Origin: Microbacterium sp. KUDC0406
GTDB taxonomy: Bacteria; Actinomycetota; Actinomycetes; Actinomycetales; Microbacteriaceae
Direction of reading: 5' to 3'
Assembly (NCBI RefSeq): GCF_021582875.1
Contig: NZ_CP091138.1
Coordinates: 1,426,001 to 1,490,000, forward strand
DNA length: 64,000 nucleotides
The notes under the pieces are model-generated. The model was not told the origin of the DNA. It saw only the letters and a list, made by a program, of their open reading frames with translations, and did no database searches. A program made the translations under genes and the position numbers. Positions 1-64,000 of the stretch are shown one piece after another (the stretch's first letter is position 1; each line of letters begins with the position of its first letter).

Positions 1-7
1 TTCCGCG

Positions 8-3000
8 TCACCGATCTCGATGGCCGGAGAGCACGGTCAGACCTCGTTCGACCCGCACCTCCGGGGCCAGCGCGGCGACATCGGCACGCACCAGGGCCAC
101 CGCGTCCGCGCCGACGATCCGTTCGGCGTCGGCGAGATGCGCCGCGAGATCCAGCGTCGGCATGTTCTGCCGTCCGCCCAGCACCTCCGCCAGTGCGAAC
201 GCCTCGACTCCGCGCTCGGCCAGACCGGGGCGGCGCAGAGCCCACGCCGACCAGCCCATCAGCGCCGTGCCCAGCACGGGGCGATCCACGGCCTCCCGCC
301 GATGCCGGCAGGCGGCGATCGTCCTGGTGCGGAGTCTGCGCTCCCAGATCGCCACCTCATCGGAAGTCGACCCCAGCGAGCGGACCGCTGCGGAGAGATA
401 ACCCGACATCGCCATGAGGTACCACGGCGACCGCCGCGTCGCCGGCTCGGCGAACGACCGCATCGCCGCGGTGAACGAGTCCGATGCGGACTGCAGATCG
501 CCCTCGAGCAGATCGGCTTCCGCCAGTCCGTAGAGCCCGATCGAGGTGAGCTCCAGACCGTCCTGGCTCAGCCCTCCCTCATCGACCAGACGCTGGAACA
601 AGGGCCTCGCCTCCGCGGTCCGCCCGAGGCACAGCAGCGCACCGCCCCGCACCCAGGCCTGCTGGCTGAGCTGGTCCTGGGCGTCGTACTCGCGGAACAC
701 CTCGGCGGCACGATCCAGCCAGACCAGCGCATCCTCCGCCTGTCCGGTCTGTGCGGCGAGCTGGGCGGCGAGGTCGGCAGCCATCCCCTCAGCCCAGCGT
801 TCTCCGAGCCTCCTGGCCCGCTCCCAAGCGCTGCGTGCGGCATGCATCGCGGCCTCGGCCTCACCGTCGTTCTCCTCGGACTGGGACAGGAGCAGGTCGG
901 CCACCAGCCGTGCGCGGGGGTCGGGCTCGTCGCGCACGAAGTCCGCAGCGCTCGCGGTGTCGCCTCGGGCGGCCGCGTCCAGAGCTTCGGTGATCAGCCG
1001 CCACGCGGGGGCCAGTCCCTCGCCGGCCGACGCTCGGTGCAGACGCAGCAGCGCCAAGCCCCGCGCGGCTCGCGGGTCGCCGCTGATCATGCATCCGAGC
1101 ACGCCCATCGCCAGCGTGATGACGACGAGATCGGCGTCGATCCGGTCGCGTTCGACCGCGGCGGCGGCCTCGATCATCCGCGGCGCGTAGCCGATGAACT
1201 CCGTGAACGAGCCTCGGATGAACCACGACTGCCCGAGAGTCGTGAACAGTGCGATGGCGTCGGCGTCGCGGGCCCCTGAGAGCAGATGACGCAGGACGTG
1301 GACGAGGTTGTCGTGCTCACGGGTGACGGCGAGGTGCTCCTCCGGCGTGAGCCCCGCGGGGAACAGGCGTGCCCTCTCGCCCTGCTGAACGGCGAATGCC
1401 ACCGCCCAGGCGATCACGGCCTCCCACGCCGCGGTCTCGCTCCCGGTGTCCTCGAGCCGCCGATGGCCGAACTCGCGCACCGTCTCGAGCATCCGGAACC
1501 GCACCTCCGCGTCTGCGGGGTTCTCGATCACGCCCAGAAGCGAGTGCGAGACCAGGCGATCGAGCACGTCGTCGGCCTCTCCGGCGCCCAGCAACGCCTC
1601 GGCGATCGACGCGGAGAAGCCGCCCGGCAGCACCGACAGCAGGGTCAGGGCGTGCTGAGCGTCGAGCGCCAGCAGATCCCAGCTCCATTCGATGACCGCT
1701 TGGAGCGTGCGATGCCGCTCCGGCGCCGATCGGTCGCCGCTGGTGAGCAGCGCGAACCGGTTCCCGAGACGCTGCTCGATCTGCTCTGGCGTCATCGTGC
1801 GCACGCGCGCGGCGGCGAGTTCGATCGCCAGCGGGAGCCCGTCGAGGTGGCGGCACAGACGGGCGACCACCTCGAGGTCGAGCATCGCCCCGGGGCGGGC
1901 GGCGTGCGCCCTCTCGACGAAGAGCCGCACGGCGGGGGCAGAGCCATCGGCTTCGATCGTCAACGGCTCGAGCGGCAGCACCTGCTCGGCGGCGATCGCC
2001 AGCGGGGTTCTGCTCGTCGTGACGATGCGGAGCGTCGGCACCGCGGCGAGCAGTTCCGCGGCGCACTGCGCGGCGCCGTCGATCACCTGCTCGCAGTTGT
2101 CCAGGATGAGGAGCGTGCGCCGCTCCGCCAGCGTCGCGATCACGCGAGCCATCAGGTCGGGGCGCGGAACCCCGTCGTTCAGGCGCCGGCCGGGCGTGAT
2201 CTCGCTGATGCCCAGCGCGGCGGCGACGACGATCGGGACACCCGCATCCTCCCGCACGCCCGCGAGCGGGACCACGACGACGGCCGGAGCATCTGCGTCG
2301 AGGGCGATGGCCTGGGCCAGACGGGTCTTCCCGAGCCCACCGGCGCCGAGGATCGTCAGCAGACGGGACCGGACCAGTACGGCCTTCGCCTGGCGCAAGG
2401 CCTCATCACGGCCGATCAGTTCGTTCGGCGCCGCCTGAACGCCGATGCGCACGCGCGGTCCGGCGGAGTCGGCGGTCTGCAGCAATCGCGCATTGAGCTC
2501 CACCGCCGCAGGGGACGGCGAGCTGCCGAGTTCGTCGCGCAGCCGGGCACGCAGGTCGGCGAAGAGCGCGAGAGCCTCCGGTGTGCGGCCGGCGCCCGCC
2601 AGGGATTCCATCAGGGCGACGTGAACTCCGTCATCCAGCGGGCGCTCCTCGGCCAGTGCGGTCAGCAGTGCGATGGCGTCCGCATCGCGCCCGGCCGCGG
2701 TGTACGCCACGGCGAGACCGGAGCGGATCGTGTCGCGCAGAGTGCCCGCGGTGCGACCGAGCTCGGCGGCGACGGGCGCATCTCCGAGGTCGACGCCCGG
2801 CTCCCCATGCCACAGGGCCGCGGCGGACTCGAGCATGTCGATCCGCTGCGGATCCGTCTCCGCGCGATTGGCCGCGTCCAGGGCGAGAGTCCTGGCCCGG
2901 TGCAGATCGGTCTCGTCGGTGCCGAGGGCGTAGCCGCCCGGAGCGCTGCGCACCAGATCCGTGCCACCCGCGGCGCGCGCCCGGGAGATCAGCGTCTGCA

Positions 3001-3181
3001 GGGCCGCCTTCGGATTCTGCGGCTGGTCCTCGCCCCAGATGTCATCGGCGAGAGCAGGGATCGAGCGCACCGCTCCGCTGCCGGTCAGGGCGAGCGCCGC
3101 GAGCAGCGCTCGCATGGCGGTGCCGCCCGCGTCGCGACCGGCCACCTGCACGGGGCCGAGCACGCCGACCCGGAAGGTCAT
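8..3181 (-). CDS. SARP/AfsR-type transcriptional regulator with BTAD, NTPase and TPR-like regions
   Basis: A 1057-residue protein. The N-terminal ~95 residues look like an OmpR-type winged-helix DNA-binding domain, followed by a bacterial transcriptional activation domain (about 95-240). Then comes an AAA/NB-ARC-like NTPase with Walker A GAGGLGKT at about 279-286 and Walker B LLILDNCEQ at about 357-365. The long alanine-rich helical C-terminal half resembles TPR repeats. Such proteins usually activate nearby biosynthetic or stress genes through NTP-dependent assembly; no target can be named here. The ATG overlaps the dapB stop by 4 bp, so translation is probably coupled to dapB, an unusual pairing. 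I see no C-terminal LuxR helix-turn-helix, which argues for AfsR/SARP rather than LAL type. Confidence 0.85.
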   Translation of the reverse strand: MTFRVGVLGPVQVAGRDAGGTAMRALLAALALTGSGAVRSIPALADDIWGEDQPQNPKAALQTLISRARAAGGTDLVRSAPGGYALGTDETDLHRARTLALDAANRAETDPQRIDMLESAAALWHGEPGVDLGDAPVAAELGRTAGTLRDTIRSGLAVAYTAAGRDADAIALLTALAEERPLDDGVHVALMESLAGAGRTPEALALFADLRARLRDELGSSPSPAAVELNARLLQTADSAGPRVRIGVQAAPNELIGRDEALRQAKAVLVRSRLLTILGAGGLGKTRLAQAIALDADAPAVVVVPLAGVREDAGVPIVVAAALGISEITPGRRLNDGVPRPDLMARVIATLAERRTLLILDNCEQVIDGAAQCAAELLAAVPTLRIVTTSRTPLAIAAEQVLPLEPLTIEADGSAPAVRLFVERAHAARPGAMLDLEVVARLCRHLDGLPLAIELAAARVRTMTPEQIEQRLGNRFALLTSGDRSAPERHRTLQAVIEWSWDLLALDAQHALTLLSVLPGGFSASIAEALLGAGEADDVLDRLVSHSLLGVIENPADAEVRFRMLETVREFGHRRLEDTGSETAAWEAVIAWAVAFAVQQGERARLFPAGLTPEEHLAVTREHDNLVHVLRHLLSGARDADAIALFTTLGQSWFIRGSFTEFIGYAPRMIEAAAAVERDRIDADLVVITLAMGVLGCMISGDPRAARGLALLRLHRASAGEGLAPAWRLITEALDAAARGDTASAADFVRDEPDPRARLVADLLLSQSEENDGEAEAAMHAARSAWERARRLGERWAEGMAADLAAQLAAQTGQAEDALVWLDRAAEVFREYDAQDQLSQQAWVRGGALLCLGRTAEARPLFQRLVDEGGLSQDGLELTSIGLYGLAEADLLEGDLQSASDSFTAAMRSFAEPATRRSPWYLMAMSGYLSAAVRSLGSTSDEVAIWERRLRTRTIAACRHRREAVDRPVLGTALMGWSAWALRRPGLAERGVEAFALAEVLGGRQNMPTLDLAAHLADAERIVGADAVALVRADVAALAPEVRVERGLTVLSGHRDR

Positions 3182-3924
3182 GCGCTCGGGCGCAGGCCGA
3201 GGTCGATGATGTTCTCCAGTCCGACCACGACGCCCCGCGCATCGCGCGCGTACGGCAGCGCGAGGCGGATGCCAGGAGCATAGGCATCGGCGGAGTCCAC
3301 GGTGTCGTGGATGATGCTCAGCGACTCCCCCGCACCCGACAGGATGACCTCCTGCTTGGCGATCACGCCTGGCCGGCGCAGGGAGTGGATCGGCACCCCG
3401 GCGACCCGTTGGCCGCGAGCTCGCTGGTCGGCATGCGGAGCGGAGACGGGGCCCTGCCCCTCCCGCGCATCGGCCATCAGCTCGGCGGTCCGCACCGCCG
3501 TGCCGCTGGGAGAGTCGATCTTCGTGTCGCGGTGCGCCTCGATGATCTCGGCGGAGGCGAAGAACGGCGCGGCGGCCGCGGCCAGAGCCGAGCCGAGCGC
3601 CGAGCCCAGCGAGAAGTTCGGGATGAAGACGACGCCGGTGCCTGCGGCATCCGCGAGGGGACGCACCAGAGCGATCCGCTCCTGCGACCAGCCGGAGGTT
3701 CCGACGAGCACGTTGATGCCGCGCTCGATCGCAGCGCGGACCACCTCGACGCTGACCGAGGGCGTCGACGCATCCACGACGAGGTCGGCGCCGTCGAGCT
3801 CGGACAGATCGCTGGACGAGGTGAGCACGCGGACCACCTCGAAGCCGTCGAGCTCGACGATCACCGTGCGGATGATGCCGCCGAGCTTGCCGGTCCCGCC
3901 GACGAGAGCAACCTTCGTGGTCAT
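3178..3924 (-). CDS. dapB: 4-hydroxy-tetrahydrodipicolinate reductase
   Basis: This 248-residue enzyme carries out the NAD(P)H-dependent reduction step of the diaminopimelate/lysine pathway in the cytosol. It starts with a Rossmann glycine motif (VGGTGKLGG) and contains EIIEAHRDTKIDSPSGTA near residue 130, matching the family catalytic signature. The usual His-His pair is His-Arg here; the first His, the Lys and the PSGTA phosphate-type loop are kept. Length is normal for the family (about 245-270). It belongs to the conserved pnp-dapB neighbourhood of actinobacteria and is followed, with a 4-bp overlap, by the SARP regulator. The 69-bp divergent gap to the acetyltransferase should hold its promoter. 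Confidence 0.93.
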   Translation of the reverse strand: MTTKVALVGGTGKLGGIIRTVIVELDGFEVVRVLTSSSDLSELDGADLVVDASTPSVSVEVVRAAIERGINVLVGTSGWSQERIALVRPLADAAGTGVVFIPNFSLGSALGSALAAAAAPFFASAEIIEAHRDTKIDSPSGTAVRTAELMADAREGQGPVSAPHADQRARGQRVAGVPIHSLRRPGVIAKQEVILSGAGESLSIIHDTVDSADAYAPGIRLALPYARDARGVVVGLENIIDLGLRPSA

Positions 3925-3993
3925 GATTCCAGTTTAGGTATATGACAGTCAGGACGGCTCTGGACCTGCCGTGGCGCGCGATACCGTTGCTCC

Positions 3994-4461
3994 ATGGTGA
4001 CATTCCGTGCCGTGCCGGCCACAGATCCATCGGCAGTCGCCGTCCTCACCGATTACTTCGCGATGAGGGCGGCCGCATTCCCTGGCGAGTACCGCCCGGC
4101 GTTCCCCGGACCTGACGCGTTCCGCGAGCCCGACGGCGTGTTCCTGCTCGCGCTGGACGACGACGGCGAAGTGCTCGGATGCGGCGCCGTGCGACGCCTG
4201 GCCGACGGCGACTCCGGTCCCCGCTTCGAGATCAAGCACCTGTTCGTGCAGCCCGCGGGTCGCGGCGCGGGCACCGGACGCGCGATCCTCGAGGAGCTCG
4301 AGCGCCGCGCCACGGGCTGGGGTGCGACCGAGCTGGTCCTCGACACGCACCACACGCTCGAGGCCGCAGGCGGCCTGTACGCCCGCAGCGGATATGAGCA
4401 GATCGAGCCCTACAACGAGAACCCGAATGCGACGAGGTGGTACGGCAAGGCGATCTCCTGA
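3994..4461 (+). CDS. GNAT family N-acetyltransferase
   Basis: A 155-residue single-domain GNAT. The acetyl-CoA pyrophosphate loop RGAGTGR lies at about 89-95, after the core strand EIKHLFVQPAG; the C-terminal half (LDTHHTLEAAGGLYARSGYEQI) is the usual GNAT motif B region. It acetylates an unknown amine substrate. It is transcribed divergently from dapB and is followed 32 bp later by a Nudix hydrolase on the same strand, so the two may share a transcript. Substrate cannot be inferred. Confidence 0.85.
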   Translation: MVTFRAVPATDPSAVAVLTDYFAMRAAAFPGEYRPAFPGPDAFREPDGVFLLALDDDGEVLGCGAVRRLADGDSGPRFEIKHLFVQPAGRGAGTGRAILEELERRATGWGATELVLDTHHTLEAAGGLYARSGYEQIEPYNENPNATRWYGKAIS

Positions 4462-4493
4462 CCCTGCCGAGCTCCAACGGCTAGCATCGTCCG

Positions 4494-4967
4494 GTGAGCA
4501 GATTCTCGGTCATCCCGGCGTCCTACGTCTTCCTGCGCAGCGACGAGGGCGTGCTGCTGCAGTTGCGGCAGAACACCGGCTACATGGACGGGATGTGGAG
4601 CGCCGGCGCCGCCGGGCACGTAGAGCCCGGCGAGACCGCGACTCGCGCCGCGGTGCGCGAGGTGTCCGAAGAGCTCGGTGTCGACGTCGGCGAGCACGCC
4701 TTCGCCACGATCTGCGTGCTGCAGCGCACCGACGGCACGGACGATCCGATCGAACAGCGCGTGGAGTGGTTCTTCGCCTGCGACGCCTGGACGGGGGAAC
4801 CCGCGATCCAGGAGCCCGAGAAGTGCGCGGAGCTGCGCTGGTTCCCCCTCGACGCGCTGCCGTCGAACATGCCGCCGCACGAGCGGCACGTGCTCGACTG
4901 GCTGCGGGAGCACGCCGAGATCGGCATCCTCTCGCTCGGCTTCGCGAACGAGGTCGTGGGAGCCTAG
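4494..4967 (+). CDS. Nudix hydrolase
   Basis: A 157-residue protein with a complete Nudix box: GHVEPGE followed seven residues later by REVSEELG (about residues 38-60), which binds the metal and hydrolyses a nucleoside diphosphate linked to another moiety. The GTG start is the first in-frame start after the acetyltransferase. The sequence resembles small ADP-ribose/dNTP pyrophosphatase-type Nudix proteins, but the exact substrate is not readable. Its stop overlaps by 4 bp the stop of the convergent histidine phosphatase. Confidence 0.88.
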   Translation: MSRFSVIPASYVFLRSDEGVLLQLRQNTGYMDGMWSAGAAGHVEPGETATRAAVREVSEELGVDVGEHAFATICVLQRTDGTDDPIEQRVEWFFACDAWTGEPAIQEPEKCAELRWFPLDALPSNMPPHERHVLDWLREHAEIGILSLGFANEVVGA

Positions 4968-5566
4968 ACCGCGGCGTAGTCCGGTAGACCGGTGCGCAGC
5001 TCCATCGGCAGGTGACCGAGGTCGTTGTGCGTGAGCAGCGACCACGGCCGCCCCTGCTTCTGCGCGATGACCGTCAGCCCGCAGTGCGCCTGATTCAGCG
5101 TCATCCAGCGCCATTCGGGAGCGCCCAGCACCTCGCGCACGAACCACGAGATCACGAAGTTGTGCGTGATCAGCACCTCGTGCACCTCGCCGTTCTTGCG
5201 CATGAGGAACTCGTTCACGGCATCCGACATCTGCGCCGTGCCCGCATCGATCTCGGCATCGGTCACCGAGCCGAAGAAAGGCTCGAACACCGCCGGCGTC
5301 TCGTCCGTCATCCCTGTGGGGATGCAGTCGAAGAGCAGCGCGGACGGCTCGGGGTCGACCGATGGCAGGCGGGCCGCGACGGCCCGCGCAGTCTCGGCGG
5401 CGCGCAGCAGCGGCGAGTGCCAGACGGCATCAAGCGGCAGTCCGGAAAGACGATCCGCGATCAGCTCGGCCTGCCGCTGACCTCGTGGAGAAAGGGGTCC
5501 GTCGTCGACGCCGTGCTCGGCATCCTGATGTTCACCGTGTCTGACCAGATAGATGTAATGCGTCAC
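4964..5566 (-). CDS. Histidine phosphatase (phosphoglycerate mutase-like) family protein
   Basis: A 200-residue protein beginning MTHYIYLVRHGEHQD. The RHG motif supplies the phosphorylated histidine, and WHSPLLRAAETA is the second conserved element; the later LITHNFVISW carries the second catalytic His. These cytosolic phosphatases act on diverse phosphoesters. It is tail-to-tail with the Nudix gene, overlapping by 4 bp. The substrate is unknown; a 2,3-bisphosphoglycerate-dependent mutase is less likely because of the short length and divergent insert. Confidence 0.88.
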   Translation of the reverse strand: MTHYIYLVRHGEHQDAEHGVDDGPLSPRGQRQAELIADRLSGLPLDAVWHSPLLRAAETARAVAARLPSVDPEPSALLFDCIPTGMTDETPAVFEPFFGSVTDAEIDAGTAQMSDAVNEFLMRKNGEVHEVLITHNFVISWFVREVLGAPEWRWMTLNQAHCGLTVIAQKQGRPWSLLTHNDLGHLPMELRTGLPDYAAV

Positions 5567-5637
5567 AACTCGCTCACTTCATGCCCCCTCATCGGGGCAC
5601 CACCAGCCTATGCCACCCCGCCGACGCCGGTCGTCGT

Positions 5638-6579
5638 TCAGCTCGCAGCGCGGGTGAGATCGCCAACCTGCGTGCGCGACAGCGTCACGCCGGCGCCCTG
5701 CATCAGTTCGTCGACCTGATCTGCGGCGAAGGCGTTCACGATCGGCGCGGCGATCGTGCGCTGCGCGAGCAGCCACGAGATCGAGACCGCCGCGACCGGC
5801 ACGGCGAGCTCCTGCGCGACGAGGTCGAGCGCGCGCAGGATCTTGATGCCGCGCCGGTTCAGGTGCGAGCGCAGCTGCTCGCCGCGCACGCCGGTGACGG
5901 CCTGCTTGGTGCGGTGACGTCCGGAGAGGAAGCCGTGCTCGAGCGCGTGCGACGGGGTGACGGCCAGGCTCTGCGCGCCGGCCACCAGCCGCAGATCGCC
6001 CTCGAAGGGCTCGCGTCGCACGAGGTTGTACGGCTCGTCGATCACATCGATGCGCGGATACCCGGCGGATGCGAGGATGCGGGCCTCCACCAGGCGCTCC
6101 GCGGCGAAGCGGAACGCACCGACCGAACCGATCTTGCCGGTCTCGCGCAGCCATTCGACGGTGGCGAGCGTGTCTTCGAGGTTCGTGCTCGGATCCAGCG
6201 TGGCATCCAGGTAGAGCACGTCGATGTGCTCGGTGCCGAGGCGGGTCAGCGAGCCCTCCACGGCGCGCACCAGATTGATCGAGCCGAGACCGGGGTTGTC
6301 CGGATGGGCGCCCACGCGCGCGCCGATCACGACGCGATCGCGCGCACCTCGCGACCCCAGCCATTGGCCGACGATGTGCTCGCTGCGCCCACCCGAGTAG
6401 CCGTCCGCGGTGTGCACGGCATTGCCGCCGAACTCGAGGTAGCGGTCCAGGATGGCATGACTGCTGTCACGGTCGATGTTCCAGCCGAACTCCGCTGCGC
6501 CGAGCATGAGCGGGAAGGTGCGCAGGCCGGTCTCGCCGAGGTCGGCACGGATGCTCTCGCCGACGCCGGGACCCACCAC
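5638..6579 (-). CDS. Aldo/keto reductase-like protein with degenerate catalytic tetrad
   Basis: A 313-residue TIM-barrel protein clearly of the aldo/keto reductase fold (segments HTADGYSGGRSEHIVGQWL, IDVLYLDATLD). The expected Asp-Tyr-Lys-His tetrad is mostly replaced: the Asp of DTA is His (HTADGY), the Lys of the usual TK is Arg (VVIGARVG) and the His of LYLH is Asp (LYLD); only Tyr remains. It may bind NADP(H) without normal reductase activity, or act on another substrate. Compare the intact reductase at 54964-55935. It lies downstream of pnp on the same strand, separated by 285 bp that includes a hairpin. Confidence 0.8.
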   Translation of the reverse strand: MVGPGVGESIRADLGETGLRTFPLMLGAAEFGWNIDRDSSHAILDRYLEFGGNAVHTADGYSGGRSEHIVGQWLGSRGARDRVVIGARVGAHPDNPGLGSINLVRAVEGSLTRLGTEHIDVLYLDATLDPSTNLEDTLATVEWLRETGKIGSVGAFRFAAERLVEARILASAGYPRIDVIDEPYNLVRREPFEGDLRLVAGAQSLAVTPSHALEHGFLSGRHRTKQAVTGVRGEQLRSHLNRRGIKILRALDLVAQELAVPVAAVSISWLLAQRTIAAPIVNAFAADQVDELMQGAGVTLSRTQVGDLTRAAS

Positions 6580-6813
6580 GGGGATCGGTGCTGAGGGATG
6601 CCCATCGCCCTGCAGCGAGGCGCGCTCCGCTTCGGCTGATGTGCCGACGCTGAAGAGACGCAGACGTTAAACCCCCGCGGATCTTCCGATCCGTTCGACT
6701 TTCAGCACCCCCCGGTGCGTACTTCGAGGGTAAGGGACGTTTTCTCCGGCTCCTGCCGATTCCCTGGGAACGGCGGAAACTCACCGTAACGGTTTGGTCA
6801 CATCGGATACGAC

Positions 6814-6847
6814 CGAGGTCCGGCCCCGCAGACGGGACCGGACCTCG
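6814..6847 (-). terminator. Hairpin downstream of pnp
   Basis: A 10-bp perfect stem (CGAGGTCCGG / CCGGACCTCG) that can extend by three G-C pairs across a bulge. It starts 18 nt after the pnp stop. There is no clear U tract after the stem on the minus strand, so intrinsic termination is plausible but not proven; it could also protect the 3' end. The rest of 6580-6864 shows no gene. Confidence 0.55.
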
Positions 6848-6864
6848 TGATCGGATGCCGGGGC

Positions 6865-9168
6865 TCAGCCCTCGACGACCTCTTCGACCTTCTCGTCCGC
6901 AGCGGCCTCCTCGAGCACGGGCTCGAGGGACAGCTTGCCGCGGTCGTCGATCTTGGTGATGCGCACCAGCAGCTTCTGGCCGACCGAGAGCACGTCGTCG
7001 ACGTTCTCGACGCGCTTGCCACCGGCGAGCTTGCGCACCTCGGTGACGTGCAGCAGGCCGTCCTTGCCGGGCAGCAGCGAGATGAAGGCGCCGAAGGTGG
7101 CGATCTTCACGACGGTGCCGAGGAACTGCTCGCCGACCTCCGGGTTGGTGGGGTTGGCGATCGCGTTCACCTGGGCGCGTGCGGCCTCGGCCGACGGACC
7201 GTCGGTCGCGCCGATGTAGACGGTGCCGTCCTCCTCGATGGAGATCTGCGCGCCGGTCTCGTCCTGGATCGCGTTGATCGTCTTGCCCTTGGGGCCGATC
7301 AGCTCGCCGATCTTGTCGACCGGGATCTGCACGCTGATCACGCGCGGTGCGGTCGGAGCCATCTCGTCGGGCGCATCGATCGCGGCGTTCAGCACGCCCA
7401 GGATCGTGAGGCGCGCCTCCTTGGCCTGGGTCAGCGCGCCGGCGAGGACCTCGGAAGGAATGCCGTCGAGCTTGGTGTCCAGCTGGATCGCGGTCACGAA
7501 CTCGCTGGTTCCGGCGACCTTGAAGTCCATGTCGCCCAGTGCGTCCTCGGCGCCGAGGATGTCGGTCAGCGCCGCGTAGCGCGTCTGACCGTCGACCTCG
7601 TCGGACACCAGGCCCATGGCGATGCCGGCGACGGGTGCGCGCAGCGGCACACCGGCGTTCAGCAGCGACAGGGTCGAGGCGCAGACGGAGCCCATCGAGG
7701 TCGAGCCGTTCGATCCGAGGGCCTCGGAGACCTGACGGATCGCGTAGGGGAACTCCTCGCGGGTGGGCAGCACCGGCACGAGCGCGCGCTCGGCCAGGAA
7801 GCCGTGCCCGATCTCGCGACGCTTCGGCGACCCGACGCGACCGGTCTCACCGGTCGAGTAGGGCGGGAAGTTGTAGTGGTGCATGTAGCGCTTGCTCGTC
7901 GTCGGCGACAGCGAGTCGATCTGCTGCTCCATCTTGAGCATGTTCAGCGTGGTGACACCCATGATCTGGGTCTCGCCGCGCTGGAAGATCGCCGAGCCGT
8001 GCACGCGCGGGATGACCTGCACCTCGGCGTCCAGCGGACGGATGTCCGCCAGGCCACGACCGTCGATGCGGATGTTCTCACTGAGGATGCGTCCGCGGAC
8101 GATCTTCTTGGTGACCGCCTTGTAGGCGGCCGAGAACTCGAGGGTCGCGACGGCCTGCAGCTCGCCCGCCTCGACGGCGGCGACGAGCTCGGCGTGGACG
8201 CGCTCCTTGATGGCGTCGTCGGCGGTCTGGCGCTCGATCTTGTCGGCGATCTGGTAGACGCCGACCAGGTCGTCGTAGGCGCGCTGCGCCACGAAGTCGT
8301 AGGTCTCCTGGGAGTACGGCAGGAACACCGGGTAGACACCCGGCTCCTTCGACGAGTGCGCGGCCAGCTCGGCCTGCGCCTTCACGAGCTGCGCGATGAA
8401 CGGCTTCGAGGCCTCGAGCCCCTGGGCCACGATCTCCTCGTTCGGCTTGGTGGCGCCGGCCTTGATCAGGTTCCAGCTGCCCTCGGTCGCCTCGGCCTCG
8501 ACCATCATGATCGCGACGTCCTCGGTGCCGTCGGCCTTGGTCACGACGCGACCGGCGACGATCAGGTCGAACACGGCCTCGCTGACCTGCTCGGCCGTCG
8601 GGAACGCGACCCACTGGTCGGCGTGCTCGCCGTGACCGGGAATGAACGCGAGGCGGACGCCCGCGACCGGACCGGAGAACGGCAGGCCCGAGATCTGGGT
8701 CGATGCGGATGCCGCGTTGATCGCCAGCGCGTCGTAGAACTCGCCCGGCGCGATCGACAGCACGGTGATGACGATCTGGACCTCGTTGCGCAGGCCGTCG
8801 ACGAACGACGGACGCAGCGGACGGTCGATCAGACGGCAGACCAGGATCGCCTCGGTCGAGGGACGGCCCTCACGACGGAAGAACGATCCGGGGATCTTGC
8901 CTGCGGCGTAGGAGCGCTCCTCGACGTCGACCGTCAGCGGGAAGAAGTCGAACCCCTCGCGCGGGTGCTTGCCCGCGCTGGTGGCCGAGAGGAGCATGGT
9001 CTCGCCGTCGAGATAGGCGGCTACTGCGCCCTGAGCCTGCTGCGCGAGGCGGCCGGTCTCGAAGCGGATGGTGCGGGTGCCGAAGCGACCGTTGTCGAGA
9101 ACGGCCTCGGTGGCGGTGATTTCAGGACCTTCCAAGAGGTCTCTCCTTCTTCGTTTAGGCTCGCGCAT
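6865..9168 (-). CDS. pnp: Polyribonucleotide nucleotidyltransferase (PNPase)
   Basis: A 767-residue PNPase, the phosphorolytic 3'-5' exoribonuclease and guanosine pentaphosphate synthetase-like enzyme of actinobacteria. Domain order: first RNase PH domain, all-alpha linker, second RNase PH domain ([11 protein letters not shown], then [10 protein letters not shown]), KH domain ([19 protein letters not shown]) and a C-terminal S1 domain ([18 protein letters not shown]). The ATG is preceded by AGGAGAGACC-like Shine-Dalgarno sequence. In many bacteria pnp directly follows rpsO; here rpsO is about 9.6 kb upstream on the same strand, with accessory genes between. Confidence 0.97.
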
Positions 9169-9266
9169 CCGTATGATGAGCGAGCATGCAGACCTGTATG
9201 CAGATGCATAAATGGCACAGGCGGCCGCATCAAGACTATCAGTGGCGGCTGCACTAGGCTGGCGAC

Positions 9267-9443
9267 ATGAGTACCGAAGGCAAAGACGCCGCTTCCGACG
9301 AGATGAAGCGCAAGTTCAGAGAGGCGCTCGAGAAGAAGAACGCGCATCACCGCACGGGTCAGGCGCACCTCGACGGCGACTCCGCAGTGCACGCCACGAA
9401 CGCCCCGCAGATGAAGCGCGAGTTCCGCCGCAAGAGCGGCTGA
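9267..9443 (+). CDS. Small conserved charged protein (DUF5302-like)
   Basis: A 58-residue [23 protein letters not shown]..., ending REFRRKSG. It is rich in Lys, Arg, Glu and His and has no membrane segment or cysteine. The composition and the [12 protein letters not shown] and [11 protein letters not shown] segments resemble the small DUF5302 family of actinobacteria, from memory of the family; function unknown. It is followed 27 bp later by another small ORF on the same strand, and is divergent from pnp. Confidence 0.7.
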
Positions 9444-9470
9444 GCAGGGCATCGACACAGGAGCACGGTG

Positions 9471-9623
9471 ATGACAGACAGGAAGCCCGAGGCGCGCGAC
9501 GACGAGGTCGACGCACTCCGCGAGGACGAGGCCTTAGAAGCGGCCCAGAGCGAGGCCGAGGCCCGCCTCGAGGTCGAGAAGGGCCTCGGCACCGAGGCGT
9601 TCGAAGGCGGTATCGAGGGCTGA
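9471..9623 (+). CDS. Small acidic hypothetical protein
   Basis: A 50-residue acidic protein (MTDRKPEARDDEVDAL..., ending GTEAFEGGIEG) preceded by AGGAG at a good distance from the ATG. It is almost all Glu, Asp, Ala and Arg, with likely helix from about residue 10 to 38. It probably shares a transcript with the preceding 58-residue ORF. No function can be assigned; reading frame, ribosome site and position after a conserved small gene support its being real. Confidence 0.55.
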   Translation: MTDRKPEARDDEVDALREDEALEAAQSEAEARLEVEKGLGTEAFEGGIEG

Positions 9624-9626
9624 GCC

Positions 9627-10271
9627 TCACTCCCCTGCGAGTCCGCCGAGCAGGTGCCCGAACGAGCGACCCTTTCCGAGGTAGGTCTCGGGGTCGAACG
9701 GGTCGGCGTCGGACACCGGCTCGCGCCGGGCGATCGCCTCGGCGAGTTCCCGCGCTCCGCGCTCCACGCGAGCGCTCAGCGGAGCCACGTCGTCGGCGTT
9801 CGCACCCCAGTCGCTGGATGCCGCGAAGACACCGGTCGAGACCGGTTCGGCATGCAGATAGGTGAAGAGCGGACGGATCGCGTAGTCGACCGCGAGCGAG
9901 TGCCGCGCTGTGCCGGCGTTCGCCCCGATCAGCACGGGCTTGCCGGAGAGCGCGTCCGGGTCGAGTACGTCGATGAACGATTTGAACAGCCCGGAATAGC
10001 TCGTCGAGAAGATCGGCGTCACCGCGATCAGCGCGTCCGCCGAGACGACGGTGTTGATCGCCGTCTCGAGCGCCGGCGGCGCGAAGCCGGTCAGCAGGTT
10101 GTTCGTGATGTCGTGCGCGAGGTCGCGCAGCTCGATCACATCGACGGTCACGGGGATGTCCTGCCCGCGCAGGACCTTCACCGTCTCAGCGGCCAGCCGA
10201 TCGGACAGCATCCGCGTCGAGGACGGGTTCGACAGGCCGGCCGAGATCACGGCGATACGACGCGCGGTCAT
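9627..10271 (-). CDS. NADPH-dependent FMN reductase partner of the LLM oxidoreductase
   Basis: A 214-residue flavodoxin-like protein. MTARRIAVISAGLSNPSSTRMLSDRL is the FMN phosphate-binding loop of the NADPH-dependent FMN reductase family (CE1759 type), and VTPIFSTSYSGLFKSFIDVLD is the second flavin-contacting segment. It would supply reduced FMN to the flavin-dependent monooxygenase encoded immediately upstream; the two genes are 1 bp apart and on the same strand. Substrate of the pair is unknown. Confidence 0.88.
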   Translation of the reverse strand: MTARRIAVISAGLSNPSSTRMLSDRLAAETVKVLRGQDIPVTVDVIELRDLAHDITNNLLTGFAPPALETAINTVVSADALIAVTPIFSTSYSGLFKSFIDVLDPDALSGKPVLIGANAGTARHSLAVDYAIRPLFTYLHAEPVSTGVFAASSDWGANADDVAPLSARVERGARELAEAIARREPVSDADPFDPETYLGKGRSFGHLLGGLAGE

Positions 10272-10272
10272 C

Positions 10273-11514
10273 TCAGGCTCCCTTCTTCGCTGCGGCGCCG
10301 AACGCCGAGCCCTTCGACGAGCTCAGGGACCCAGCTTCCGGTCCGCCGTCCTGGTAGGGCGATCCTGCGGTGAGATTGTCGCCGCGGTTCGCGCCGGGGC
10401 GCGCCTCGCGCGCCGGACCCTCACCGTAGACCGCCTTGACGCGGGCGGCATGGGTCGGAGCATCCGGCACGTCCGCAGGGCGATCCTTCGCCAGCTCCTT
10501 GCGGAGGATCGGGACGACCTCGCCGGCGAGCAGGTCGATCTGCTCGAGCACGGTCTTCAGCGGCAGGCCGGCGTGGTCCATCAGGAACAGCTGGCGCTGG
10601 TAGTCGCCGTAGTGGTCGCGCATCGCCGCGTAGCGGTCGATGACCTGCTGCGGAGAGCCGACCGTCAGCGGGGTCATCTCGGTGAAGTCCTCCATCGACG
10701 GGCCGTGTCCGTAGACCGGGGCGCTGTCGAAGTACGGACGGAAGCTGTTCACGGCGTCCTGCGAGTTCTTCGCGATGAAGGCCTGGCCGCCGAGGCCGAC
10801 GATCGCGGTCTCGGGAGCGCCGTGGCCGTAGTGCGCCCAGCGCTGGCGGTACAGCTCGATCAGCCGCTGGTAGTGCTCCTTGGGCCAGAAGATGTTGTTC
10901 GCGAAGAAGCCGTCGCCGTAGTAGGCGGCCTGCTCCGCGATCTCGGGCGTGCGGATGGAGCCGTGCCAGACGAACGGCTTGATGCCGTCGAGCGGGCGCG
11001 GGGTCGCGGTGAAGCCCTGCAGGGGGGTGCGGAACCTGCCCTCCCAGTCCACGACGTCCTTTGTCCACAGTTCGTGCAGCAGCGCGTAGTTCTCGATCGC
11101 GAGCGGCAGGCCCTGGCGGATGTCCTGACCGAACCACGGGTACACGGGTCCGGTGTTGCCGCGCCCCATCATCAGGTCCATGCGTCCGCCGGAGAGGTGC
11201 TGCAGCATCGCGTACTCCTCGGCGATGCGCACCGGGTCGTTCGTGGTGATCAGCGTCGTCGAGGTCGAGACGATCAGGCGCTCGGTCTGCGCGGCGATGT
11301 ACGCCAGCAGCGTGGTGGGGCTCGACGAGAAGAACGGCGGGTTGTGGTGTTCGCCGATGGCGAAGACGTCCAGCCCCGCCTCCTCGGCGTGCGTGGCGAT
11401 GGTGACCGCGGCCTGGATGCGCTCCGCCTCACTGGGAGTGATTCCCGTGGTCGGGTCCTGCGTGATGTCGCTCACCGACATCAGGCCGAACTGCATGCCG
11501 TTCTGTTCGTTCAC
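10273..11514 (-). CDS. LLM class flavin-dependent oxidoreductase
   Basis: A 413-residue luciferase-like monooxygenase (bacterial luciferase alpha/beta barrel: MQFGLMSVSDITQDP, GEHHNPPFFSSSPTTLLA, MMGRGNTGPVYPWFGQD). It probably oxygenates an unknown substrate with FMNH2 from the adjacent reductase. I chose the GTG at 11514 because GGAGAG lies at proper spacing; an in-frame ATG at 11496 is the alternative. The C-terminal ~50 residues are low-complexity, and their GAA GCT GGG TCC CTG AGC... stretch is translated from a chromosomal repeat (see 10307-10335), so the tail is not part of the enzyme fold. Confidence 0.87.
   Translation of the reverse strand: MNEQNGMQFGLMSVSDITQDPTTGITPSEAERIQAAVTIATHAEEAGLDVFAIGEHHNPPFFSSSPTTLLAYIAAQTERLIVSTSTTLITTNDPVRIAEEYAMLQHLSGGRMDLMMGRGNTGPVYPWFGQDIRQGLPLAIENYALLHELWTKDVVDWEGRFRTPLQGFTATPRPLDGIKPFVWHGSIRTPEIAEQAAYYGDGFFANNIFWPKEHYQRLIELYRQRWAHYGHGAPETAIVGLGGQAFIAKNSQDAVNSFRPYFDSAPVYGHGPSMEDFTEMTPLTVGSPQQVIDRYAAMRDHYGDYQRQLFLMDHAGLPLKTVLEQIDLLAGEVVPILRKELAKDRPADVPDAPTHAARVKAVYGEGPAREARPGANRGDNLTAGSPYQDGGPEAGSLSSSKGSAFGAAAKKGA
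10307..10335. repeat. Extragenic-type repeat (family B) inside the 3' end of the LLM gene
   Basis: Read on the minus strand, CTGGGTCCCTGAGCTCG followed by TCGAAGGG matches CTGGGTCGCTGAGCCTG + TCGAAGGG at 29724-29748 with only a few differences. It is translated in frame as AGSLSSSKGSAFG at the end of the LLM oxidoreductase. Such TGAGC.TGTCGAAGGG elements are, as I recall, common between genes of Micrococcales. Confidence 0.65.
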
Positions 11515-11553
11515 GATTCTCTCCAGATCAGGATGCCGCCGGCATCCGAGTTT

Positions 11554-11565
11554 ATTCAAGTGAAT
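11554..11565 (-). promoter_or_regulatory. Possible MarR-type operator upstream of the LLM gene
   Basis: ATTCA-AG-TGAAT, a 5-bp inverted repeat with a 2-bp centre, lies 40 nt upstream of the LLM start. TTGTAC (minus strand, 11578-11573) and TAAACT (11554-11549) could form -35 and -10 boxes with 18-bp spacing, placing the repeat at the -10. The short length makes this tentative. Confidence 0.35.
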
Positions 11566-11619
11566 GTATCTGGTACAACGCGTGCCTCGCAAACCTATTC
11601 CCACGGGTAGCCTCGACGG

Positions 11620-12729
11620 ATGAGCAGTGCCGCAGTGCCCCAGGATCGTCCGCGAAGAAGAGTGCCGTTCTGGGACAACGCCCGGTTCGCCTGCATCGTC
11701 CTGGTGGTGCTGGGTCACGGCATCCAGCGACTCATCTACGACTCCGACATCTCCTACGCGTTCTATCTTCTGATCTACGCCTTCCACATGCCGGCGTTCG
11801 CGATCATCTCCGGCTACTTCTCCAAGGCATCCAGCCCGACCCGCCGACAGATGGCGCGGGTGATCACCGACATCCTGGTGCCGTACGTGATCTTCGAGGG
11901 CCTGTGGGCACTCACCAAGTGGCTCGTCGAGGGGCAGGCCGACCCGAACCTCACCAAGCCGTCCTGGACGCTGTGGTTCCTGCTCGCACTCGGAATCTTC
12001 CGGCTCGTGCTCCCCTACCTCGCCCTGCTGCGCTGGCCGCTGCTGTGGGCGTTCATCATCTCGATCGGCGTCGGCTACATGCAGAACGTCGACAGCACCT
12101 TCTCGCTGTCCCGCACCCTCGGCCTGCTCTTCTTCTTCACCCTCGGCTGGTGGCTGCGCGAGCACGACATCGTGCGGCGGTTCCGGCTGATCGAGTTCCG
12201 ACCGTGGTGGCTGCGGGTCTGCGCGATCGCCGCGCTCGGCGCCTGGGCCTTCGTCTGCTGGCTCTGGCTGCCTCTCTGGGACGAGATCGACCTGCGGTTC
12301 TGGTTCTTCTACGACGACTCCTACGCCGGGCTCGCCGCCGATCAGTGGTGGGCCGGCGCCATCCGCGTCGTGCTGATGGCCCTCGCCGTCGTCCTGAGCG
12401 CGGCATTCTTCGCCCTCGTCCCGCGCCGCGCCACCTGGTGGACCCACTTCGGGCAGTACACGATGTACGTCTATCTGCTGCACTCCTTCGTGCTGTACCC
12501 GTTCCGCGAGTCCGGGATCCTGCGCGGGCTCGATCCCACCTGGATCTGGCTGCCGCTGATCACCGTCGTCGCCGTGCTGATCGCCTTCGGCCTGTCCACG
12601 AGGCCGGTTCGGCGTCTGTTCCGGCCGCTCATCGAGCCGCGCCCGCGCCGGCTGTTCGCCGATCCGTCACTCGTCTCCGCGCAGGATCACCGCAGCGACC
12701 CCACCGGCTCCAGGCGCCGCCCCGAATAG
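11620..12729 (+). CDS. Membrane-bound acyltransferase 3 family protein
   Basis: A 369-residue integral membrane protein with about ten hydrophobic segments. The N-terminal RRRVPFWDNARFACIVLVVLGHG and FHMPAFAIISGYFSK are typical of acyltransferase family 3 (OafA/NolL type), including the conserved His after the first helix. These enzymes move acyl groups onto sugars or other envelope components. The gene is divergent from the LLM gene and convergent with efeB. It has no extracellular SGNH domain. The acceptor is unknown. Confidence 0.82.
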   Translation: MSSAAVPQDRPRRRVPFWDNARFACIVLVVLGHGIQRLIYDSDISYAFYLLIYAFHMPAFAIISGYFSKASSPTRRQMARVITDILVPYVIFEGLWALTKWLVEGQADPNLTKPSWTLWFLLALGIFRLVLPYLALLRWPLLWAFIISIGVGYMQNVDSTFSLSRTLGLLFFFTLGWWLREHDIVRRFRLIEFRPWWLRVCAIAALGAWAFVCWLWLPLWDEIDLRFWFFYDDSYAGLAADQWWAGAIRVVLMALAVVLSAAFFALVPRRATWWTHFGQYTMYVYLLHSFVLYPFRESGILRGLDPTWIWLPLITVVAVLIAFGLSTRPVRRLFRPLIEPRPRRLFADPSLVSAQDHRSDPTGSRRRPE

Positions 12730-12749
12730 CGCGCCGTGCCGCGTCGGCA

Positions 12750-14033
12750 CTAGGCGAAGAGCGGCGCGCCCACGTACGATCCGGCCGCCGCACCCGGCGG
12801 AATCGCCCACAGCCCCGAACCCACGTGTCGCACGTACTCGTTCATCAGATCGGTGGAGAGCTTGCGCTGCAGGGCGATGAACTGTGAAGGATCGCGCTGG
12901 TAGGCGAGGAAGAACAGCCCGGCGTCGAGCCGTCCGAGGGCGTTGTTGCCGCCGACGTAGTTGAATCCGCGCCGCAGGATGCGAGTGCCGCCGTTCGAAT
13001 CCGGATGCGCGAGCCGAACATGACTGTGCGCGTCGAGGCCGCTCAGCCTCGGCTCGGTGAACTCGGTGCCGCCGGAGAGCGGCGCTCCTTCGCCTTTGTC
13101 ACGGCCGAAGATGTTCTGCTGCTCGGAGAGCCGCACGCGGTCCCAGGTCTCGATGAGCATCGCGATCTTCCGGGCGACCAGGTACGATCCTCCGGCGAGC
13201 CAGGCCGGCCGATCGGATGCCGCGACCCACACGCTCTCGTCGAGCGCTGTGGCGTCGTCGGCGAGGATGTTGGCCGTGCCGTCCTTGAAGCCGAACAGGT
13301 TCCGAGGGGTCTGCTGGTCGGCCGTGGTGCGCGAGGTCTTGCCGTAGCCGAGCTGCGACCAGCGCAGCCGCGCCCGGCCGAACGCTATCCTGCTGAGGTT
13401 GCGCACCGCGTGCACCGCGACCTGCGGGTCGTCCGCGCACACCTGGATGCACAGATCCCCGTCGGAGGACTCGGGCACGAGATCGTCGCCGAGGAAGGCC
13501 GGCAGCCGCTCGAGAGCCGGCGGCCGACGGTCACGGATGCCGTAGCGGTCCTCGCCGTCCTTGTCGAACAGCGTCGGGCCGAACCCGATCGTGACCGTCA
13601 GTCCGTTCGCGGGCAGCCCCTGTGCCTCGCCGGTGTCATCCGGCGGGGACTCGGGCGGCCCGCCCACCGCGCCGGTGGCCGAGACATCGAGGCCCTGCGT
13701 GATCCGCGATGCGGCGTACGACCAGTCCTGCAGCAGCTCGACGAGGTCGGCCCGGTCGGTGCGCGGCATCATGTCGAAGGAGGCGAAGTGCAGGTGCTCC
13801 TGGACCGGAGTCACGATGCCGGCCTGATGCGCGCCGAAGAAGGCGTAGGGCTGCGCCTCGTCCGGTCCCGGCCGGGACGCGGCGACCGCGTAACCCGCGC
13901 CCGCCCCGACCGCGAGCGCGGCGGCGCCGCCGCCCACCGCGAGGCCGAGCAGGCCGCGCCTGCTCAGGCCTCGTCGAGCGCCGTCGTTCGGAGCATCCTC
14001 CGCAGCCTGTTCCGCACTCCGCCTCTCGGTCAT
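12750..14033 (-). CDS. efeB: Deferrochelatase/DyP-type peroxidase, Tat-exported
   Basis: A 427-residue haem peroxidase. The N-terminus contains SRRGLLGLAVGGGAAALAV, a twin-arginine signal, so the protein is folded before export. The DyP signature NLFGFKDGTANI (catalytic Asp) lies in the middle, and SHVRLAHPDSNGG...RILRRGFNY supplies the proximal haem His and nearby Arg. With EfeO and EfeU it forms the EfeUOB iron uptake system, proposed to oxidise Fe(II) or recover iron from haem. It is the last gene of the operon, 19 bp after efeO. Confidence 0.94.
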   Translation of the reverse strand: MTERRSAEQAAEDAPNDGARRGLSRRGLLGLAVGGGAAALAVGAGAGYAVAASRPGPDEAQPYAFFGAHQAGIVTPVQEHLHFASFDMMPRTDRADLVELLQDWSYAASRITQGLDVSATGAVGGPPESPPDDTGEAQGLPANGLTVTIGFGPTLFDKDGEDRYGIRDRRPPALERLPAFLGDDLVPESSDGDLCIQVCADDPQVAVHAVRNLSRIAFGRARLRWSQLGYGKTSRTTADQQTPRNLFGFKDGTANILADDATALDESVWVAASDRPAWLAGGSYLVARKIAMLIETWDRVRLSEQQNIFGRDKGEGAPLSGGTEFTEPRLSGLDAHSHVRLAHPDSNGGTRILRRGFNYVGGNNALGRLDAGLFFLAYQRDPSQFIALQRKLSTDLMNEYVRHVGSGLWAIPPGAAAGSYVGAPLFA

Positions 14034-14052
14034 CCCGCCACAGCTCCGCGGT

Positions 14053-15285
14053 TCAGGACAGCGTGGTGCCGGTGAGCTGCGAGAGCGGCTCGGCGAGGGC
14101 GTTGATGAGGTCGACGAGTTCGCGCTTCTGCGCGTCGGTCAGATCCTCGAAGCTGACGAATCCGTCCTTCAGCGAGCCGTGCGCGGCGAGGGCGCCCTCG
14201 AGATCGGCGTATCCCGTGCCGATCTCCTTCATGAGAGAGGCGCCGTCGTCGCCCTGAGCCGCGGCGAAGTCGCTGACCAGCGAGAACGCCATCTTCGACC
14301 CCTCCACGTTGGCCGCGAAGTCGTAGAGGTCGGTGTGCGACCACCAGTCCTCCTCGCCGGTGATCTTTCCGGTCGCGACCTCGTCCAGCAGCGCGATCGC
14401 GCCGTTGGAGACGCCGGCGATGCCCTGGTCCTCGAGGCTGCTCACGAAGTCGTCGGAGTGCACGTAGTCGTACAGCTCCTGCACGTCGGCGATCAGGAGG
14501 TCTCCGAAGTCCGCGCGCTGCTGCGACGTGGACGGCGTCCAGTCCTGCCAGGCGGGGGTCTCATCGTCGGCGTTCAGTGCGTCCTTCGCGGGCACCCAGA
14601 GATCCTTCTCGATGCGGTGGAATCCGGTCCAGTCCAGGCCCTCGGCGACGGCGTCGACCTCGCGATAGTCGATCCGGGGGTCGAGGTCGCCGAGCGCCTC
14701 GGCCACAGGTTCGATGCGCTCGTAGTACGCACGTGCGACCGGGAACAGCGATCGTGCCTTGTCATCGTCACCGGCCTGATATGCGGAGACGAGCTCGTCG
14801 ACGGCCGGCACCAGCTGCCCGACCTGGTCCTTGACGAAGGCCGCGTACAGGTCGACGGCCTTCTTCTTCTGCTCGGCGTCCGGGCCCTCGACGGCCACGC
14901 GGTCGCCGGTGACCCTGAACGCCGCCCTGCCGACGCCGTCGCCGAGCATGCCCGGCTTGCAGACCGTGAAGTACTTCCCGGGCTGTGCGGTGACGGTGAG
15001 GGTGCGCGAGGCCGACGGCGCGATGTTCTCGACCTCGCCGACGATCCGCAGGCCGTCCTCGGCGAGCAGGTAGAACTCGGTCACCTTGTCGCCGGCGTTG
15101 CTCACGTCGAAGGTGAGGGTGCCGCTCTTCGCGGTACCCGTCGAGACGGCGCAGTCGGATGCGGTCGAGGAGACCGTGAGTGCGGATGCGGGATCGGCGT
15201 CGGACTTGGCGACGCAGCCACTGAGCAGGAGCACGGCCGTGCCGGTGGCGGCGAGGGCTCCGAGAACGCGGGAGGACGGGGTCAT
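14053..15285 (-). CDS. efeO: EfeO iron-binding lipoprotein (cupredoxin plus M75/imelysin domains)
   Basis: A 410-residue lipoprotein. The signal ends in the lipobox LLSGC at about residues 19-23. A cupredoxin-like N-terminal domain (SGTLTFDVSNAGDKVTEFYLL) is followed by a peptidase-M75-like EfeM/EfeO domain with the HxxE iron-ligand motif GFHRIEKD near residue 220. It binds iron outside the membrane and delivers it to EfeU. The start ATG overlaps the efeU stop (ATGA), indicating translational coupling. Confidence 0.95.
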   Translation of the reverse strand: MTPSSRVLGALAATGTAVLLLSGCVAKSDADPASALTVSSTASDCAVSTGTAKSGTLTFDVSNAGDKVTEFYLLAEDGLRIVGEVENIAPSASRTLTVTAQPGKYFTVCKPGMLGDGVGRAAFRVTGDRVAVEGPDAEQKKKAVDLYAAFVKDQVGQLVPAVDELVSAYQAGDDDKARSLFPVARAYYERIEPVAEALGDLDPRIDYREVDAVAEGLDWTGFHRIEKDLWVPAKDALNADDETPAWQDWTPSTSQQRADFGDLLIADVQELYDYVHSDDFVSSLEDQGIAGVSNGAIALLDEVATGKITGEEDWWSHTDLYDFAANVEGSKMAFSLVSDFAAAQGDDGASLMKEIGTGYADLEGALAAHGSLKDGFVSFEDLTDAQKRELVDLINALAEPLSQLTGTTLS

Positions 15286-16343
15286 GCTGTTCCTTCGTGT
15301 GTGGTGACGGGAGGTGCGGATGCCGGCGCCGGTGCGACGTCGGCACGGCTCTGCACCGCGCCGGAGATATGCGCGGCGCCGGAGATCTGCGCGCTGCCGG
15401 AGCTCTGCTCCGTGGCGGCGGCGGGCGCCGCGGGAGGTGCGGATGACGCGGCAGCCGCCGTCCTCGTGCCGCGACGGCGCGGCAGGCCGCGCAGGAAGAA
15501 CGCGCCGACGACGAGGATGTAGAGCAGCCAGGCGATGACCTGCAGCCAGCTCATGCGCGGCATGAAGCCGAGAGTCGCCTGCAGGAGCACTGCCCAGACG
15601 CCGGTCGGATCGATGACGCCGCTCACGTCGAACGCCCAGCCGAACGGGAACCCGGCCCAGCCGACCAGCACCGCGCCGGTGGCGGGATCGACCGGAGCAG
15701 CGGCGCCGAACGGGCCGGGGAGGACGCCGGCCTCCTGCAGGTCCATCATCGCGTACGCGAGGACACCGGCGGCGACGATCACGAGGAAGCCGCCGGTCCA
15801 CGCGAAGAATCGCCGCAGGTCGAGCCTCACCGCTCCGCGTGCGAGCAGCGAGCCGATGATCACCGCGATGACGAGTCCGAGCGCGGCGCCGATCAGCACC
15901 GAAGGATCACGGCCGAAGGTCTGGGACATCGACCACAGCAGCAGGGTCGTCTCGATCCCCTCGCGTGCCACCGACACGAATCCGACCGCGACCAGTGCCC
16001 ACATCGTCCCGGCTTCCAGCGCACGGTCCACACCGCCCTGCAGCGAGGCCTTCATGGTGCGGCCGGCCTTCTGCATCCAGAAGATCATCCAGGTGACCAT
16101 GGCGACGGCGACCAGCGACATGAGCCCGCCGATGGTCTCCTGCGCCTGCGTGGTCAGCGCGTAGGCCCCGAAGGTGAGGATCGCGCCGATGCCCAGCGCG
16201 AGAGCGACGGCCAGGCCGATGCCTGCCCACATCCTGGGCAGGACGTCGGCACGACCGATCCGCCTGAGGTACGCGATGAGGATGCCGACGACCAGTGCGG
16301 CTTCCAGGCCTTCGCGCAGGCCGATGAGGAGTGAAGCGATCAC
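15282..16343 (-). CDS. efeU: EfeU/FTR1-type high-affinity iron permease
   Basis: A 353-residue membrane protein with seven hydrophobic segments and two REXXE iron motifs, REGLE at about residues 10-14 and REGIE at about 120-124, characteristic of the FTR1/OFeT family. Starts with GTG. After the last helix a roughly 70-residue Ala/Ser-rich tail includes GSAQISGAAHISGAVQ, which comes from an 18-bp tandem DNA repeat (15358-15411) and is not seen in the family core. It is first gene of the efeUOB operon and sits behind an iron-box-like palindrome. Confidence 0.94.
   Translation of the reverse strand: MIASLLIGLREGLEAALVVGILIAYLRRIGRADVLPRMWAGIGLAVALALGIGAILTFGAYALTTQAQETIGGLMSLVAVAMVTWMIFWMQKAGRTMKASLQGGVDRALEAGTMWALVAVGFVSVAREGIETTLLLWSMSQTFGRDPSVLIGAALGLVIAVIIGSLLARGAVRLDLRRFFAWTGGFLVIVAAGVLAYAMMDLQEAGVLPGPFGAAAPVDPATGAVLVGWAGFPFGWAFDVSGVIDPTGVWAVLLQATLGFMPRMSWLQVIAWLLYILVVGAFFLRGLPRRRGTRTAAAASSAPPAAPAAATEQSSGSAQISGAAHISGAVQSRADVAPAPASAPPVTTHEGTA
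15358..15411. repeat. Three 18-bp tandem repeats in the efeU 3' end
   Basis: Three adjacent 18-bp units, GCGCCGGAGATATGCGCG, GCGCCGGAGATCTGCGCG and the diverged CTGCCGGAGCTCTGCTCC. They keep the frame and encode the ISGAA-like repeats in the EfeU tail. Copy number could vary between strains by slippage. Confidence 0.75.
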
Positions 16344-16366
16344 GCGGTGTTACTCCGGAGAAGGTG

Positions 16367-16386
16367 AGGTAAGGGATGCCTTACCT
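16367..16386 (-). promoter_or_regulatory. Probable DtxR/IdeR-type iron operator of efeUOB
   Basis: AGGTAAGG-N4-CCTTACCT, a perfect 8-bp inverted repeat, ends 24 nt upstream of the efeU start. The minus-strand 19-mer beginning ATAGGTAAGG matches 13 of 19 positions of the DtxR/IdeR consensus TTAGGTTAGGCTAACCTAA. Position and iron-uptake context support repression by an iron-loaded DtxR-family protein. The half-site spacing is wider than in the classical box, so two overlapping sites are possible. Confidence 0.72.
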
Positions 16387-16459
16387 ATCAAACGGTAGCA
16401 CCCGGGTAACCCTTCGCAACATACGTGACGGCGCAGGTCAGCGCGTCTACCGTCGAGCC

Positions 16460-17458
16460 ATGGCCGAATTCACGCTCCCCGTCCTCGATCTCTCCCGCCT
16501 CGACGCGGGCCCGGAGGCAGCCGCCCGATTCCGCGATGAGCTGCGCGCAGCGACCCACGACGTGGGTTTCTTCTACCTCACGGGCACGGGCGTCTCCGCA
16601 GAGCTCGAGGCACGGCTGCACCGCGCCGCCCGGGACTTCTTCGCCCTCCCCGAGGCGGAGAAGCTGTCGATCGAGAATGTGAACAGTCCGCACTTCCGCG
16701 GGTACACCCGCATCGGCGGCGAGCGCACGCAGGGCGAGGTCGACTGGCGCGAGCAGATCGACATCGGCCCGGAACGCCGGCCGATCGAGGGCGGCCCCGC
16801 CTTCAACCGCCTGGTCGGGCCGAACCTCTGGCCGGCCGCACAGCCCGAGCTGCGAGAGGTCGTCGCCCAGTGGCACGAGACGCTGTCCGGGGTGTCCCGC
16901 CGGCTGCTGCGCGCCTGGGCGGAGGCGCTCGGCGCGGAGCCGTCCTACTTCGATGAGCACTTCGGCGAGCCGCAGACGCTGATCAAGATCGTGCGCTACC
17001 CGGGCAAGGCCGATCCCGAGCCGCAGCAGGGTGTCGGAGCGCACAAGGATTCCGGGGTGCTCACCCTGCTCTGGGTCGAGCCGGGCAAGGGCGGCCTGCA
17101 GGTGCGCCGCGACGGGGCATGGGTGGATGCGCCGCCGGTGCCCGGCGCGTTCGTCGTGAACATCGGCGAGATGCTCGAGTACGCCACCGGCGGCTATCTG
17201 AAGGCCACCGATCACCGCGTGATCTCACCGAAGGCTCCGGACGAGCGGATCTCGATCCCGTTCTTCTTCAACCCCGCACTGGATTCGCGGTTGCCTCTGA
17301 TCGAGCTTCCCGCGGAGCTCGCCGCCGAGGCGCGCGGTGTCACCGACGACCCGTCGAATCCCATCCACGCGCTGTACGGGGAGAACGCACTGAAGTCACG
17401 ACTGCGCGCGCACCCGGATGTCGCGGCGATCCACCACGCCGACCTCGTCGGAGCCTGA
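16460..17458 (+). CDS. Isopenicillin N synthase-like 2-oxoglutarate/Fe(II) dioxygenase
   Basis: A 332-residue cytosolic dioxygenase of the DIOX_N/2OG-FeII_Oxy type. The N-terminal PVLDLSRLD and DVGFFYLTGTGV are the standard start of the family. The iron ligands appear as HKD (GAHKDSGVLTLL, about residue 195) and the His of KATDHRVI, with RIS of ERISIPFFFNP as the 2-oxoglutarate-binding RxS. It oxidises an unknown small molecule. It is divergent from efeU (117 bp between starts) and is followed by a gene for a cytosine-deaminase-like amidohydrolase after 31 bp. Confidence 0.9.
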   Translation: MAEFTLPVLDLSRLDAGPEAAARFRDELRAATHDVGFFYLTGTGVSAELEARLHRAARDFFALPEAEKLSIENVNSPHFRGYTRIGGERTQGEVDWREQIDIGPERRPIEGGPAFNRLVGPNLWPAAQPELREVVAQWHETLSGVSRRLLRAWAEALGAEPSYFDEHFGEPQTLIKIVRYPGKADPEPQQGVGAHKDSGVLTLLWVEPGKGGLQVRRDGAWVDAPPVPGAFVVNIGEMLEYATGGYLKATDHRVISPKAPDERISIPFFFNPALDSRLPLIELPAELAAEARGVTDDPSNPIHALYGENALKSRLRAHPDVAAIHHADLVGA

Positions 17459-17468
17459 GGAGGCAGCA

Positions 17469-17490
17469 CGATTCTGGTATACCAGAATCG
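17469..17490 (+). promoter_or_regulatory. 22-bp perfect palindrome at the amidohydrolase start (GntR/FadR-like operator)
   Basis: CGATTCTGGTA is followed directly by its exact reverse complement; the last base is the G of the GTG start codon. The centre TGGTATACCA resembles operators of FadR-subfamily GntR regulators. It also contains TGGTATACC, which could be an extended -10 box with transcription starting at or near the GTG. Confidence 0.65.
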
Positions 17491-18701
17491 TGCTGATCAG
17501 AAACGTCCGCCCCTGGGGCGAAGCCGCGTCCGACATCGTCCTCGACGGCGATCGCATCACGGAGGTGCGCCCCCACGACTCCTCGATGCCCGTCGCCGAC
17601 GGCGATGTCGACGGCCGCGGACGGCTGCTGCTCCCCTCCTTCAGCGACGTGCACGTGCACCTGGACTCCTCCCGCATCGGCCTGCCGTTCCGCGAGCACA
17701 CCGGCGCCCCCGGCGTCTGGGGCATGATGATGAACGACCGGAGGAACTGGCGCAACACCGACGTCCCGCACGCCGAGATCGTCGCCGGCACGCTCGAGGC
17801 CATGATCGCCCGCGGCACGACCCGGGTGCGCTCCTACGCGCAGGTCGACGTGGACTGCAAGCTCGAGAAGTTCGAGTCGGTGATGGCCGCGAAGGAGAGG
17901 TTCGCCGGTCACGCCGACGTGCAGGTGATGACGTTCCCGCAGGCCGGCATCCTCCGCGAGGAGGGCACCCTCGCGTACCTGGAGGAGTCCCTGAAGCAGG
18001 GCGCCGACGTGATGGGCGGCATCGACCCGTGCCAGCTCGACCGCAACCCGGCGAAGCACCTGGACATCGTGTTCGGCCTGGCGGAGAAGTACCAGGTCGA
18101 GGTGGACATCCATCTGCACGAGCCGGGCGCGCTCGGCGTGTTCAGCACCGACCTCGTCATCGAGCGCGTGCGCGCCCTCGGGATGCAGGGCAAGGTGACG
18201 ATGTCGCATGCCTACGACCTCGGCGCGGTGAACGAGGCCACGACCCAGCGACTGATCGACACCTTCGCCGAGTTGGACATCTCGATGGCGTCCGTCGCCC
18301 CCGCGGCTCCGCATCAGCTGCCGCTGGTCAGGCTGGTCGAGGCCGGCGTTCGCTTCGGCCTCGGCGAGGACGGACAGCGCGACTACTGGAGCCCCTACGG
18401 CAACTGCGACATGCTCGACCGCACCTGGCAGCTGGCCTTCACGAACGGCTACCGCCGCGACGACCTCATCGAGCTCGCGCTCGCGGTCGCCACGACGGGC
18501 GGCGCCAGCATCATGTCGCACGACGTGACGCGGCCCACGGGCGTCGGCGATCGCCCCGGCGTCGCCGTCGGCGACCGTGCGGATCTGCTCCTCGTCGACG
18601 GAGAGACACCGTCCAGCGCCGTCATGGACCGAGGCACCGACCGCACGGTGCTGCACGACGGACGGATCGTCGCCGACGGCCTGAATGTCATCGGACTCTG
18701 A
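17490..18701 (+). CDS. Amidohydrolase family protein, cytosine deaminase-like
   Basis: A 403-residue metal-dependent hydrolase. HVH in FSDVHVHLDSS, the His of DIHLHEPG, SHAYDLG and the region GEDGQRDYWSPYGNCDML correspond to the metal and substrate-site motifs of bacterial cytosine deaminase/AtzC-type enzymes. The GTG start gives VLIRNVRPWG, the normal family N-terminus. A GGAGG lies 24 nt upstream, beyond the usual distance and separated by the palindrome, so translation may be leaderless. A role in pyrimidine or related heterocycle salvage is inferred from the family; the paired dioxygenase suggests a small catabolic unit. Confidence 0.85.
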   Translation: MLIRNVRPWGEAASDIVLDGDRITEVRPHDSSMPVADGDVDGRGRLLLPSFSDVHVHLDSSRIGLPFREHTGAPGVWGMMMNDRRNWRNTDVPHAEIVAGTLEAMIARGTTRVRSYAQVDVDCKLEKFESVMAAKERFAGHADVQVMTFPQAGILREEGTLAYLEESLKQGADVMGGIDPCQLDRNPAKHLDIVFGLAEKYQVEVDIHLHEPGALGVFSTDLVIERVRALGMQGKVTMSHAYDLGAVNEATTQRLIDTFAELDISMASVAPAAPHQLPLVRLVEAGVRFGLGEDGQRDYWSPYGNCDMLDRTWQLAFTNGYRRDDLIELALAVATTGGASIMSHDVTRPTGVGDRPGVAVGDRADLLLVDGETPSSAVMDRGTDRTVLHDGRIVADGLNVIGL

Positions 18702-18723
18702 ACCGTCGAGGCCACCGACGACG

Positions 18724-18750
18724 AAGGCCTCCCACACCGTGGGAGGCCTT
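18724..18750. terminator. Bidirectional terminator between amidohydrolase and rpsO
   Basis: AAGGCCTCCCAC and its exact complement form a 12-bp stem with a 3-nt loop. It is followed by TCT on the plus strand and by TCG on the minus strand. It lies between two convergent genes, 22 bp after the amidohydrolase stop and 48 bp after the rpsO stop. Confidence 0.8.
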
Positions 18751-18798
18751 CTCAAGAATGTTCTGCGCGATTGAACGCTCGGAACGCGGTGCCCTTGC

Positions 18799-19068
18799 TT
18801 ATCGGCGAAGTCCGAGGCGCTCGATCAGCGAGCGGTAGCGCTCGATGTCGACGTCCTGGAGGTAGCCGAGCAGACGACGGCGCTGACCGACGAGCAGGAA
18901 CAGGCCACGACGCGAGTGGTGGTCGTGCTTGTGCTCCTTGAGGTGCTCGGTGAGGTCCTTGATGCGCTGCGTCAGCATCGCGACCTGCACCTCGGGGGAT
19001 CCGGTGTCACCGGGGTGCGTCGCGTACTCTTCGATGATCGCCTTCTTGACGTCTGCTTCCAGTGCCAT
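18799..19068 (-). CDS. rpsO: 30S ribosomal protein S15
   Basis: An 89-residue protein of exact family length, [30 protein letters not shown], with the conserved [26 protein letters not shown] rRNA-binding segment ([18 protein letters not shown]). S15 binds 16S rRNA early in 30S assembly and often represses its own translation. It stands alone here between a terminator and a divergent MFS gene; the frequent rpsO-pnp adjacency is broken by about 9.6 kb. Confidence 0.98.
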
Positions 19069-19241
19069 AGATTCGATCCCCTCTCACTCATTGCGCGGTG
19101 CCCGGCGCCTGATGCGCGAGCTCTCTTTATCCGCGGCCGATCTAACGGCAACCTGAAGAGTCTACCAGTGTTCGGAGCCCCGGACGACCGGGCCAGCAGC
19201 ACCCTCGGATACGCTCGGAGCATGCAGTACGGAACGCACGC

Positions 19242-20522
19242 GTGAGCCACTTCATCGACCTCTCCCCGCTCAGGGCGAGCCCGGCGTTCGCACGGATGTG
19301 GATCGGCTCGACGCTGGCCGGCATCGGCGGGCAGCTCACGATCGTCACCGTCATGCTGCACGTGTTCGCGCTCACGCAGAGCACCTTCGCGGTGTCGATG
19401 ATCGCCGTCGCCGGGCTGGTGCCGATGATCCTGGCCGGGCTCTACGGCGGCATGCTCGCCGATGCCTTCGACCGCCGCCTCGTGGCGCTGATCGCCGCGA
19501 CCGTCACCTTCGCGTCGACGACGCTGCTCGCCGTCCTGACCTGGACGCACACCGAGACGATCTGGTGGCTGTACGCCCTGAGCATGATCATCGCGGCCGC
19601 GAACTCGGTCGGCATGGCCACCCGCACGGCGATCGTCCCCCGGCTGATCTCCCGCGAGAAGCTCGCCGCGGCATCCGCTCTGAACGGCGTCGCCTTCGGC
19701 CTCACCGTGATGGCGGGCCCGGCGCTGGCCGGCCTGCTCGTCGCACTCACCGGCTACGGATGGACGTACACGATCGACGTCGTGCTGATGCTGGCCATGT
19801 TCCTCGGCCTGTGGACGCTGCCGGCACTGGTGCCGGAGGGAGAGATCGTGCGTCCGGGGCTCGCGTCGCTGGCCGACGGATGGCGATTCCTGCGTCGCGC
19901 GGGGAACATCCGGATGCAGTTCCTCTGCGACATCCTCGCGATGACCTTCGGCCAGCCACTGGTGCTGTTCCCGGCTCTGGGAACGGTCATCCTCGGCGGC
20001 GGCGCCTTCACCACCGGCATCCTCACCGCGGCGGTCGCCGTCGGCACGTTCGCGTCGAGCCTGCTCTCCGGTCGCGTGGTGCAGTACCGCTGGCACGGCC
20101 GCGGCATCGAGCGCGCGGTGCAGGCCTATGGCGCGTCGATCCTGCTCTTCGGCGTGGTTCTGCTGGTCGGATCGTTCCTCTCCCCCGCGACGGAGAAGAC
20201 GCCGAACGTCGGTCTCATCATCGCCGCCTGCCTGACGCTGGCGCTGTCCGGCGCCTGCGACAACGTGAGCTCGATCTACCGCAACACCATGATGCAGGCC
20301 GCGGTGCCCGACACCATGCGCGGACGGCTTCAGGGCGTCTTCATCATCGTCGTCGCCGGAGGGCCGCGCGTGGGCGCGCTCTACGCCGGCACCCTGGCCA
20401 CGCTCACGGCGCTGTGGTTCCCGCCGCTGCTCGGCGGCTTCCTGGTGATCGGCCTGGTGGCGCTGCTGGCCAGGCGCAACCCGCGGTTCGCCACCTACGA
20501 TGCCGCGGACCCGGTTCCCTGA
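19242..20522 (+). CDS. MFS transporter
   Basis: A 426-residue membrane protein with about twelve hydrophobic segments and the loop GGMLADAFDRRLVALI that matches the MFS GXXXD-R-R signature after helix 2. It resembles the EntS/TetA(P)-like exporters of actinobacteria that carry siderophores or drugs; the substrate is unknown. GTG start. The gene is divergent from rpsO and ends at a strong terminator. Confidence 0.85.
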   Translation: MSHFIDLSPLRASPAFARMWIGSTLAGIGGQLTIVTVMLHVFALTQSTFAVSMIAVAGLVPMILAGLYGGMLADAFDRRLVALIAATVTFASTTLLAVLTWTHTETIWWLYALSMIIAAANSVGMATRTAIVPRLISREKLAAASALNGVAFGLTVMAGPALAGLLVALTGYGWTYTIDVVLMLAMFLGLWTLPALVPEGEIVRPGLASLADGWRFLRRAGNIRMQFLCDILAMTFGQPLVLFPALGTVILGGGAFTTGILTAAVAVGTFASSLLSGRVVQYRWHGRGIERAVQAYGASILLFGVVLLVGSFLSPATEKTPNVGLIIAACLTLALSGACDNVSSIYRNTMMQAAVPDTMRGRLQGVFIIVVAGGPRVGALYAGTLATLTALWFPPLLGGFLVIGLVALLARRNPRFATYDAADPVP

Positions 20523-20526
20523 GATG

Positions 20527-20566
20527 CGCGAAGGGTGCGGATGCCGCAGCATCCGCACCCTTCGCG
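20527..20566. terminator. Bidirectional terminator between the MFS and yceI genes
   Basis: An 18-bp perfect stem beginning CGCGAAGGGTGCGGATGC with a CGCA loop. It lies 4 bp after the MFS stop and 12 bp after the stop of the convergent yceI gene. Flanking T runs are short. Confidence 0.82.
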
Positions 20567-20578
20567 ATCGTGGGGCGA

Positions 20579-21130
20579 TCAGGCCTGCAGAGCGCCCTGC
20601 AGGTCGAGGTTGATCGTGACGTCCTTGCCGACCAGGACGCCACCGGTCTCGAGCGCGGCGTTCCAGGTGAGGCCGAAGTCCTCACGGTTGATGGTCGTGG
20701 TCGCCGACGCACCGGCCTTGTAGTTGCCGTAGGGGTCGGTGCCGAAGCCGCCGAAGTCCAGAGCGAAGCTGACGGGCTTGGTGATGCCGCGGATGGTGAG
20801 GTCGCCGTCGACGAAGAGGTCGCCGTCCTCGACGCGTGCGCCGGTCGAGGTGAACTCCATCGTGGGGTGGTTCTCGGTGTCGAAGAAGTCGGCGGAGCGC
20901 AGGTGCGCGTCGCGGCCCTCGTCGTTGGTGTCGATCGAGGTGACGTCCACGCTGGCCTCGACCTTGGCCTCGAGCGGGTTCTCCGGGGCGACCAGCGTCG
21001 CGCTCTTGACGCCGAAGCTGCCGCGCACCTTCGAGATCATCATGTGGCGAACGCTGAAGGTGACCTCGCTGTGCTGCGGGTCGAGGCTCCAGGTGCCTGC
21101 GCGGTAACCGGGGACGTCGATGGTGCTCAT
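20579..21130 (-). CDS. YceI family protein
   Basis: A 183-residue lipocalin-like protein, PGYRAGTWSLDPQHSEVTFSVRHMMISKVRGSF, the typical YceI opening. There is no signal peptide, as usual for the actinobacterial cytosolic form. The family binds polyprenoid-like lipids; physiological role unclear. The ATG at 21130 has AAGGAG at good spacing. An imperfect inverted repeat lies about 50 nt upstream. Confidence 0.92.
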   Translation of the reverse strand: MSTIDVPGYRAGTWSLDPQHSEVTFSVRHMMISKVRGSFGVKSATLVAPENPLEAKVEASVDVTSIDTNDEGRDAHLRSADFFDTENHPTMEFTSTGARVEDGDLFVDGDLTIRGITKPVSFALDFGGFGTDPYGNYKAGASATTTINREDFGLTWNAALETGGVLVGKDVTINLDLQGALQA

Positions 21131-21181
21131 GCTGCTCCTTGGGGAAGTCATTGCCGCCGATCGGCGACACCGGGTACAACT

Positions 21182-21199
21182 TACATGCGTTTGGATGTA
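21182..21199 (-). promoter_or_regulatory. Possible operator upstream of yceI
   Basis: TACATGC-GTTT-GGATGTA is an inverted repeat matching at 6 of 7 positions, located 52 nt upstream of the yceI start. YceI genes are often controlled by MarR-type proteins, and the arms look like such a site. Tentative. Confidence 0.35.
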
Positions 21200-21232
21200 T
21201 TCCCGTGAATCGAGAATTCCTTGCGGACAGAG

Positions 21233-21267
21233 CAGGGCCCTCGTCCGCACAGCGGACGAGGGCCCTG
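21233..21267 (-). terminator. Hairpin downstream of the FKBP gene
   Basis: CAGGGCCCTCGTCCGC and its exact complement form a 16-bp stem with a 3-nt loop, 9 nt after the FKBP stop. No U tract follows on the minus strand. Confidence 0.7.
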
Positions 21268-21276
21268 GGAAGATCG

Positions 21277-21645
21277 TCAGCCGACGGCGACCAGATCGAT
21301 GATGAAGATCAGCGTCTTACCCGACAGGAAGTGGCCGGCACCGGCCGGTCCGTAGGCCAGGCGCGGCGGAATCACCAGCTCGCGGCGGCCGCCGACCTTC
21401 ATGCCGGGGATGCCCTCCTGCCAGCCCTGGATCAGGCCGCGCAGCGGGAACTGGATGGTCTCGCCTCGCCCCCAGGACGAGTCGAACTCCTCGCCGGTGT
21501 CGAACTCGACGCCGGCGTAGTGCACGGTGACGGTGTCGCCGGACTTCGCCTCGACGCCGTCTCCGTCGATGATGTCGCGGATGACGAGCTCCGCGGGAGC
21601 CGGGCCGGTGGGGGCGTCGAACTCGGGCTTTGTGCGATCAGTCAT
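21277..21645 (-). CDS. FKBP-type peptidyl-prolyl cis-trans isomerase
   Basis: A 122-residue single-domain FKBP without signal peptide. Core motifs VHYAGVEFDTGEEFDSSW, PLRGLIQGWQEGIPGMKVGGRREL and PPRLAYGPAGAG match the active site and the flap. It catalyses proline isomerisation in the cytosol. The ATG at 21645 has GGAGG only about 2 nt upstream, which is too close for a normal ribosome site, so leaderless or weak initiation is possible. It is small and independent of its neighbours. Confidence 0.92.
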   Translation of the reverse strand: MTDRTKPEFDAPTGPAPAELVIRDIIDGDGVEAKSGDTVTVHYAGVEFDTGEEFDSSWGRGETIQFPLRGLIQGWQEGIPGMKVGGRRELVIPPRLAYGPAGAGHFLSGKTLIFIIDLVAVG

Positions 21646-21715
21646 GCCTCCATGTAACCGGACGCTCCGCACACGGTCAACGCGACGATGCGCGCCGAGA
21701 GCGAACAGGACATGC

Positions 21716-21746
21716 AGAGGTTTCGACTCGCTGCGCTCGCTCAACC
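21716..21746. repeat. Partial extragenic repeat (family A arm)
   Basis: GAGGTTTCGACTCGCTGCG followed by CTCGCTCAACC is the reverse of the arm TTGAGCGAGCG.AGCGAG.CGAAAC seen at 60709-60735 and 63815-63845. It lies in the 259-bp gap between the FKBP gene and the PrsW gene, which holds no gene. Confidence 0.55.
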
Positions 21747-21802
21747 TTGCTGTGACGCGCGTCAACGCGTGCTTCGCTCGCATTGATCCGCATCACGGCA
21801 AG

Positions 21803-21854
21803 ACTCAGCGCCCGGTGCTGCGGCGATGCCTGCAAGCGAATCCGGGCGCTGAGT
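21803..21854 (-). terminator. Long hairpin downstream of the PrsW gene
   Basis: ACTCAGCGCCCGG pairs perfectly with CCGGGCGCTGAGT (13 bp) around a 26-nt loop. The near arm begins 51 nt after the PrsW stop. It may end the PrsW transcript. A tRNA was considered and excluded because no T-loop or anticodon stem fits. Confidence 0.5.
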
Positions 21855-21904
21855 TGATCTGTACCCAGGGTGCCTCACCGCTCACCGGCTGTCAAGGGTT
21901 CCGG

Positions 21905-23152
21905 TCAGTACGCCAGCAATGCCGCCCTGGTCGCCCGCGCACGCCTGAGCAGCGCATGCTCATCGGCAGCCGCGTACCGGTCGTGACCGTGGATCGCCCG
22001 TTGCCGCACCGCCGCGAGCGCTGTGGCGTCGCGGATGAACGACCTCATCAGCGGCCTGCGATCTCCCCGCAGCGTGGACGCCCATCGCATCGCGGTCCTG
22101 CGACCGGCGGGCGTCGCCAGCATCGTGACCTCCTCAGGGGTGAACCAGCCGGCCTTCGCGTAGTCGCCGAGACGCTCTCTCGTCAGCCGCGCCTCCTCGC
22201 GCCGCAGCGCGATGATGCCCAGGATGAAGCCCACGAACAGCGGCACCTGCATCGTGAGATAGAGCGGCAGGAAGTCGCCGAAGAGCGACGAGCCGTTCCA
22301 CAGGGCGTGCAGCGCGATCGCGCCGAGAACGCCGAGGCAGCCCGCGCTGAACGCGCCCGCGGCACCCGCCCCGCGCCGCGCCGCGAGCCCGATGGCGAAG
22401 CCCGTGAGCGAGGTGAACATCGCGTGCGCGAACGGCGACATCAGGCCGCGCACCACGAATGTCGCCGTCAACTCCTGCCCGCCGCCCTCGAGCAGACTGA
22501 TCGCGAAGTACTGGATGTTCTCGGTGAACGCGAATCCTGCGCCCACGAGTGCGCCGTACACGACGCCGTCGACCGGCCCGTCGAAGGCTCGGCGGGCGAG
22601 CACGTAGATGGCGAAGACCCCCAGCCCCTTCCCGATCTCCTCCACCAGCGGAGCCTGGACCAGCGCGGTGATGGCGTCGGGTCGCGCGCCGAAGACCAGG
22701 CCGAGGCCGCGATCGATCAGCAGGGCGATGCCGACCGCGACGATCGCACCCCAGGCGAGGGCGAAGACGACCAGGCTCTTCGGCTCCGGCTCCCATCGGT
22801 CGATGAGGCGCACCCCGAGCAGCACGATGGACAGCGGGATGAGTGCGAGGATCAGACCGACGATGGATGCCCCGGCGCCGAGCGCATTCACGAAGTATCC
22901 GATCAGCAGCAGCAGGAGGAACGCGAGCACGCCGAAGGCCCAGACCGACATCGTGCGTCCCTTGCGCACCGGCATCGGCAGAGCCGGCAGCGCGGGCGCC
23001 GGCGAGGGGGCGACAGGGGCGGCGGGCGGTGCGTAGGCCTGCTGCTTCGCCAGCGGGGACGCGTACACCGGCCGTGGTGGCCGGTACTGCTGCGGTCCGC
23101 CGCCCGACGGGGGCGGCGGACCGTAGGCGGGGGGCTGTCCTCCGGAGCTCAT
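21905..23152 (-). CDS. PrsW family intramembrane metalloprotease
   Basis: A 415-residue membrane protein. The N-terminal ~75 residues are Pro/Gly-rich and disordered (PPAYGPPPPSGGGPQQY). About eight membrane segments follow, with the PrsW motifs APLVEEIGKG, GFAFTENIQYF and SPFAHAMFTSL that place Glu and His at the membrane active site. PrsW enzymes cleave anti-sigma factors or related membrane substrates; the target is unknown. The C-terminal 100 residues are cytosolic and family-variable. It begins 46 bp after the stop of aspA. Confidence 0.9.
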   Translation of the reverse strand: MSSGGQPPAYGPPPPSGGGPQQYRPPRPVYASPLAKQQAYAPPAAPVAPSPAPALPALPMPVRKGRTMSVWAFGVLAFLLLLLIGYFVNALGAGASIVGLILALIPLSIVLLGVRLIDRWEPEPKSLVVFALAWGAIVAVGIALLIDRGLGLVFGARPDAITALVQAPLVEEIGKGLGVFAIYVLARRAFDGPVDGVVYGALVGAGFAFTENIQYFAISLLEGGGQELTATFVVRGLMSPFAHAMFTSLTGFAIGLAARRGAGAAGAFSAGCLGVLGAIALHALWNGSSLFGDFLPLYLTMQVPLFVGFILGIIALRREEARLTRERLGDYAKAGWFTPEEVTMLATPAGRRTAMRWASTLRGDRRPLMRSFIRDATALAAVRQRAIHGHDRYAAADEHALLRRARATRAALLAY

Positions 23153-23198
23153 GGAGGACAGCCTATTCGCGACGCGGGTCAGTCTCGGCGACGCGGGG

Positions 23199-24650
23199 TC
23201 AGTCGTCCTCTGCGGCGATCACCGGGATCGCGGCCGTGATGGCCTCCAGACCCGACAGGCGTGCCGGCGAGAGCTGCTTGGTGACCTCCTCGCGAGACAT
23301 CAGGCCGGCCTCGACCACGAGATCGGCGACGTTGCGGTTGGTCAGCAGCGCCGTCTTCGCCAGTGCGGCGGATGCCGCGTAGCCGATGAACGGCGTGAGT
23401 GCGGTGACCACTCCCACCGACGCGCCGACCATCGCGCCGAGGCGGTCGGTGTTCGCGGTGATGCCGTCGACGCAGTTCACGCGCAGGGTCCACATCGCCT
23501 GACGCATCCAGGTGATGGACTGGAAGATCGAGTGCGCGATGACCGGCTCGAACGCGTTCAGCTGCAGCTGGCCGCCCTCGGCGGCCATCGTGACGGTCAT
23601 GTCCGCGCCGGCGACGGCGAACGCCACCTGGTTGACCACCTCGGGGATCACCGGGTTCACCTTGCCCGGCATGATGCTGGATCCGGCCTGCATCGCGGGC
23701 AGGTTGATCTCGCCGAGTCCGGCCTGAGGACCGGAGGAGAGCAGACGCAGGTCGTTGCAGATCTTGGAGAGCTTCATCGCATTGCGCTTGAGCGACGACG
23801 AGAACGACATGAACGATCCGGTGTCGCTGGTCGCCTCGACGAGGTCGGTGGCGGTCTGCAGGTCGAGCGCGGTGATCCCGCGGAGGTGCTTCAGGACGGC
23901 CGTCGCGTAGGCGGGGTGCGTGGTGATGCCCGTTCCGATCGCGGTGGCGCCCATGTTGATCTCGAACATCAGCGACGCGTTCTCGGTGAGCCGGCTGTGG
24001 TCCTCGCCGAGCGTCGAGGCGAAACCGTGGAACTCCTGGCCGAGGGTCATCGGCACGGCGTCCTGCAGCTGGGTGCGCCCCACCTTGAGGATGTCGTGGA
24101 ACTCGCGCGACTTCTTCAGGAACGAGCCGCGCAGCAGGTCGAGCTCCTCGAGCAGGGAGCGCAGGGTGAGCGAGAGCCCGATCTTGACCGAGGTCGGGTA
24201 GACGTCGTTGGTGGACTGGCTGCGGTTGGTGTGGTCGATCGGCGAGAGGAAGGCGTAATCGCCCTTCTCCCGCCCTGCCATCTCGAGCGCGATGTTGGTG
24301 ATGACCTCGTTCGCGTTCATGTTCGTCGAGGTTCCGGCACCGCCCTGGATGACGCCGACGACGAACTGGTCGTGGAACTCGCCGTCGATCACCCGCTGTG
24401 CGGCGCGGTCGATGAGATCGGCCCGCTCGGCGTCGAGCACACCGATCTCCTTGTTCGCCCTCGCACTGGCCTGCTTGACCATGGCGAGAGCCTTGACCAG
24501 ATCGGGATAGACCGAGATGGGGCGTTTGGTGATCGGGAAGTTCTCCTCGGCACGGAGCGTGTGCACGCCGTAATAGGCGTCAGCGGGGATCTCCATGCTT
24601 CCGATCGAGTCGGTCTCGGTACGAGTGCGGGCAGGCGCGTCAGCGGCCAT
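23199..24650 (-). CDS. aspA: Aspartate ammonia-lyase
   Basis: A 483-residue member of the fumarase/aspartase superfamily. The signature loop GSSIMPGKVNPVIPE lies near residue 335; TSTNMNANEVITNIALE and the Ser-bearing lid are conserved. The N-terminal IPADAYYGVHTLRAEENFPIT is typical of aspartase rather than fumarase C. It deaminates aspartate to fumarate and ammonia in the cytosol. ATG at 24650 chosen because upstream sequence leaves the family pattern. It is the gene upstream of PrsW on the same strand. Confidence 0.93.
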   Translation of the reverse strand: MAADAPARTRTETDSIGSMEIPADAYYGVHTLRAEENFPITKRPISVYPDLVKALAMVKQASARANKEIGVLDAERADLIDRAAQRVIDGEFHDQFVVGVIQGGAGTSTNMNANEVITNIALEMAGREKGDYAFLSPIDHTNRSQSTNDVYPTSVKIGLSLTLRSLLEELDLLRGSFLKKSREFHDILKVGRTQLQDAVPMTLGQEFHGFASTLGEDHSRLTENASLMFEINMGATAIGTGITTHPAYATAVLKHLRGITALDLQTATDLVEATSDTGSFMSFSSSLKRNAMKLSKICNDLRLLSSGPQAGLGEINLPAMQAGSSIMPGKVNPVIPEVVNQVAFAVAGADMTVTMAAEGGQLQLNAFEPVIAHSIFQSITWMRQAMWTLRVNCVDGITANTDRLGAMVGASVGVVTALTPFIGYAASAALAKTALLTNRNVADLVVEAGLMSREEVTKQLSPARLSGLEAITAAIPVIAAEDD

Positions 24651-24702
24651 GTCACATCCTTGTGGGTGTTTCGGCGAGTGGGAAGCGGGGGATGCTCCCA
24701 GT

Positions 24703-25610
24703 CTATGCCGAGGGCTTGCGCGAGAACGCCTCCAGCCGCTGCTCCGGAGTGAGCTCCGCCATCTCGCGCACCCACTCCTCCGAGAAGAAGTCGGCGGTGG
24801 GCGCATCGACCACCGGGACGACCGTGTGCGTGATCGTGTCGGGGTGCACGTGCACCAGGTGGAACGACTGCGCGGCGTCCATCCCGTTGACCTCGGCCGC
24901 CGGCAGCGCGACGTTCATCGTGTAGCAGGTCGACGAGGCCACGCTCACCGGCACGCCCGCGAACATGCCGGACGACGAGTAGTGCAGGTGGCCGGCGAGG
25001 ATGCCGCGAACGTCGGTGTCGCGGATCACTTCGGCGAACTCGTCCTGGTGGCGCAGCTCGAGGATGTCGAACAGCGGCAGGTGCGAGGGCAGCGGCGGGT
25101 GGTGCAGCGCAAGCAGCGTGCCGTGCGGGGCCGGCGTGCGAAGCTGCTCGGCGAGCCAGTCCAGCTGGCCCTCATCGAGGTCGCCGTGGTGCCAGCCGGG
25201 CACGCTGGAGTCCAGGGTGATCAGCCTGAGCTCGTCCAGATCCCACACGCCGGTGACGGGCTCCTCAGTGGCTGCGCCGTCGAGCAGCGCGGCACGCAGC
25301 GCCGGGCGCTCGTCATGATTGCCCGCCACCCAGACGATCGGGCAGTCGAGCTCGGCGGCGACCGGTTCGAGCGCTGCGCGCAGCCGCCGATAGGCGTCTG
25401 CCTCGCCGAAGTCGGTGAGATCGCCGGTGACGACGATGGCCGCCGGTGCCGGATGCACCTGCCGCACCGCCTGCAGCGTGCGGGCCAGGTTCGCGTCGGA
25501 GTCGGCGCCGCCGGCGTGCCGTGCTCCCCCGCGAGGAGGTGCGGATCGCTGAGGTGGATGATCGTGTGCGACGCCGCCTCATGACGGCCGAAGGCGGGAA
25601 GGGCGGTCAT
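24703..25610 (-). pseudogene. Calcineurin-like (CpdA-type) metallophosphoesterase, split by a 1-base frameshift
   Basis: Two frames together give a ~302-residue 3',5'-cyclic-nucleotide phosphodiesterase-like protein. The first frame starts at 25610 (MTALPAFGRHEAASHTIIHL...SDPH, metal ligands Asp and His). The second continues as GADSDANLARTLQAVRQVHP, with GDLTD, GNHD, LALHHPP and GHLHYSS completing the di-metal centre. The join lies around 25505-25520, where one base is missing in GCCGGCGGCGCC. Because all motifs survive on both sides and the protein is otherwise intact, sequencing error is more likely than decay. Confidence 0.8.
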
Positions 25611-25649
25611 GCCCTCAGCATAGGACCGCCGCCGACACCGGCGGCGGAG

Positions 25650-25985
25650 TCAGTGGCCGATGACGATCAGGAGGATGCCGCCGAGAACGGCCGCCCCGCA
25701 GAGCACGAAGCAGCAGATCGCGGCGATGAACGCCATCGACTTCTGGGCCTCGGTGAGCGGGCTCTTCTTCGCCGCCTTGGCCGCCTGCTTCTCGGCGCGG
25801 CGGATCTCCTTCTCGGTGAGCACGGTTATCGCGTCGGTGAACTCCACCGGCGAGACCACGGGGATGCGGCCGGCGCGCACCAGCATCCGCAGACCCAGCG
25901 AGTAGAACACCACGATGGCGACCGCGCCGATCAGCGCGGCGATGAAGACGTTGACGAACGCGATCCAGTCGATCTCGATGCTCAT
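25650..25985 (-). CDS. Small membrane protein partner of the PIT transporter
   Basis: A 111-residue protein with two hydrophobic segments, one near the N-terminus (VNVFIAALIGAVAIVVFYSLG) and one at the C-terminus (MAFIAAICCFVLCGAAVLGGILLIVIG), joined by a basic EIRRAEKQAAKAAKK segment. Its start overlaps the end of the phosphate transporter gene by 4 bp. Similar small proteins follow pit in other actinobacteria; role unknown, perhaps assembly or regulation of PitA. Confidence 0.78.
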   Translation of the reverse strand: MSIEIDWIAFVNVFIAALIGAVAIVVFYSLGLRMLVRAGRIPVVSPVEFTDAITVLTEKEIRRAEKQAAKAAKKSPLTEAQKSMAFIAAICCFVLCGAAVLGGILLIVIGH

Positions 25986-27448
25986 CGTGCGTCCTCCTGC
26001 TCATCGACGTCGAGGTCCCACTCCGCCAGCTCGGCACGCGCACGGCGACTGCTGCTGAGCGACTCCCACTCCTTGGCCGCCTGGTCCGCCTCGGCGTACT
26101 TCTGGGCAGCGCGCTCGGCCGCCTTGCGTGCGGCCTTGACCTCACTCGGCGTGCCGCCCGACTTCTTCAACTTCTTGGCCTTGCGCGCCGCGCGCTCGGC
26201 CTCGTCGGCCTTGCGCTCGGCGCGCTCCAGCGCGCGCATCAGTTCGATGCGGCTGGTGCGGCGGGTGGGGCCGGGCACTTCGGGCAGTTCCACGGCGTGG
26301 CCGGACTCGGCGACATCGCTCATCGCGTTCGACGCCGTGACCGCGTTCCTGCGGGAGCGCAGGAACATGCCCACGATGATGATGACGGCGGCGATCGCGT
26401 CGATGACGACGCCCCAGCCGCCGAGCCACACCACCAGCACGGCGGCCACGGCGCCGACGGCACCGGCCGCCGGAAGCGTCAGCAGCCAGCCCAGCGCGAT
26501 GCGTCCCGCCGTCCGCCAGCGCACCGTGGAGCCGCGACGGCCCAGGCCCGAGCCGATCACCGAACCGGAGGCGACCTGAGTGGTCGACAGCGCGAACCCG
26601 AAGGCGCTGGAGGCGAGGATGGTGGCGGCCGTGGAGCTCTCGGCAGAGAAGCCCTGCGCGGGCTTGACCTCGGTGAGGCCCTTGCCGAGCGTGCGGATGA
26701 TGCGCCAGCCGCCGAGGTAGGTGCCCAGCGCGATGGTGAAGGCACAGGCGACGATCACCCAGAACTCCGGGTTGTGGTAGTTCTCGCTGCCCGGATCGCC
26801 GGTCTGCCAGCCGACGGTGATCAGGGCCAGGGTGATCACGCCCATGGTCTTCTGCGCGTCGTTCGTGCCGTGCGCGAGCGCCACCATCGACGAGGTGAAG
26901 ATCTGGCCCCAGCGGAAGCCGGAGCGGCCATCCGGCTTGCCGTCGTAGCGCCGCGTGATGCCGTAGGCGGCCTTGGTGGCGGCGAAGGCGATCAGCCCGG
27001 CCGTGACCGGAGCGATGAGCGCCGGCAGCACGACCTTGGACAGCACCACGCCGAAGTTGATGCCGGCGACGCCGACGCCGACCAGGGTCGCGCCGATCAG
27101 CCCGCCGAAAAGTGCGTGCGACGAGCTGGAGGGCAGCCCGAGCAGCCAGGTGAGCATGTTCCACGTGATCGCGCCGATGAGGCCTGCGAAGATCAGCGCG
27201 GGCAGCAGATCGTGCGAGATGTCCGCCTCGTTGACGATGCCGCCGGAGACGGTCTTCGCCACCTCCGTGGAGAGGAACGCACCGACCAGGTTCAGGCAGG
27301 CGGCGAGCAGCACCGCGGTCTTGGGCTTCAGGGCACCGGTGGCGATCGGCGTCGCCATCGCGTTGGCGGTGTCGTGGAAGCCGTTCGTGAAGTCGAAGAA
27401 CAGTGCCAGCGCGATGACCAGCACGACGATGAGGGCTGCGGTTTCCAC
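25982..27448 (-). CDS. pit: Inorganic phosphate transporter, PiT family
   Basis: A 488-residue membrane transporter. The two PiT signatures are present: FFDFTNGFHDTANAMATPIATG near the N-terminus and GTNDAQKTMGVITLAL in the middle, with about ten membrane spans. A charged, predicted coiled C-terminal ~110 residues is rich in Ala, Lys and Glu (AERKADEAERAARKAKKLKK), longer than in many PiT proteins. It is a proton- or metal-phosphate symporter in the cytoplasmic membrane. GTG at 27448 starts VETAALIVVLVI. It overlaps the small membrane gene downstream by 4 bp. Confidence 0.92.
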   Translation of the reverse strand: METAALIVVLVIALALFFDFTNGFHDTANAMATPIATGALKPKTAVLLAACLNLVGAFLSTEVAKTVSGGIVNEADISHDLLPALIFAGLIGAITWNMLTWLLGLPSSSSHALFGGLIGATLVGVGVAGINFGVVLSKVVLPALIAPVTAGLIAFAATKAAYGITRRYDGKPDGRSGFRWGQIFTSSMVALAHGTNDAQKTMGVITLALITVGWQTGDPGSENYHNPEFWVIVACAFTIALGTYLGGWRIIRTLGKGLTEVKPAQGFSAESSTAATILASSAFGFALSTTQVASGSVIGSGLGRRGSTVRWRTAGRIALGWLLTLPAAGAVGAVAAVLVVWLGGWGVVIDAIAAVIIIVGMFLRSRRNAVTASNAMSDVAESGHAVELPEVPGPTRRTSRIELMRALERAERKADEAERAARKAKKLKKSGGTPSEVKAARKAAERAAQKYAEADQAAKEWESLSSSRRARAELAEWDLDVDEQEDAR

Positions 27449-27600
27449 CGGTCGCTTTCGTTGAAGATGCAGAGACAGTGCCGACGCTGCCGGCGTGACG
27501 AACGAAGAGTTCACCGTGGGTATCAGATCCGTTAATCGGCCCTTCAGAATCCTCCCACCCTGCTCCGCCTCGGTCAACTCGCGCCGGGTAGCGTGGAGGG

Positions 27601-29707
27601 GTGACCGAGCAGACCACCAGCGCACCCGCGGCGGCGCGCCGCCCCGCGCCCCGCATCCACCACGGCGACACCTTCGACGACCCCTACGAGTGGCTCCGCG
27701 CCAAGGACGATCCCGAGGTGATCGCGCATCTCGAGGCGGAGAACGCGCACACCGAGGAGCGCACATCGCACCTCGAGGACCTGCGAGAGCGGCTGTTCCA
27801 GGAGGTCAAGGGCCGGGTGCAGGAGACCGATCTCTCGGTGCCGACGCGGCAGGGCGACTGGTGGTACTACGGTCGCACCGAGGAGGGCGCGCAGTACGGC
27901 ATCCAGTGCCGCACCGTCGGCATCCGGCGACGACTGGACGCCCCCGCAGCTGGTTCCGGGCGAACCGGTGCCCGGCGAGCAGGTGCTGCTGGACGGCAAC
28001 GTCGAGGCCGAGGGACACGAGTTCTTCTCGCTCGGCGCCTTCGACGTCTCGGATGACGGCACGCGGATGCTCTGGTCGGTGGATGTCGCCGGAGACGAGC
28101 TGTACACCGTGCACGCTCGTGACCTGGTGTCCGGCGCAGGCTTCGACGACGTCATCGAGAACACCGGTCAGGCATTCTTCACGCCGGACGGCACCGCGAT
28201 CCTCTACACGACGCGGGACGAGGCCTGGCGCCCGGACACCCTCTGGATGCACAGTCTCGGGACCCCCGCCTCGGAGGACGTGAAGCTGTTCCACGAGCCC
28301 GACGAGCGGTTCTGGCTGGGCGCCGGCATCACGCGCAGCAAGAAGTACCTGGTCGTCGAGATGGGCTCGAAGATCACCAGCGAGGCGCACCTGTTCGACT
28401 TCGCCGATCTCGCAGCAGGCGGACATGTGGTCTGGCCGCGCCGCGACGGCGTGGAGTACGAGATCGACCACGCGGTGATCGACGGCGAGGACGTGCTGTA
28501 CGTGCTGCACAACGACGGCGCCCTCGACTTCGAGCTCGTCGCGGTGCCGGCATCCGACCCGCAGGGCGAGCGTCGCGTGGTGCTGCCGCACACGCCGGGG
28601 CGGCGCATCCTCGAGGTGGACTGCTTCCGCGACTTCGCGACGGTCGAGTATCGCCGCGAGGGCCTCGGCCGCATCGGCCTGCTGTCCTACGCCGACGACG
28701 CCGTCTCGGAGCTCGACTTCGACGAGCCGCTGTACAGCGCGTGGTTCTCCGGCAACCCGGAATGGCACGTCCCGCTGCTGCGGATGGGCTACGTCTCGTT
28801 CATCACGCCGTCGACCGTGCTCGATCTGGATGTCGCCACGGGCGAGCGACTGGTGCGCAAGCAGCAGCCCGTGCTCGGCGGCTACGATCCAGCGGACTAC
28901 GACCAGCGCAGGCTGTGGGCCACCGCGGACGACGGCGCCCAGGTGCCGATCTCGCTCGTGTGGCGGAGATCGTTCGGCGAGCCGGGCGCCGCGCCGCGCC
29001 CGGTGCACCTCTACGGCTACGGCTCCTACGAGTCGTCGATGGATCCCGGCTTCTCCCCGATGCGGCTGTCCATGCTCGACCGCGGCGTGGTGTTCGCGAT
29101 CGCGCACGTGCGCGGCGGCGGCGAGATGGGCCGGCACTGGTACGACGACGGCAAGATGCTGCGCAAGCGCAACACGTTCACCGACTTCGTCGCCTGCGCG
29201 CGGCACCTCGTCGACACCGGTGTGACGACTCCCGAGCGGATGATCGCCGAGGGCGGCAGCGCCGGCGGCCTGCTGATGGGCGCCGTCGCGAATCTCGCGC
29301 CCGAGCTGTTCACCGGCATCCTCGCCGAGGTGCCGTTCGTCGACGCGCTCACGTCGATCCTCGACCCCTCCCTGCCGCTGACGGTGGTCGAGTGGGACGA
29401 GTGGGGCGACCCGCTGCACGATCCGGAGGTGTACGCCTACATGAAGTCGTACACGCCGTACGAGAACCTCCGGACGGATGCCGCCTACCCGCCGATCCTC
29501 GCCATCACCTCGATCAACGACACCAGGGTGCTGTACGTCGAACCGGCCAAGTGGGTCGCCGCGCTGCGCTTCGCCGGCGCGGAGGACGTGCTGCTCAAGT
29601 GCGAGATGGCGGCCGGGCACGGCGGCGTGAGCGGACGCTACAACGCCTGGCGCGAGCGCGCGTTCGCCCTCGCCTGGGCGCTGGACCGGCTCGGTCTCGC
29701 GGACTGA
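27601..29707 (+). pseudogene. S9 family oligopeptidase B-like peptidase, split by a 1-base frameshift
   Basis: About 702 residues when the frame is repaired. The GTG-started first frame holds the N-terminal part (APRIHHGDTFDDPYEWLRAKDD, typical of prolyl oligopeptidase/PtrB). The second frame continues from ASGDDWTPPQ through a beta-propeller to the alpha/beta-hydrolase domain with GGSAGGLL (nucleophile Ser), the Asp near SINDTRVLYVEPA and AGHGG (His). The join is at 27913-27925, where CACCGTCGGCATCC contains one G too many. The Ser-Asp-His triad lies entirely after the break, so the organism probably has an intact peptidase that cuts short peptides after basic residues. Confidence 0.85.
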
Positions 29708-29711
29708 CGCT

Positions 29712-29746
29712 CTTCGACAGCACCTGGGTCGCTGAGCCTGTCGAAG
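29712..29746. repeat. Extragenic repeat (family B) hairpin
   Basis: CTTCGACAG pairs with CTGTCGAAG, and the element CTGGGTCGCTGAGCCTG + TCGAAGGG matches that at 10307-10335. It sits in the 74-bp gap between two convergent genes (the oligopeptidase and pfkA), where it could also help terminate both. Confidence 0.6.
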
Positions 29747-29781
29747 GGTCCTTCGATCCCCACGCCCCGCTCAGGAACCCG

Positions 29782-30810
29782 TCAGCCGAACAGCGCCGCG
29801 GCCTCGTCGTAACGGCTGCGCGGCACGGTGTTCAGCTCACCGAGGGCGTCCTCGAACGGGACACGCACGATCTCAGTGCCCTGCATGGCCACCATCTGCC
29901 CCCAGGCGCCGTCGACGACCGCGTCGGCGGCGTGCAGGCCGAGCCGGGTCGCGAGCACCCGGTCGAACCCGGAGGGCGAGCCGCCGCGCTGGATGTGGCC
30001 GAGGATCGTCGCGCGGGTCTCGATGCCGGTGATCCGCTCGATCTCGGGTGCGAGCCGGTCGCCGATGCCGCCGAGGCGTGGGCGGTTGAACGCGTCGAGC
30101 CCCTTGTCGCTGTAGGCCTCGTCCATGCCCTCCAGCTTGAAGCCCTCCGAGACCACGACGAGCGGTGCGCGACCCCGGTCGTGCGCGCTCGTGACCAGAG
30201 CCGTGATCTCCTCGAGGGTCTGCGGCACCTCGGGGATGAGGATGGCGTGCGCCCCGGCGGCCATGCCCGCGTGCAGGGCGATCCAGCCGACGTGCCGGCC
30301 CATGACCTCGGCGACCATGCAGCGCTGATGCGAGTCACCGGTGGTGCGCAGCCGGTCCATGGCCTCGGTGGCGATGTTGACGGCGGTGTCGAAGCCGAAG
30401 GAGTAGTCGGTGGCGCGCAGGTCGTTGTCGATCGTCTTCGGCACGCCGATGACGTTGATGCCGTCCTTGGCGAGGCGGTCGGCCGCGGCGAGGGTGCCCT
30501 CGCCGCCGATCGCGATGATGCCGTCGATACGGTGCCCGTACAGGGTCTTCGCGATGTTCTCCGCGCCCCCGCGCTCCCCCTCGTACGGGTTCGTGCGGCT
30601 GGTGCCGAGGATGGTGCCGCCCACCTTGGACAGACCCTTGACCTCATGGCGGGTGAGCGGGAAGAAGTCGCCGTCGACCACGCCGCGCCAGCCGTCCCGG
30701 ATGCCGACGAACTCGAGGTCGTACGCGGTGGTGCCCTTGAGCACGATGCCGCGGATGACTGCGTTCAGTCCGGGGCAGTCGCCACCGCTGGTCAGAATGC
30801 CGATCTTCAT
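29782..30810 (-). CDS. pfkA: ATP-dependent 6-phosphofructokinase
   Basis: A 342-residue glycolytic kinase phosphorylating fructose 6-phosphate. GGDCPGLNAVIRG binds nucleotide; GGEGTLAAADRL, PKTIDNDL (catalytic Asp), AEVMGRHVGW and HIQRGGSPSGFDR are all present. The residue after GGE is Gly, as in ATP-type enzymes, while the Lys of PKTIDND is shared with PPi-type ones, a mixed pattern known from actinobacterial group III enzymes; ATP use is more likely. Free-standing gene on the minus strand, convergent with the oligopeptidase gene. Confidence 0.94.
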   Translation of the reverse strand: MKIGILTSGGDCPGLNAVIRGIVLKGTTAYDLEFVGIRDGWRGVVDGDFFPLTRHEVKGLSKVGGTILGTSRTNPYEGERGGAENIAKTLYGHRIDGIIAIGGEGTLAAADRLAKDGINVIGVPKTIDNDLRATDYSFGFDTAVNIATEAMDRLRTTGDSHQRCMVAEVMGRHVGWIALHAGMAAGAHAILIPEVPQTLEEITALVTSAHDRGRAPLVVVSEGFKLEGMDEAYSDKGLDAFNRPRLGGIGDRLAPEIERITGIETRATILGHIQRGGSPSGFDRVLATRLGLHAADAVVDGAWGQMVAMQGTEIVRVPFEDALGELNTVPRSRYDEAAALFG

Positions 30811-30977
30811 GCTGCTGCCTTCGTGCTTCGGGGAAAGGGTAAAGGCGACGCTGCCTGCTTCCGACCCTAGTGGGCGACGGCATCCGATGCCATTCCACCC
30901 GAGCGAAAACCGAGGATCTTGCGGACCTGATCGAGTCGAAACGATGATCTTGCGGTGTTCCGACCACCTCGCACGCA

Positions 30978-31013
30978 AGAGGGCGTCAAGAACGGATGTT
31001 CTTAACGCCCTCT
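30978..31013 (-). terminator. Terminator hairpin downstream of the SNF2 helicase gene
   Basis: A 16-bp stem with one mismatch (AGAGGGCGTCAAGAAC / GTTCTTAACGCCCTCT) and a GGAT loop, 15 nt after the helicase stop. The flanking 218-bp gap to pfkA has no gene and should contain the pfkA promoter. Confidence 0.7.
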
Positions 31014-31028
31014 GCGCGGCTGATGACC

Positions 31029-33176
31029 TCAGGCCGTCAGCAGAGACTCCCGCAGCAGGTGCATGAGCGCACCGAGCTGCACCGACTCCACGCTTCCCGG
31101 CTCGATGTTCTCGCCGTCCAGCGCACGACCGGCCAGTCCCTGCTTCTGATCGATGAGCTCGGCGATCTTGGTGTCGATCGTGTGCGCGGCGATGATGCGC
31201 CATGCGGTGACCGGCTCGTCCTGGCCGATGCGGTGCACGCGGTCGATCGCCTGCGTCTGCTCGGCAGCGGTCCAGCTGAGCTCGGCGAGCACGACGTTCG
31301 ACGCGGCCTGCAGGTTCACACCGACGCCGGCCGCAGTGAGCGAGCACACCGCGATCCCGACCTCGGGGTCGGCGTTGAACGCGTCGATCGCCGCCTGACG
31401 CGCCGGGGTGGTCTGGTCGCCGCGGATGGACACCGCTCTGATGCCGGATGCGGCGAAGTGCGCCTCGGCCTGGTCCATGACATCGATGTGCTTCGCGAAG
31501 AACACGACCTTCTCGACCGAGCGCTGCAGCTGCGCGGCGTAGTCGGCGGCGAGCTGGGCCTTGGCCTGGCCGATGCGGCGCACCATCGTGAAGACGTTGT
31601 CTCCCCCGGTGCCGGCGGCCTTGGACTCCTCGAGCTCGTTGTGCGCGACCAGGCGCACGATGTCCTCGTCGATCTCGCCGGCCTCGGACGGGCCGTGTGC
31701 TGCCGCGCGGGCCTCGACGATGCGACGGTACTTCGCCGCCATGCGCTCGCCCAGCTCGCGCTCCGCCTCGCGGATTCCCCGGCCGAACTCGTCATCCAGC
31801 TGCACGGGCAGATCCGCGATGAGCTTGTCGGGCAGGTCGGCTGCGACGTCCTTCTTCTTGCGTCGCACGATGCCCATCGAGATGACGGCCTCGCGCGCCT
31901 CGGCATAGAACGACTTGTCTGCGGGGGTCAGGCCGGTGGCGTCCAGCTTGTCCATCAGCGCCGGCTCCGGCTTCTCGCCGTTGGTCCAGCCCAGGAAGCG
32001 CCAGATCGCGTCGAAGTCCTCGACGTCGTTGATCAGCGGTGTTCCGGTGAGGGCGAGCATGAGCGGGTTGGCCTCGCGCTCGCGGATGCGGCTCGCCAGC
32101 GCCAGCACGTTCTGCGAGCGCTGCGAGGAGAGGTTCTTGATGAAGTGCGCCTCGTCGACGACCATGCCCTTCAGCCCGATCGAGCTCAGCCACGACAGGT
32201 GCCGGTCGAGGATCTCGTAGTTCACGATGAACACGTCGGCGAACGCGTCGATGTCGGCGCCGTCGCCCTGGATCACCGTGGCTCGGCGCTGCGGGGTCCA
32301 CAGCTCCACCTCGCGCGCCCAGTTCATCTTCACGACGTTGGGCACGACGACCAGCAGCGGGTAGGACTCGGCGACGGATGCCGCCAGCACCGACTGCGCG
32401 GTCTTGCCGAGCCCGGGCTCGTCGGCCAGCAGGAAGCTGCGGTGCCCGGCGCGCACCGACTCGATGAAGCGCGACTGGTGCACCATGACCTCGCGGCCCT
32501 TGGGCGAGATGTGGTCGTACTCGGGCACCGGAGGCAGCTCCATCGTGGCCGTTCCCCCGCCTGCGCCGGACTCGAACGCCTTGTACAGCGGGCCCATCAG
32601 CTCCCAGCCGTCCAGCCGACGGCGGGGCGTCGAGGCCGGACGCGGCGTGAGATCGGGGGCGAGGAAGGGGTTCGCGAGCTGGCGCGACTCCACCGACGGC
32701 GGGGTCACCTGCTTCTCGGCGAGAGCGGCGGGCACGACCACCGTGCTCTTCACCGGCGCGATGTCGGTGATGACGAGCTCCTCCGGGGCGAGCTCTGCGC
32801 CGGACTCGAGCAGCCAGTCGCGCCGCATGCGCTTGGCCACGGGGCTGGTGGCCTGGTCGGCCTCGAGCAGCTGGATCAGCGACGTGTCGCGCGCAGCGGT
32901 CTTGGCGAGGATCGTCGCCACGCCGTCGAGACGCTTGAGCAGTTCAGCACGCGCCGAGTCGGACAGCTCGCCGTCGGCCTTCACCCTGGCGCGCTCCTCG
33001 CGCACCAGGAAGGCGATGACCTGGAACTTCACACGATTGGTGGGCCCGAGCTTTCCGCGCTGGGCCTTCGCCTCGATCTCGCGCACCTTGCGGGCGAGGA
33101 TCGGGATCAGAGGCGCCTCGTCATCGCGACGGGACGTCTTCTTTCGCCGCGGGGCGGCGGTCGCCGTGGTCGGCAT
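31029..33176 (-). CDS. SNF2/RapA-type DEAD-like helicase
   Basis: A 715-residue protein. The C-terminal 500 residues are a complete SNF2 ATPase: Walker A DEPGLGKT at about 280, VDEAHFIKN (DEAH box), ALTGTPLIND, then in lobe 2 VVFFAKHIDVMDQAE, LTAAGVGVNLQAASNVVLAE and AIDRVHRIGQDEPVTAW. The N-terminal ~200 residues are basic and unlike other domains I know. Excellent ribosome site GGAGGAG before ATG at 33176. Similar stand-alone SMARCAL1/HepA-like enzymes remodel nucleic-acid complexes or restart replication; role unproven. Confidence 0.88.
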   Translation of the reverse strand: MPTTATAAPRRKKTSRRDDEAPLIPILARKVREIEAKAQRGKLGPTNRVKFQVIAFLVREERARVKADGELSDSARAELLKRLDGVATILAKTAARDTSLIQLLEADQATSPVAKRMRRDWLLESGAELAPEELVITDIAPVKSTVVVPAALAEKQVTPPSVESRQLANPFLAPDLTPRPASTPRRRLDGWELMGPLYKAFESGAGGGTATMELPPVPEYDHISPKGREVMVHQSRFIESVRAGHRSFLLADEPGLGKTAQSVLAASVAESYPLLVVVPNVVKMNWAREVELWTPQRRATVIQGDGADIDAFADVFIVNYEILDRHLSWLSSIGLKGMVVDEAHFIKNLSSQRSQNVLALASRIREREANPLMLALTGTPLINDVEDFDAIWRFLGWTNGEKPEPALMDKLDATGLTPADKSFYAEAREAVISMGIVRRKKKDVAADLPDKLIADLPVQLDDEFGRGIREAERELGERMAAKYRRIVEARAAAHGPSEAGEIDEDIVRLVAHNELEESKAAGTGGDNVFTMVRRIGQAKAQLAADYAAQLQRSVEKVVFFAKHIDVMDQAEAHFAASGIRAVSIRGDQTTPARQAAIDAFNADPEVGIAVCSLTAAGVGVNLQAASNVVLAELSWTAAEQTQAIDRVHRIGQDEPVTAWRIIAAHTIDTKIAELIDQKQGLAGRALDGENIEPGSVESVQLGALMHLLRESLLTA

Positions 33177-33414
33177 GCTCCTCCTGAGCTGAGATATCCG
33201 TGCCGAGGATGCTCGGCCGTACCTGTCGTCCGCGGGTGGCGTGCTGCCGGAACGGACTTCCTCCGGATGCGTACTCGCATGGCGACTGCGCACTCGGGCC
33301 GATGCCCCGCGACCTCCGGATCGCCGGCGCCGATGCGCAGCAGATGCGCTCGGGCGGGGATCCGCGCAACAGTCTACGCCATTGTGCAGTTCGGACGCGG
33401 CGAGCAGCGGCGTG

Positions 33415-34353
33415 TCAGACGCCGAGAACGCTCTTCGCGGCGGTGACATCGGCGTCGATCTGCGCGATCAGCGCCTCGACGCCCTGGAACGCGACCATGC
33501 CGCGCAGCCTGTCGGCGAACTCCACGGTCACGTGATGCCCGTACAGGTCGAGCCCCGTCTGCCCGAGCACGTGCGCCTCGACCTGACGCCGCGGCACGTC
33601 GTCGAAGGTCGGGTTGGTGCCGACCGAGATCGCGGCGGGATGCCGGTCGTCGCCGTCGACCAGCCAGCCGGCGTAGACGCCGTCGGCCGGCACCAACGCG
33701 TCGACGGTCTCGGAGAGGTTCGCGGTCGGGAACCCGAGCTCGCGTCCGCGCTTGAGACCGTGCACGACCTCGCCGGACACCGACACGGGTCGTCCGAGAA
33801 CCTGCGCCGCAGCGGCGACCTCACCGGCGTCGAGCAGTTCACGCACCCAGGTCGACGACACCCGTCGGTCCGAGCCCGGCAGGAACACATCCTCGACCAC
33901 GTCGACGGTGAAGCCGTGCTGCACACCGAGCTCGCGGAGCAGTTCGGGTGTGCCCGCGCCTCCGCGCCCGAAGCGGAAGTCCGCCCCGACCAGGACGGTG
34001 CGCACGCGCAGGGCGTCGACCAGGATGCCGGTGACGAAGTCCTCCGGAGTGCGCGAGGACAGCTCGCGATCGAAGGTGAGCACGAGGGTCGCATCGATGC
34101 CGGTTCCGTCGAGCAGTTCGAGCTTGCGGTCCAGATCGACCACGCTGTCCGGGCAGATCTCCGGACGCAGCAGCGCGAGCGGATTGCGGTCGAAGGTCAC
34201 CGCGACCGCGCGGGCGTCGATGGCGGCGGCGTCCTCGCGCATCCGGCGGATCACGGCCTGATGGCCGATGTGCACGCCGTCGAACTTGCCGATCGCGACG
34301 ACGGTGGGGCCGAAGTCGGCCGGCACGTCCTCGGCCGCGCGGAAGACGATCAT
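33415..34353 (-). CDS. ribF: Bifunctional riboflavin kinase/FAD synthetase
   Basis: A 312-residue enzyme making FMN and FAD from riboflavin. The N-terminal adenylyltransferase domain has AIGKFDGVHIGHQAVI and DFRFGRGGAGTPE; the C-terminal flavokinase has GRELGFPTANL and SVGTNPTFDD. Its ATG overlaps the stop of the upstream small membrane gene by 4 bp. Conserved position between truB and rpsO in many bacteria; here the distance to rpsO is large. Confidence 0.96.
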   Translation of the reverse strand: MIVFRAAEDVPADFGPTVVAIGKFDGVHIGHQAVIRRMREDAAAIDARAVAVTFDRNPLALLRPEICPDSVVDLDRKLELLDGTGIDATLVLTFDRELSSRTPEDFVTGILVDALRVRTVLVGADFRFGRGGAGTPELLRELGVQHGFTVDVVEDVFLPGSDRRVSSTWVRELLDAGEVAAAAQVLGRPVSVSGEVVHGLKRGRELGFPTANLSETVDALVPADGVYAGWLVDGDDRHPAAISVGTNPTFDDVPRRQVEAHVLGQTGLDLYGHHVTVEFADRLRGMVAFQGVEALIAQIDADVTAAKSVLGV

Positions 34354-34766
34354 GCGGATGCTCCGGGACGGTGCGTGCGCAGCCACCACAGGCCGCATAC
34401 CGGCAGCACGAGCGGGATGAAGAGGTATCCCATTCCGAAGTACGACCACACCGAGTCATGCCCGAACAGTGCGGGGGCCGTGAGGCTGAGCGTGCCGACG
34501 ACGAGCACGCCCACCATCTCGAACGCGATCGCCACCCAGGCGACGGTGTACCAGCCGGGCCTGCCCGCCTTGATCAGGGCGAGCGTCGCGAGGATGTACA
34601 CCACGGCGGCGAGCGCCGACAGCGTGTACGCCAGAGGCGCCTCATCGAAGCGGCGGATGATCTGCACGAGGCTGCGCCCCGTCGCGGCCAGCGCCATCAC
34701 GGCGTAGACGATGACGAGGACGCGGCCGATGCCGGTCATCCGGGCGCGCGAAACGGTGTTGGTCAT
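34350..34766 (-). CDS. Hypothetical four-helix membrane protein
   Basis: A 138-residue protein with four hydrophobic segments (VLVIVYAVMALAATG, LAYTLSALAAVVYILATLALI, WVAIAFEMVGVLVVGTLSL, YLFIPLVLPVCGLWWL) and a basic C-terminus. It is translationally coupled to ribF by a 4-bp overlap. Similar small membrane genes commonly lie between truB and ribF in Microbacteriaceae. A role in riboflavin handling has been inferred for some neighbours but cannot be shown here. Confidence 0.72.
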   Translation of the reverse strand: MTNTVSRARMTGIGRVLVIVYAVMALAATGRSLVQIIRRFDEAPLAYTLSALAAVVYILATLALIKAGRPGWYTVAWVAIAFEMVGVLVVGTLSLTAPALFGHDSVWSYFGMGYLFIPLVLPVCGLWWLRTHRPGASA

Positions 34767-34804
34767 GACGGGTTCCAGTTTCGAGGGGGCCGGCGGGAAG
34801 AGCG

Positions 34805-35173
34805 TCAGGCGACCTGGATCGTCCAGATCGTCTGCATCCGCCACAGCATGATCGCCAGCGACAGGCCGACGACGCCGAGGACGACGGTGCTCCACCGGCT
34901 GCGCTCCAGCAGCGCCCAGGCCACGCCGCCCAGCGGCAGCAGCACGGCGGCGATCAGGTAGACCCAGAACTCGAGCAGATCACCGGTGGGCGGGTTCCCG
35001 GCGAACGGCGCGATGATCGCGATCACCACCTGCACGACGAGCAGCAGCTCGACGAGGGCGAGGCTGCCGACCGTCCAATCGCTGGGCCGGCGGCCGGCGA
35101 AACCGGCGATCAGGCAGAACACGCCCGACGCGCAGGCGACGACGATCTGCACGATCGTGAACCACAGGATCAT
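34805..35173 (-). CDS. Hypothetical membrane protein in the truB-ribF block
   Basis: A 122-residue protein with four predicted membrane spans and almost no soluble part. Its ATG overlaps the stop of truB by 4 bp (TGA/ATG), and the next membrane gene starts 39 bp later, so truB, the two membrane genes and ribF form one transcript. No known domain is recognised. Confidence 0.7.
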   Translation of the reverse strand: MILWFTIVQIVVACASGVFCLIAGFAGRRPSDWTVGSLALVELLLVVQVVIAIIAPFAGNPPTGDLLEFWVYLIAAVLLPLGGVAWALLERSRWSTVVLGVVGLSLAIMLWRMQTIWTIQVA

Positions 35174-36057
35174 CGGGCTGCCTCCTCAGGCATGTTCATG
35201 GCGCTCTTCAGATCCCCGCCTCGAGCCTCGACGATGCCGACGAGCACCTGCTCGGGATCGACGGCGGCCGCCAGAGGCGCCGGCAGACGCACGGCCTGCC
35301 CCGCCAGGCGCTTGCCGTGCCAGAGGTCGCGGGCCTCGTCGGCGCTGACGTCGATCACGGGCAGGACCCGCCCCGCCGCGTCGGCCGGGGTCATCGGGAC
35401 GGCTCCGGCCAGCTCATCGATCGTGACGGCGCCGGAGACGTCGATTCCGCCGACCCTGGTGCGGCGCAGCGCGGTCAGGTGCCCGCCTACACCGAGACCG
35501 GTGCCGAGGTCACGGGCGAGTGCGCGGATATAGGTTCCGGAAGAGCAGTCCACGATCACGTCGAGGTCGATGACGCCGTCCCCCCGGCGCTCCGCCAGCA
35601 CGTCGAAGCGCGACACGGTCACATCGCGAGCCGCGAGCTCGACCTGCTCCCCCGCGCGCACGCGGTCGTAGGCACGCCGCCCGTCCACCTTGATGGCCGA
35701 GACGGCGCTGGGAACCTGGGAGATCTCGCCCCTCAGCGCGGCGATGCCCCCTTCGATCGCGGATGCCGGCACTTCGGCGGCATCCGTCCGCGAGACGAGC
35801 TCGCCCTCGGCGTCATCGGTGCTGGTCGCCTGCCCGAGGCGGATCGTCGCCCGGTAGGTCTTGTCGGCGCCCACGATGTAGGTGAGCAGGCGCGTGGCGC
35901 CCTCGATCCCGATCACCAGAAGCCCGGTGGCCATCGGATCGAGCGTGCCGGCGTGCCCCACCTTGCGGGTGCCGAACGCGCGTCGCACGCGGGCGACGAC
36001 ATCATGACTGGTGAGTCCGCCTGGCTTGTCGACGAGGAGGATTCCGGGCGAGACCAT
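35170..36057 (-). CDS. truB: tRNA pseudouridine(55) synthase
   Basis: A 295-residue TruB making pseudouridine 55 in the T loop of most tRNAs. GHAGTLDPMATGLLVIG carries the catalytic Asp, and the N-terminal ILLVDKPGGLTSHDVV and C-terminal SGTYIRALARDLGTGLG are family motifs. It starts with ATG and is the first gene of the four-gene run with the two membrane genes and ribF. rbfA, normally just upstream, lies 3.8 kb away past mutY, a TetR gene and a glycosyltransferase gene. Confidence 0.96.
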   Translation of the reverse strand: MVSPGILLVDKPGGLTSHDVVARVRRAFGTRKVGHAGTLDPMATGLLVIGIEGATRLLTYIVGADKTYRATIRLGQATSTDDAEGELVSRTDAAEVPASAIEGGIAALRGEISQVPSAVSAIKVDGRRAYDRVRAGEQVELAARDVTVSRFDVLAERRGDGVIDLDVIVDCSSGTYIRALARDLGTGLGVGGHLTALRRTRVGGIDVSGAVTIDELAGAVPMTPADAAGRVLPVIDVSADEARDLWHGKRLAGQAVRLPAPLAAAVDPEQVLVGIVEARGGDLKSAMNMPEEAAR

Positions 36058-36076
36058 CCCTCAAGCCTACGGCGTG

Positions 36077-36727
36077 TCAGCCGCAGACCTCGTACGGCGG
36101 CTCGTCCCTGGAGGTCACCGTGACCGCGCTCACGGCGTCCTCATCGGCGCGGAACGAGAAGAAGATCGAGCCGATGCCGTCCGGGCCGACCCGCAGCATC
36201 GAGCCGTCCCCGATGGTCGGCTTCTGCTCCACCGCGTCAGGATGTGCGACGAGCACCTCCTCGCGGCTGGAGCCGAGGCCGAGGCCGTCCGCGGTGCGCG
36301 GGCCGTCCCCGGGCTGCGCCGTCTCGGACGTCGAGACGTCGATCGTGGTCACCGCCCCGTCGGTCAGATCGCTCTCGCGCGAGAAGTAGGCGGACACGCT
36401 CTTCTCCGGGTCGTTCCAGAACGCCGTCCACGAGCAGTTCTCGTCGACCGTCCAGGTCGGCACGCCTGCCACCGCATCGGCGAAGAGCTCGTCGAGCTGC
36501 ACCGGCCCCATCCCCTGCTCGGTGATCGTCCAGGTGCGCGGGTCGTCCGGGTCGGCGTCCGGGTTCGTCGTGCGGGTCTCATGCGGCGTCGGCGCGTCCG
36601 ACTGGATCGACGTCGGCGATGATGTGCTCGTCGGCGGGGACGCAGGCGTCCCGCAGCCAGCCAGCGCGACCGCCAGCACCGTCACGCCGAGCACCGCTGC
36701 GGCGCGCTTCCCTGTCCTCCTGATCAT
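36077..36727 (-). CDS. Putative lipoprotein
   Basis: A 216-residue secreted protein with a basic start, a hydrophobic core and the lipobox VALAGC at about residues 19-24. A Ser/Thr/Pro-rich linker follows, and the rest is Asp-rich without a domain I recognise. It likely is anchored on the outer face of the membrane. It ends 19 bp before truB's start and is divergent from mutY. Confidence 0.78.
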   Translation of the reverse strand: MIRRTGKRAAAVLGVTVLAVALAGCGTPASPPTSTSSPTSIQSDAPTPHETRTTNPDADPDDPRTWTITEQGMGPVQLDELFADAVAGVPTWTVDENCSWTAFWNDPEKSVSAYFSRESDLTDGAVTTIDVSTSETAQPGDGPRTADGLGLGSSREEVLVAHPDAVEQKPTIGDGSMLRVGPDGIGSIFFSFRADEDAVSAVTVTSRDEPPYEVCG

Positions 36728-36797
36728 GGCTCACCCTCCGAAGCAGCCGTCCGTCCGAGCGCCGCGATCTCGCACGACCGCTCGATAAGCTGGCTGG

Positions 36798-37696
36798 ATG
36801 GTCACGCCCGCGACTCCCCCGCCGCGTGGCGCCCAGCTCTGCTGGCATGGTACCGACGCGAAGCCCGCGATCTCCCGTGGCGCCGGCCGGAGTTCTCGGA
36901 TCGTTATGGCGCCTGGGGCACGCTGGTCAGCGAGTTCATGCTGCAGCAGACTCCGGTCGCACGGGTGATCCCGCACCTGGAGGCCTGGCTGGAGCGCTGG
37001 CCGACGCCGGCCGCGCAGGCCGCGGCGACGCCGGCCCAGGTGGTGCATCAGTGGGCGAATCTCGGCTACCCGCGGCGCGCGCTCTGGCTGCACCGCGCCG
37101 CCATCGAGGTGGTCGAGCGGCACGGTGGTGTCGTGCCCCGCGATGTCGACGCGCTGCTGGCGCTGTCCGGCATCGGCGACTACACCGCGCGAGCCGTCGC
37201 CGTGTTCAGCTACGGCGACCGGCACCCGGTCGTCGACACCAACACCCGCAGGGTGATCGCACGGGCGGTGGACGGCCGGTCGCAGCCCGCCCCGCCGTCC
37301 CGGCGGGATCTGATGCGCATGTCGGCGCTTCTCCCCGAGGACGACGACGATGCCGCGGTCTTCAACGCCGCCGCGATGGAGCTCGGCGCGGTGGTCTGCA
37401 CCGCACGCTCGCCGCGATGCGGGATCTGCCCGCTCGCGCCCTCCTGCGCCTGGCTTGCCGCCGGCCGCCCCGACACCGGCGACGAGCGTCGCCGCCAGGC
37501 GCGCTACGAGGGATCGGACCGGCAGACCCGCGGCGGCATCCTGCGCGCGCTGCGGCACGCGACGGATCATCGGATGCCGGCGGATGCCGTGCTCGCGGAC
37601 TGGCCGGATCGGGCGCAGCGCGACCGGGCGATCGACTCCCTGATCGCCGACGGCCTCGTCGAGGCATCCGACGACCACCTGCTGCTCCCCCGCTGA
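36798..37696 (+). pseudogene. mutY: A/G-specific adenine glycosylase, split by a 1-base frameshift
   Basis: A MutY-type glycosylase that removes adenine mispaired with 8-oxoguanine. After the ATG at 36798 the frame is lost at a run of five C (36816-36820); removing one C continues WRPALLAWYRREARDLPWRRPEFSDRYGAWGTLVSEFMLQQTPVARV, giving about 298 residues. Catalytic features follow: helix-hairpin-helix LLALSGIGDYTARAVAVFSYG with VDTNTRRV, and the iron-sulfur ligands C-X6-C-X2-C-X5-C near the C-terminus. The NUDIX-like C-terminal domain of long MutY is absent. The break is probably an extra base in the homopolymer. Confidence 0.8.
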
Positions 37697-37757
37697 CCAC
37701 GCGCCGGCCGCAGCAAGTGCATCCTCGAAGACCGCCCGCAGAGCATCGTCGCTCGAC

Positions 37758-38402
37758 TCAGTCCTTCACCATCAGTTCGCGCATCAGGCGCGCGATGAGG
37801 TTCCGGTACGCCTCCAGGCCCGCCCCTTCGATCCGAACAACCCTGTCGTAGACCTCGACCGATCCGATCACTGCGCCCCACCGTGCGAGTTCGACGTCCG
37901 GCACGTCCTCACGCAACCAGCCGTGCGAGCGCCAGAGGCCCGTCACCCGGAGATTCTCCTCCCGGATGCTCTCAGTGAGCCTCCGAAGGGACGCCGCAAG
38001 CTCAGGGTCGGAGCGCGCTGCTTCCGAGAAGGCCAGCCACAGCCCGTGACTGCGGCTGTTGACCTCGGCGAGGATCACGGCGCTGATGCGCGCGGCATCC
38101 GCTGCGGATCCGGCCGTCCGGAACCGTGACCCCAGGTCCGTGTCGAGCACCTCGCCCTCATCGCCCGTACCGAAGGACAGCAGGTCGATCGCGGCGTGCA
38201 GAAGGCGGATCTTCGGTCCGTGGCTCTGCACGGTCTCGGTGGAGACATCCGCGGCGCGCGCGATCTGCGGCAACGAAGTCCCCGCGTAACCGCCCGACGC
38301 GAAGAGTTCCGCGGCGGCGCGGATGATGCGCTCCCGCGTCTCGGAGGCCTGCTGTTCACGAAGGCGCGACGTGTAACGGCGCCGCGGTTGCTCTCTCGAC
38401 AT
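37758..38402 (-). CDS. TetR family transcriptional regulator
   Basis: A 214-residue repressor-like protein. The N-terminal helix-turn-helix (ETRERIIRAAAELFASGGYAGTSLPQIARAADVSTETVQSHGPK) matches TetR family; the C-terminal ligand domain has a TetR_C-like pattern. It is divergent from a glycosyltransferase gene, with a 75-bp shared control region that holds a palindrome (38416-38427), so it most likely regulates that gene and itself. Confidence 0.88.
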   Translation of the reverse strand: MSREQPRRRYTSRLREQQASETRERIIRAAAELFASGGYAGTSLPQIARAADVSTETVQSHGPKIRLLHAAIDLLSFGTGDEGEVLDTDLGSRFRTAGSAADAARISAVILAEVNSRSHGLWLAFSEAARSDPELAASLRRLTESIREENLRVTGLWRSHGWLREDVPDVELARWGAVIGSVEVYDRVVRIEGAGLEAYRNLIARLMRELMVKD

Positions 38403-38403
38403 A

Positions 38404-38432
38404 TTGACTCCTGTATCACCATGGTGAATACT
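38404..38432 (+). promoter_or_regulatory. Promoter of the glycosyltransferase gene with embedded operator
   Basis: TTGACT (38404-38409) and AATACT (38427-38432) are 17 bp apart. The 12-bp perfect palindrome TCACCATGGTGA (38416-38427) lies in the spacer and touches the -10 box, an arrangement in which a bound TetR protein would block RNA polymerase. Confidence 0.6.
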
Positions 38433-38477
38433 GCACTCCTATATTCAACCACATCCGCCGAAGATCGGAGAGAGATC

Positions 38478-39782
38478 ATGGCTTCCCTGTTGTTCGCGAG
38501 CGTCCCGGTGCATGGGCACCTCACCCCTCTGCTCCCCCTCGCCCGGGCGCTCGTCGAGAGAGGCGATCACGTGCGGTTCCTCACGGGGGCCCGTTTCCGC
38601 GACGTCGTCGCCGCTGCCGGGGCCGAGCACGTTCCGCTGCCCGCCGACGCCGACTTCGACGACCGCCGGATAGGCGACCGCTTCCCCGGGCGAGAGGGAC
38701 TGTCGCCGGTGAAGGCGATCGCGCACGACATCGAGCACGTCTTCGTCCGACCCGGCGCGAGCCAGTTCGCGGCCATCCAGCACTTGCTCGAGGACGAGCC
38801 CGCAGACGCGATCGTCGTGGATCCGACCTTCGCTGCGGGCGCCCTGCTGGTCGAACTGCCGCCGGCAGAACGTCCGCCCGTCATCGTCGGCGGGGCATTG
38901 CCCCTGAACCTTCCCGAGCCCGGTCTGGCTCCGTTCGGGTTGGGGCTGCCGCCGAGGCACGGTGTGTCCGGCGCCATCCGCAACCATGCACTGCATGCCC
39001 TCACAGATCGTCTCTTCGCGCCGGTGAACGCGGCCGGTCGCGAGATCGGGCGCCGTGCACTCGGCGCAGAGCCGCGCTTCCCCGTGATGGACTGGATGCG
39101 GCATGCCGATGCGATCGCACAGCTCGCCGTCGAGTCGTTCGAGTATCCGCGGCCGGCGACCGATGCCAGGGTCGTCTTCATCGGTCCGGCATCGGTCTCG
39201 GACGCGCGCGTCCACTCACGACCGGAATGGTGGCCCGACCTCGATGGCGCCCGGCCTGTGATCCACGTGACCCAGGGGACGCTCGCGAACGATGACCTGG
39301 GCGATCTCGTTCTGCCGACGATCGAAGCCTTCGCCGACTCGGACGCCCTGGTCGTGGTCGCCACCGGCGGTGTACCGGTCTCTTCACTCGGCGCGCTGCC
39401 GGAGAACGTACGCGTCGCGGAGTTCCTGCCGTACGACGAACTGCTGCCGCTGACGACGGTGATGATCAGCAATGGCGGCTACGGTGGTGCACAGTTCGCG
39501 CTGCGACATGGCGTTCCGCTGGTGGTCGCCCCGGGACAGGAGGACAAGATCGAGGTGGCCGCAAGAGTCGCCTGGTCGGGTGCGGGCGTGAATCTGCGCC
39601 GGCAGCGCCCCGCACCCGCGCAGTTGCGGCGCGCGGTCGACCGTGTTCTGCAGGACCCGTCTTATCGGCGTGCGGCGGAGCGGATCGGTGCCGACATCGC
39701 GGCTGCCCCCGGCGCATCGGGGTTCGCCGCGCTGGTCGACATCCTCATCGCCGAGCGCACCCTGGCTGGTGCGACCGGCTGA
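38478..39782 (+). CDS. Glycosyltransferase of the MGT/UGT (GT1) type
   Basis: A 434-residue GT1-like enzyme. The N-terminal acceptor half starts SLLFASVPVHGHLTPLLPLARAL; the C-terminal donor half has ISNGGYGGAQFALRHGVPLVVAPGQEDKIE. That block normally opens with HGG (sugar-nucleotide His); here the His is Asn, and the Gly-Gly is kept. GGAGAGAG precedes the ATG. It resembles macrolide glycosyltransferases that inactivate antibiotics. Regulation by the divergent TetR protein fits a drug or small-molecule detoxification role, which remains an inference. Confidence 0.85.
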   Translation: MASLLFASVPVHGHLTPLLPLARALVERGDHVRFLTGARFRDVVAAAGAEHVPLPADADFDDRRIGDRFPGREGLSPVKAIAHDIEHVFVRPGASQFAAIQHLLEDEPADAIVVDPTFAAGALLVELPPAERPPVIVGGALPLNLPEPGLAPFGLGLPPRHGVSGAIRNHALHALTDRLFAPVNAAGREIGRRALGAEPRFPVMDWMRHADAIAQLAVESFEYPRPATDARVVFIGPASVSDARVHSRPEWWPDLDGARPVIHVTQGTLANDDLGDLVLPTIEAFADSDALVVVATGGVPVSSLGALPENVRVAEFLPYDELLPLTTVMISNGGYGGAQFALRHGVPLVVAPGQEDKIEVAARVAWSGAGVNLRRQRPAPAQLRRAVDRVLQDPSYRRAAERIGADIAAAPGASGFAALVDILIAERTLAGATG

Positions 39783-39854
39783 GCCCGCTTCCTCGTGCCC
39801 CCTCGTCGAAGCACCGCGTCTCGCAATCCGGCACAGAGCCTCCCGCGATTCGTG

Positions 39855-40289
39855 CTACCGCTCGTCGCCCTCTTCGTCCGCCTCGCGGTACGGGTCGGCG
39901 TCGCCGGCGTGCGTGGCGGTCGAAGCGAGTCTGGCCACCTCGGCGTCGCGCTCCTGCGCCTCGCGCAGCAGAGCGCCGATGTGATCAGCGGTCTCCGGCA
40001 AGGCGTCCGGGATGAACTCCAGCGTCGGCACCAGACGGGTGCTCAGCTGACGGCCCACCTCGCTGCGCAGCATCCCGGTCGCCGAGGTCAGCGCAGCGCC
40101 GCTGGCCACGCGCTCCTCCTCGGTGCCGAGCACCGTGTAGAACACAGAGGCGTGCTGGAGGTCGCCCGAGACGCGCACGTCCGTGATCGTGACGAAGCCG
40201 AGGCGCGGGTCGCGCAGCCCCTTCTCCAGCCGCTCGGCGAGGATGACGCGGATGCGGTCCGCGAGCCGTGCCTGTCGTTCGCCAGCCAT
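39855..40289 (-). CDS. rbfA: 30S ribosome-binding factor A
   Basis: A 144-residue RbfA, a KH-type assembly factor acting late in 16S rRNA maturation. MAGERQARLADRIRVILAERLEKGLRDPRLGFVTITDVRVSGDLQHASVFYTVLG is typical. ATG at 40289 is chosen over a longer frame. It follows infB by 64 bp, with a hairpin between. Confidence 0.95.
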   Translation of the reverse strand: MAGERQARLADRIRVILAERLEKGLRDPRLGFVTITDVRVSGDLQHASVFYTVLGTEEERVASGAALTSATGMLRSEVGRQLSTRLVPTLEFIPDALPETADHIGALLREAQERDAEVARLASTATHAGDADPYREADEEGDER

Positions 40290-40311
40290 GTTCCCTACTC
40301 CCTGTGTGACG

Positions 40312-40341
40312 AATGAGGGGCGCCCGGAGGCGCCCCTCATT
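40312..40341 (-). terminator. Hairpin between infB and rbfA
   Basis: A 13-bp perfect stem AATGAGGGGCGCC / GGCGCCCCTCATT with a CGGA loop, 12 nt after the infB stop and 22 nt before rbfA. No U tract follows on the minus strand; it may be a partial terminator, processing site or transcript protector. On the plus strand TCTTCAG follows the stem. Confidence 0.6.
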
Positions 40342-40353
40342 CTTCAGATCGGA

Positions 40354-43124
40354 TCAGCCGCGCGGCTTCTCCACCATCTCGGTCGTCTCGATCTCGTCGC
40401 CGACCTGGATGTCGTTGTACTTGCCCAGGCCGATGCCGGCCTCGAAGTCGGTGCGCACCTCGGTGACGTCGTCCTTGAAGCGACGCAGCGACTCGATGGC
40501 CAGGCCATCGGCGAGCACGACGCCGTCGCGGATGACGCGCGCCTTGGCGTTGCGCGTGATCGTTCCGGAGCGGACGATGACACCGGCGATGTTGCCGAAC
40601 TTCGAGGAGCGGAACACCTCGCGGATCTCGGCGACACCCGACTGGACCTCTTCGAACTCCGGCTTGAGCATGCCCTTGAGAGAGCTCTCGATCTCGTCGA
40701 TCGCGTTGTAGATCACCGAGTAGAACCGGATGTCCACGCCCTCGCGGGACGCCGCCTCGCGGGCCTTCGCATCGGGGCGGACGTTGAAGCCGATGACGAT
40801 CGCGTTGTCGATCGTCGCCAGGTTCACATCCGACTCCGTGACAGCGCCGACACCGCGGTGGATGATCCGCAGCTGCACCGAGTCGTCGACCTCGATCTTG
40901 AGGAGCGACTCCTCCAGCGCCTCGACGGCACCGGACACGTCACCCTTGATGATGAGGTTGAGCGTCTCGACCTTGCCCTCTTCGAGAGCACGGGTGAAGT
41001 CCTCGAGCGAGATGCGCTTGCGAGCCTTGGCCAGCTGGGCGTTGCGCTCGACGGCCTCGCGCTTCTCGGCGATCTGGCGAGCCATGCGGTCCTCGTCCGT
41101 GACGATGAACACGTCACCGGCGCGGGGCACCGAGTTCAGACCCTGCACCTGCACCGGACGCGAGGGCGCTGCGAACTCGACCGCTTCGCCGTTCTCGTCG
41201 AGCATGGCGCGGACGCGGCCGTACGCCGTTCCGGCGACGATCGCGTCGCCGACGTGCAGCGTTCCGGACTGGATCAGCACCGTGGCGATGGAGCCGCGGC
41301 CCTTGTCGAGCTTCGCCTCGATCGCGACACCGCGGGCGGACTTGTTCGGGTTCGCCGTGAGGTCGAGACCCGCGTCAGCGGTCAGCAGCACGGCGTCGAG
41401 CAGCTCCTGGATGCCGGTGCCGGCACGCGCCGACACGTCCACGAACATGACGTCGCCGCCGTACTCCTCGGCCACCAGACCGTACTCGGTCAGCTGCTGG
41501 CGCACCTTGGCCGGGTTGGCCTCGGGCTTGTCGACCTTGTTCACCGCGACCACGATCGGCACCTCGGCCGCCTGGGCGTGGTTCAGCGCCTCCACCGTCT
41601 GCGGCATGATGCCGTCGTCGGCGGCGACCACGAGGATGGCGAGATCGGTGACCTGGGCACCACGGGCACGCATGGCGGTGAACGCCTCGTGACCCGGGGT
41701 GTCGATGAAGGTGATCGCGCGCTCGATGCCCTCGTGCTCGGTCCAGACCTGGTACGCACCGATGTGCTGCGTGATGCCGCCGGCCTCGCCCTCGATCACG
41801 TTGGTCTGACGGATCGCGTCGAGCAGACGCGTCTTACCGTGGTCGACGTGGCCCATGACGGTGACCACCGGAGGACGGATCTCGAGATCCTCGTCGCTCT
41901 CGGCCTCCAGCTCGGCCTCGAGGTCGAGACCGAAGCCCTCCAGGAGCTCCTTGTCCTCGTCCTCGGGCGAGACGATCTGCACCTTGTAGCCGAGCTCTTC
42001 GCCGAGGACCTCGAAGGTGGCCTCGTCGAGCGACTCGGTCGCGGTCGCCATCTCACCCAGGTTGAACAGGATGGTGACGAGCGTGCCCGGCTGGACGGTG
42101 TAACCCCTCAGGGCCTCGAGCTTGTCCGCGAAGTCGGCGATCGACGCGCCGCGGCGCAGACGGATGATCTCGCCGTTGCCCTTCTGGACGTTGACGCCGC
42201 CGACGACCGGCGCCGACCGCATCTCGAATTCCTGCCGCTTCGCCCGCCGCGACTTGCGCTGCTTGCTCTTGCCGCCGCCCTTGCCGAACGCGCCCGCAGT
42301 GCCGCCGCCGGGTCCACGACCGCGACCGCCGCCACCGGGACGACCGGCGAAGCCGCCGCCCGGACGCTGGAAGCCACCACCGGCACCGGCGCCCCCACCG
42401 GGACCGCCGGGACGGCCAGGACCGCCGGAGCGCTGCTGGAACGGAGCGCCGCCGGGACGACCGCCCTGACCGCCACGTGCGCCACCCGGACGACCGGCGC
42501 CCGCCGGACGGGGTCCGCCGACGCGCGGCGAACCGGGACGGGGAGCCTGCGGCCGCCGGATGTTGCCCGGAGTCGGACGCTGACCCATGCCCTGCGCCGA
42601 GGCGAACGGGTTGTTTCCCGGACGCGGGCCCGCGGGCCGCTGACCCATGCCCTGCGAGGACGAGAAGGGGTTGTTCCCGGGTCGCGGTGCGCCCGGCTTC
42701 GGGCGCCACCGCTCTTCGGGGCGGCACCGGGCTTCGGAGCGTCACCCGGCTTGGGTGCGCTGCCGCCCGGCTTGGGCGCGTCGGATGCCGGAGCCTGAGT
42801 CTCGGCAGCGGGAGCCGGTGCCTCTTCAGCGGGCGCCGCAGGCGCCGCGGGCTTGGCGGGACCGGGCTTCGGGCCCGGCTTGGGTGCGCTCTTCGCACCC
42901 GAAGCAGCGGGCTTCGGGGCGGACTTCGCCTCGGGCCCTGCCTCGACGGGCTTCGCGCTCGGGTCGGCCTCGATCGCCGCGCGCAGCTTGCGCGCCACCG
43001 GCGGTTCGATGGTCGAGGACGGGCTCTTCACGAACTCGCCGAGCTCCTTGAGCTTCGCGAGAGCGAACTTGCTGTCGACGCCGAGTTCAGCGGCGATCTC
43101 GTGCACACGTGGTTTGGCAGCCAC
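40354..43124 (-). CDS. infB: Translation initiation factor IF-2 (1-base frameshift in the assembly)
   Basis: About 922 residues when repaired. N-terminal IF2_N region starts [30 protein letters not shown] ~300-residue Ala/Pro/Gly/Arg-rich low-complexity zone follows, with [17 protein letters not shown] repeats. The GTPase core has [10 protein letters not shown] (G1), DTPGHEAF (G3) and NKVDKPEAN (G4); the C-terminal domains bind fMet-tRNA. The frame breaks at 42701-42703, where GGG on the plus strand should be GGGG; adding one base joins AAPKSGGA to [13 protein letters not shown]. As infB is essential, the lesion is almost certainly a sequencing error. Confidence 0.95.
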
Positions 43125-43218
43125 AATTCTCCTGTCTGGGTCGATCCGCCCAGGCAGGGCGGACCATCAGTCGCGGACGGGTCTCATTTCGAGCCGTTCA
43201 CTTTGTTTCCATAGCCGT

Positions 43219-43488
43219 TCAGCCTTTGTTTCTCTGGCGATACTGTTCGATGATCCGCACGTCGGCCTCGGAGAACTCCAGGGGTCCGGACGCACGCAGT
43301 GCACGAGCGAAGGCACGGCGCCGCAGCGCGGCATCCATGCATTCACGAGCCGGATGCAGCCACGCCCCTCTCCCGCTCATCACGGCGCGCTCGTCGAGGA
43401 CGAGTTCACCATTCCGGGCAACCACCCTGATCAGAGCGGATCGAGAGGCACGTTCGCGGCAACCGACACACGTTCGTACAGGTTCCAT
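43219..43488 (-). CDS. ylxR: YlxR/RnpM family RNA-binding protein
   Basis: An 89-residue small basic protein with MEPVRTCVGCRERASRSALIRVV, the YlxR (DUF448) signature with CVGCR, and GRGAWLHPARECMDAALRRRAF. The family binds RNA and interacts with RNase P in some bacteria. Its place between nusA and infB is conserved. It starts 36 bp downstream of the nusA stop. Confidence 0.95.
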   Translation of the reverse strand: MEPVRTCVGCRERASRSALIRVVARNGELVLDERAVMSGRGAWLHPARECMDAALRRRAFARALRASGPLEFSEADVRIIEQYRQRNKG

Positions 43489-43524
43489 CTTACACCTCGG
43501 CCCTGAGCGTCGGATGCGCCGCGC

Positions 43525-44511
43525 TCAGTCCATGACGCTGTCGGGCTGAATGTCGATCTTCGCGCCCGTGAGCTTCGCGGCGAGGCGGGCGTTCTGGCCC
43601 TCCTTGCCGATCGCGAGCGACAGCTGATAGTCGGGCACCAGGGCGCGGACGGCCTTGGTGCCGGCGTCCAGCACGAACGCGCTGGTGACCTTGGCGGGCG
43701 AGAGCGCGTTCGCGACGAAGGTGGCGAGATCGGGATTGTGGTCGACGATGTCGATCTTCTCGCCGGACAGTTCCTCGGTGACGGCGCGCACGCGGCGGCC
43801 GAGCTCCCCGATGCAGGCACCCTTCGCGTTGATGGACGGGTCGTTCGCCGTGACCGCGATCTTGGTGCGATGGCCGGCCTCACGGGCGAGCGAGACAATC
43901 TCGACCAGGCCCGCGGCGATCTCCGGCACCTCGAGAGCGAACAGCTTGCGCACCAGACCGGGGTGGGTCCGCGACACGGTGATCTGAGGCCCCTTCGTGC
44001 CCTTGGACACGCTCGTCACGTACACGCGCAGACGCGAGCCGTGCGTGTACTCCTCGCCGGGGACCTGCTCCTCGGGCGGGAGGATCGCCTCGACCGATCC
44101 GAGATCCACGTGGATCATGCGCGGGTTCGGGCCCTGCTGGACGACACCGGCGACGATGTCGCCCTCCTTGCCGCGGAACTCACCGAGCACCGCGTCGTCG
44201 GCGATGTCGCGGAGGCGCTGGCTGATGACCTGCTTGGCCGCGAAGGCGGCGATGCGACCGAAGTCCTCGGGCGTCGTCTCCTCCTCGCCGACGACCGCGC
44301 CCTCGTCATCGAGCACCGGCTGCAGCACGGCGACGTGACCGGTCTTGCGGTCGAGGTGGACGCGCACGCCCTCGGTGGTCTCGTCGCCCTCGGAGGAGGC
44401 GTTCTTGAGGTAGGCCGTCAGGATCGCCTGCTCGATGATCTCGACGAGCTCATCGAAGGGGATCGCCTTCTCCTTCTCGATGCCGCGCAGCAGTCCGAGT
44501 TCGATGTCCAT
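43525..44511 (-). CDS. nusA: Transcription termination/antitermination factor NusA
   Basis: A 328-residue NusA of actinobacterial length. Order: N-terminal RNA-polymerase-binding domain (MDIELGLLRGIEKEKAIPFDELVEIIEQAIL), S1 domain (GDIVAGVVQQGPNPRMIHVDLGSVEAILP), then two KH domains (SINAKGACIGELGRRVRAVTEELSGEKIDIV and PDYQLSLAIGKEGQNARLAAKLTGAKIDI). It starts the nusA-ylxR-infB-rbfA group. The rimP gene often found upstream is not here; the region upstream holds a glycosyltransferase gene on the other strand. Confidence 0.96.
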   Translation of the reverse strand: MDIELGLLRGIEKEKAIPFDELVEIIEQAILTAYLKNASSEGDETTEGVRVHLDRKTGHVAVLQPVLDDEGAVVGEEETTPEDFGRIAAFAAKQVISQRLRDIADDAVLGEFRGKEGDIVAGVVQQGPNPRMIHVDLGSVEAILPPEEQVPGEEYTHGSRLRVYVTSVSKGTKGPQITVSRTHPGLVRKLFALEVPEIAAGLVEIVSLAREAGHRTKIAVTANDPSINAKGACIGELGRRVRAVTEELSGEKIDIVDHNPDLATFVANALSPAKVTSAFVLDAGTKAVRALVPDYQLSLAIGKEGQNARLAAKLTGAKIDIQPDSVMD

Positions 44512-44739
44512 GACGGCCTCCCTATTAAGCTCTCACCGCGGTCAGGTTCGCCGCGGGCATCCGACCAGAATACCGGACGCGCGCCCGCGCGACGCCGCAC
44601 AGCGGGGTCGGGCGAGAGGACGCACTCCTCACCGGCATGTTTCCGTGCTTGTCGGCCGCGCGCCGCGGGTCTACCCTGATCGCATCGGATTTCGCAGGAT
44701 GCCTTCGCATTCGCCTTGGGGAACGAGATCGGAACACCC

Positions 44740-45840
44740 GTGACACCGCTGAACGTCCTCGTCATCGGGGCTGATGCCGGCGGCAACGTGCCGCCGGTGG
44801 CCGCCGTGTGCCGCGAGCTCGTCGAGCGCGGGCACCGCGTCGCCTTCGCAGGCATGCTCCTGCGCCACGTGGGAGTGGAACCCGTCCCCCTGCCCGCGCT
44901 GATGGGGCACCAGCCCGGGCTCGCCGCGAACGGCGTCGCGCAGATGACGGACATGGCGCGGATGGGCATGGGCCCGGCGCTCGCGAAGCAGGTGCGTCAG
45001 GAGATCGGCCGGCGGCATCCCGATGTCGTCGCGATCGACGGCATCATGGTCTCGTCCATCCGCGAGGCCACTCGCATCGGACCGCCCACGGCCGTGCTGT
45101 TCCACTCGTTCGGAGCGCTCTGGGGCGGCAGGATGTCGCGGGGACCGGCCAGTGCGGTGCTCGGTCCGTTCGGGCTGAGCCCGACGGCGGTGTGGGGTGC
45201 GGCGGATGCCCGCCTGCTCCTGACCGACCGCGATCTCGACCCGCTCACCGATGAGGAGAACACCCTCGGCTTCGAGTGGACCGGGACGACCGAGCAGGCT
45301 GTTCCGCCGGCGCCTCGAAGCCACGACGAACCGCCGCTGGTGCTGGTCAGCCTCAGCAGCGTCTGGCAGCGCAAGCAGGACGACGTCTACCGTCGGGTGA
45401 TCACCGCACTCGGCCGGCTGCCGGTCCGGGCGGTGGTCACCCGGTCGATGCCGCAGACCCCGCTGCGGGGCGAGTTCCCGCCGAACGTCGAGGTGCGCGG
45501 CAGGTCGGCGCACACCGAGATCCTGCCGCACGCGGCGCTCGTGATCGGACACGGCGGCCATTCCACGACGCTCGCCGCCCTCGCGCACGGCGTGCCGCTG
45601 CTCGTGCTCCCGATGAACAGGACCTCCGATCAGCCGCTGATCGGACGGGTCGTCGAGTCCCAGGGCGCCGGACGGGTGCTGTCGCGGTCCGTGCCGGCGC
45701 CGGAGCTGCAGTCGTCCATCGCCGACCTCCTCGCGGACGCGCGCATCGCCACGGCCGCGGCGCGCGTCGGAGAACGCCTGCGCGCAGAACGCGGCGCCGC
45801 CGTCGCCGCCGACCGGATAGAGCAGCTCGCCGGTCGGTGA
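44740..45840 (+). CDS. Glycosyltransferase of the GT1/MGT type
   Basis: A 366-residue protein from GTG at 44740 (VTPLNVLVIGADAGGNVPPVAAV); a TTG 24 nt upstream is an alternative start. The donor-site block IGHGGHSTTLAALAHGVPLLVLPMNRTSDQPL matches GT1 enzymes. It is shorter than typical (about 400). The 230-bp gap between it and nusA contains no gene and should hold promoters of both. It is a distant paralogue of the enzyme at 38478. Acceptor unknown. Confidence 0.82.
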   Translation: MTPLNVLVIGADAGGNVPPVAAVCRELVERGHRVAFAGMLLRHVGVEPVPLPALMGHQPGLAANGVAQMTDMARMGMGPALAKQVRQEIGRRHPDVVAIDGIMVSSIREATRIGPPTAVLFHSFGALWGGRMSRGPASAVLGPFGLSPTAVWGAADARLLLTDRDLDPLTDEENTLGFEWTGTTEQAVPPAPRSHDEPPLVLVSLSSVWQRKQDDVYRRVITALGRLPVRAVVTRSMPQTPLRGEFPPNVEVRGRSAHTEILPHAALVIGHGGHSTTLAALAHGVPLLVLPMNRTSDQPLIGRVVESQGAGRVLSRSVPAPELQSSIADLLADARIATAAARVGERLRAERGAAVAADRIEQLAGR

Positions 45841-45858
45841 GGTCGGCCGCGCGCGAGA

Positions 45859-46892
45859 TCAGCCGGCCGACGGCAGCCTGTTGATCGCGCGGATCAGTCG
45901 GTGCAGCGCGCCGACCCGGAACTGGTCGAGCACCAGCACCAGCCGCGGCATCTCAACGACATCACGGTCGGCGCGCTCCGGAGCCAGGGGCTCGGTGCGC
46001 TCGATGCGGCCGCGCAGCAGCAGGTCGCCGAAGCGATCGTTGAGCTCCGCGATCTCCGCGTCCGTCGGCGCGGTGCGCAGCCGCAGCACCAGCTGATCGC
46101 CGACCCAGCGCAGCGAGTCGTAGTTGTGCCAGAACCCCAGGATCTCCTGTGCGGCCGCGTCGACCGAGTCGGTGATCAGCACCCGATCCAGGTCACCGGG
46201 CGAGATGTATCCCCCGCGGCGAGGTTTCCGTCGACGAAGGTCTTCAGGCCGTGCCAGAACGTGCCGCCCGGCTCGTCGAGCAGCACGATCGGCACGGGTT
46301 CGGCCTTACCGGTCTGCTGAAGAGTGAGCAACTCGAACATCTCGTCCATGGTGCCGAAGCCGCCCGGCAGGCAGACGAAGCCGCGGGACTCCTTGACGAG
46401 CATGAGCTTGCGCGTGAAGAAGTACTTCATCGACACGAGGTTGGTGTCCTCGGCGACGACGGCGTTCGCCTTCTCCTCGAAGGGCAGCCGGATCGAGACG
46501 CCGATCGACATCTCCCGTCCCGCGCCCTCCGCTGCCGCCTGCATGATGCCCGGCCCGGCTCCGGTGACCACCATCCAGCCGGCTTTCGACAGCAGTGCGG
46601 CGACGTCGTGAGCCTGACCGTAGAGCGGATCGGCCCCCGTCGTGCGCGCCGATCCGAAGATCGTGGCCTTGGACGCCCCGGTGAGCGGGGCGAACAGCCG
46701 GAACGCGTCGCGCATCTCGCTGAGCGCGGCCGACGCGATCTTCAGGTCGAGGCGGTCGGTGCTGTCCTGCCCCAGCAGGATCGCCGACTGCAGGATGCGG
46801 GTGACGAGGCTCCTGTTCGCGGTGATACCCGCCTGGTCGAGCAGCGTCGCCAGTCGCACGCGGAGATCGTCAGGAGGGGTCGGGTCGGTCAT
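45859..46892 (-). pseudogene. LOG-family (TIGR00730) Rossmann-fold protein, split by a 1-base frameshift
   Basis: A nucleotide-binding protein of the LOG/lysine decarboxylase-like fold: VVTGAGPGIMQAAAEGA and CLPGGFGTMDEMFELLTLQQTGK are the PGGxGTxxE and GGGxxG-like motifs of cytokinin riboside phosphorylase relatives. The frame breaks at the run of five C at 46211-46215 (G5 in the gene); adding one G continues GGYISPGDLDRVLITDSVDAAAQEILGFWHNYDSL, giving about 344 residues. Function of this long actinobacterial type is not established; nucleotide hydrolase activity is known for relatives. Probable sequencing error. Confidence 0.82.
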
Positions 46893-46943
46893 GTCTCCAG
46901 CCTGTCACGCGGGAGTGCGGGCGGCGCGAACGACGCGGCCGGC

Positions 46944-48695
46944 TCACCCCAGGCGCGCGACCAGCTCGGATGCCGCGACGGTCTCGCGCTCGCCGGACCG
47001 GCGGTCCCACAGCTCGACCTGGCCGTCGGCCGCACCGCGACCCACGATGACGATGGTCGGCACTCCGAGCAGTTCGGCGTCACCGAACTTCACGCCGGGT
47101 GAGACCTTCGGACGGTCGTCGAAGAGCACGTCGCGCCGGGTCGCCTCGATGTCGGCGGACAGCTGCTCCGCCAGGTCGAAGGCGACCTGATCCTTTCCTG
47201 TGGCGATCACGTGCACGTCGAACGGCGCAATGGTCTCGGGCCAGATCAGGCCCTTGTCGTCGCTGTTCAGCTCGGCGATCGCCGCGAGGATGCGGGTGAC
47301 GCCGATGCCGTATGAGCCCATCGTGACCGTGGTGAGCTTGCCGTTCTCGTCGAGCACCTTGAGTCCGAGCGCCTCGGCGTACTTGCGGCCCAGCTGGAAG
47401 ACGTGGCCGATCTCCATGCCACGGGCGATCGTGACAGGACCGGAACCGTCGGGGGCCTCATCACCGTCGCGCACGCTGGCGACCTCGACGAAGCCGTCCG
47501 CGCTGAAGTCGCGCCCGGACACCACGCTGTGCGCGTGCTTCTGGTCGGTGTTCGCACCGGTGATCCAGCTCGTGCCCTCGGCGACGCGGGGGTCGACCAG
47601 GTAGCGGATGCCGGTGGCGGACTCCTCGCCGAGCACGGCGCCGGTCTCGCTCCACGGGCCGATGTAGCCGCGCACGAGCAGCGGGTGCTTCTCGAAGTCG
47701 GCGTCGGTCGCCGGTTCGACGTCGGCGGGCGCGAAGGCCACCTCGGCGCGCTTCTCGTCGACGTCGCGATCGCCGGGCACGCCGACGACGACGAGCTCAC
47801 GGCTGCCGTCGAGGTGGGTCAGCGCGAGCACCACGTTCTTCAGAGTGTGAGCCGCGGTGTACTCGCCGTCCAGCACGGCGTTGCTGTGCGTCACGAGCGT
47901 GTCGATGGTCGGTGTGTTCGGCGAGTCGAAGATCACCGGGGAGCCGTCGGGGTCGAACGCGACCGGAGCGATCTCGGGCGTCGTGTACGCCTCGACGTTG
48001 GCGGCGTAGCCGCCGGCCGAGCGCACGAACGTGTCCTCGCCGATCGGAGTCGGGTGCAGGAACTCCTCGCTGCGCGAGCCGCCCATCGCACCGGCATCCG
48101 CCTGCACGATCACGTACTCCATGCCCAGGCGCTGGAAGATGCGCTCGTAGGCGTCGCGCTGCGCCTGGTAGCTGATGTCGAGTCCGGCGTCCGTGTAGTC
48201 GAACGAGTAGGCGTCCTTCATCGTGAACTCGCGGCCGCGCAGCAGGCCGGCACGGGGACGCGCCTCGTCGCGGTACTTGTCCTGAATCTGGTAGATCGAC
48301 AGCGGCAGGTCCTTGTACGACGAGTACAGATCCTTGACGAGCAGCGTGAAAGCCTCTTCGTGCGTCGGGGCGAGCAGGTAGTCGCCGCCCTTGCGATCCT
48401 GCAGACGGAAGAGCAGATCGCCGTACTCCTCCCAGCGGCCGGTGGCCTCGTACGCCTCGCGCGGCATCAGGGCGGGGAAGTGCACCTCCTGGGCGCCGGC
48501 GGCCGCCATCTCCTCACGCACGATCCTCTCGATCTTCGCCTTCACGCGCAGCCCCAGCGGGAGCCAGGCGAAGATGCCGGCGGCCTGCGGCCGGATGTAG
48601 CCGGCGCGGATCAGCAGCCTGTGGCTCGTGACCTCGGCACCGGCCGGGTCTTCACGGAGCGTGCGGACGAAGAGATGAGAGAGACGGGTGACCAC
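46944..48695 (-). CDS. proS: Prolyl-tRNA synthetase
   Basis: A 583-residue class II synthetase of the bacterial type, with the editing insertion between motifs 2 and 3. [51 protein letters not shown] is the N-terminus; motif 2 [26 protein letters not shown], motif 3 [17 protein letters not shown], and a C-terminal anticodon-binding domain. It charges tRNA-Pro. Adjacent PEP mutase-like gene on the same strand begins upstream; nusA lies downstream after two unrelated genes. Confidence 0.96.
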
Positions 48696-48737
48696 GATCC
48701 GATTCTACGGGTGGCCACCCGTCCCCTTTCACCCGCG

Positions 48738-49511
48738 TCAGTTCAGCGCTCTGGTGCCCTCCGGGATCACGCCGTCCGCGTACAGGCTGGTGGCGACGTC
48801 CTGCAGGGCGGTCAGGGCGACGCGCTGGGTGGTGGGCCCGTAGGAGATGCGTGCGACGCCCAGCGCCTCGTACTCCGCCGCGGTGAGCGCACCGGGCAGC
48901 CCGATCACGCTGACCTTCCCGGCGCCGATCCCGTCGACGAGCGTGCGGGTCGCCTCTGCGTCGAGGATTCCCGGCACGAAGACGGCCTTCGCCCCGGCGT
49001 CGAGGTAGGCCCGGCCGCGCTCCACGGCGTCCGCGAGCTTGTCGGCCAGTGGCTTGTCGCCGCCGCGCACGATCGCGTCGGTGCGGGCGTTCAGCACGAA
49101 CGGCACGCCCTCGGCCTCCCCTGCCTTCACGATCGCCTCGACCTGCGCGACCGAATCGGCCAGCGGCTTCAGACGGTCCTCGATGTTCGCACCGACCACG
49201 CCGACGCCGATCGCAAGCCGTGTGGTCTCGCCGGCGTCTCCGTACCCGTCATCCAGGTCGGCGCTCACCGGCAGCTCGACGGCCGCGGCGATGCGGCCGA
49301 CGAAGTCGATCATGAGATCGCGCGGGATCTGCCCGTCGGCGTAGCCGAAGGTCGCGGCGATGGAGTGGCCGGCTGTCGCGAGGGCGCGGGTCTCGGGCAG
49401 TGCGGCGATCGCCTGCGCCGAGACGACGTCCCAGATGTTGACGACGCGAAGGATCTCCGGTGCGTCGTAGAGGGCGGCGAGCGTCTGTGCCTTGTCAGCG
49501 GTGGTGGTCAT
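48738..49511 (-). CDS. Isocitrate lyase/PEP mutase superfamily protein
   Basis: A 257-residue TIM-barrel protein. ADLDDGYGDAGETTRLAIGVGVVGANIEDR carries the Mg-binding Asp pair of the family, and FVLNARTDAIVRGGD is the next conserved block. Full-length isocitrate lyase has about 430 residues, so this is a short member such as carboxyvinyl-carboxyphosphonate phosphorylmutase-like or oxaloacetate-type lyase. Substrate unknown. On the same strand as proS, 42 bp upstream of it. Confidence 0.85.
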   Translation of the reverse strand: MTTTADKAQTLAALYDAPEILRVVNIWDVVSAQAIAALPETRALATAGHSIAATFGYADGQIPRDLMIDFVGRIAAAVELPVSADLDDGYGDAGETTRLAIGVGVVGANIEDRLKPLADSVAQVEAIVKAGEAEGVPFVLNARTDAIVRGGDKPLADKLADAVERGRAYLDAGAKAVFVPGILDAEATRTLVDGIGAGKVSVIGLPGALTAAEYEALGVARISYGPTTQRVALTALQDVATSLYADGVIPEGTRALN

Positions 49512-49581
49512 GACCCCACGCTAACCGTCGTCGGCGGCACCGGCGCGGATGTGTCCGAAGAAGGCGGCATAGGCTGGCGCC

Positions 49582-51009
49582 ATGCCCCAGCGCCGACCGC
49601 ACATCGCAGACTCCGCCGCGCAGAGCGCGCTGGCCGAGGCTCTCGCCGAACTGAGGGACTCCTTCGACACGCCGTTCCCGCCGGAGGCTCTCGCCGAGGC
49701 CGAGAAGGCCACCGCGGTCGCGCCGGATCTGGACCTGCGCGACATCCCGTTCGCGACGCTCGATCCGGCAGGGTCCAGGGACCTGGATCAGGCGTTCCAG
49801 CTCGAGCGGAGGGGCACGGGCTTCACCGTGCGCTACGCGATCGCCGACGTGCCCGGTTTCGTCGTGCCCGGCGGGGCCCTGGATGCAACGGCGCGCGAGC
49901 GCGGGCAGACGCTGTACGCCGCCGACGGTTCGATTCCGCTGCATCCTGCGGTGCTCAGCGAGGGCAGCGCGTCGCTGCTGCCGGGGCAGGATCGGCCGGC
50001 GCTGGTGTGGACGTTCGCCCTGGATGCCGAGGGCTCCGTCGCCCGCACGACGCTGCAGCGCGCGCTGATCCGCTCCCGCGTGCAGCTCGACTACGTCACC
50101 ACCCAGCGGGGCCTGGATGCCGGTGAGGACTCCCCCGCATCGCTGCTGCCCGAGATCGGGAGGCTGCGGCTCGAGCAGGAGGCGGCGCGCGGCGGCGCGA
50201 GCCTGAACCTGCCGGATGCCGAGGTCGTGCGCACCGGCCCTGGACAGTACGGCATCGAGCGCCGGCAGCCGCTGCCCGTCGAGGACTGGAACGCCCAGCT
50301 GTCGCTGATGACGGGTATGGCGGCCGCGGACATCATGCTCGACGGCGGCGTCGGCGTGCTGCGCACCATGCCGCAGCCCGATGAGGAGACGTTCGAGGAG
50401 TTCCGCACACAGACGCGGGCGCTCGGTCGCCCCTGGACCACGGGTCGGTACGGCGAGTACCTGCGCAGTCTGGACCGGGCGGATCCGCTGACCCTTCCCG
50501 TGCTCGAGGCGGCGAGCGCCCTGTTCTGCGGCGCCGGCTATGTCGTCTTCGACGGCACAGCGCCCGAGGAGACGCTGCAGGCAGCGATCGGCGCGCCGTA
50601 CGCGCACGCGACGGCCCCGCTGCGCCGGCTCGTCGACCGTTGGTCCCTCGCGATCTGCCTGGCGCTCTCACGGGGCGACGAGGTTCCGGCGTGGGCGCGC
50701 GAAGGTCTGGCCGAGCTGCCGAGACTCATGCAGGAGTCGTCGTCGCGGGCATCGCAGCTGAACGCGCAGACCGTCGAGCGGGTCGAGGCCGCCCTGCTCG
50801 CACCGCGCGTCGGCGAGGTCTTCGAAGCGACCGTCATCCGGCCTGCGAACGGCGAGGGCGAGGCGACCGTGCAGATCGCCGAGCCCGCCGTGACCGCCCG
50901 CGCACCGGTCCCTGCAGGGGCCAGGCCGGGCGGCGTCGTGCGCGTGCGGCTCGACGCCGCCGACATCCGCACCGGCGCTGTCGCCTTCTCGGCCGCGGGG
51001 TCGAGGTGA
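49582..51009 (+). CDS. RNB domain-containing exoribonuclease
   Basis: A 475-residue RNase II-like protein. FATLDPAGSRDLDQAFQLERR is the RNB active-site block with the metal-binding Asp residues, continuing VRYAIADVPGFV and LDATARERGQTLYAADGSIPLHPAVLSEG. A C-terminal beta-rich domain (TVQIAEPAVTARAP) probably is S1/OB-like. It degrades RNA 3' to 5' hydrolytically. Its stop overlaps the start of the next gene (GTGA), so the kinase-like protein is coupled to it. Confidence 0.9.
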   Translation: MPQRRPHIADSAAQSALAEALAELRDSFDTPFPPEALAEAEKATAVAPDLDLRDIPFATLDPAGSRDLDQAFQLERRGTGFTVRYAIADVPGFVVPGGALDATARERGQTLYAADGSIPLHPAVLSEGSASLLPGQDRPALVWTFALDAEGSVARTTLQRALIRSRVQLDYVTTQRGLDAGEDSPASLLPEIGRLRLEQEAARGGASLNLPDAEVVRTGPGQYGIERRQPLPVEDWNAQLSLMTGMAAADIMLDGGVGVLRTMPQPDEETFEEFRTQTRALGRPWTTGRYGEYLRSLDRADPLTLPVLEAASALFCGAGYVVFDGTAPEETLQAAIGAPYAHATAPLRRLVDRWSLAICLALSRGDEVPAWAREGLAELPRLMQESSSRASQLNAQTVERVEAALLAPRVGEVFEATVIRPANGEGEATVQIAEPAVTARAPVPAGARPGGVVRVRLDAADIRTGAVAFSAAGSR

Positions 51010-51845
51010 GCGTCCGACTGGATGCCGCACAGCGGACCTGGGTCGACGAGCGGCTGCCGGGCGCCGAGGTCGTCGCGGACATGTCGTGGAACCTCGTGGA
51101 CACCACCGTCCTGCACGTGCGATCCGCCGGGCAGGACTTCGTCATCAAAGCCGCAGGTCCCGACGACACGCACCTGCCGCGCGAGATGTCCGCGCACCCC
51201 GGCTACGTCGCACCGCTCGCGGCCACGGGGCAGGCCGCGAGCGTGCTCGACGCGGATGCCGCGGCCCGCATCATGCTGCTCGAGTATCTGCCCGGCACGC
51301 TCGTGCTCGGCACGGAGACCGAGCGGCAGTCGGACACCTACCGGCAGGCCGGCGAGCTGCTGAGCAGGCTGCACCGGCTGGAGTCCAGGAAGGATGCCGA
51401 ATACGAGGCGCGCGCGACGGCCCGCGCGCTGCACTGGCTCGACCAGCCGCACCGGGTGGACACCGCGACGGCAGAGCACGCCCGCCGGATCCTGTCCTCG
51501 GCTCCGGCATCCGCGGTGTCGATGGTGCCGACGCACGGCGACTGGCATCCGCGCAACTGGCTCTTCGACCAGGGCGTCGTGCGTGCGATCGACTTCGGAC
51601 GCTTCGCGTTCCGACCGGCATCAACGGATCTCGTGCGCCTGGCGGCGCAGCAGTGGCGCGGGCACCCCGAGTTCGAGGCCGCCTTCTTCGAGGGATACGG
51701 CCCCGACCCCCGCGACCCCGAGCTGTGGCGTCTCGACGCCTTGCGCGAAGCGGTCGGAACCGCGGCCTGGGCGTACAAGGTCGGCGACGAGCCCTTCGAG
51801 CGTCAGGGACACCGGATGCTGGCCGAGGCGCTCGCCGCGTTCTGA
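51006..51845 (+). CDS. Aminoglycoside phosphotransferase/choline kinase-like protein
   Basis: A 279-residue kinase-fold protein. THGDWHPRNWLFDQG has the catalytic HGDxxxxN loop, and AIDFGRFAF is the DFG-type metal motif. GTG start overlaps the RNase stop. Family members phosphorylate aminoglycosides, choline or other small molecules; the actual substrate here is unknown, and drug resistance should not be assumed. Confidence 0.82.
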   Translation: MSVRLDAAQRTWVDERLPGAEVVADMSWNLVDTTVLHVRSAGQDFVIKAAGPDDTHLPREMSAHPGYVAPLAATGQAASVLDADAAARIMLLEYLPGTLVLGTETERQSDTYRQAGELLSRLHRLESRKDAEYEARATARALHWLDQPHRVDTATAEHARRILSSAPASAVSMVPTHGDWHPRNWLFDQGVVRAIDFGRFAFRPASTDLVRLAAQQWRGHPEFEAAFFEGYGPDPRDPELWRLDALREAVGTAAWAYKVGDEPFERQGHRMLAEALAAF

Positions 51846-51864
51846 GTTCCGCCCACTGCAGCCC

Positions 51865-51915
51865 TTGATCTTGTATCAGTCGATCGCTACATTATGTGTC
51901 AATCGACTGAAACAA
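51865..51915 (+). promoter_or_regulatory. Promoter with a 14-bp inverted repeat, probable GntR (YtrA-type) operator
   Basis: TTGATC (51865-51870) and TACATT (51888-51893) form -35 and -10 boxes 17 bp apart. The arms TTGTATCAGTCGAT (51871-51884) and ATCGACTGAAACAA (51902-51915) are inverted repeats matching 13 of 14 positions, 17 bp apart, flanking the -10. A dimer bound to both arms would cover the promoter. The GntR gene two ORFs downstream is the likely binder. Confidence 0.65.
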
Positions 51916-51925
51916 GGAGGGCGCC

Positions 51926-52822
51926 GTGTACGCATATCTCTTGCTCGCCTGTGCACCGTTGCTCGTCGCCCTCGTCGTCGCCGTACTGTGGCGGTTCACC
52001 GCGATGCGCTCGATCCGCAGGTTCGACCGCAGGACCATCGTCACGACGGTGTTGGCGGGTGCGATCCCGGTGGCCGTCATGACCCTCACGCGACTCTCGT
52101 TCTGGTTGCCGTCCTTCCTCCCGCCCTTCGACCGGCACTGGAGCGCATGGCTGCCGCTGGTCCTCGGGATGCTCGCGGTGGCGCTGCTGTCGATTCCGCC
52201 CCGGGCAGCGCGCACGCCCGCCACGGCAGATCTGTCGCGGCGGACAGTACTGTCCGTCGTCCCGGTGACGTGGGTGATCACGCTGCTGGTGCTGGCGGTC
52301 GTCATCGTCGCGATCACACTCGCCGCCGGCGCGGCATCGGAGCCGGACGAGTTCGGCCACCACACGCGGTACACGATCCGCATCGGATCGGCCGCGGAGA
52401 TGAGCTCCGAGATCTACGGCTGGTACTACTCCGTACCCGCCCTGCTCGCGCTCGGCGCACTCCTCCTGCTGACGGCGATTGTCTGGATGCTGATCCCGCG
52501 CCGCCCCTGGGACGATGACAGGGCAGCGGATGCGGCTGTGCGCCGTCTCCGGGCGGCGAACATCGGGCGCACCACTGCCGGCGCGATGCTCGTGCATCTG
52601 TCGTTCGTGCTGCAGTCACTGTACGGGACGTCGCAGATGTCGGGCATGGCGGCATCGGGCGACCTCGGACAGGTCACCGTCGGCACCTCCTTCGCCGCGC
52701 TCGGCCCCGCGCTGTTATGGGCCTCGGAGATCGCCCTCGCAGCCGGTCTGTCGCTGTGGATGATCGTCGCGCTGACCGCCGTGCCTGCGGGGGTGCGGCG
52801 TCCGGCGCCGGCATTCGCATGA
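51926..52822 (+). CDS. Integral membrane protein encoded with a GntR regulator
   Basis: A 298-residue protein with about seven hydrophobic segments and no recognised transport signature. AAGGAGG lies before the GTG start. Its stop overlaps by 4 bp the ATG of a YtrA-type GntR regulator. In that family, membrane genes and ABC genes are commonly found next to the regulator and respond to cell-envelope stress or antibiotics; here no ABC ATPase follows. Function unknown. Confidence 0.7.
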   Translation: MYAYLLLACAPLLVALVVAVLWRFTAMRSIRRFDRRTIVTTVLAGAIPVAVMTLTRLSFWLPSFLPPFDRHWSAWLPLVLGMLAVALLSIPPRAARTPATADLSRRTVLSVVPVTWVITLLVLAVVIVAITLAAGAASEPDEFGHHTRYTIRIGSAAEMSSEIYGWYYSVPALLALGALLLLTAIVWMLIPRRPWDDDRAADAAVRRLRAANIGRTTAGAMLVHLSFVLQSLYGTSQMSGMAASGDLGQVTVGTSFAALGPALLWASEIALAAGLSLWMIVALTAVPAGVRRPAPAFA

Positions 52823-53166
52823 TCATCTCACTCTCCGCGTCCGGCGGCACACCTGCAGAACAGGTCTACGACCAGCTCCGCGGTCTCATCACGACCGGTC
52901 GGCTCGCCGCCGACGAACGGCTGCCTCCGGTGCGCCGCCTCGCGTCCGATCTCGGTATCGCCGCCGGCACTGTCGCGAAGGCGTACAAGCAGCTCGAGAA
53001 CGATGGACTGGTCGTATCGCGCACCGGTGCCGGCACACGAGTGAGCCGCTCGGCGAACACGGTCTCGCAGGCCGTCGCCGACGCTGTGCGCGCCCTGGCC
53101 GAGGTATCCCGACGTGAAGGCCTGAGCCGCGAGGACGCCGAACGCGCGCTTCGCGCCATGTGGTGA
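52819..53166 (+). CDS. GntR family regulator, YtrA subfamily
   Basis: A 115-residue repressor-like protein. The winged helix-turn-helix (AEQVYDQLRGLITTGRLAADERLPPVRRLASDLGIAAGTVAKAYKQLENDGLVVSRTGAGTRV) is typical of GntR; the short C-terminal ~45 residues are the YtrA-type dimer helices rather than a large ligand domain. It is coupled to the membrane gene and probably autoregulates at 51871-51915. Confidence 0.9.
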   Translation: MIISLSASGGTPAEQVYDQLRGLITTGRLAADERLPPVRRLASDLGIAAGTVAKAYKQLENDGLVVSRTGAGTRVSRSANTVSQAVADAVRALAEVSRREGLSREDAERALRAMW

Positions 53167-53194
53167 GCGTCGATCCGCCGGATACGCTGGCCGG

Positions 53195-54007
53195 ATGCGC
53201 CATCTGATCCGCCTGTCCGACTGGGATCGCGCCGATGTCGAGCGGGTGTTCGCCCTCGCGGACGAGCACGACCGAGGCGCGGGCCCCCGTCGCGAGGGAT
53301 GTGCGGTGATGTTCTTCCCGCCGAGCAGCCTGCGCACGCGTGTCTCCCTCGAACGCGGTGCGCAGCTGATGGGGCTGCAGCCGATCGTGTTCCCGCCCGA
53401 GTCGCTCGAGAAGCCCGAGGCCCTCGCCGACGTCGCCGGGTATCTGGCCTCCTGGGCGGATGTCCTGATCGTGCGGCAGCGCATGCAGATCATCGAGGAG
53501 CTCGCCGCGTCCAGCCCGATCCCCGTCATCAACGCGATGACCGAGCTGAACCATCCGTGCGAGGTCCTCGGCGATGTGTACGCGCTCGGCCGCACCCGTG
53601 ACCCGCAGTCCCTGCGATTCCTGTTCGTCGGCGCCGACGGCAACATCGCCCGCGCCTGGCAGGAGATCGCCGTGGTGCTCGGCCTCGATCTCGTCCAGTG
53701 CTGCCCCGGCCCGATCGCGACGCCGGGCGCCGAGCACACCGACGACCTCGCCCGCGCGATCACCACGGCGGATGTCATCATCACCGACGGTCCGGGGCAG
53801 CACGCCGAAGCTCTCGCGCCGTTCCGGATCACTGCCGCTCTGCTTGACACCGCGCCCGCCGGCGCGCAGTTCATCCCCTGTCCGCCGCACCTCGCCGGCC
53901 GGGAGGCCGCCGCAGACGCGTTCCGGCATCCTGCCCTCGCCGGTCACGGCTTCAAGAGTTCGCTCCTGCCGGTGCAGCAGGCGGTCATGTCCGTATGCCT
54001 CGACTGA
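53195..54007 (+). CDS. Ornithine carbamoyltransferase-like protein
   Basis: A 270-residue member of the aspartate/ornithine carbamoyltransferase fold, shorter than OTC (about 310-340). SSLRTRVSLE stands where STRTR binds carbamoyl phosphate, and ELNHPCEVLGD matches the HPCQ.L.D ornithine-type block. The later HCLP motif of OTC is replaced by IPCPPHL. It is probably a carbamoyltransferase paralogue with a changed substrate; argF activity cannot be claimed. It begins 28 bp after the GntR gene on the same strand. Confidence 0.75.
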   Translation: MRHLIRLSDWDRADVERVFALADEHDRGAGPRREGCAVMFFPPSSLRTRVSLERGAQLMGLQPIVFPPESLEKPEALADVAGYLASWADVLIVRQRMQIIEELAASSPIPVINAMTELNHPCEVLGDVYALGRTRDPQSLRFLFVGADGNIARAWQEIAVVLGLDLVQCCPGPIATPGAEHTDDLARAITTADVIITDGPGQHAEALAPFRITAALLDTAPAGAQFIPCPPHLAGREAAADAFRHPALAGHGFKSSLLPVQQAVMSVCLD

Positions 54008-54057
54008 TGTACAAGCCCGCCTGACGTACCGCGTGTGCACTGCTAGCATCCGGGATC

Positions 54058-54941
54058 ATGGCACAGACCCTGAGCATCAACGGAACCGGGATCTTCGTGG
54101 ATGAACGCGGCCCGGCCGACGGGCCAGCGGTGCTGTTCATCCACGGCGGACCAGGCAACCCGTCCTGGGACTTCATGGAGTCCGTCGGCGACCTGTTCGC
54201 CGCCCAGGGGTACGCATCATCGGAGTCGACCAGCGCGGCATCCTGCGCTCCGACACTCTGCCCGAGGTACCCGCGCTGAGCGTGCCGGTGCTGATCGAGG
54301 ACTTCGAGCAGCTGCGGGAATCCCTCGGGATCGAATCCTGGACGATCATCGGCCATTCCTCCGGCGGCGCCTACGCACTGGACTACGCCCTGGCGCATCC
54401 CCGGGTGATCGACAGACTCATCCTGGACTGCCCCGCGCTCGACACGGACGCCACCGACCGACACCGCCTCCCCCGCGCCGCAGCGCTGCTCGACGCGGCG
54501 GGCATGCCGGAGGAGGCGGAGCGCTGCCGTGAGCTCGCCGGGCGCGAGCAGCGGCTGAGCGCCGAGGACCGGTCCTGGGAGGCCATGACCCCGCTCGGCG
54601 CGCAGTACCTCGATCTGTTCTTCGCCGACGCCGAGGGGCGCCGGCGCTACGAGGAGATCACGGATGCCGCGCCCGACGGTCTGGACTGGTCGAAGTCGTG
54701 GTCGCACCGTCCGCTGCTGGCCGACATGTACGTCGACCGTCTGCCGCAGCTGCCCTCCCTGACGATGCCATCGATGCTGGTGCACGGCGATGCCGACCTG
54801 GTCGCCGCCCCGGCGATCGTCGACGCCTACCGCGCGGCGACCGGCGGCCCGGTGGCAACCATCGCGAACGCCGGCCACTTCTCCTTCGTCGAGCGCCCGA
54901 CCGAGTACGTCGATGCCGTGATGGGCTTCCTGCGCGGCTGA
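54058..54941 (+). pseudogene. Alpha/beta hydrolase (proline iminopeptidase-like), split by a 1-base frameshift
   Basis: About 295 residues when repaired. The first frame gives VLFIHGGPGNPSWDFMESVG, with the oxyanion HGGPG motif. The break lies at about 54213 in TACGCATC; adding one C yields YRIIGVDQRGILRSDTLPEV, followed by the second frame with GHSSGGAYALDY (nucleophile Ser), the acid region and NAGHFSF (His). This is a typical proline iminopeptidase/haloperoxidase-like alpha/beta hydrolase, and the unbroken triad suggests a sequencing error. Confidence 0.82.
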
Positions 54942-54963
54942 GGGCAGGCGCGGTCGCGTCGGC

Positions 54964-56603
<1,640 letters not shown>

Positions 56604-56618
56604 CTGTCAGTGCGGAGG

Positions 56619-57476
56619 TCAGGCCGGAAGGACGGTCGTCGTCATCGTGAGCAGCTGGTCGTGCAGCTCCAGCGCCACCGTGATCGCGGCGAACTCGGCC
56701 AGCGAGGCGGCATGCGTGCCGCCACACGGGATCGTCGCGGTGCCCTCGGGCAGCTCGCACTCCCAGCGCCGCATGTCGATGATCGTCGGCCCGTCGGTGA
56801 CGATGCGGCTCGGCGCCGCAGAGGCGACCCAGGCTGCCAGCGTGGCGTTGATCGCCGCCTCGCGCTCCGCCACCGTCGCCGAGAACCCCTCCGAGTCGAA
56901 CCCCGCCTTGCGCAGGCTCTTGCCCAGGCGGTACTCGTCGACGGCGCCGTCCTCGTGGATGCGGCTGGTCTGATTCGCCCGGCCCTCGAAGTCCGGGTTT
57001 CCCAGGGCGTCGGCGCCCGGGTCCTTGCGCCACAGGTCGGCGAGCACCAGGTCGAGGGCCAGCGACGCCAGGTGGCAGGCGGTGTGCCCGCGGCTGAGGC
57101 CGGCACGACGCCCTGCATCGACCTCGAGAGTCGCGGACGCCCCCACAACGACGGCTGCCGGGATCTCACCTTCCGCGCGGTGGGCGACCAGCCACGTCCA
57201 GCCCTCCGCGCCGCGCTTGACCGGGATGTCGGTCCCGACGGCGAGCGCACCGTCGTCGCTGACCGCGGCCATCACGGCCTCCGTCACCTCGACACGGGCG
57301 CCGTCCACCGTGATCGTGCCGGAGTCCCCCGGCTGATCGGGCCAGGTGTGGTCGACCGGGTGGAAGGGCGTGCGATCCAGCAGCACGACAGCGCCGTCCG
57401 CGTGCGAGTGCACGCCGACGATCGTCGCCTCCTCCGCGACGGAACCCGACGGGAAGGTGATGTCGGTGGCGCTCAC
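56619..57476 (-). CDS. Alanyl-tRNA editing (AlaX-like) domain protein
   Basis: A 285-residue free-standing trans-editing enzyme that hydrolyses wrongly charged aminoacyl-tRNA-Ala. The zinc-binding motifs are HTACH ([16 protein letters not shown]) and CGGTH ([14 protein letters not shown]), arranged as in the AlaRS editing domain. The N-terminal ~110 residues form the tRNA-type beta domain ([20 protein letters not shown]). GTG overlaps the ispG stop by 4 bp, so it is translated after ispG. Confidence 0.88.
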
Positions 57477-58624
57477 GAGGTGACGACCTGCGCCGTGCCG
57501 AGCGGTGCGTCGGGGCCCATCTCTGCGGCGATGCGGTTCGCCTCCTCGATCAGGGTGGCGACGATGTCCGCCTCGGGCACGGTCTTGATGACCTCGCCCT
57601 TGACGAAGATCTGCCCCTTGCCGTTGCCCGAGGCGACGCCGAGGTCTGCCTCGCGTGCCTCGCCCGGTCCGTTCACGACGCATCCCATCACGGCGACGCG
57701 CAGCGGCACGGTCATGTCCTTCAGCCCCTCGGTGACGTCGTCGGCGAGCGTGTAGACGTCGACCTGCGCGCGTCCGCAGGACGGGCAGGACACGATCTCG
57801 AGTTTGCGCTCGCGCAGGTTCAGCGACTGCAGGATCTGGTGCCCGACCTTGACCTCTTCGGCCGGCGGGGCCGAGAGCGAGACGCGGATCGTGTCGCCGA
57901 TTCCCTCGCCGAGCAGGATTCCGAATGCCGTGGCGCTCTTGATCGTGCCCTGGAACGCCGGGCCGGCCTCGGTGACGCCGAGGTGCAGGGGCCAGTCGCC
58001 GCGCTCGGCGAGCAGGCGGTAGGCCTTGACCATCACGACCGGGTCGTTGTGCTTGACCGAGATCTTGAAGTCGTGGAAGTCGTGCTCCTCGAACAGCGAC
58101 GCCTCCCAGACCGCGCTCTCCACGAGCGCCTCCGGCGTGGCCTTGCCGTACTTCTCGAGCAGGCGGGGGTCGAGCGAGCCCGCGTTCACGCCGATGCGCA
58201 GCGAGACGCCGGCATCCTTCGCGGCCTTGGCGATCGCGCCGACCTGGTCGTCGAACTTGCGGATGTTGCCCGGGTTCACGCGCACCGCACCGCAGCCGGC
58301 GTCGATCGCCTGGAACACGTACTTGGGCTGGAAGTGGATGTCGGCGATGACGGGGATCTGACTCTTCTTCGCGATGATGTGCAGAACGTCGGCGTCGTCC
58401 TGCGACGGCACCGCGACGCGCACGATCTCGCAGCCCGATGCGGTCAGCTCCGCGATCTGCTGCAGGGTTCCGTTGATGTCGGTGGTCTTCGTCGTGGTCA
58501 TCGATTGGACGCTGACAGGAGCGTCGCCCCCGACGAGCACCTTGCCGACCCGGATCTGACGGGACTTGCGACGAGGCGCGAGGACTTCCGGGACGCGCGG
58601 CATCCCCAGGTTCACTGCTGGCAC
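57473..58624 (-). CDS. ispG: (E)-4-hydroxy-3-methylbut-2-enyl-diphosphate synthase
   Basis: A 383-residue MEP-pathway enzyme with a 4Fe-4S cluster. [25 protein letters not shown] starts the TIM barrel; [11 protein letters not shown] and [11 protein letters not shown] supply the cluster Cys residues. GTG at 58624 is chosen because GGAGG lies there; a second GTG at 58615 has better spacing (9 nt) and may be the true start. Standard rseP-ispG neighbour relation, with the anthranilate synthase gene placed between. Confidence 0.95.
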
Positions 58625-58688
58625 CCCTCCAGCGTACCCGGGCGTCACACGCTGGGGCCGGGCGCCGCCTGTGTGGTACTTTCGCCGT

Positions 58689-58724
58689 ATGTCCGCGACC
58701 CGCACCTGGTGGCCCGCCTCCTAG
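58689..58724 (+). CDS. Trp-rich leader peptide of the attenuator
   Basis: Eleven codons, [11 protein letters not shown], ending in TAG, with two adjacent UGG codons (58707-58712). An extended -10-like sequence TGGTACTTT ends 6 nt before the ATG, which would make the message leaderless. The Trp codons lie just ahead of the first stem, as in trp leader peptides. Confidence 0.85.
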
Positions 58725-58777
58725 GCGGAGTTTCGCGTACCCACGAGAACCAGACCGCCTTCCGGGGCGGTCTTTTT
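58714..58777 (+). promoter_or_regulatory. Trp-type transcription attenuator
   Basis: Region 1 (CCGCC, 58714-58718) can pair with region 2 (GGCGG, 58724-58728). Region 2 can instead pair with region 3 (CCGCC, 58755-58759). Region 3-4 forms the terminator AGACCGCC / GGCGGTCT (58752-58759 and 58766-58773), ending in five T. Ribosome stalling at the Trp codons would cover region 1, free region 2 to pair with region 3, and block termination. Confidence 0.85.
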
Positions 58778-58813
58778 GCATCCCGCGCCGGATTCCCCGA
58801 TACAGGAGACCCG

Positions 58814-60696
58814 ATGGCCATCGCCGAACGCCTGCACGCCCTCACCGCCGACCCCGCCGCGTCCTTCGTGCTGATCGCGCGCGACGGCGGCGTGGAGCTG
58901 CTCACCGGCACTGTCGCCGACGTTGAGCTGCTGGCCGACATCCCGCTGGAGCGCGACCGCGAGGTCTTCGCCCTCGTCCCGTACCGCCAGGTGCGCGAGC
59001 GCGACTTCGAGGCGCAGGACGACGGCACGCCGCTGCGCTGCATCCTCGTCGAGGAGCACGAGCGGCTGGATGCCGCAGAGCTGATCGCTGCGCTGCCGAA
59101 CGCGCCGATCGCGCTGCGCGACAGCGGATTCGACATCTCCGACGAGGACTACGCCGCGATCGTGGAGCAGGTCATCGACGAGGAGATCGGCCGCGGCGAG
59201 GGTGCGAACTTCGTGATCCGCCGCGACTACCGGGCATCCTTCGACACCGACGACCGCACGGCGGCGCTGACCTGGTTCCGCGCGCTGCTCGAGCACGAGC
59301 GCGGCGCGTACTGGACGTTCGCGGTGATCACGCCCGGGCGCATCGCGGTGGGCGCGAGCCCCGAGGCCCACGTCGTCGCCCGCGACGGGATCGTCACGAT
59401 GAACCCGATCTCGGGCACGTTCCGGCATCCGGCGGGAGGTGCGACCAAGGCCGCGCTGACGGAGTTCCTCTCCTCGACGAAGGAGACCGAGGAGCTCTTC
59501 ATGGTCGTGGACGAAGAGCTCAAGATGATGAGCCAGGTCTGCTCGGACGGCGGGCACATCACCGGTCCGCATCTGAAGCAGATGTCACGGCTGACGCACA
59601 CGGAGTACATGCTCCGCGGGCAGAGCCGGCTGGACCCGCGCGACGTGCTGCGCGAGACGATGTTCGCACCGACGGTCACCGGGTCGCCGATGCAGAACGC
59701 CTGCGCAGTGATCCGCAGACACGAGCAGGCGCCGCGCGGCTATTACTCGGGCGTGGCGGCGCTGTTCAGCCCGAACGCGCACGGCGGACACGATCTGGAC
59801 GCTCCGATCCTCATCCGCACGGTCTACGTCGGCGACGGCCGCCTCGCCGTGCCGGTCGGGGCGACGCTGGTGCGGCACTCCGACCCGTACGGCGAGGTCG
59901 GCGAGACGCACGGGAAGGCCGCCGGGGTGCTGGGCGCGATCGGCGCCATCGAGCGCGACCACGCCGCCGAGGCGCGCAACGACGCGGATGCCCCGGATGC
60001 GACGCCTTCGCTCGCCGACGACCCCGAGATCGCAGAGCTGCTCGCCTCGCGCAACGCGCGCCTCGCAGAGTTCTGGCTGCAGCCGCAGGATGCCGCGACC
60101 GCCGGCGCCATGGCCGGTCGCACAGCGCTCGTGGTGGACGCCGAGGACCGGTTCACCACGATGCTCGCCCACCAGCTGCGCCACCTCGGGCTGGACGCAC
60201 GGGTCGTCCCCTGGGACGCCGTGACCGACGACGAGATCGCTGCCGCCGACCTCGTCGTCGCCGGCCCCGGGCCCGGCGACCCGCGGGACGCCTCGTCGCC
60301 GCGCATCGCGCGCATGCGGCAGGTCGTCGCGCAGCGCCGCGCCGCGGACGCCCCGCTGCTGGCCGTGTGCCTGAGCCACCAGATCCTCGCGAACTCACTG
60401 GGGATCCCGCTGGTCCCGCTGGATGCCCCGCACCAGGGCGTGCAGAAGACGGTTCCGGTGTTCGGCGAGGACGCCTCGGTCGGCTTCTACAACACGTTCA
60501 CTGCGCGGGTCTCCCCGGCACCGTCTCCGTGACGGATGCCGAGGTGTCGGCGGACGCCTCGACCGGAGACGTCTACGCGCTCCGCGGCGAGCGCTTCGCG
60601 TCGATCCAGGGCCACCTGGAGTCGATCCTGTCTCGCGACGGCATCCGCACACTTCAGCGCCTGACGGAGCACGCCCTGTCACTCGCACGTCGCTGA
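58814..60696 (+). pseudogene. Fused anthranilate synthase (TrpEG/PhzE-type), 1-base frameshift near the C-terminus
   Basis: About 627 residues when repaired, the same size as PhzE-type fusions. The N-terminal chorismate-binding half (GAYWTFAVITPGRIAVGASPEAHVV, VDEELKMMSQVCSDGGHITGP, SRLTHTEYMLRG) is followed by a class I glutaminase (VAGPGPGDPRDA, CLSHQIL nucleophile Cys). The frame breaks at 60508-60516; one added base gives LPGTVSVTDAEVS, and QGHLESIL (His and Glu of the triad) follows. The Trp-codon attenuator upstream argues for a tryptophan-biosynthetic role, not phenazines. Likely sequencing error. Confidence 0.82.
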
Positions 60697-60736
60697 CCGA
60701 GCGCCGTGCTGAGCGAGCGAAGCGAGTCGAAACGCA

Positions 60737-60777
60737 GAGACGAAACGCCTTCAGGTCAGCTGAGAGCGTTTCGTCTC
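60737..60777. repeat. Palindromic extragenic repeat (family A), copy 1
   Basis: GAGACGAAACG and CGTTTCGTCTC flank a 19-bp centre that itself holds TCAG/CTGA arms. Upstream is a GCTGAGCGAGCGAAGCGAG arm (60709-60727) shared with the other copies. It lies between the convergent anthranilate synthase and rseP genes. Confidence 0.8.
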
Positions 60778-60788
60778 GTCGCTGCGCT

Positions 60789-60836
60789 CCTCGCTCAACG
60801 ACCGCCTCGCTCAACGACCGCCTCGCTCAACGACCT
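60789..60836. repeat. Three 16-bp tandem repeats
   Basis: CCTCGCTCAACGACCG occurs three times in succession (the third differs at the last base). The unit is the outer part of the family A element, so it looks like a slipped or partially amplified repeat edge. Confidence 0.85.
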
Positions 60837-60844
60837 GAGGCGAC

Positions 60845-62158
60845 TCAGCCCAGCAGGTTCACGGGTTTGAGCAGGTCGGCGACGATCAGCAGGCCGCCCA
60901 TGCCGATCATCACGACCGCGACGACGACGGTGAGCGGCACGAGCCTCGTCGCGTCGACCGGCTTCGGCCTGCGTCGGCCGGTGAGCTTCGCCCAGGTGCG
61001 CTTGATGCCCTCCCACAGCGCGACGACGATGTGTCCGCCGTCCAGCGGCAGCAGCGGGATCAGGTTGAACACGAACAGTGCGATGTTCAGCGCGCCGAGC
61101 AGATAGAGCAGGGTGGAGAAGCGCGCGATCACCGGGCTGTCGGTCACCGCGACCTCGCCGGCGAGGCGTCCGACGCCCACGACGCTGAGCGGCCCGTTCG
61201 GGTCGCGCTCCGCGCCGGTGAAGACCGTGACGCCGATGTCCCACATGCGCTGCGGCAGGGTGACGATCATCGACGCGACGCCGCTGACCTGCTGACCGGT
61301 CATCTGCAGTCCGGTGCCGATGGGCTGCTGCACATAGGCGAGCTGAGAGGTGATGCCCGCGTATCCGACCTCGTGCATCACCGGATCGCCGTGCGCGTCC
61401 ACGACGAGCCGTCCTTCGGCATCCGTCTCCTGCCGCTCGGCGGCGACCGGAGTGAGCGTCGTGTCGACCTGCGTGCCGTGGCGCTCGACGACGACGGGCA
61501 GTGCCACGCCGGGAGACGCCTGGATGATCGAGGATGCCTCGGCGAAGCTGTCGACGTCCTCGCCGTCGACGCTCACCAGCACATCACCGGGCTGGATGCC
61601 TGCGTCGGCTGCGGGTGCCGCCGGGTCGTCCGGCTCGCACGCGGTCTGGCTGGTCCCGGCGGGGAGCACGCATTCGCTCACCGAGGCCACGGTCGTCGTG
61701 GCCTGCTGGATGCCGATGCCGGAGGCGACGATCGTGAAGATGAGCACACCGAGAACGAGGTTCATCAGCGGCCCGCCGAACATCACGATGACGCGCTTCC
61801 AGACCGGGAGCCTGTAGAACACCCGGTCCTCGGCGCCCTCCGCGATCGTCTCGTCATTGGCGGAGCGGGCATCCTGCACCAGCTTCGAGAACAGGCCCTT
61901 GGCGCTGCCGGTGTCCTTCGACGGCGGGTACATGCCCGACATCGAGATGAATCCGCCCAGCGGCAGCGCCTTCACGCCGTACTCGGTCTCGCCGATCTGC
62001 TTCGACCACAGCCGCGGGCCGAAGCCGATCATGTACTGGCCGACGCGCACGCCGAACAGCTTCGCGGGCACGAGGTGCCCGATCTCGTGCAGTCCGATGG
62101 ACAGCGCGAGACCGATCAGCATGAACAGGATGCCGCCCAGGTACAGCAGGATTTCCAC
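60845..62158 (-). CDS. rseP: Site-2 protease family zinc metalloprotease (RIP)
   Basis: A 437-residue membrane protease. GLHEIGHLVPAK holds the HEXXH zinc site in the first helix, and FNLIPLLPLDGGHIV carries the LDG motif of the later helix. A PDZ-like domain lies between (IQPGDVLVSVDGEDVDSFAEASSI). It cuts anti-sigma factors or other membrane substrates within the lipid layer. GTG at 62158 starts VEILLYLGGILFMLIG. Usual neighbour of ispG in actinobacteria. Confidence 0.92.
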   Translation of the reverse strand: MEILLYLGGILFMLIGLALSIGLHEIGHLVPAKLFGVRVGQYMIGFGPRLWSKQIGETEYGVKALPLGGFISMSGMYPPSKDTGSAKGLFSKLVQDARSANDETIAEGAEDRVFYRLPVWKRVIVMFGGPLMNLVLGVLIFTIVASGIGIQQATTTVASVSECVLPAGTSQTACEPDDPAAPAADAGIQPGDVLVSVDGEDVDSFAEASSIIQASPGVALPVVVERHGTQVDTTLTPVAAERQETDAEGRLVVDAHGDPVMHEVGYAGITSQLAYVQQPIGTGLQMTGQQVSGVASMIVTLPQRMWDIGVTVFTGAERDPNGPLSVVGVGRLAGEVAVTDSPVIARFSTLLYLLGALNIALFVFNLIPLLPLDGGHIVVALWEGIKRTWAKLTGRRRPKPVDATRLVPLTVVVAVVMIGMGGLLIVADLLKPVNLLG

Positions 62159-62227
62159 TCGATCACCGTACTGGCCGTGGCGAGGAATCCGCTGAGTCCC
62201 GAGGCCGCGTGAGAAACTGGACCCGTC

Positions 62228-63823
62228 ATGGTCACCGAACCCGCGTCTGCTCCCCTGCCCCCTGTCCTGCGTCCCGAACGGCCGCCGCACCGGTCGCTGA
62301 CCGACCTCGTCGAGCGCTTCGGCCTGGGTGTCCGCGGGGATCTGACGGGATTGACGGCCACGGGTATCACGCTCGCCACCGCCGACCTGCGCGAAGGCGA
62401 GGTGTTCGTCGGCATCCACGGTGCCCGTCGGCACGGTGCCGAGTTCGCCGCGCAGGCCACCGAACAGGGTGCCGTCGCCATCCTCACCGACGAGCAGGGG
62501 GCGCAGCTGGCCGCCCCGAGCGGGCTCCCGGTCCTCATCTCGGCCGATCCGCGCGCCGTGCTCGGCGCGATCAGCGCCTGGCTGTACGGCACCGACCGCG
62601 ACATGCCGACGCTGCTGGCTGTCACGGGCACCAACGGAAAGACCAGCACAGCGCACGTGCTCGAGGCCATCCTCAACCAGCTCGATGTCGTGACGGGCCT
62701 CAGCTCCACCGCCGAGCGGCACATCGCCGGGCGGACGATCGTGTCGCGGCTGACGACGCCCGAGTCCTCCGAGATGCACGCGCTGCTGGCGCTGATGCGC
62801 GAGCGCCACGTCGAGGCCGTCGCCGTCGAGGTGAGCGCCCAGGCGCTGTCACGGCACCGTGTGGACGGCATCGTCTTCGACGTCGCCGGATTCACCAACC
62901 TCACTCACGATCACCTCGACGACTACGGCGATCTGGAGACGTACCTCGAGGCGAAGCTCGCGCTGTTCCGTCCCGATCGCGCACGACGCGGCGTGGTGTG
63001 CGTTGACACGGCATCCGGCCTGGAGGTCGTCTCCCGTTCCGAGATCCCGGTGGTCACCGTGGGTGCTCCGCAGCTGTCGCAGGATGCGGATGCCGCAGCC
63101 CGAGCCGACTGGACCGTGCGCATCGAGCAGGAGACGCAACGCGCCACGACGTTCACCGTCCGCGCCCCCGGCGGCGCCGAGATCACCACGACGATCCCGG
63201 TGATCGGCGCGCACATGGCGGCCAACACCGGCCTCGCGATCGCCATGCTCGTAGAGGCCGGCTACGACGTCGAGCGGATCGCGGCGGCGCTGGAACGCGA
63301 CGGCGGCGTCGCCGCGGTGCTCCCCGGCCGCACCGAACTGGTGTCCGGCGCGCACGGCCCTGCGGTCTACGTCGATTTCTCGCACACCCCCGATTCATTC
63401 GAGAAGACCCTGGCCGCGGTGCGCAAGGTCACTCCCGGCCGTGTCCTGATGATGTTCGGCGCCTCCGGGAACCGGGACACGCTCAAGCGTCCGATCATGG
63501 GACGCGTCGCCGCGGAGGGCGCCGACGTCGTCATCGTGACCGATCATCACCCCCGGTACGAGGAGGCTGCGCCGATCCGCGCCGCGCTGCTGGAGGGCGC
63601 GCGCTCCGCGGGGACCGACGCCGAGATCCTCGAGGTCGCAGCTCCCGAGGACGCGATCCGCACCGCGGTCGCGATGACCGGTGAGGGCGACGCGATCCTG
63701 TGGGCCGGCCCCGGCCACCAGGACTACCGCGAGATCGACGGTGTGCGCACCCCGTTCTCCGCCCGCGACCTCGCGCGCCGGGCGCTGCGGGATGCCGGCT
63801 GGCCGACCCCTCCGGGTCGTTGA
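62228..63823 (+). CDS. Mur ligase family protein (MurE-like paralogue)
   Basis: A 531-residue ATP-dependent amide ligase with the three Mur domains. TGTNGKTSTAHVL is the P-loop; VDFSHTPDSFEKTLAAV matches the VDYAHTPD block. The third-residue selector, DNPR in meso-DAP-adding MurE, reads DHHPRYEEAAP. It therefore differs from the classical enzyme and may add another residue (Lys, Orn, homoserine or other, as used by Microbacterium cell walls). No other dcw genes are nearby. Divergent from rseP; its stop codon TGA belongs to the repeat that follows. Confidence 0.85.
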   Translation: MVTEPASAPLPPVLRPERPPHRSLTDLVERFGLGVRGDLTGLTATGITLATADLREGEVFVGIHGARRHGAEFAAQATEQGAVAILTDEQGAQLAAPSGLPVLISADPRAVLGAISAWLYGTDRDMPTLLAVTGTNGKTSTAHVLEAILNQLDVVTGLSSTAERHIAGRTIVSRLTTPESSEMHALLALMRERHVEAVAVEVSAQALSRHRVDGIVFDVAGFTNLTHDHLDDYGDLETYLEAKLALFRPDRARRGVVCVDTASGLEVVSRSEIPVVTVGAPQLSQDADAAARADWTVRIEQETQRATTFTVRAPGGAEITTTIPVIGAHMAANTGLAIAMLVEAGYDVERIAAALERDGGVAAVLPGRTELVSGAHGPAVYVDFSHTPDSFEKTLAAVRKVTPGRVLMMFGASGNRDTLKRPIMGRVAAEGADVVIVTDHHPRYEEAAPIRAALLEGARSAGTDAEILEVAAPEDAIRTAVAMTGEGDAILWAGPGHQDYREIDGVRTPFSARDLARRALRDAGWPTPPGR

Positions 63824-63903
63824 GCGAGCGGAGCGAGACGAAACGCTCTCAGGTCAGCTGAGACCGTTTCGTCTTCGCTCCTTCGTCGCTCCGCTCAACG
63901 ACC
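63815..63903. repeat. Palindromic extragenic repeat (family A), copy 2, full length
   Basis: An 89-bp inverted repeat from GGTCGTTGAGCGAGCGGAG to the matching ...CCGCTCAACGACC, with the inner GACGAAACG / CGTTTCGTC pair around CTCAGGTCAGCTGAG. The first bases overlap the last codons and stop of the Mur ligase gene. Confidence 0.85.
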
Positions 63904-63937
63904 ACGGGCGCACTCAACGACCGGCCCACCCCTCCGG

Positions 63938-64000
63938 GCCGTTGAGCGAGGGAGCGCCAGCGACCGAGACGAAACGCTCCCAGGTCAGCTGAAACCGTTT
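63938..64000. repeat. Palindromic extragenic repeat (family A), copy 3, cut by the window end
   Basis: Starts GGGCCGTTGAGCGAGG, then GAGACGAAACG, CAGGTCAGCTG and CGTTT at the window edge. ACCCCTCCGGG.CGTTGAGCGAG before it repeats the sequence at the end of the Mur ligase gene (63807-63828), suggesting a local duplication. Confidence 0.75.

Follow-up and report, generated by a model that had tools for sequence, protein, structure and literature searches.

Seven genes in one stretch of the Microbacterium sp. KUDC0406 genome are each interrupted by a frameshift of a single base, raising the question of whether these lesions belong to the organism or to its assembly. The stretch (the window; 64,000 bases) spans bases 1426001-1490000 of a 3,611,693-base single-contig genome, and an earlier note had ascribed its frameshifts to consensus error of long-read or flow sequencing rather than to pseudogene formation.

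Seven breaks in the window and their spread beyond it

We compared each site with 10 relatives picked from 148 other genomes of the genus, using tblastn of their proteins and local DNA alignments per site. All seven single-base frameshifts are present in the assembly as reported, and in the comparison with Microbacterium relatives that the note had proposed, the relatives remain in frame at all seven, although support is uneven and thinnest for mutY and the alpha/beta hydrolase (abh). The positions originally given needed correction for the cpdA-like gene, whose break was placed about 18 bases off (25505-25520 instead of 25523-25538). The breaks, in window coordinates, are:

25523-25538, minus strand: cpdA-like metallophosphoesterase (PF00149); fragments 25610-25530 and 25527-24703; one base short against relatives, at a G run
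27911-27927, plus strand: S9 peptidase/oligopeptidase B (PF00326, PF02897); fragments 27601-27915 and 27917-29707; one base extra against relatives
36810-36825, plus strand: mutY, about 8 codons from the start; rest of the gene 36818-37696; one base short against relative G129, in a C run; TIGR01084 match under the cut-off
42697-42710, minus strand: infB, in a low-complexity linker (PF04760, TIGR00487); fragments 43124-42654 and 42702-40354
46207-46223, minus strand: LOG-family protein (TIGR00730); fragments 46892-46212 and 46215-45859; one base short against relatives, in a G run directly following an intact CCGCGG
54202-54215, plus strand: abh (PF00561); downstream part 54282-54941; one base short against G129, at a G run
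60506-60522, plus strand: anthranilate synthase-like protein (TrpE/G; PF00425 chorismate-binding, PF00117 glutamine amidotransferase); fragments 58766-60532 and 60514-60696; one base short against relatives, in a C run

Counted modulo 3 in the local DNA alignments, six sites have one base fewer than the relatives and the S9 site one base more, its 7-mer CCGTCGG being CCGCGG plus one base. The LOG site is spanned by all 10 relatives, every one of them a base longer, and the cpdA, S9 and TrpE/G-like sites by 8, 9 and 7 of the 10, respectively. All four relatives examined at infB show a frame change there, with a repeat that makes the DNA alignment ambiguous. The mutY site is spanned by 4 of the 10 relatives (by G129 alone cleanly), and G129 is the only relative spanning the abh site in DNA alignments. 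The ten nearest database relatives of abh are 294-303 amino acids (aa) long at 61-84% identity compared with 227 aa for the KUDC0406 contig's own entry, although some further relatives are short too (for example 220, 257 and 264 aa). A C/G run of 4-5 lies at five of the seven sites, where at least three had been claimed; infB has a run of three and S9 none. Both sides of the breaks were said to be intact, and they do retain 61-97% identity. Each gene shows a single frame change in the alignments, and decay beyond one lesion was not seen. That infB cannot be lost had been offered as an argument for error. The break is indeed there, but it carries less weight than claimed: the 764-aa downstream open frame matches positions 13-584 of the 587 in TIGR00487, nearly the whole IF-2 model, and the protein loses no more than its N-terminal part.

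Three further places were not accepted as window frameshifts, 19080 and 24668 being indicated by one relative each beside gene starts, and 44506-44515 by one relative with very short matches. Near 24668, G107 (stretch 2372-4384) has a single 670-aa open frame whose matches in the window and in four other relatives fall in two frames, an arrangement that looks specific to G107. A search for intact proteins of the same species found none for S9, LOG or abh, the best full-length relatives being 93, 89 and 84% identical (for S9 and LOG, among the matches listed); a partial LOG entry among the matches listed is 91% identical. No second assembly of the species turned up either, the best listed S9 relative being 93% identical.

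The breaks extend well beyond the window. When a 344-kb stretch around it was queried with proteins of the relatives G069, G036, G129 and G107 (267 kb aligned), 32 breaks were backed by at least two relatives and a further 22 by a single one. Examined in the same way, G069, G036, G129 and G107 yielded 2, 0, 0 and 1 breaks with multiple support (of the pair in G069, one sits on a joint made by concatenation for the analysis) and 10, 14, 4 and 8 with single support. The strict multi-relative rule recovers three of the seven known window sites and so undercounts. In a smaller test each query set detected 1-5 breaks in the window, 28 over ten sets, against 0-7 for each relative over nine sets combined. 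The resulting rate of 12-21 breaks per 100 kb extrapolates to 430-740 per genome, the upper figure including singly supported breaks, some of them false. Breaks are spread regardless of gene function, both over the 344 kb and over a held-out 380-kb stretch (67 kb of it aligned). Genome completeness is 96.12% for KUDC0406 and 99-100% for most of a sample of 149 genomes from the genus.

One-base losses at short C/G runs and one-base gains inside CCGCGG

Among breaks backed by at least two relatives, 24 are clean one-base differences (16 losses and 8 gains); 8 more with other length differences were left out of the clean motif counts. The losses gather at short C/G runs, the gains inside CCGCGG.

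Eleven of the 16 clean losses have a C/G run of at least four no more than 9 bases away (9.3% at random places), and all 16 are by a run of at least three (40.5% at random places). C/G runs of five are rarer in KUDC0406 than in any of the ten relatives. Split by flank context, the values are 0.62-0.79 in six of nine contexts and 0.91-1.06 (hardly depleted) in the other three. Runs of six are approximately halved, and CCCCCC likewise stands at half in a k-mer comparison, yet runs of six are fewer still in two of the ten relatives (39.5 kb each). Six of 42 losses, the LOG site included, fall near an intact CCGCGG (null 3.1%). In their accessible text, reports of homopolymer-length errors in long-read bacterial assemblies (PMC11649196, PMC8812927, PMC12007338) describe the one-base homopolymer loss and gene fragmentation also present in KUDC0406. 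By comparison the affected runs in KUDC0406 are short (4-6), because the genome and its relatives have almost no C/G runs above that length. The losses alone cannot name the platform, since the available parts of PMC11649196 record C/G runs that are short by a base in assemblies derived from PacBio data as well. In KUDC0406 itself, besides differences in variable regions, one of the three 23S copies has six G in a run that counts five in the other two, which could be another run-length error.

Gains were counted as CCGCGG-derived if dropping one base of the 7-letter word yields CCGCGG. All 8 clean gains backed by at least two relatives, that at S9 included, pass this test (9.4% at random places; p 6e-9). 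Counting by modulo 3 gives 8 of 10 (p 2e-7), the two extra gains having other length differences and not fitting. With a single supporting relative the figures are 3 of 4 for clean gains (one of the three being the same place on the other strand) and 0 of 3 for modulo-3 gains with other length differences. Other words account for fewer of the same 8 gains, namely 1-3 for five GC palindromes and 0-3 for three other hexamers. Losses can pass the 7-letter test too: it picks out 10 of 42 (null 9.7%), a figure owed in part to intact CCGCGG sites with an adjoining C or G. That route explains none of the 8 gains, and gains pass the test more often than losses (8/8 versus 10/42, p 8e-5). Held-out KUDC0406 DNA (1630001-2010000, 67 kb aligned) contains 14 breaks and 5 clean one-base gains, 3 of which are CCGCGG-derived (p 0.007); the modulo-3 count is 3 of 7 (p 0.02). 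The two clean gains that do not fit comprise one in a good alignment elsewhere and one in a poor alignment at a gene start, and 3 of 6 clean losses are flagged. The held-out DNA thus supports the CCGCGG rule less strongly than the first set did. Approximately 2-3% of CCGCGG sites carry a gain, so sequence context must matter as well.

A first motif guess around GGCATCC was dropped, CGTCGGCATCC being common to three gained-base sites and the CCGCGG core to all. An ab initio k-mer comparison did not reveal the CCGCGG motif, most shifted words resembling lineage composition, for example GACGAAAC. Separately, GCCGGC is 1.3 times as frequent in 464 kb of KUDC0406 as in ten relatives (1994 versus 1531 expected).

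Resident methyltransferases in KUDC0406 and G091

The sole C5-methyltransferase gene (PF00145) of the KUDC0406 genome, at 2838638-2839765, is followed directly by an endonuclease gene, with a 10-base overlap if the longest frame is taken:

2838638-2840448 of the contig, outside the window: Eco29kI-like restriction-modification pair, methyltransferase then endonuclease

The endonuclease matches PF09517 at E 4e-68 (228.8 bits against a cut-off of 30.8) and the PDB structures 3mx4 and 3nic at E 2e-40 to 3e-40. The six Eco29kI active-site residues listed in the available text of PMC1952068 (Y49, Y76, R104, H108, E142, N154) are all matched in the alignments as judged by eye, 3mx4 having Q at E142 and 3nic E. 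PF09517 was found in 1 of 366 genomes of the genus, namely KUDC0406 itself, where the pair sits in DNA of lower G+C, some 3 kb from an integrase-like gene. The CCGCGG pattern had been recorded before the result of the methyltransferase search was known. According to the portions available, Eco29kI and Cfr42I cut CCGC/GG (PMC4081073) and M.Eco29kI converts the second C of CCGCGG to 5-methylcytosine (PMC3039593); judging from the family of the neighbouring endonuclease, the KUDC0406 methyltransferase would likewise target CCGCGG. With the Eco29kI system, as far as the accessible text of PMC1952068 and PMC3039593 describes it, the KUDC0406 pair shares a PF09517 endonuclease, the six active-site residues, an adjoining C5-methyltransferase and overlapping frames. 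It differs in gene order, which is reversed in Eco29kI, and in location, Eco29kI being carried on plasmid pECO29 and the KUDC0406 pair on the chromosomal contig near the integrase-like gene; its cutting specificity is a prediction. Depletion of CCGCGG was sought in 464 kb of the KUDC0406 genome against ten relatives and not found, which would fit a recent arrival of the Eco29kI-like system.

A second single-contig Microbacterium assembly, G091, is 68% complete, lacks a PF09517 match and contains, in 70 kb, 37 breaks backed by at least two relatives. It is more error-ridden than the KUDC0406 assembly. None of its 15 clean gains is CCGCGG-derived (2 of 7 among singly supported ones), although no more than 2.5-3.5 would be expected at the KUDC0406 rate. 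By contrast, 13 of the 15 are GCWGC-derived (null 22%), compared with 0 of 8 in KUDC0406, and 10 of the 15 are by GCAAGC/GCTTGC (null 1.5%); GCAAGC reaches a density of 80 per 100 kb in G091 against 29-34 in four relatives. The sole PF00145 gene of G091 is followed by an NgoFVII-family endonuclease gene, with Vsr and AIPR genes alongside. The reported NgoFVII target, GCSGC in the accessible record, is near but not identical to GCWGC. The available text of PMC10687267 describes modification-mediated nanopore errors at strain-specific motifs, including GCAGC/GCTGC in strains with a GCWGC-type system, and the GCWGC gains of G091 fit these published errors. Those errors resemble ours in being systematic, bound to a motif (GCWGC, the motif of G091, among them) and associated with a lineage-specific methyltransferase. 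They differ in that the errors at modified motifs in that text are mismatches, not indels, found with reads, whereas here one-base gains are deduced from finished sequence alone. G129 and G107 also carry C5-methyltransferase-like genes and have few breaks, so that a methyltransferase by itself makes no errors and the platform must matter.

Origin and consequences of the frameshifts

We consider it very probable that the seven frameshifts are errors of the assembly and not of the organism, and that they mix two mechanisms, namely nanopore losses at C/G runs and gains at CCGCGG caused by 5-methylcytosine. The reads would come from nanopore sequencing of native DNA, which would under-call the length of C/G runs and so give the one-base losses. 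The Eco29kI-like methyltransferase, whose companion belongs to an endonuclease family that cuts CCGC/GG, would methylate CCGCGG, and the 5-methylcytosine may disturb the current such that the consensus sometimes gains a base. Confidence is held down because the 7-letter test flags 10/42 losses as well and because the modulo-3 counts are 8/10 and 3/7. The preference for consensus error over pseudogene formation is borne out by breaks that are widespread (344 kb), of one base each and with conserved flanks, and that follow run length and one hexamer. As to platform, long reads are the likelier half of the earlier attribution, and flow sequencing is unlikely since the extra bases follow a motif with predicted methylation, pointing to native-DNA nanopore data.

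Ordinary long-read homopolymer error alone, with the clustering at CCGCGG a property of GC-rich sequence and not of methylation, would account for most clean losses lying by C/G runs and for the depletion of runs of 5-6, and it gains something from the moderate enrichment of losses by CCGCGG (6/42 near an intact site, null 3.1%). We nevertheless regard it as improbable, because five other GC palindromes (1-3/8) and three other hexamers (0-3/8) do poorly on the same gains, G091 has 0/15 gains at CCGCGG, and the cognate-looking system occurs in 1/366 genomes, that of KUDC0406. Real mutation, through recent and widespread indel accumulation in a mutator or during pseudogene formation, takes the indels at face value as they stand in the deposited sequence and can point to mutY being hit itself. 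MutY loss, however, causes transversions, not indels, and a mutator through loss of NucS was rejected, since a NucS gene is there and its matched stretch contains no stop. Such mutation would moreover have to produce 430-740 broken places by extrapolation, with the start of infB among those seen, leave a single lesion and conserved flanks in each window gene, and have its gains obey the CCGCGG rule, all of which makes it very unlikely. Programmed or recoded frameshifting throughout the genome would explain why many genes are split over two frames, but it is scarcely credible given that relatives carry the same genes in one frame, that losses and gains occur together and that the break contexts, judged by eye, share no slippery-stop arrangement.

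Reading the frameshifts as mixed nanopore errors, we lean, by a modest measure, towards a broader proposition, that finished bacterial assemblies imprint the cytosine methylome of their strain such that the motif of single-base gains names the specificity of the resident C5-methyltransferase without raw reads. On the same reading, CCGCGG pointed to an Eco29kI-like system before the search, and the GCWGC of G091 would go with its NgoFVII-like system. In its accessible text, PMC10333322 deals with the correction of nanopore indels, without deriving motifs from them, and a search for literature on frameshifts or completeness in nanopore Microbacterium genomes returned, in the parts available, nothing that looks related. 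The KUDC0406 genome represents its species in the collection searched, and by extrapolation several hundred genes that are probably intact would be called broken or missing; claims of gene loss or pseudogenes drawn from this assembly are not to be trusted. If the methylation reading is true, restriction-modification specificities would become minable from the error contexts of public long-read assemblies.
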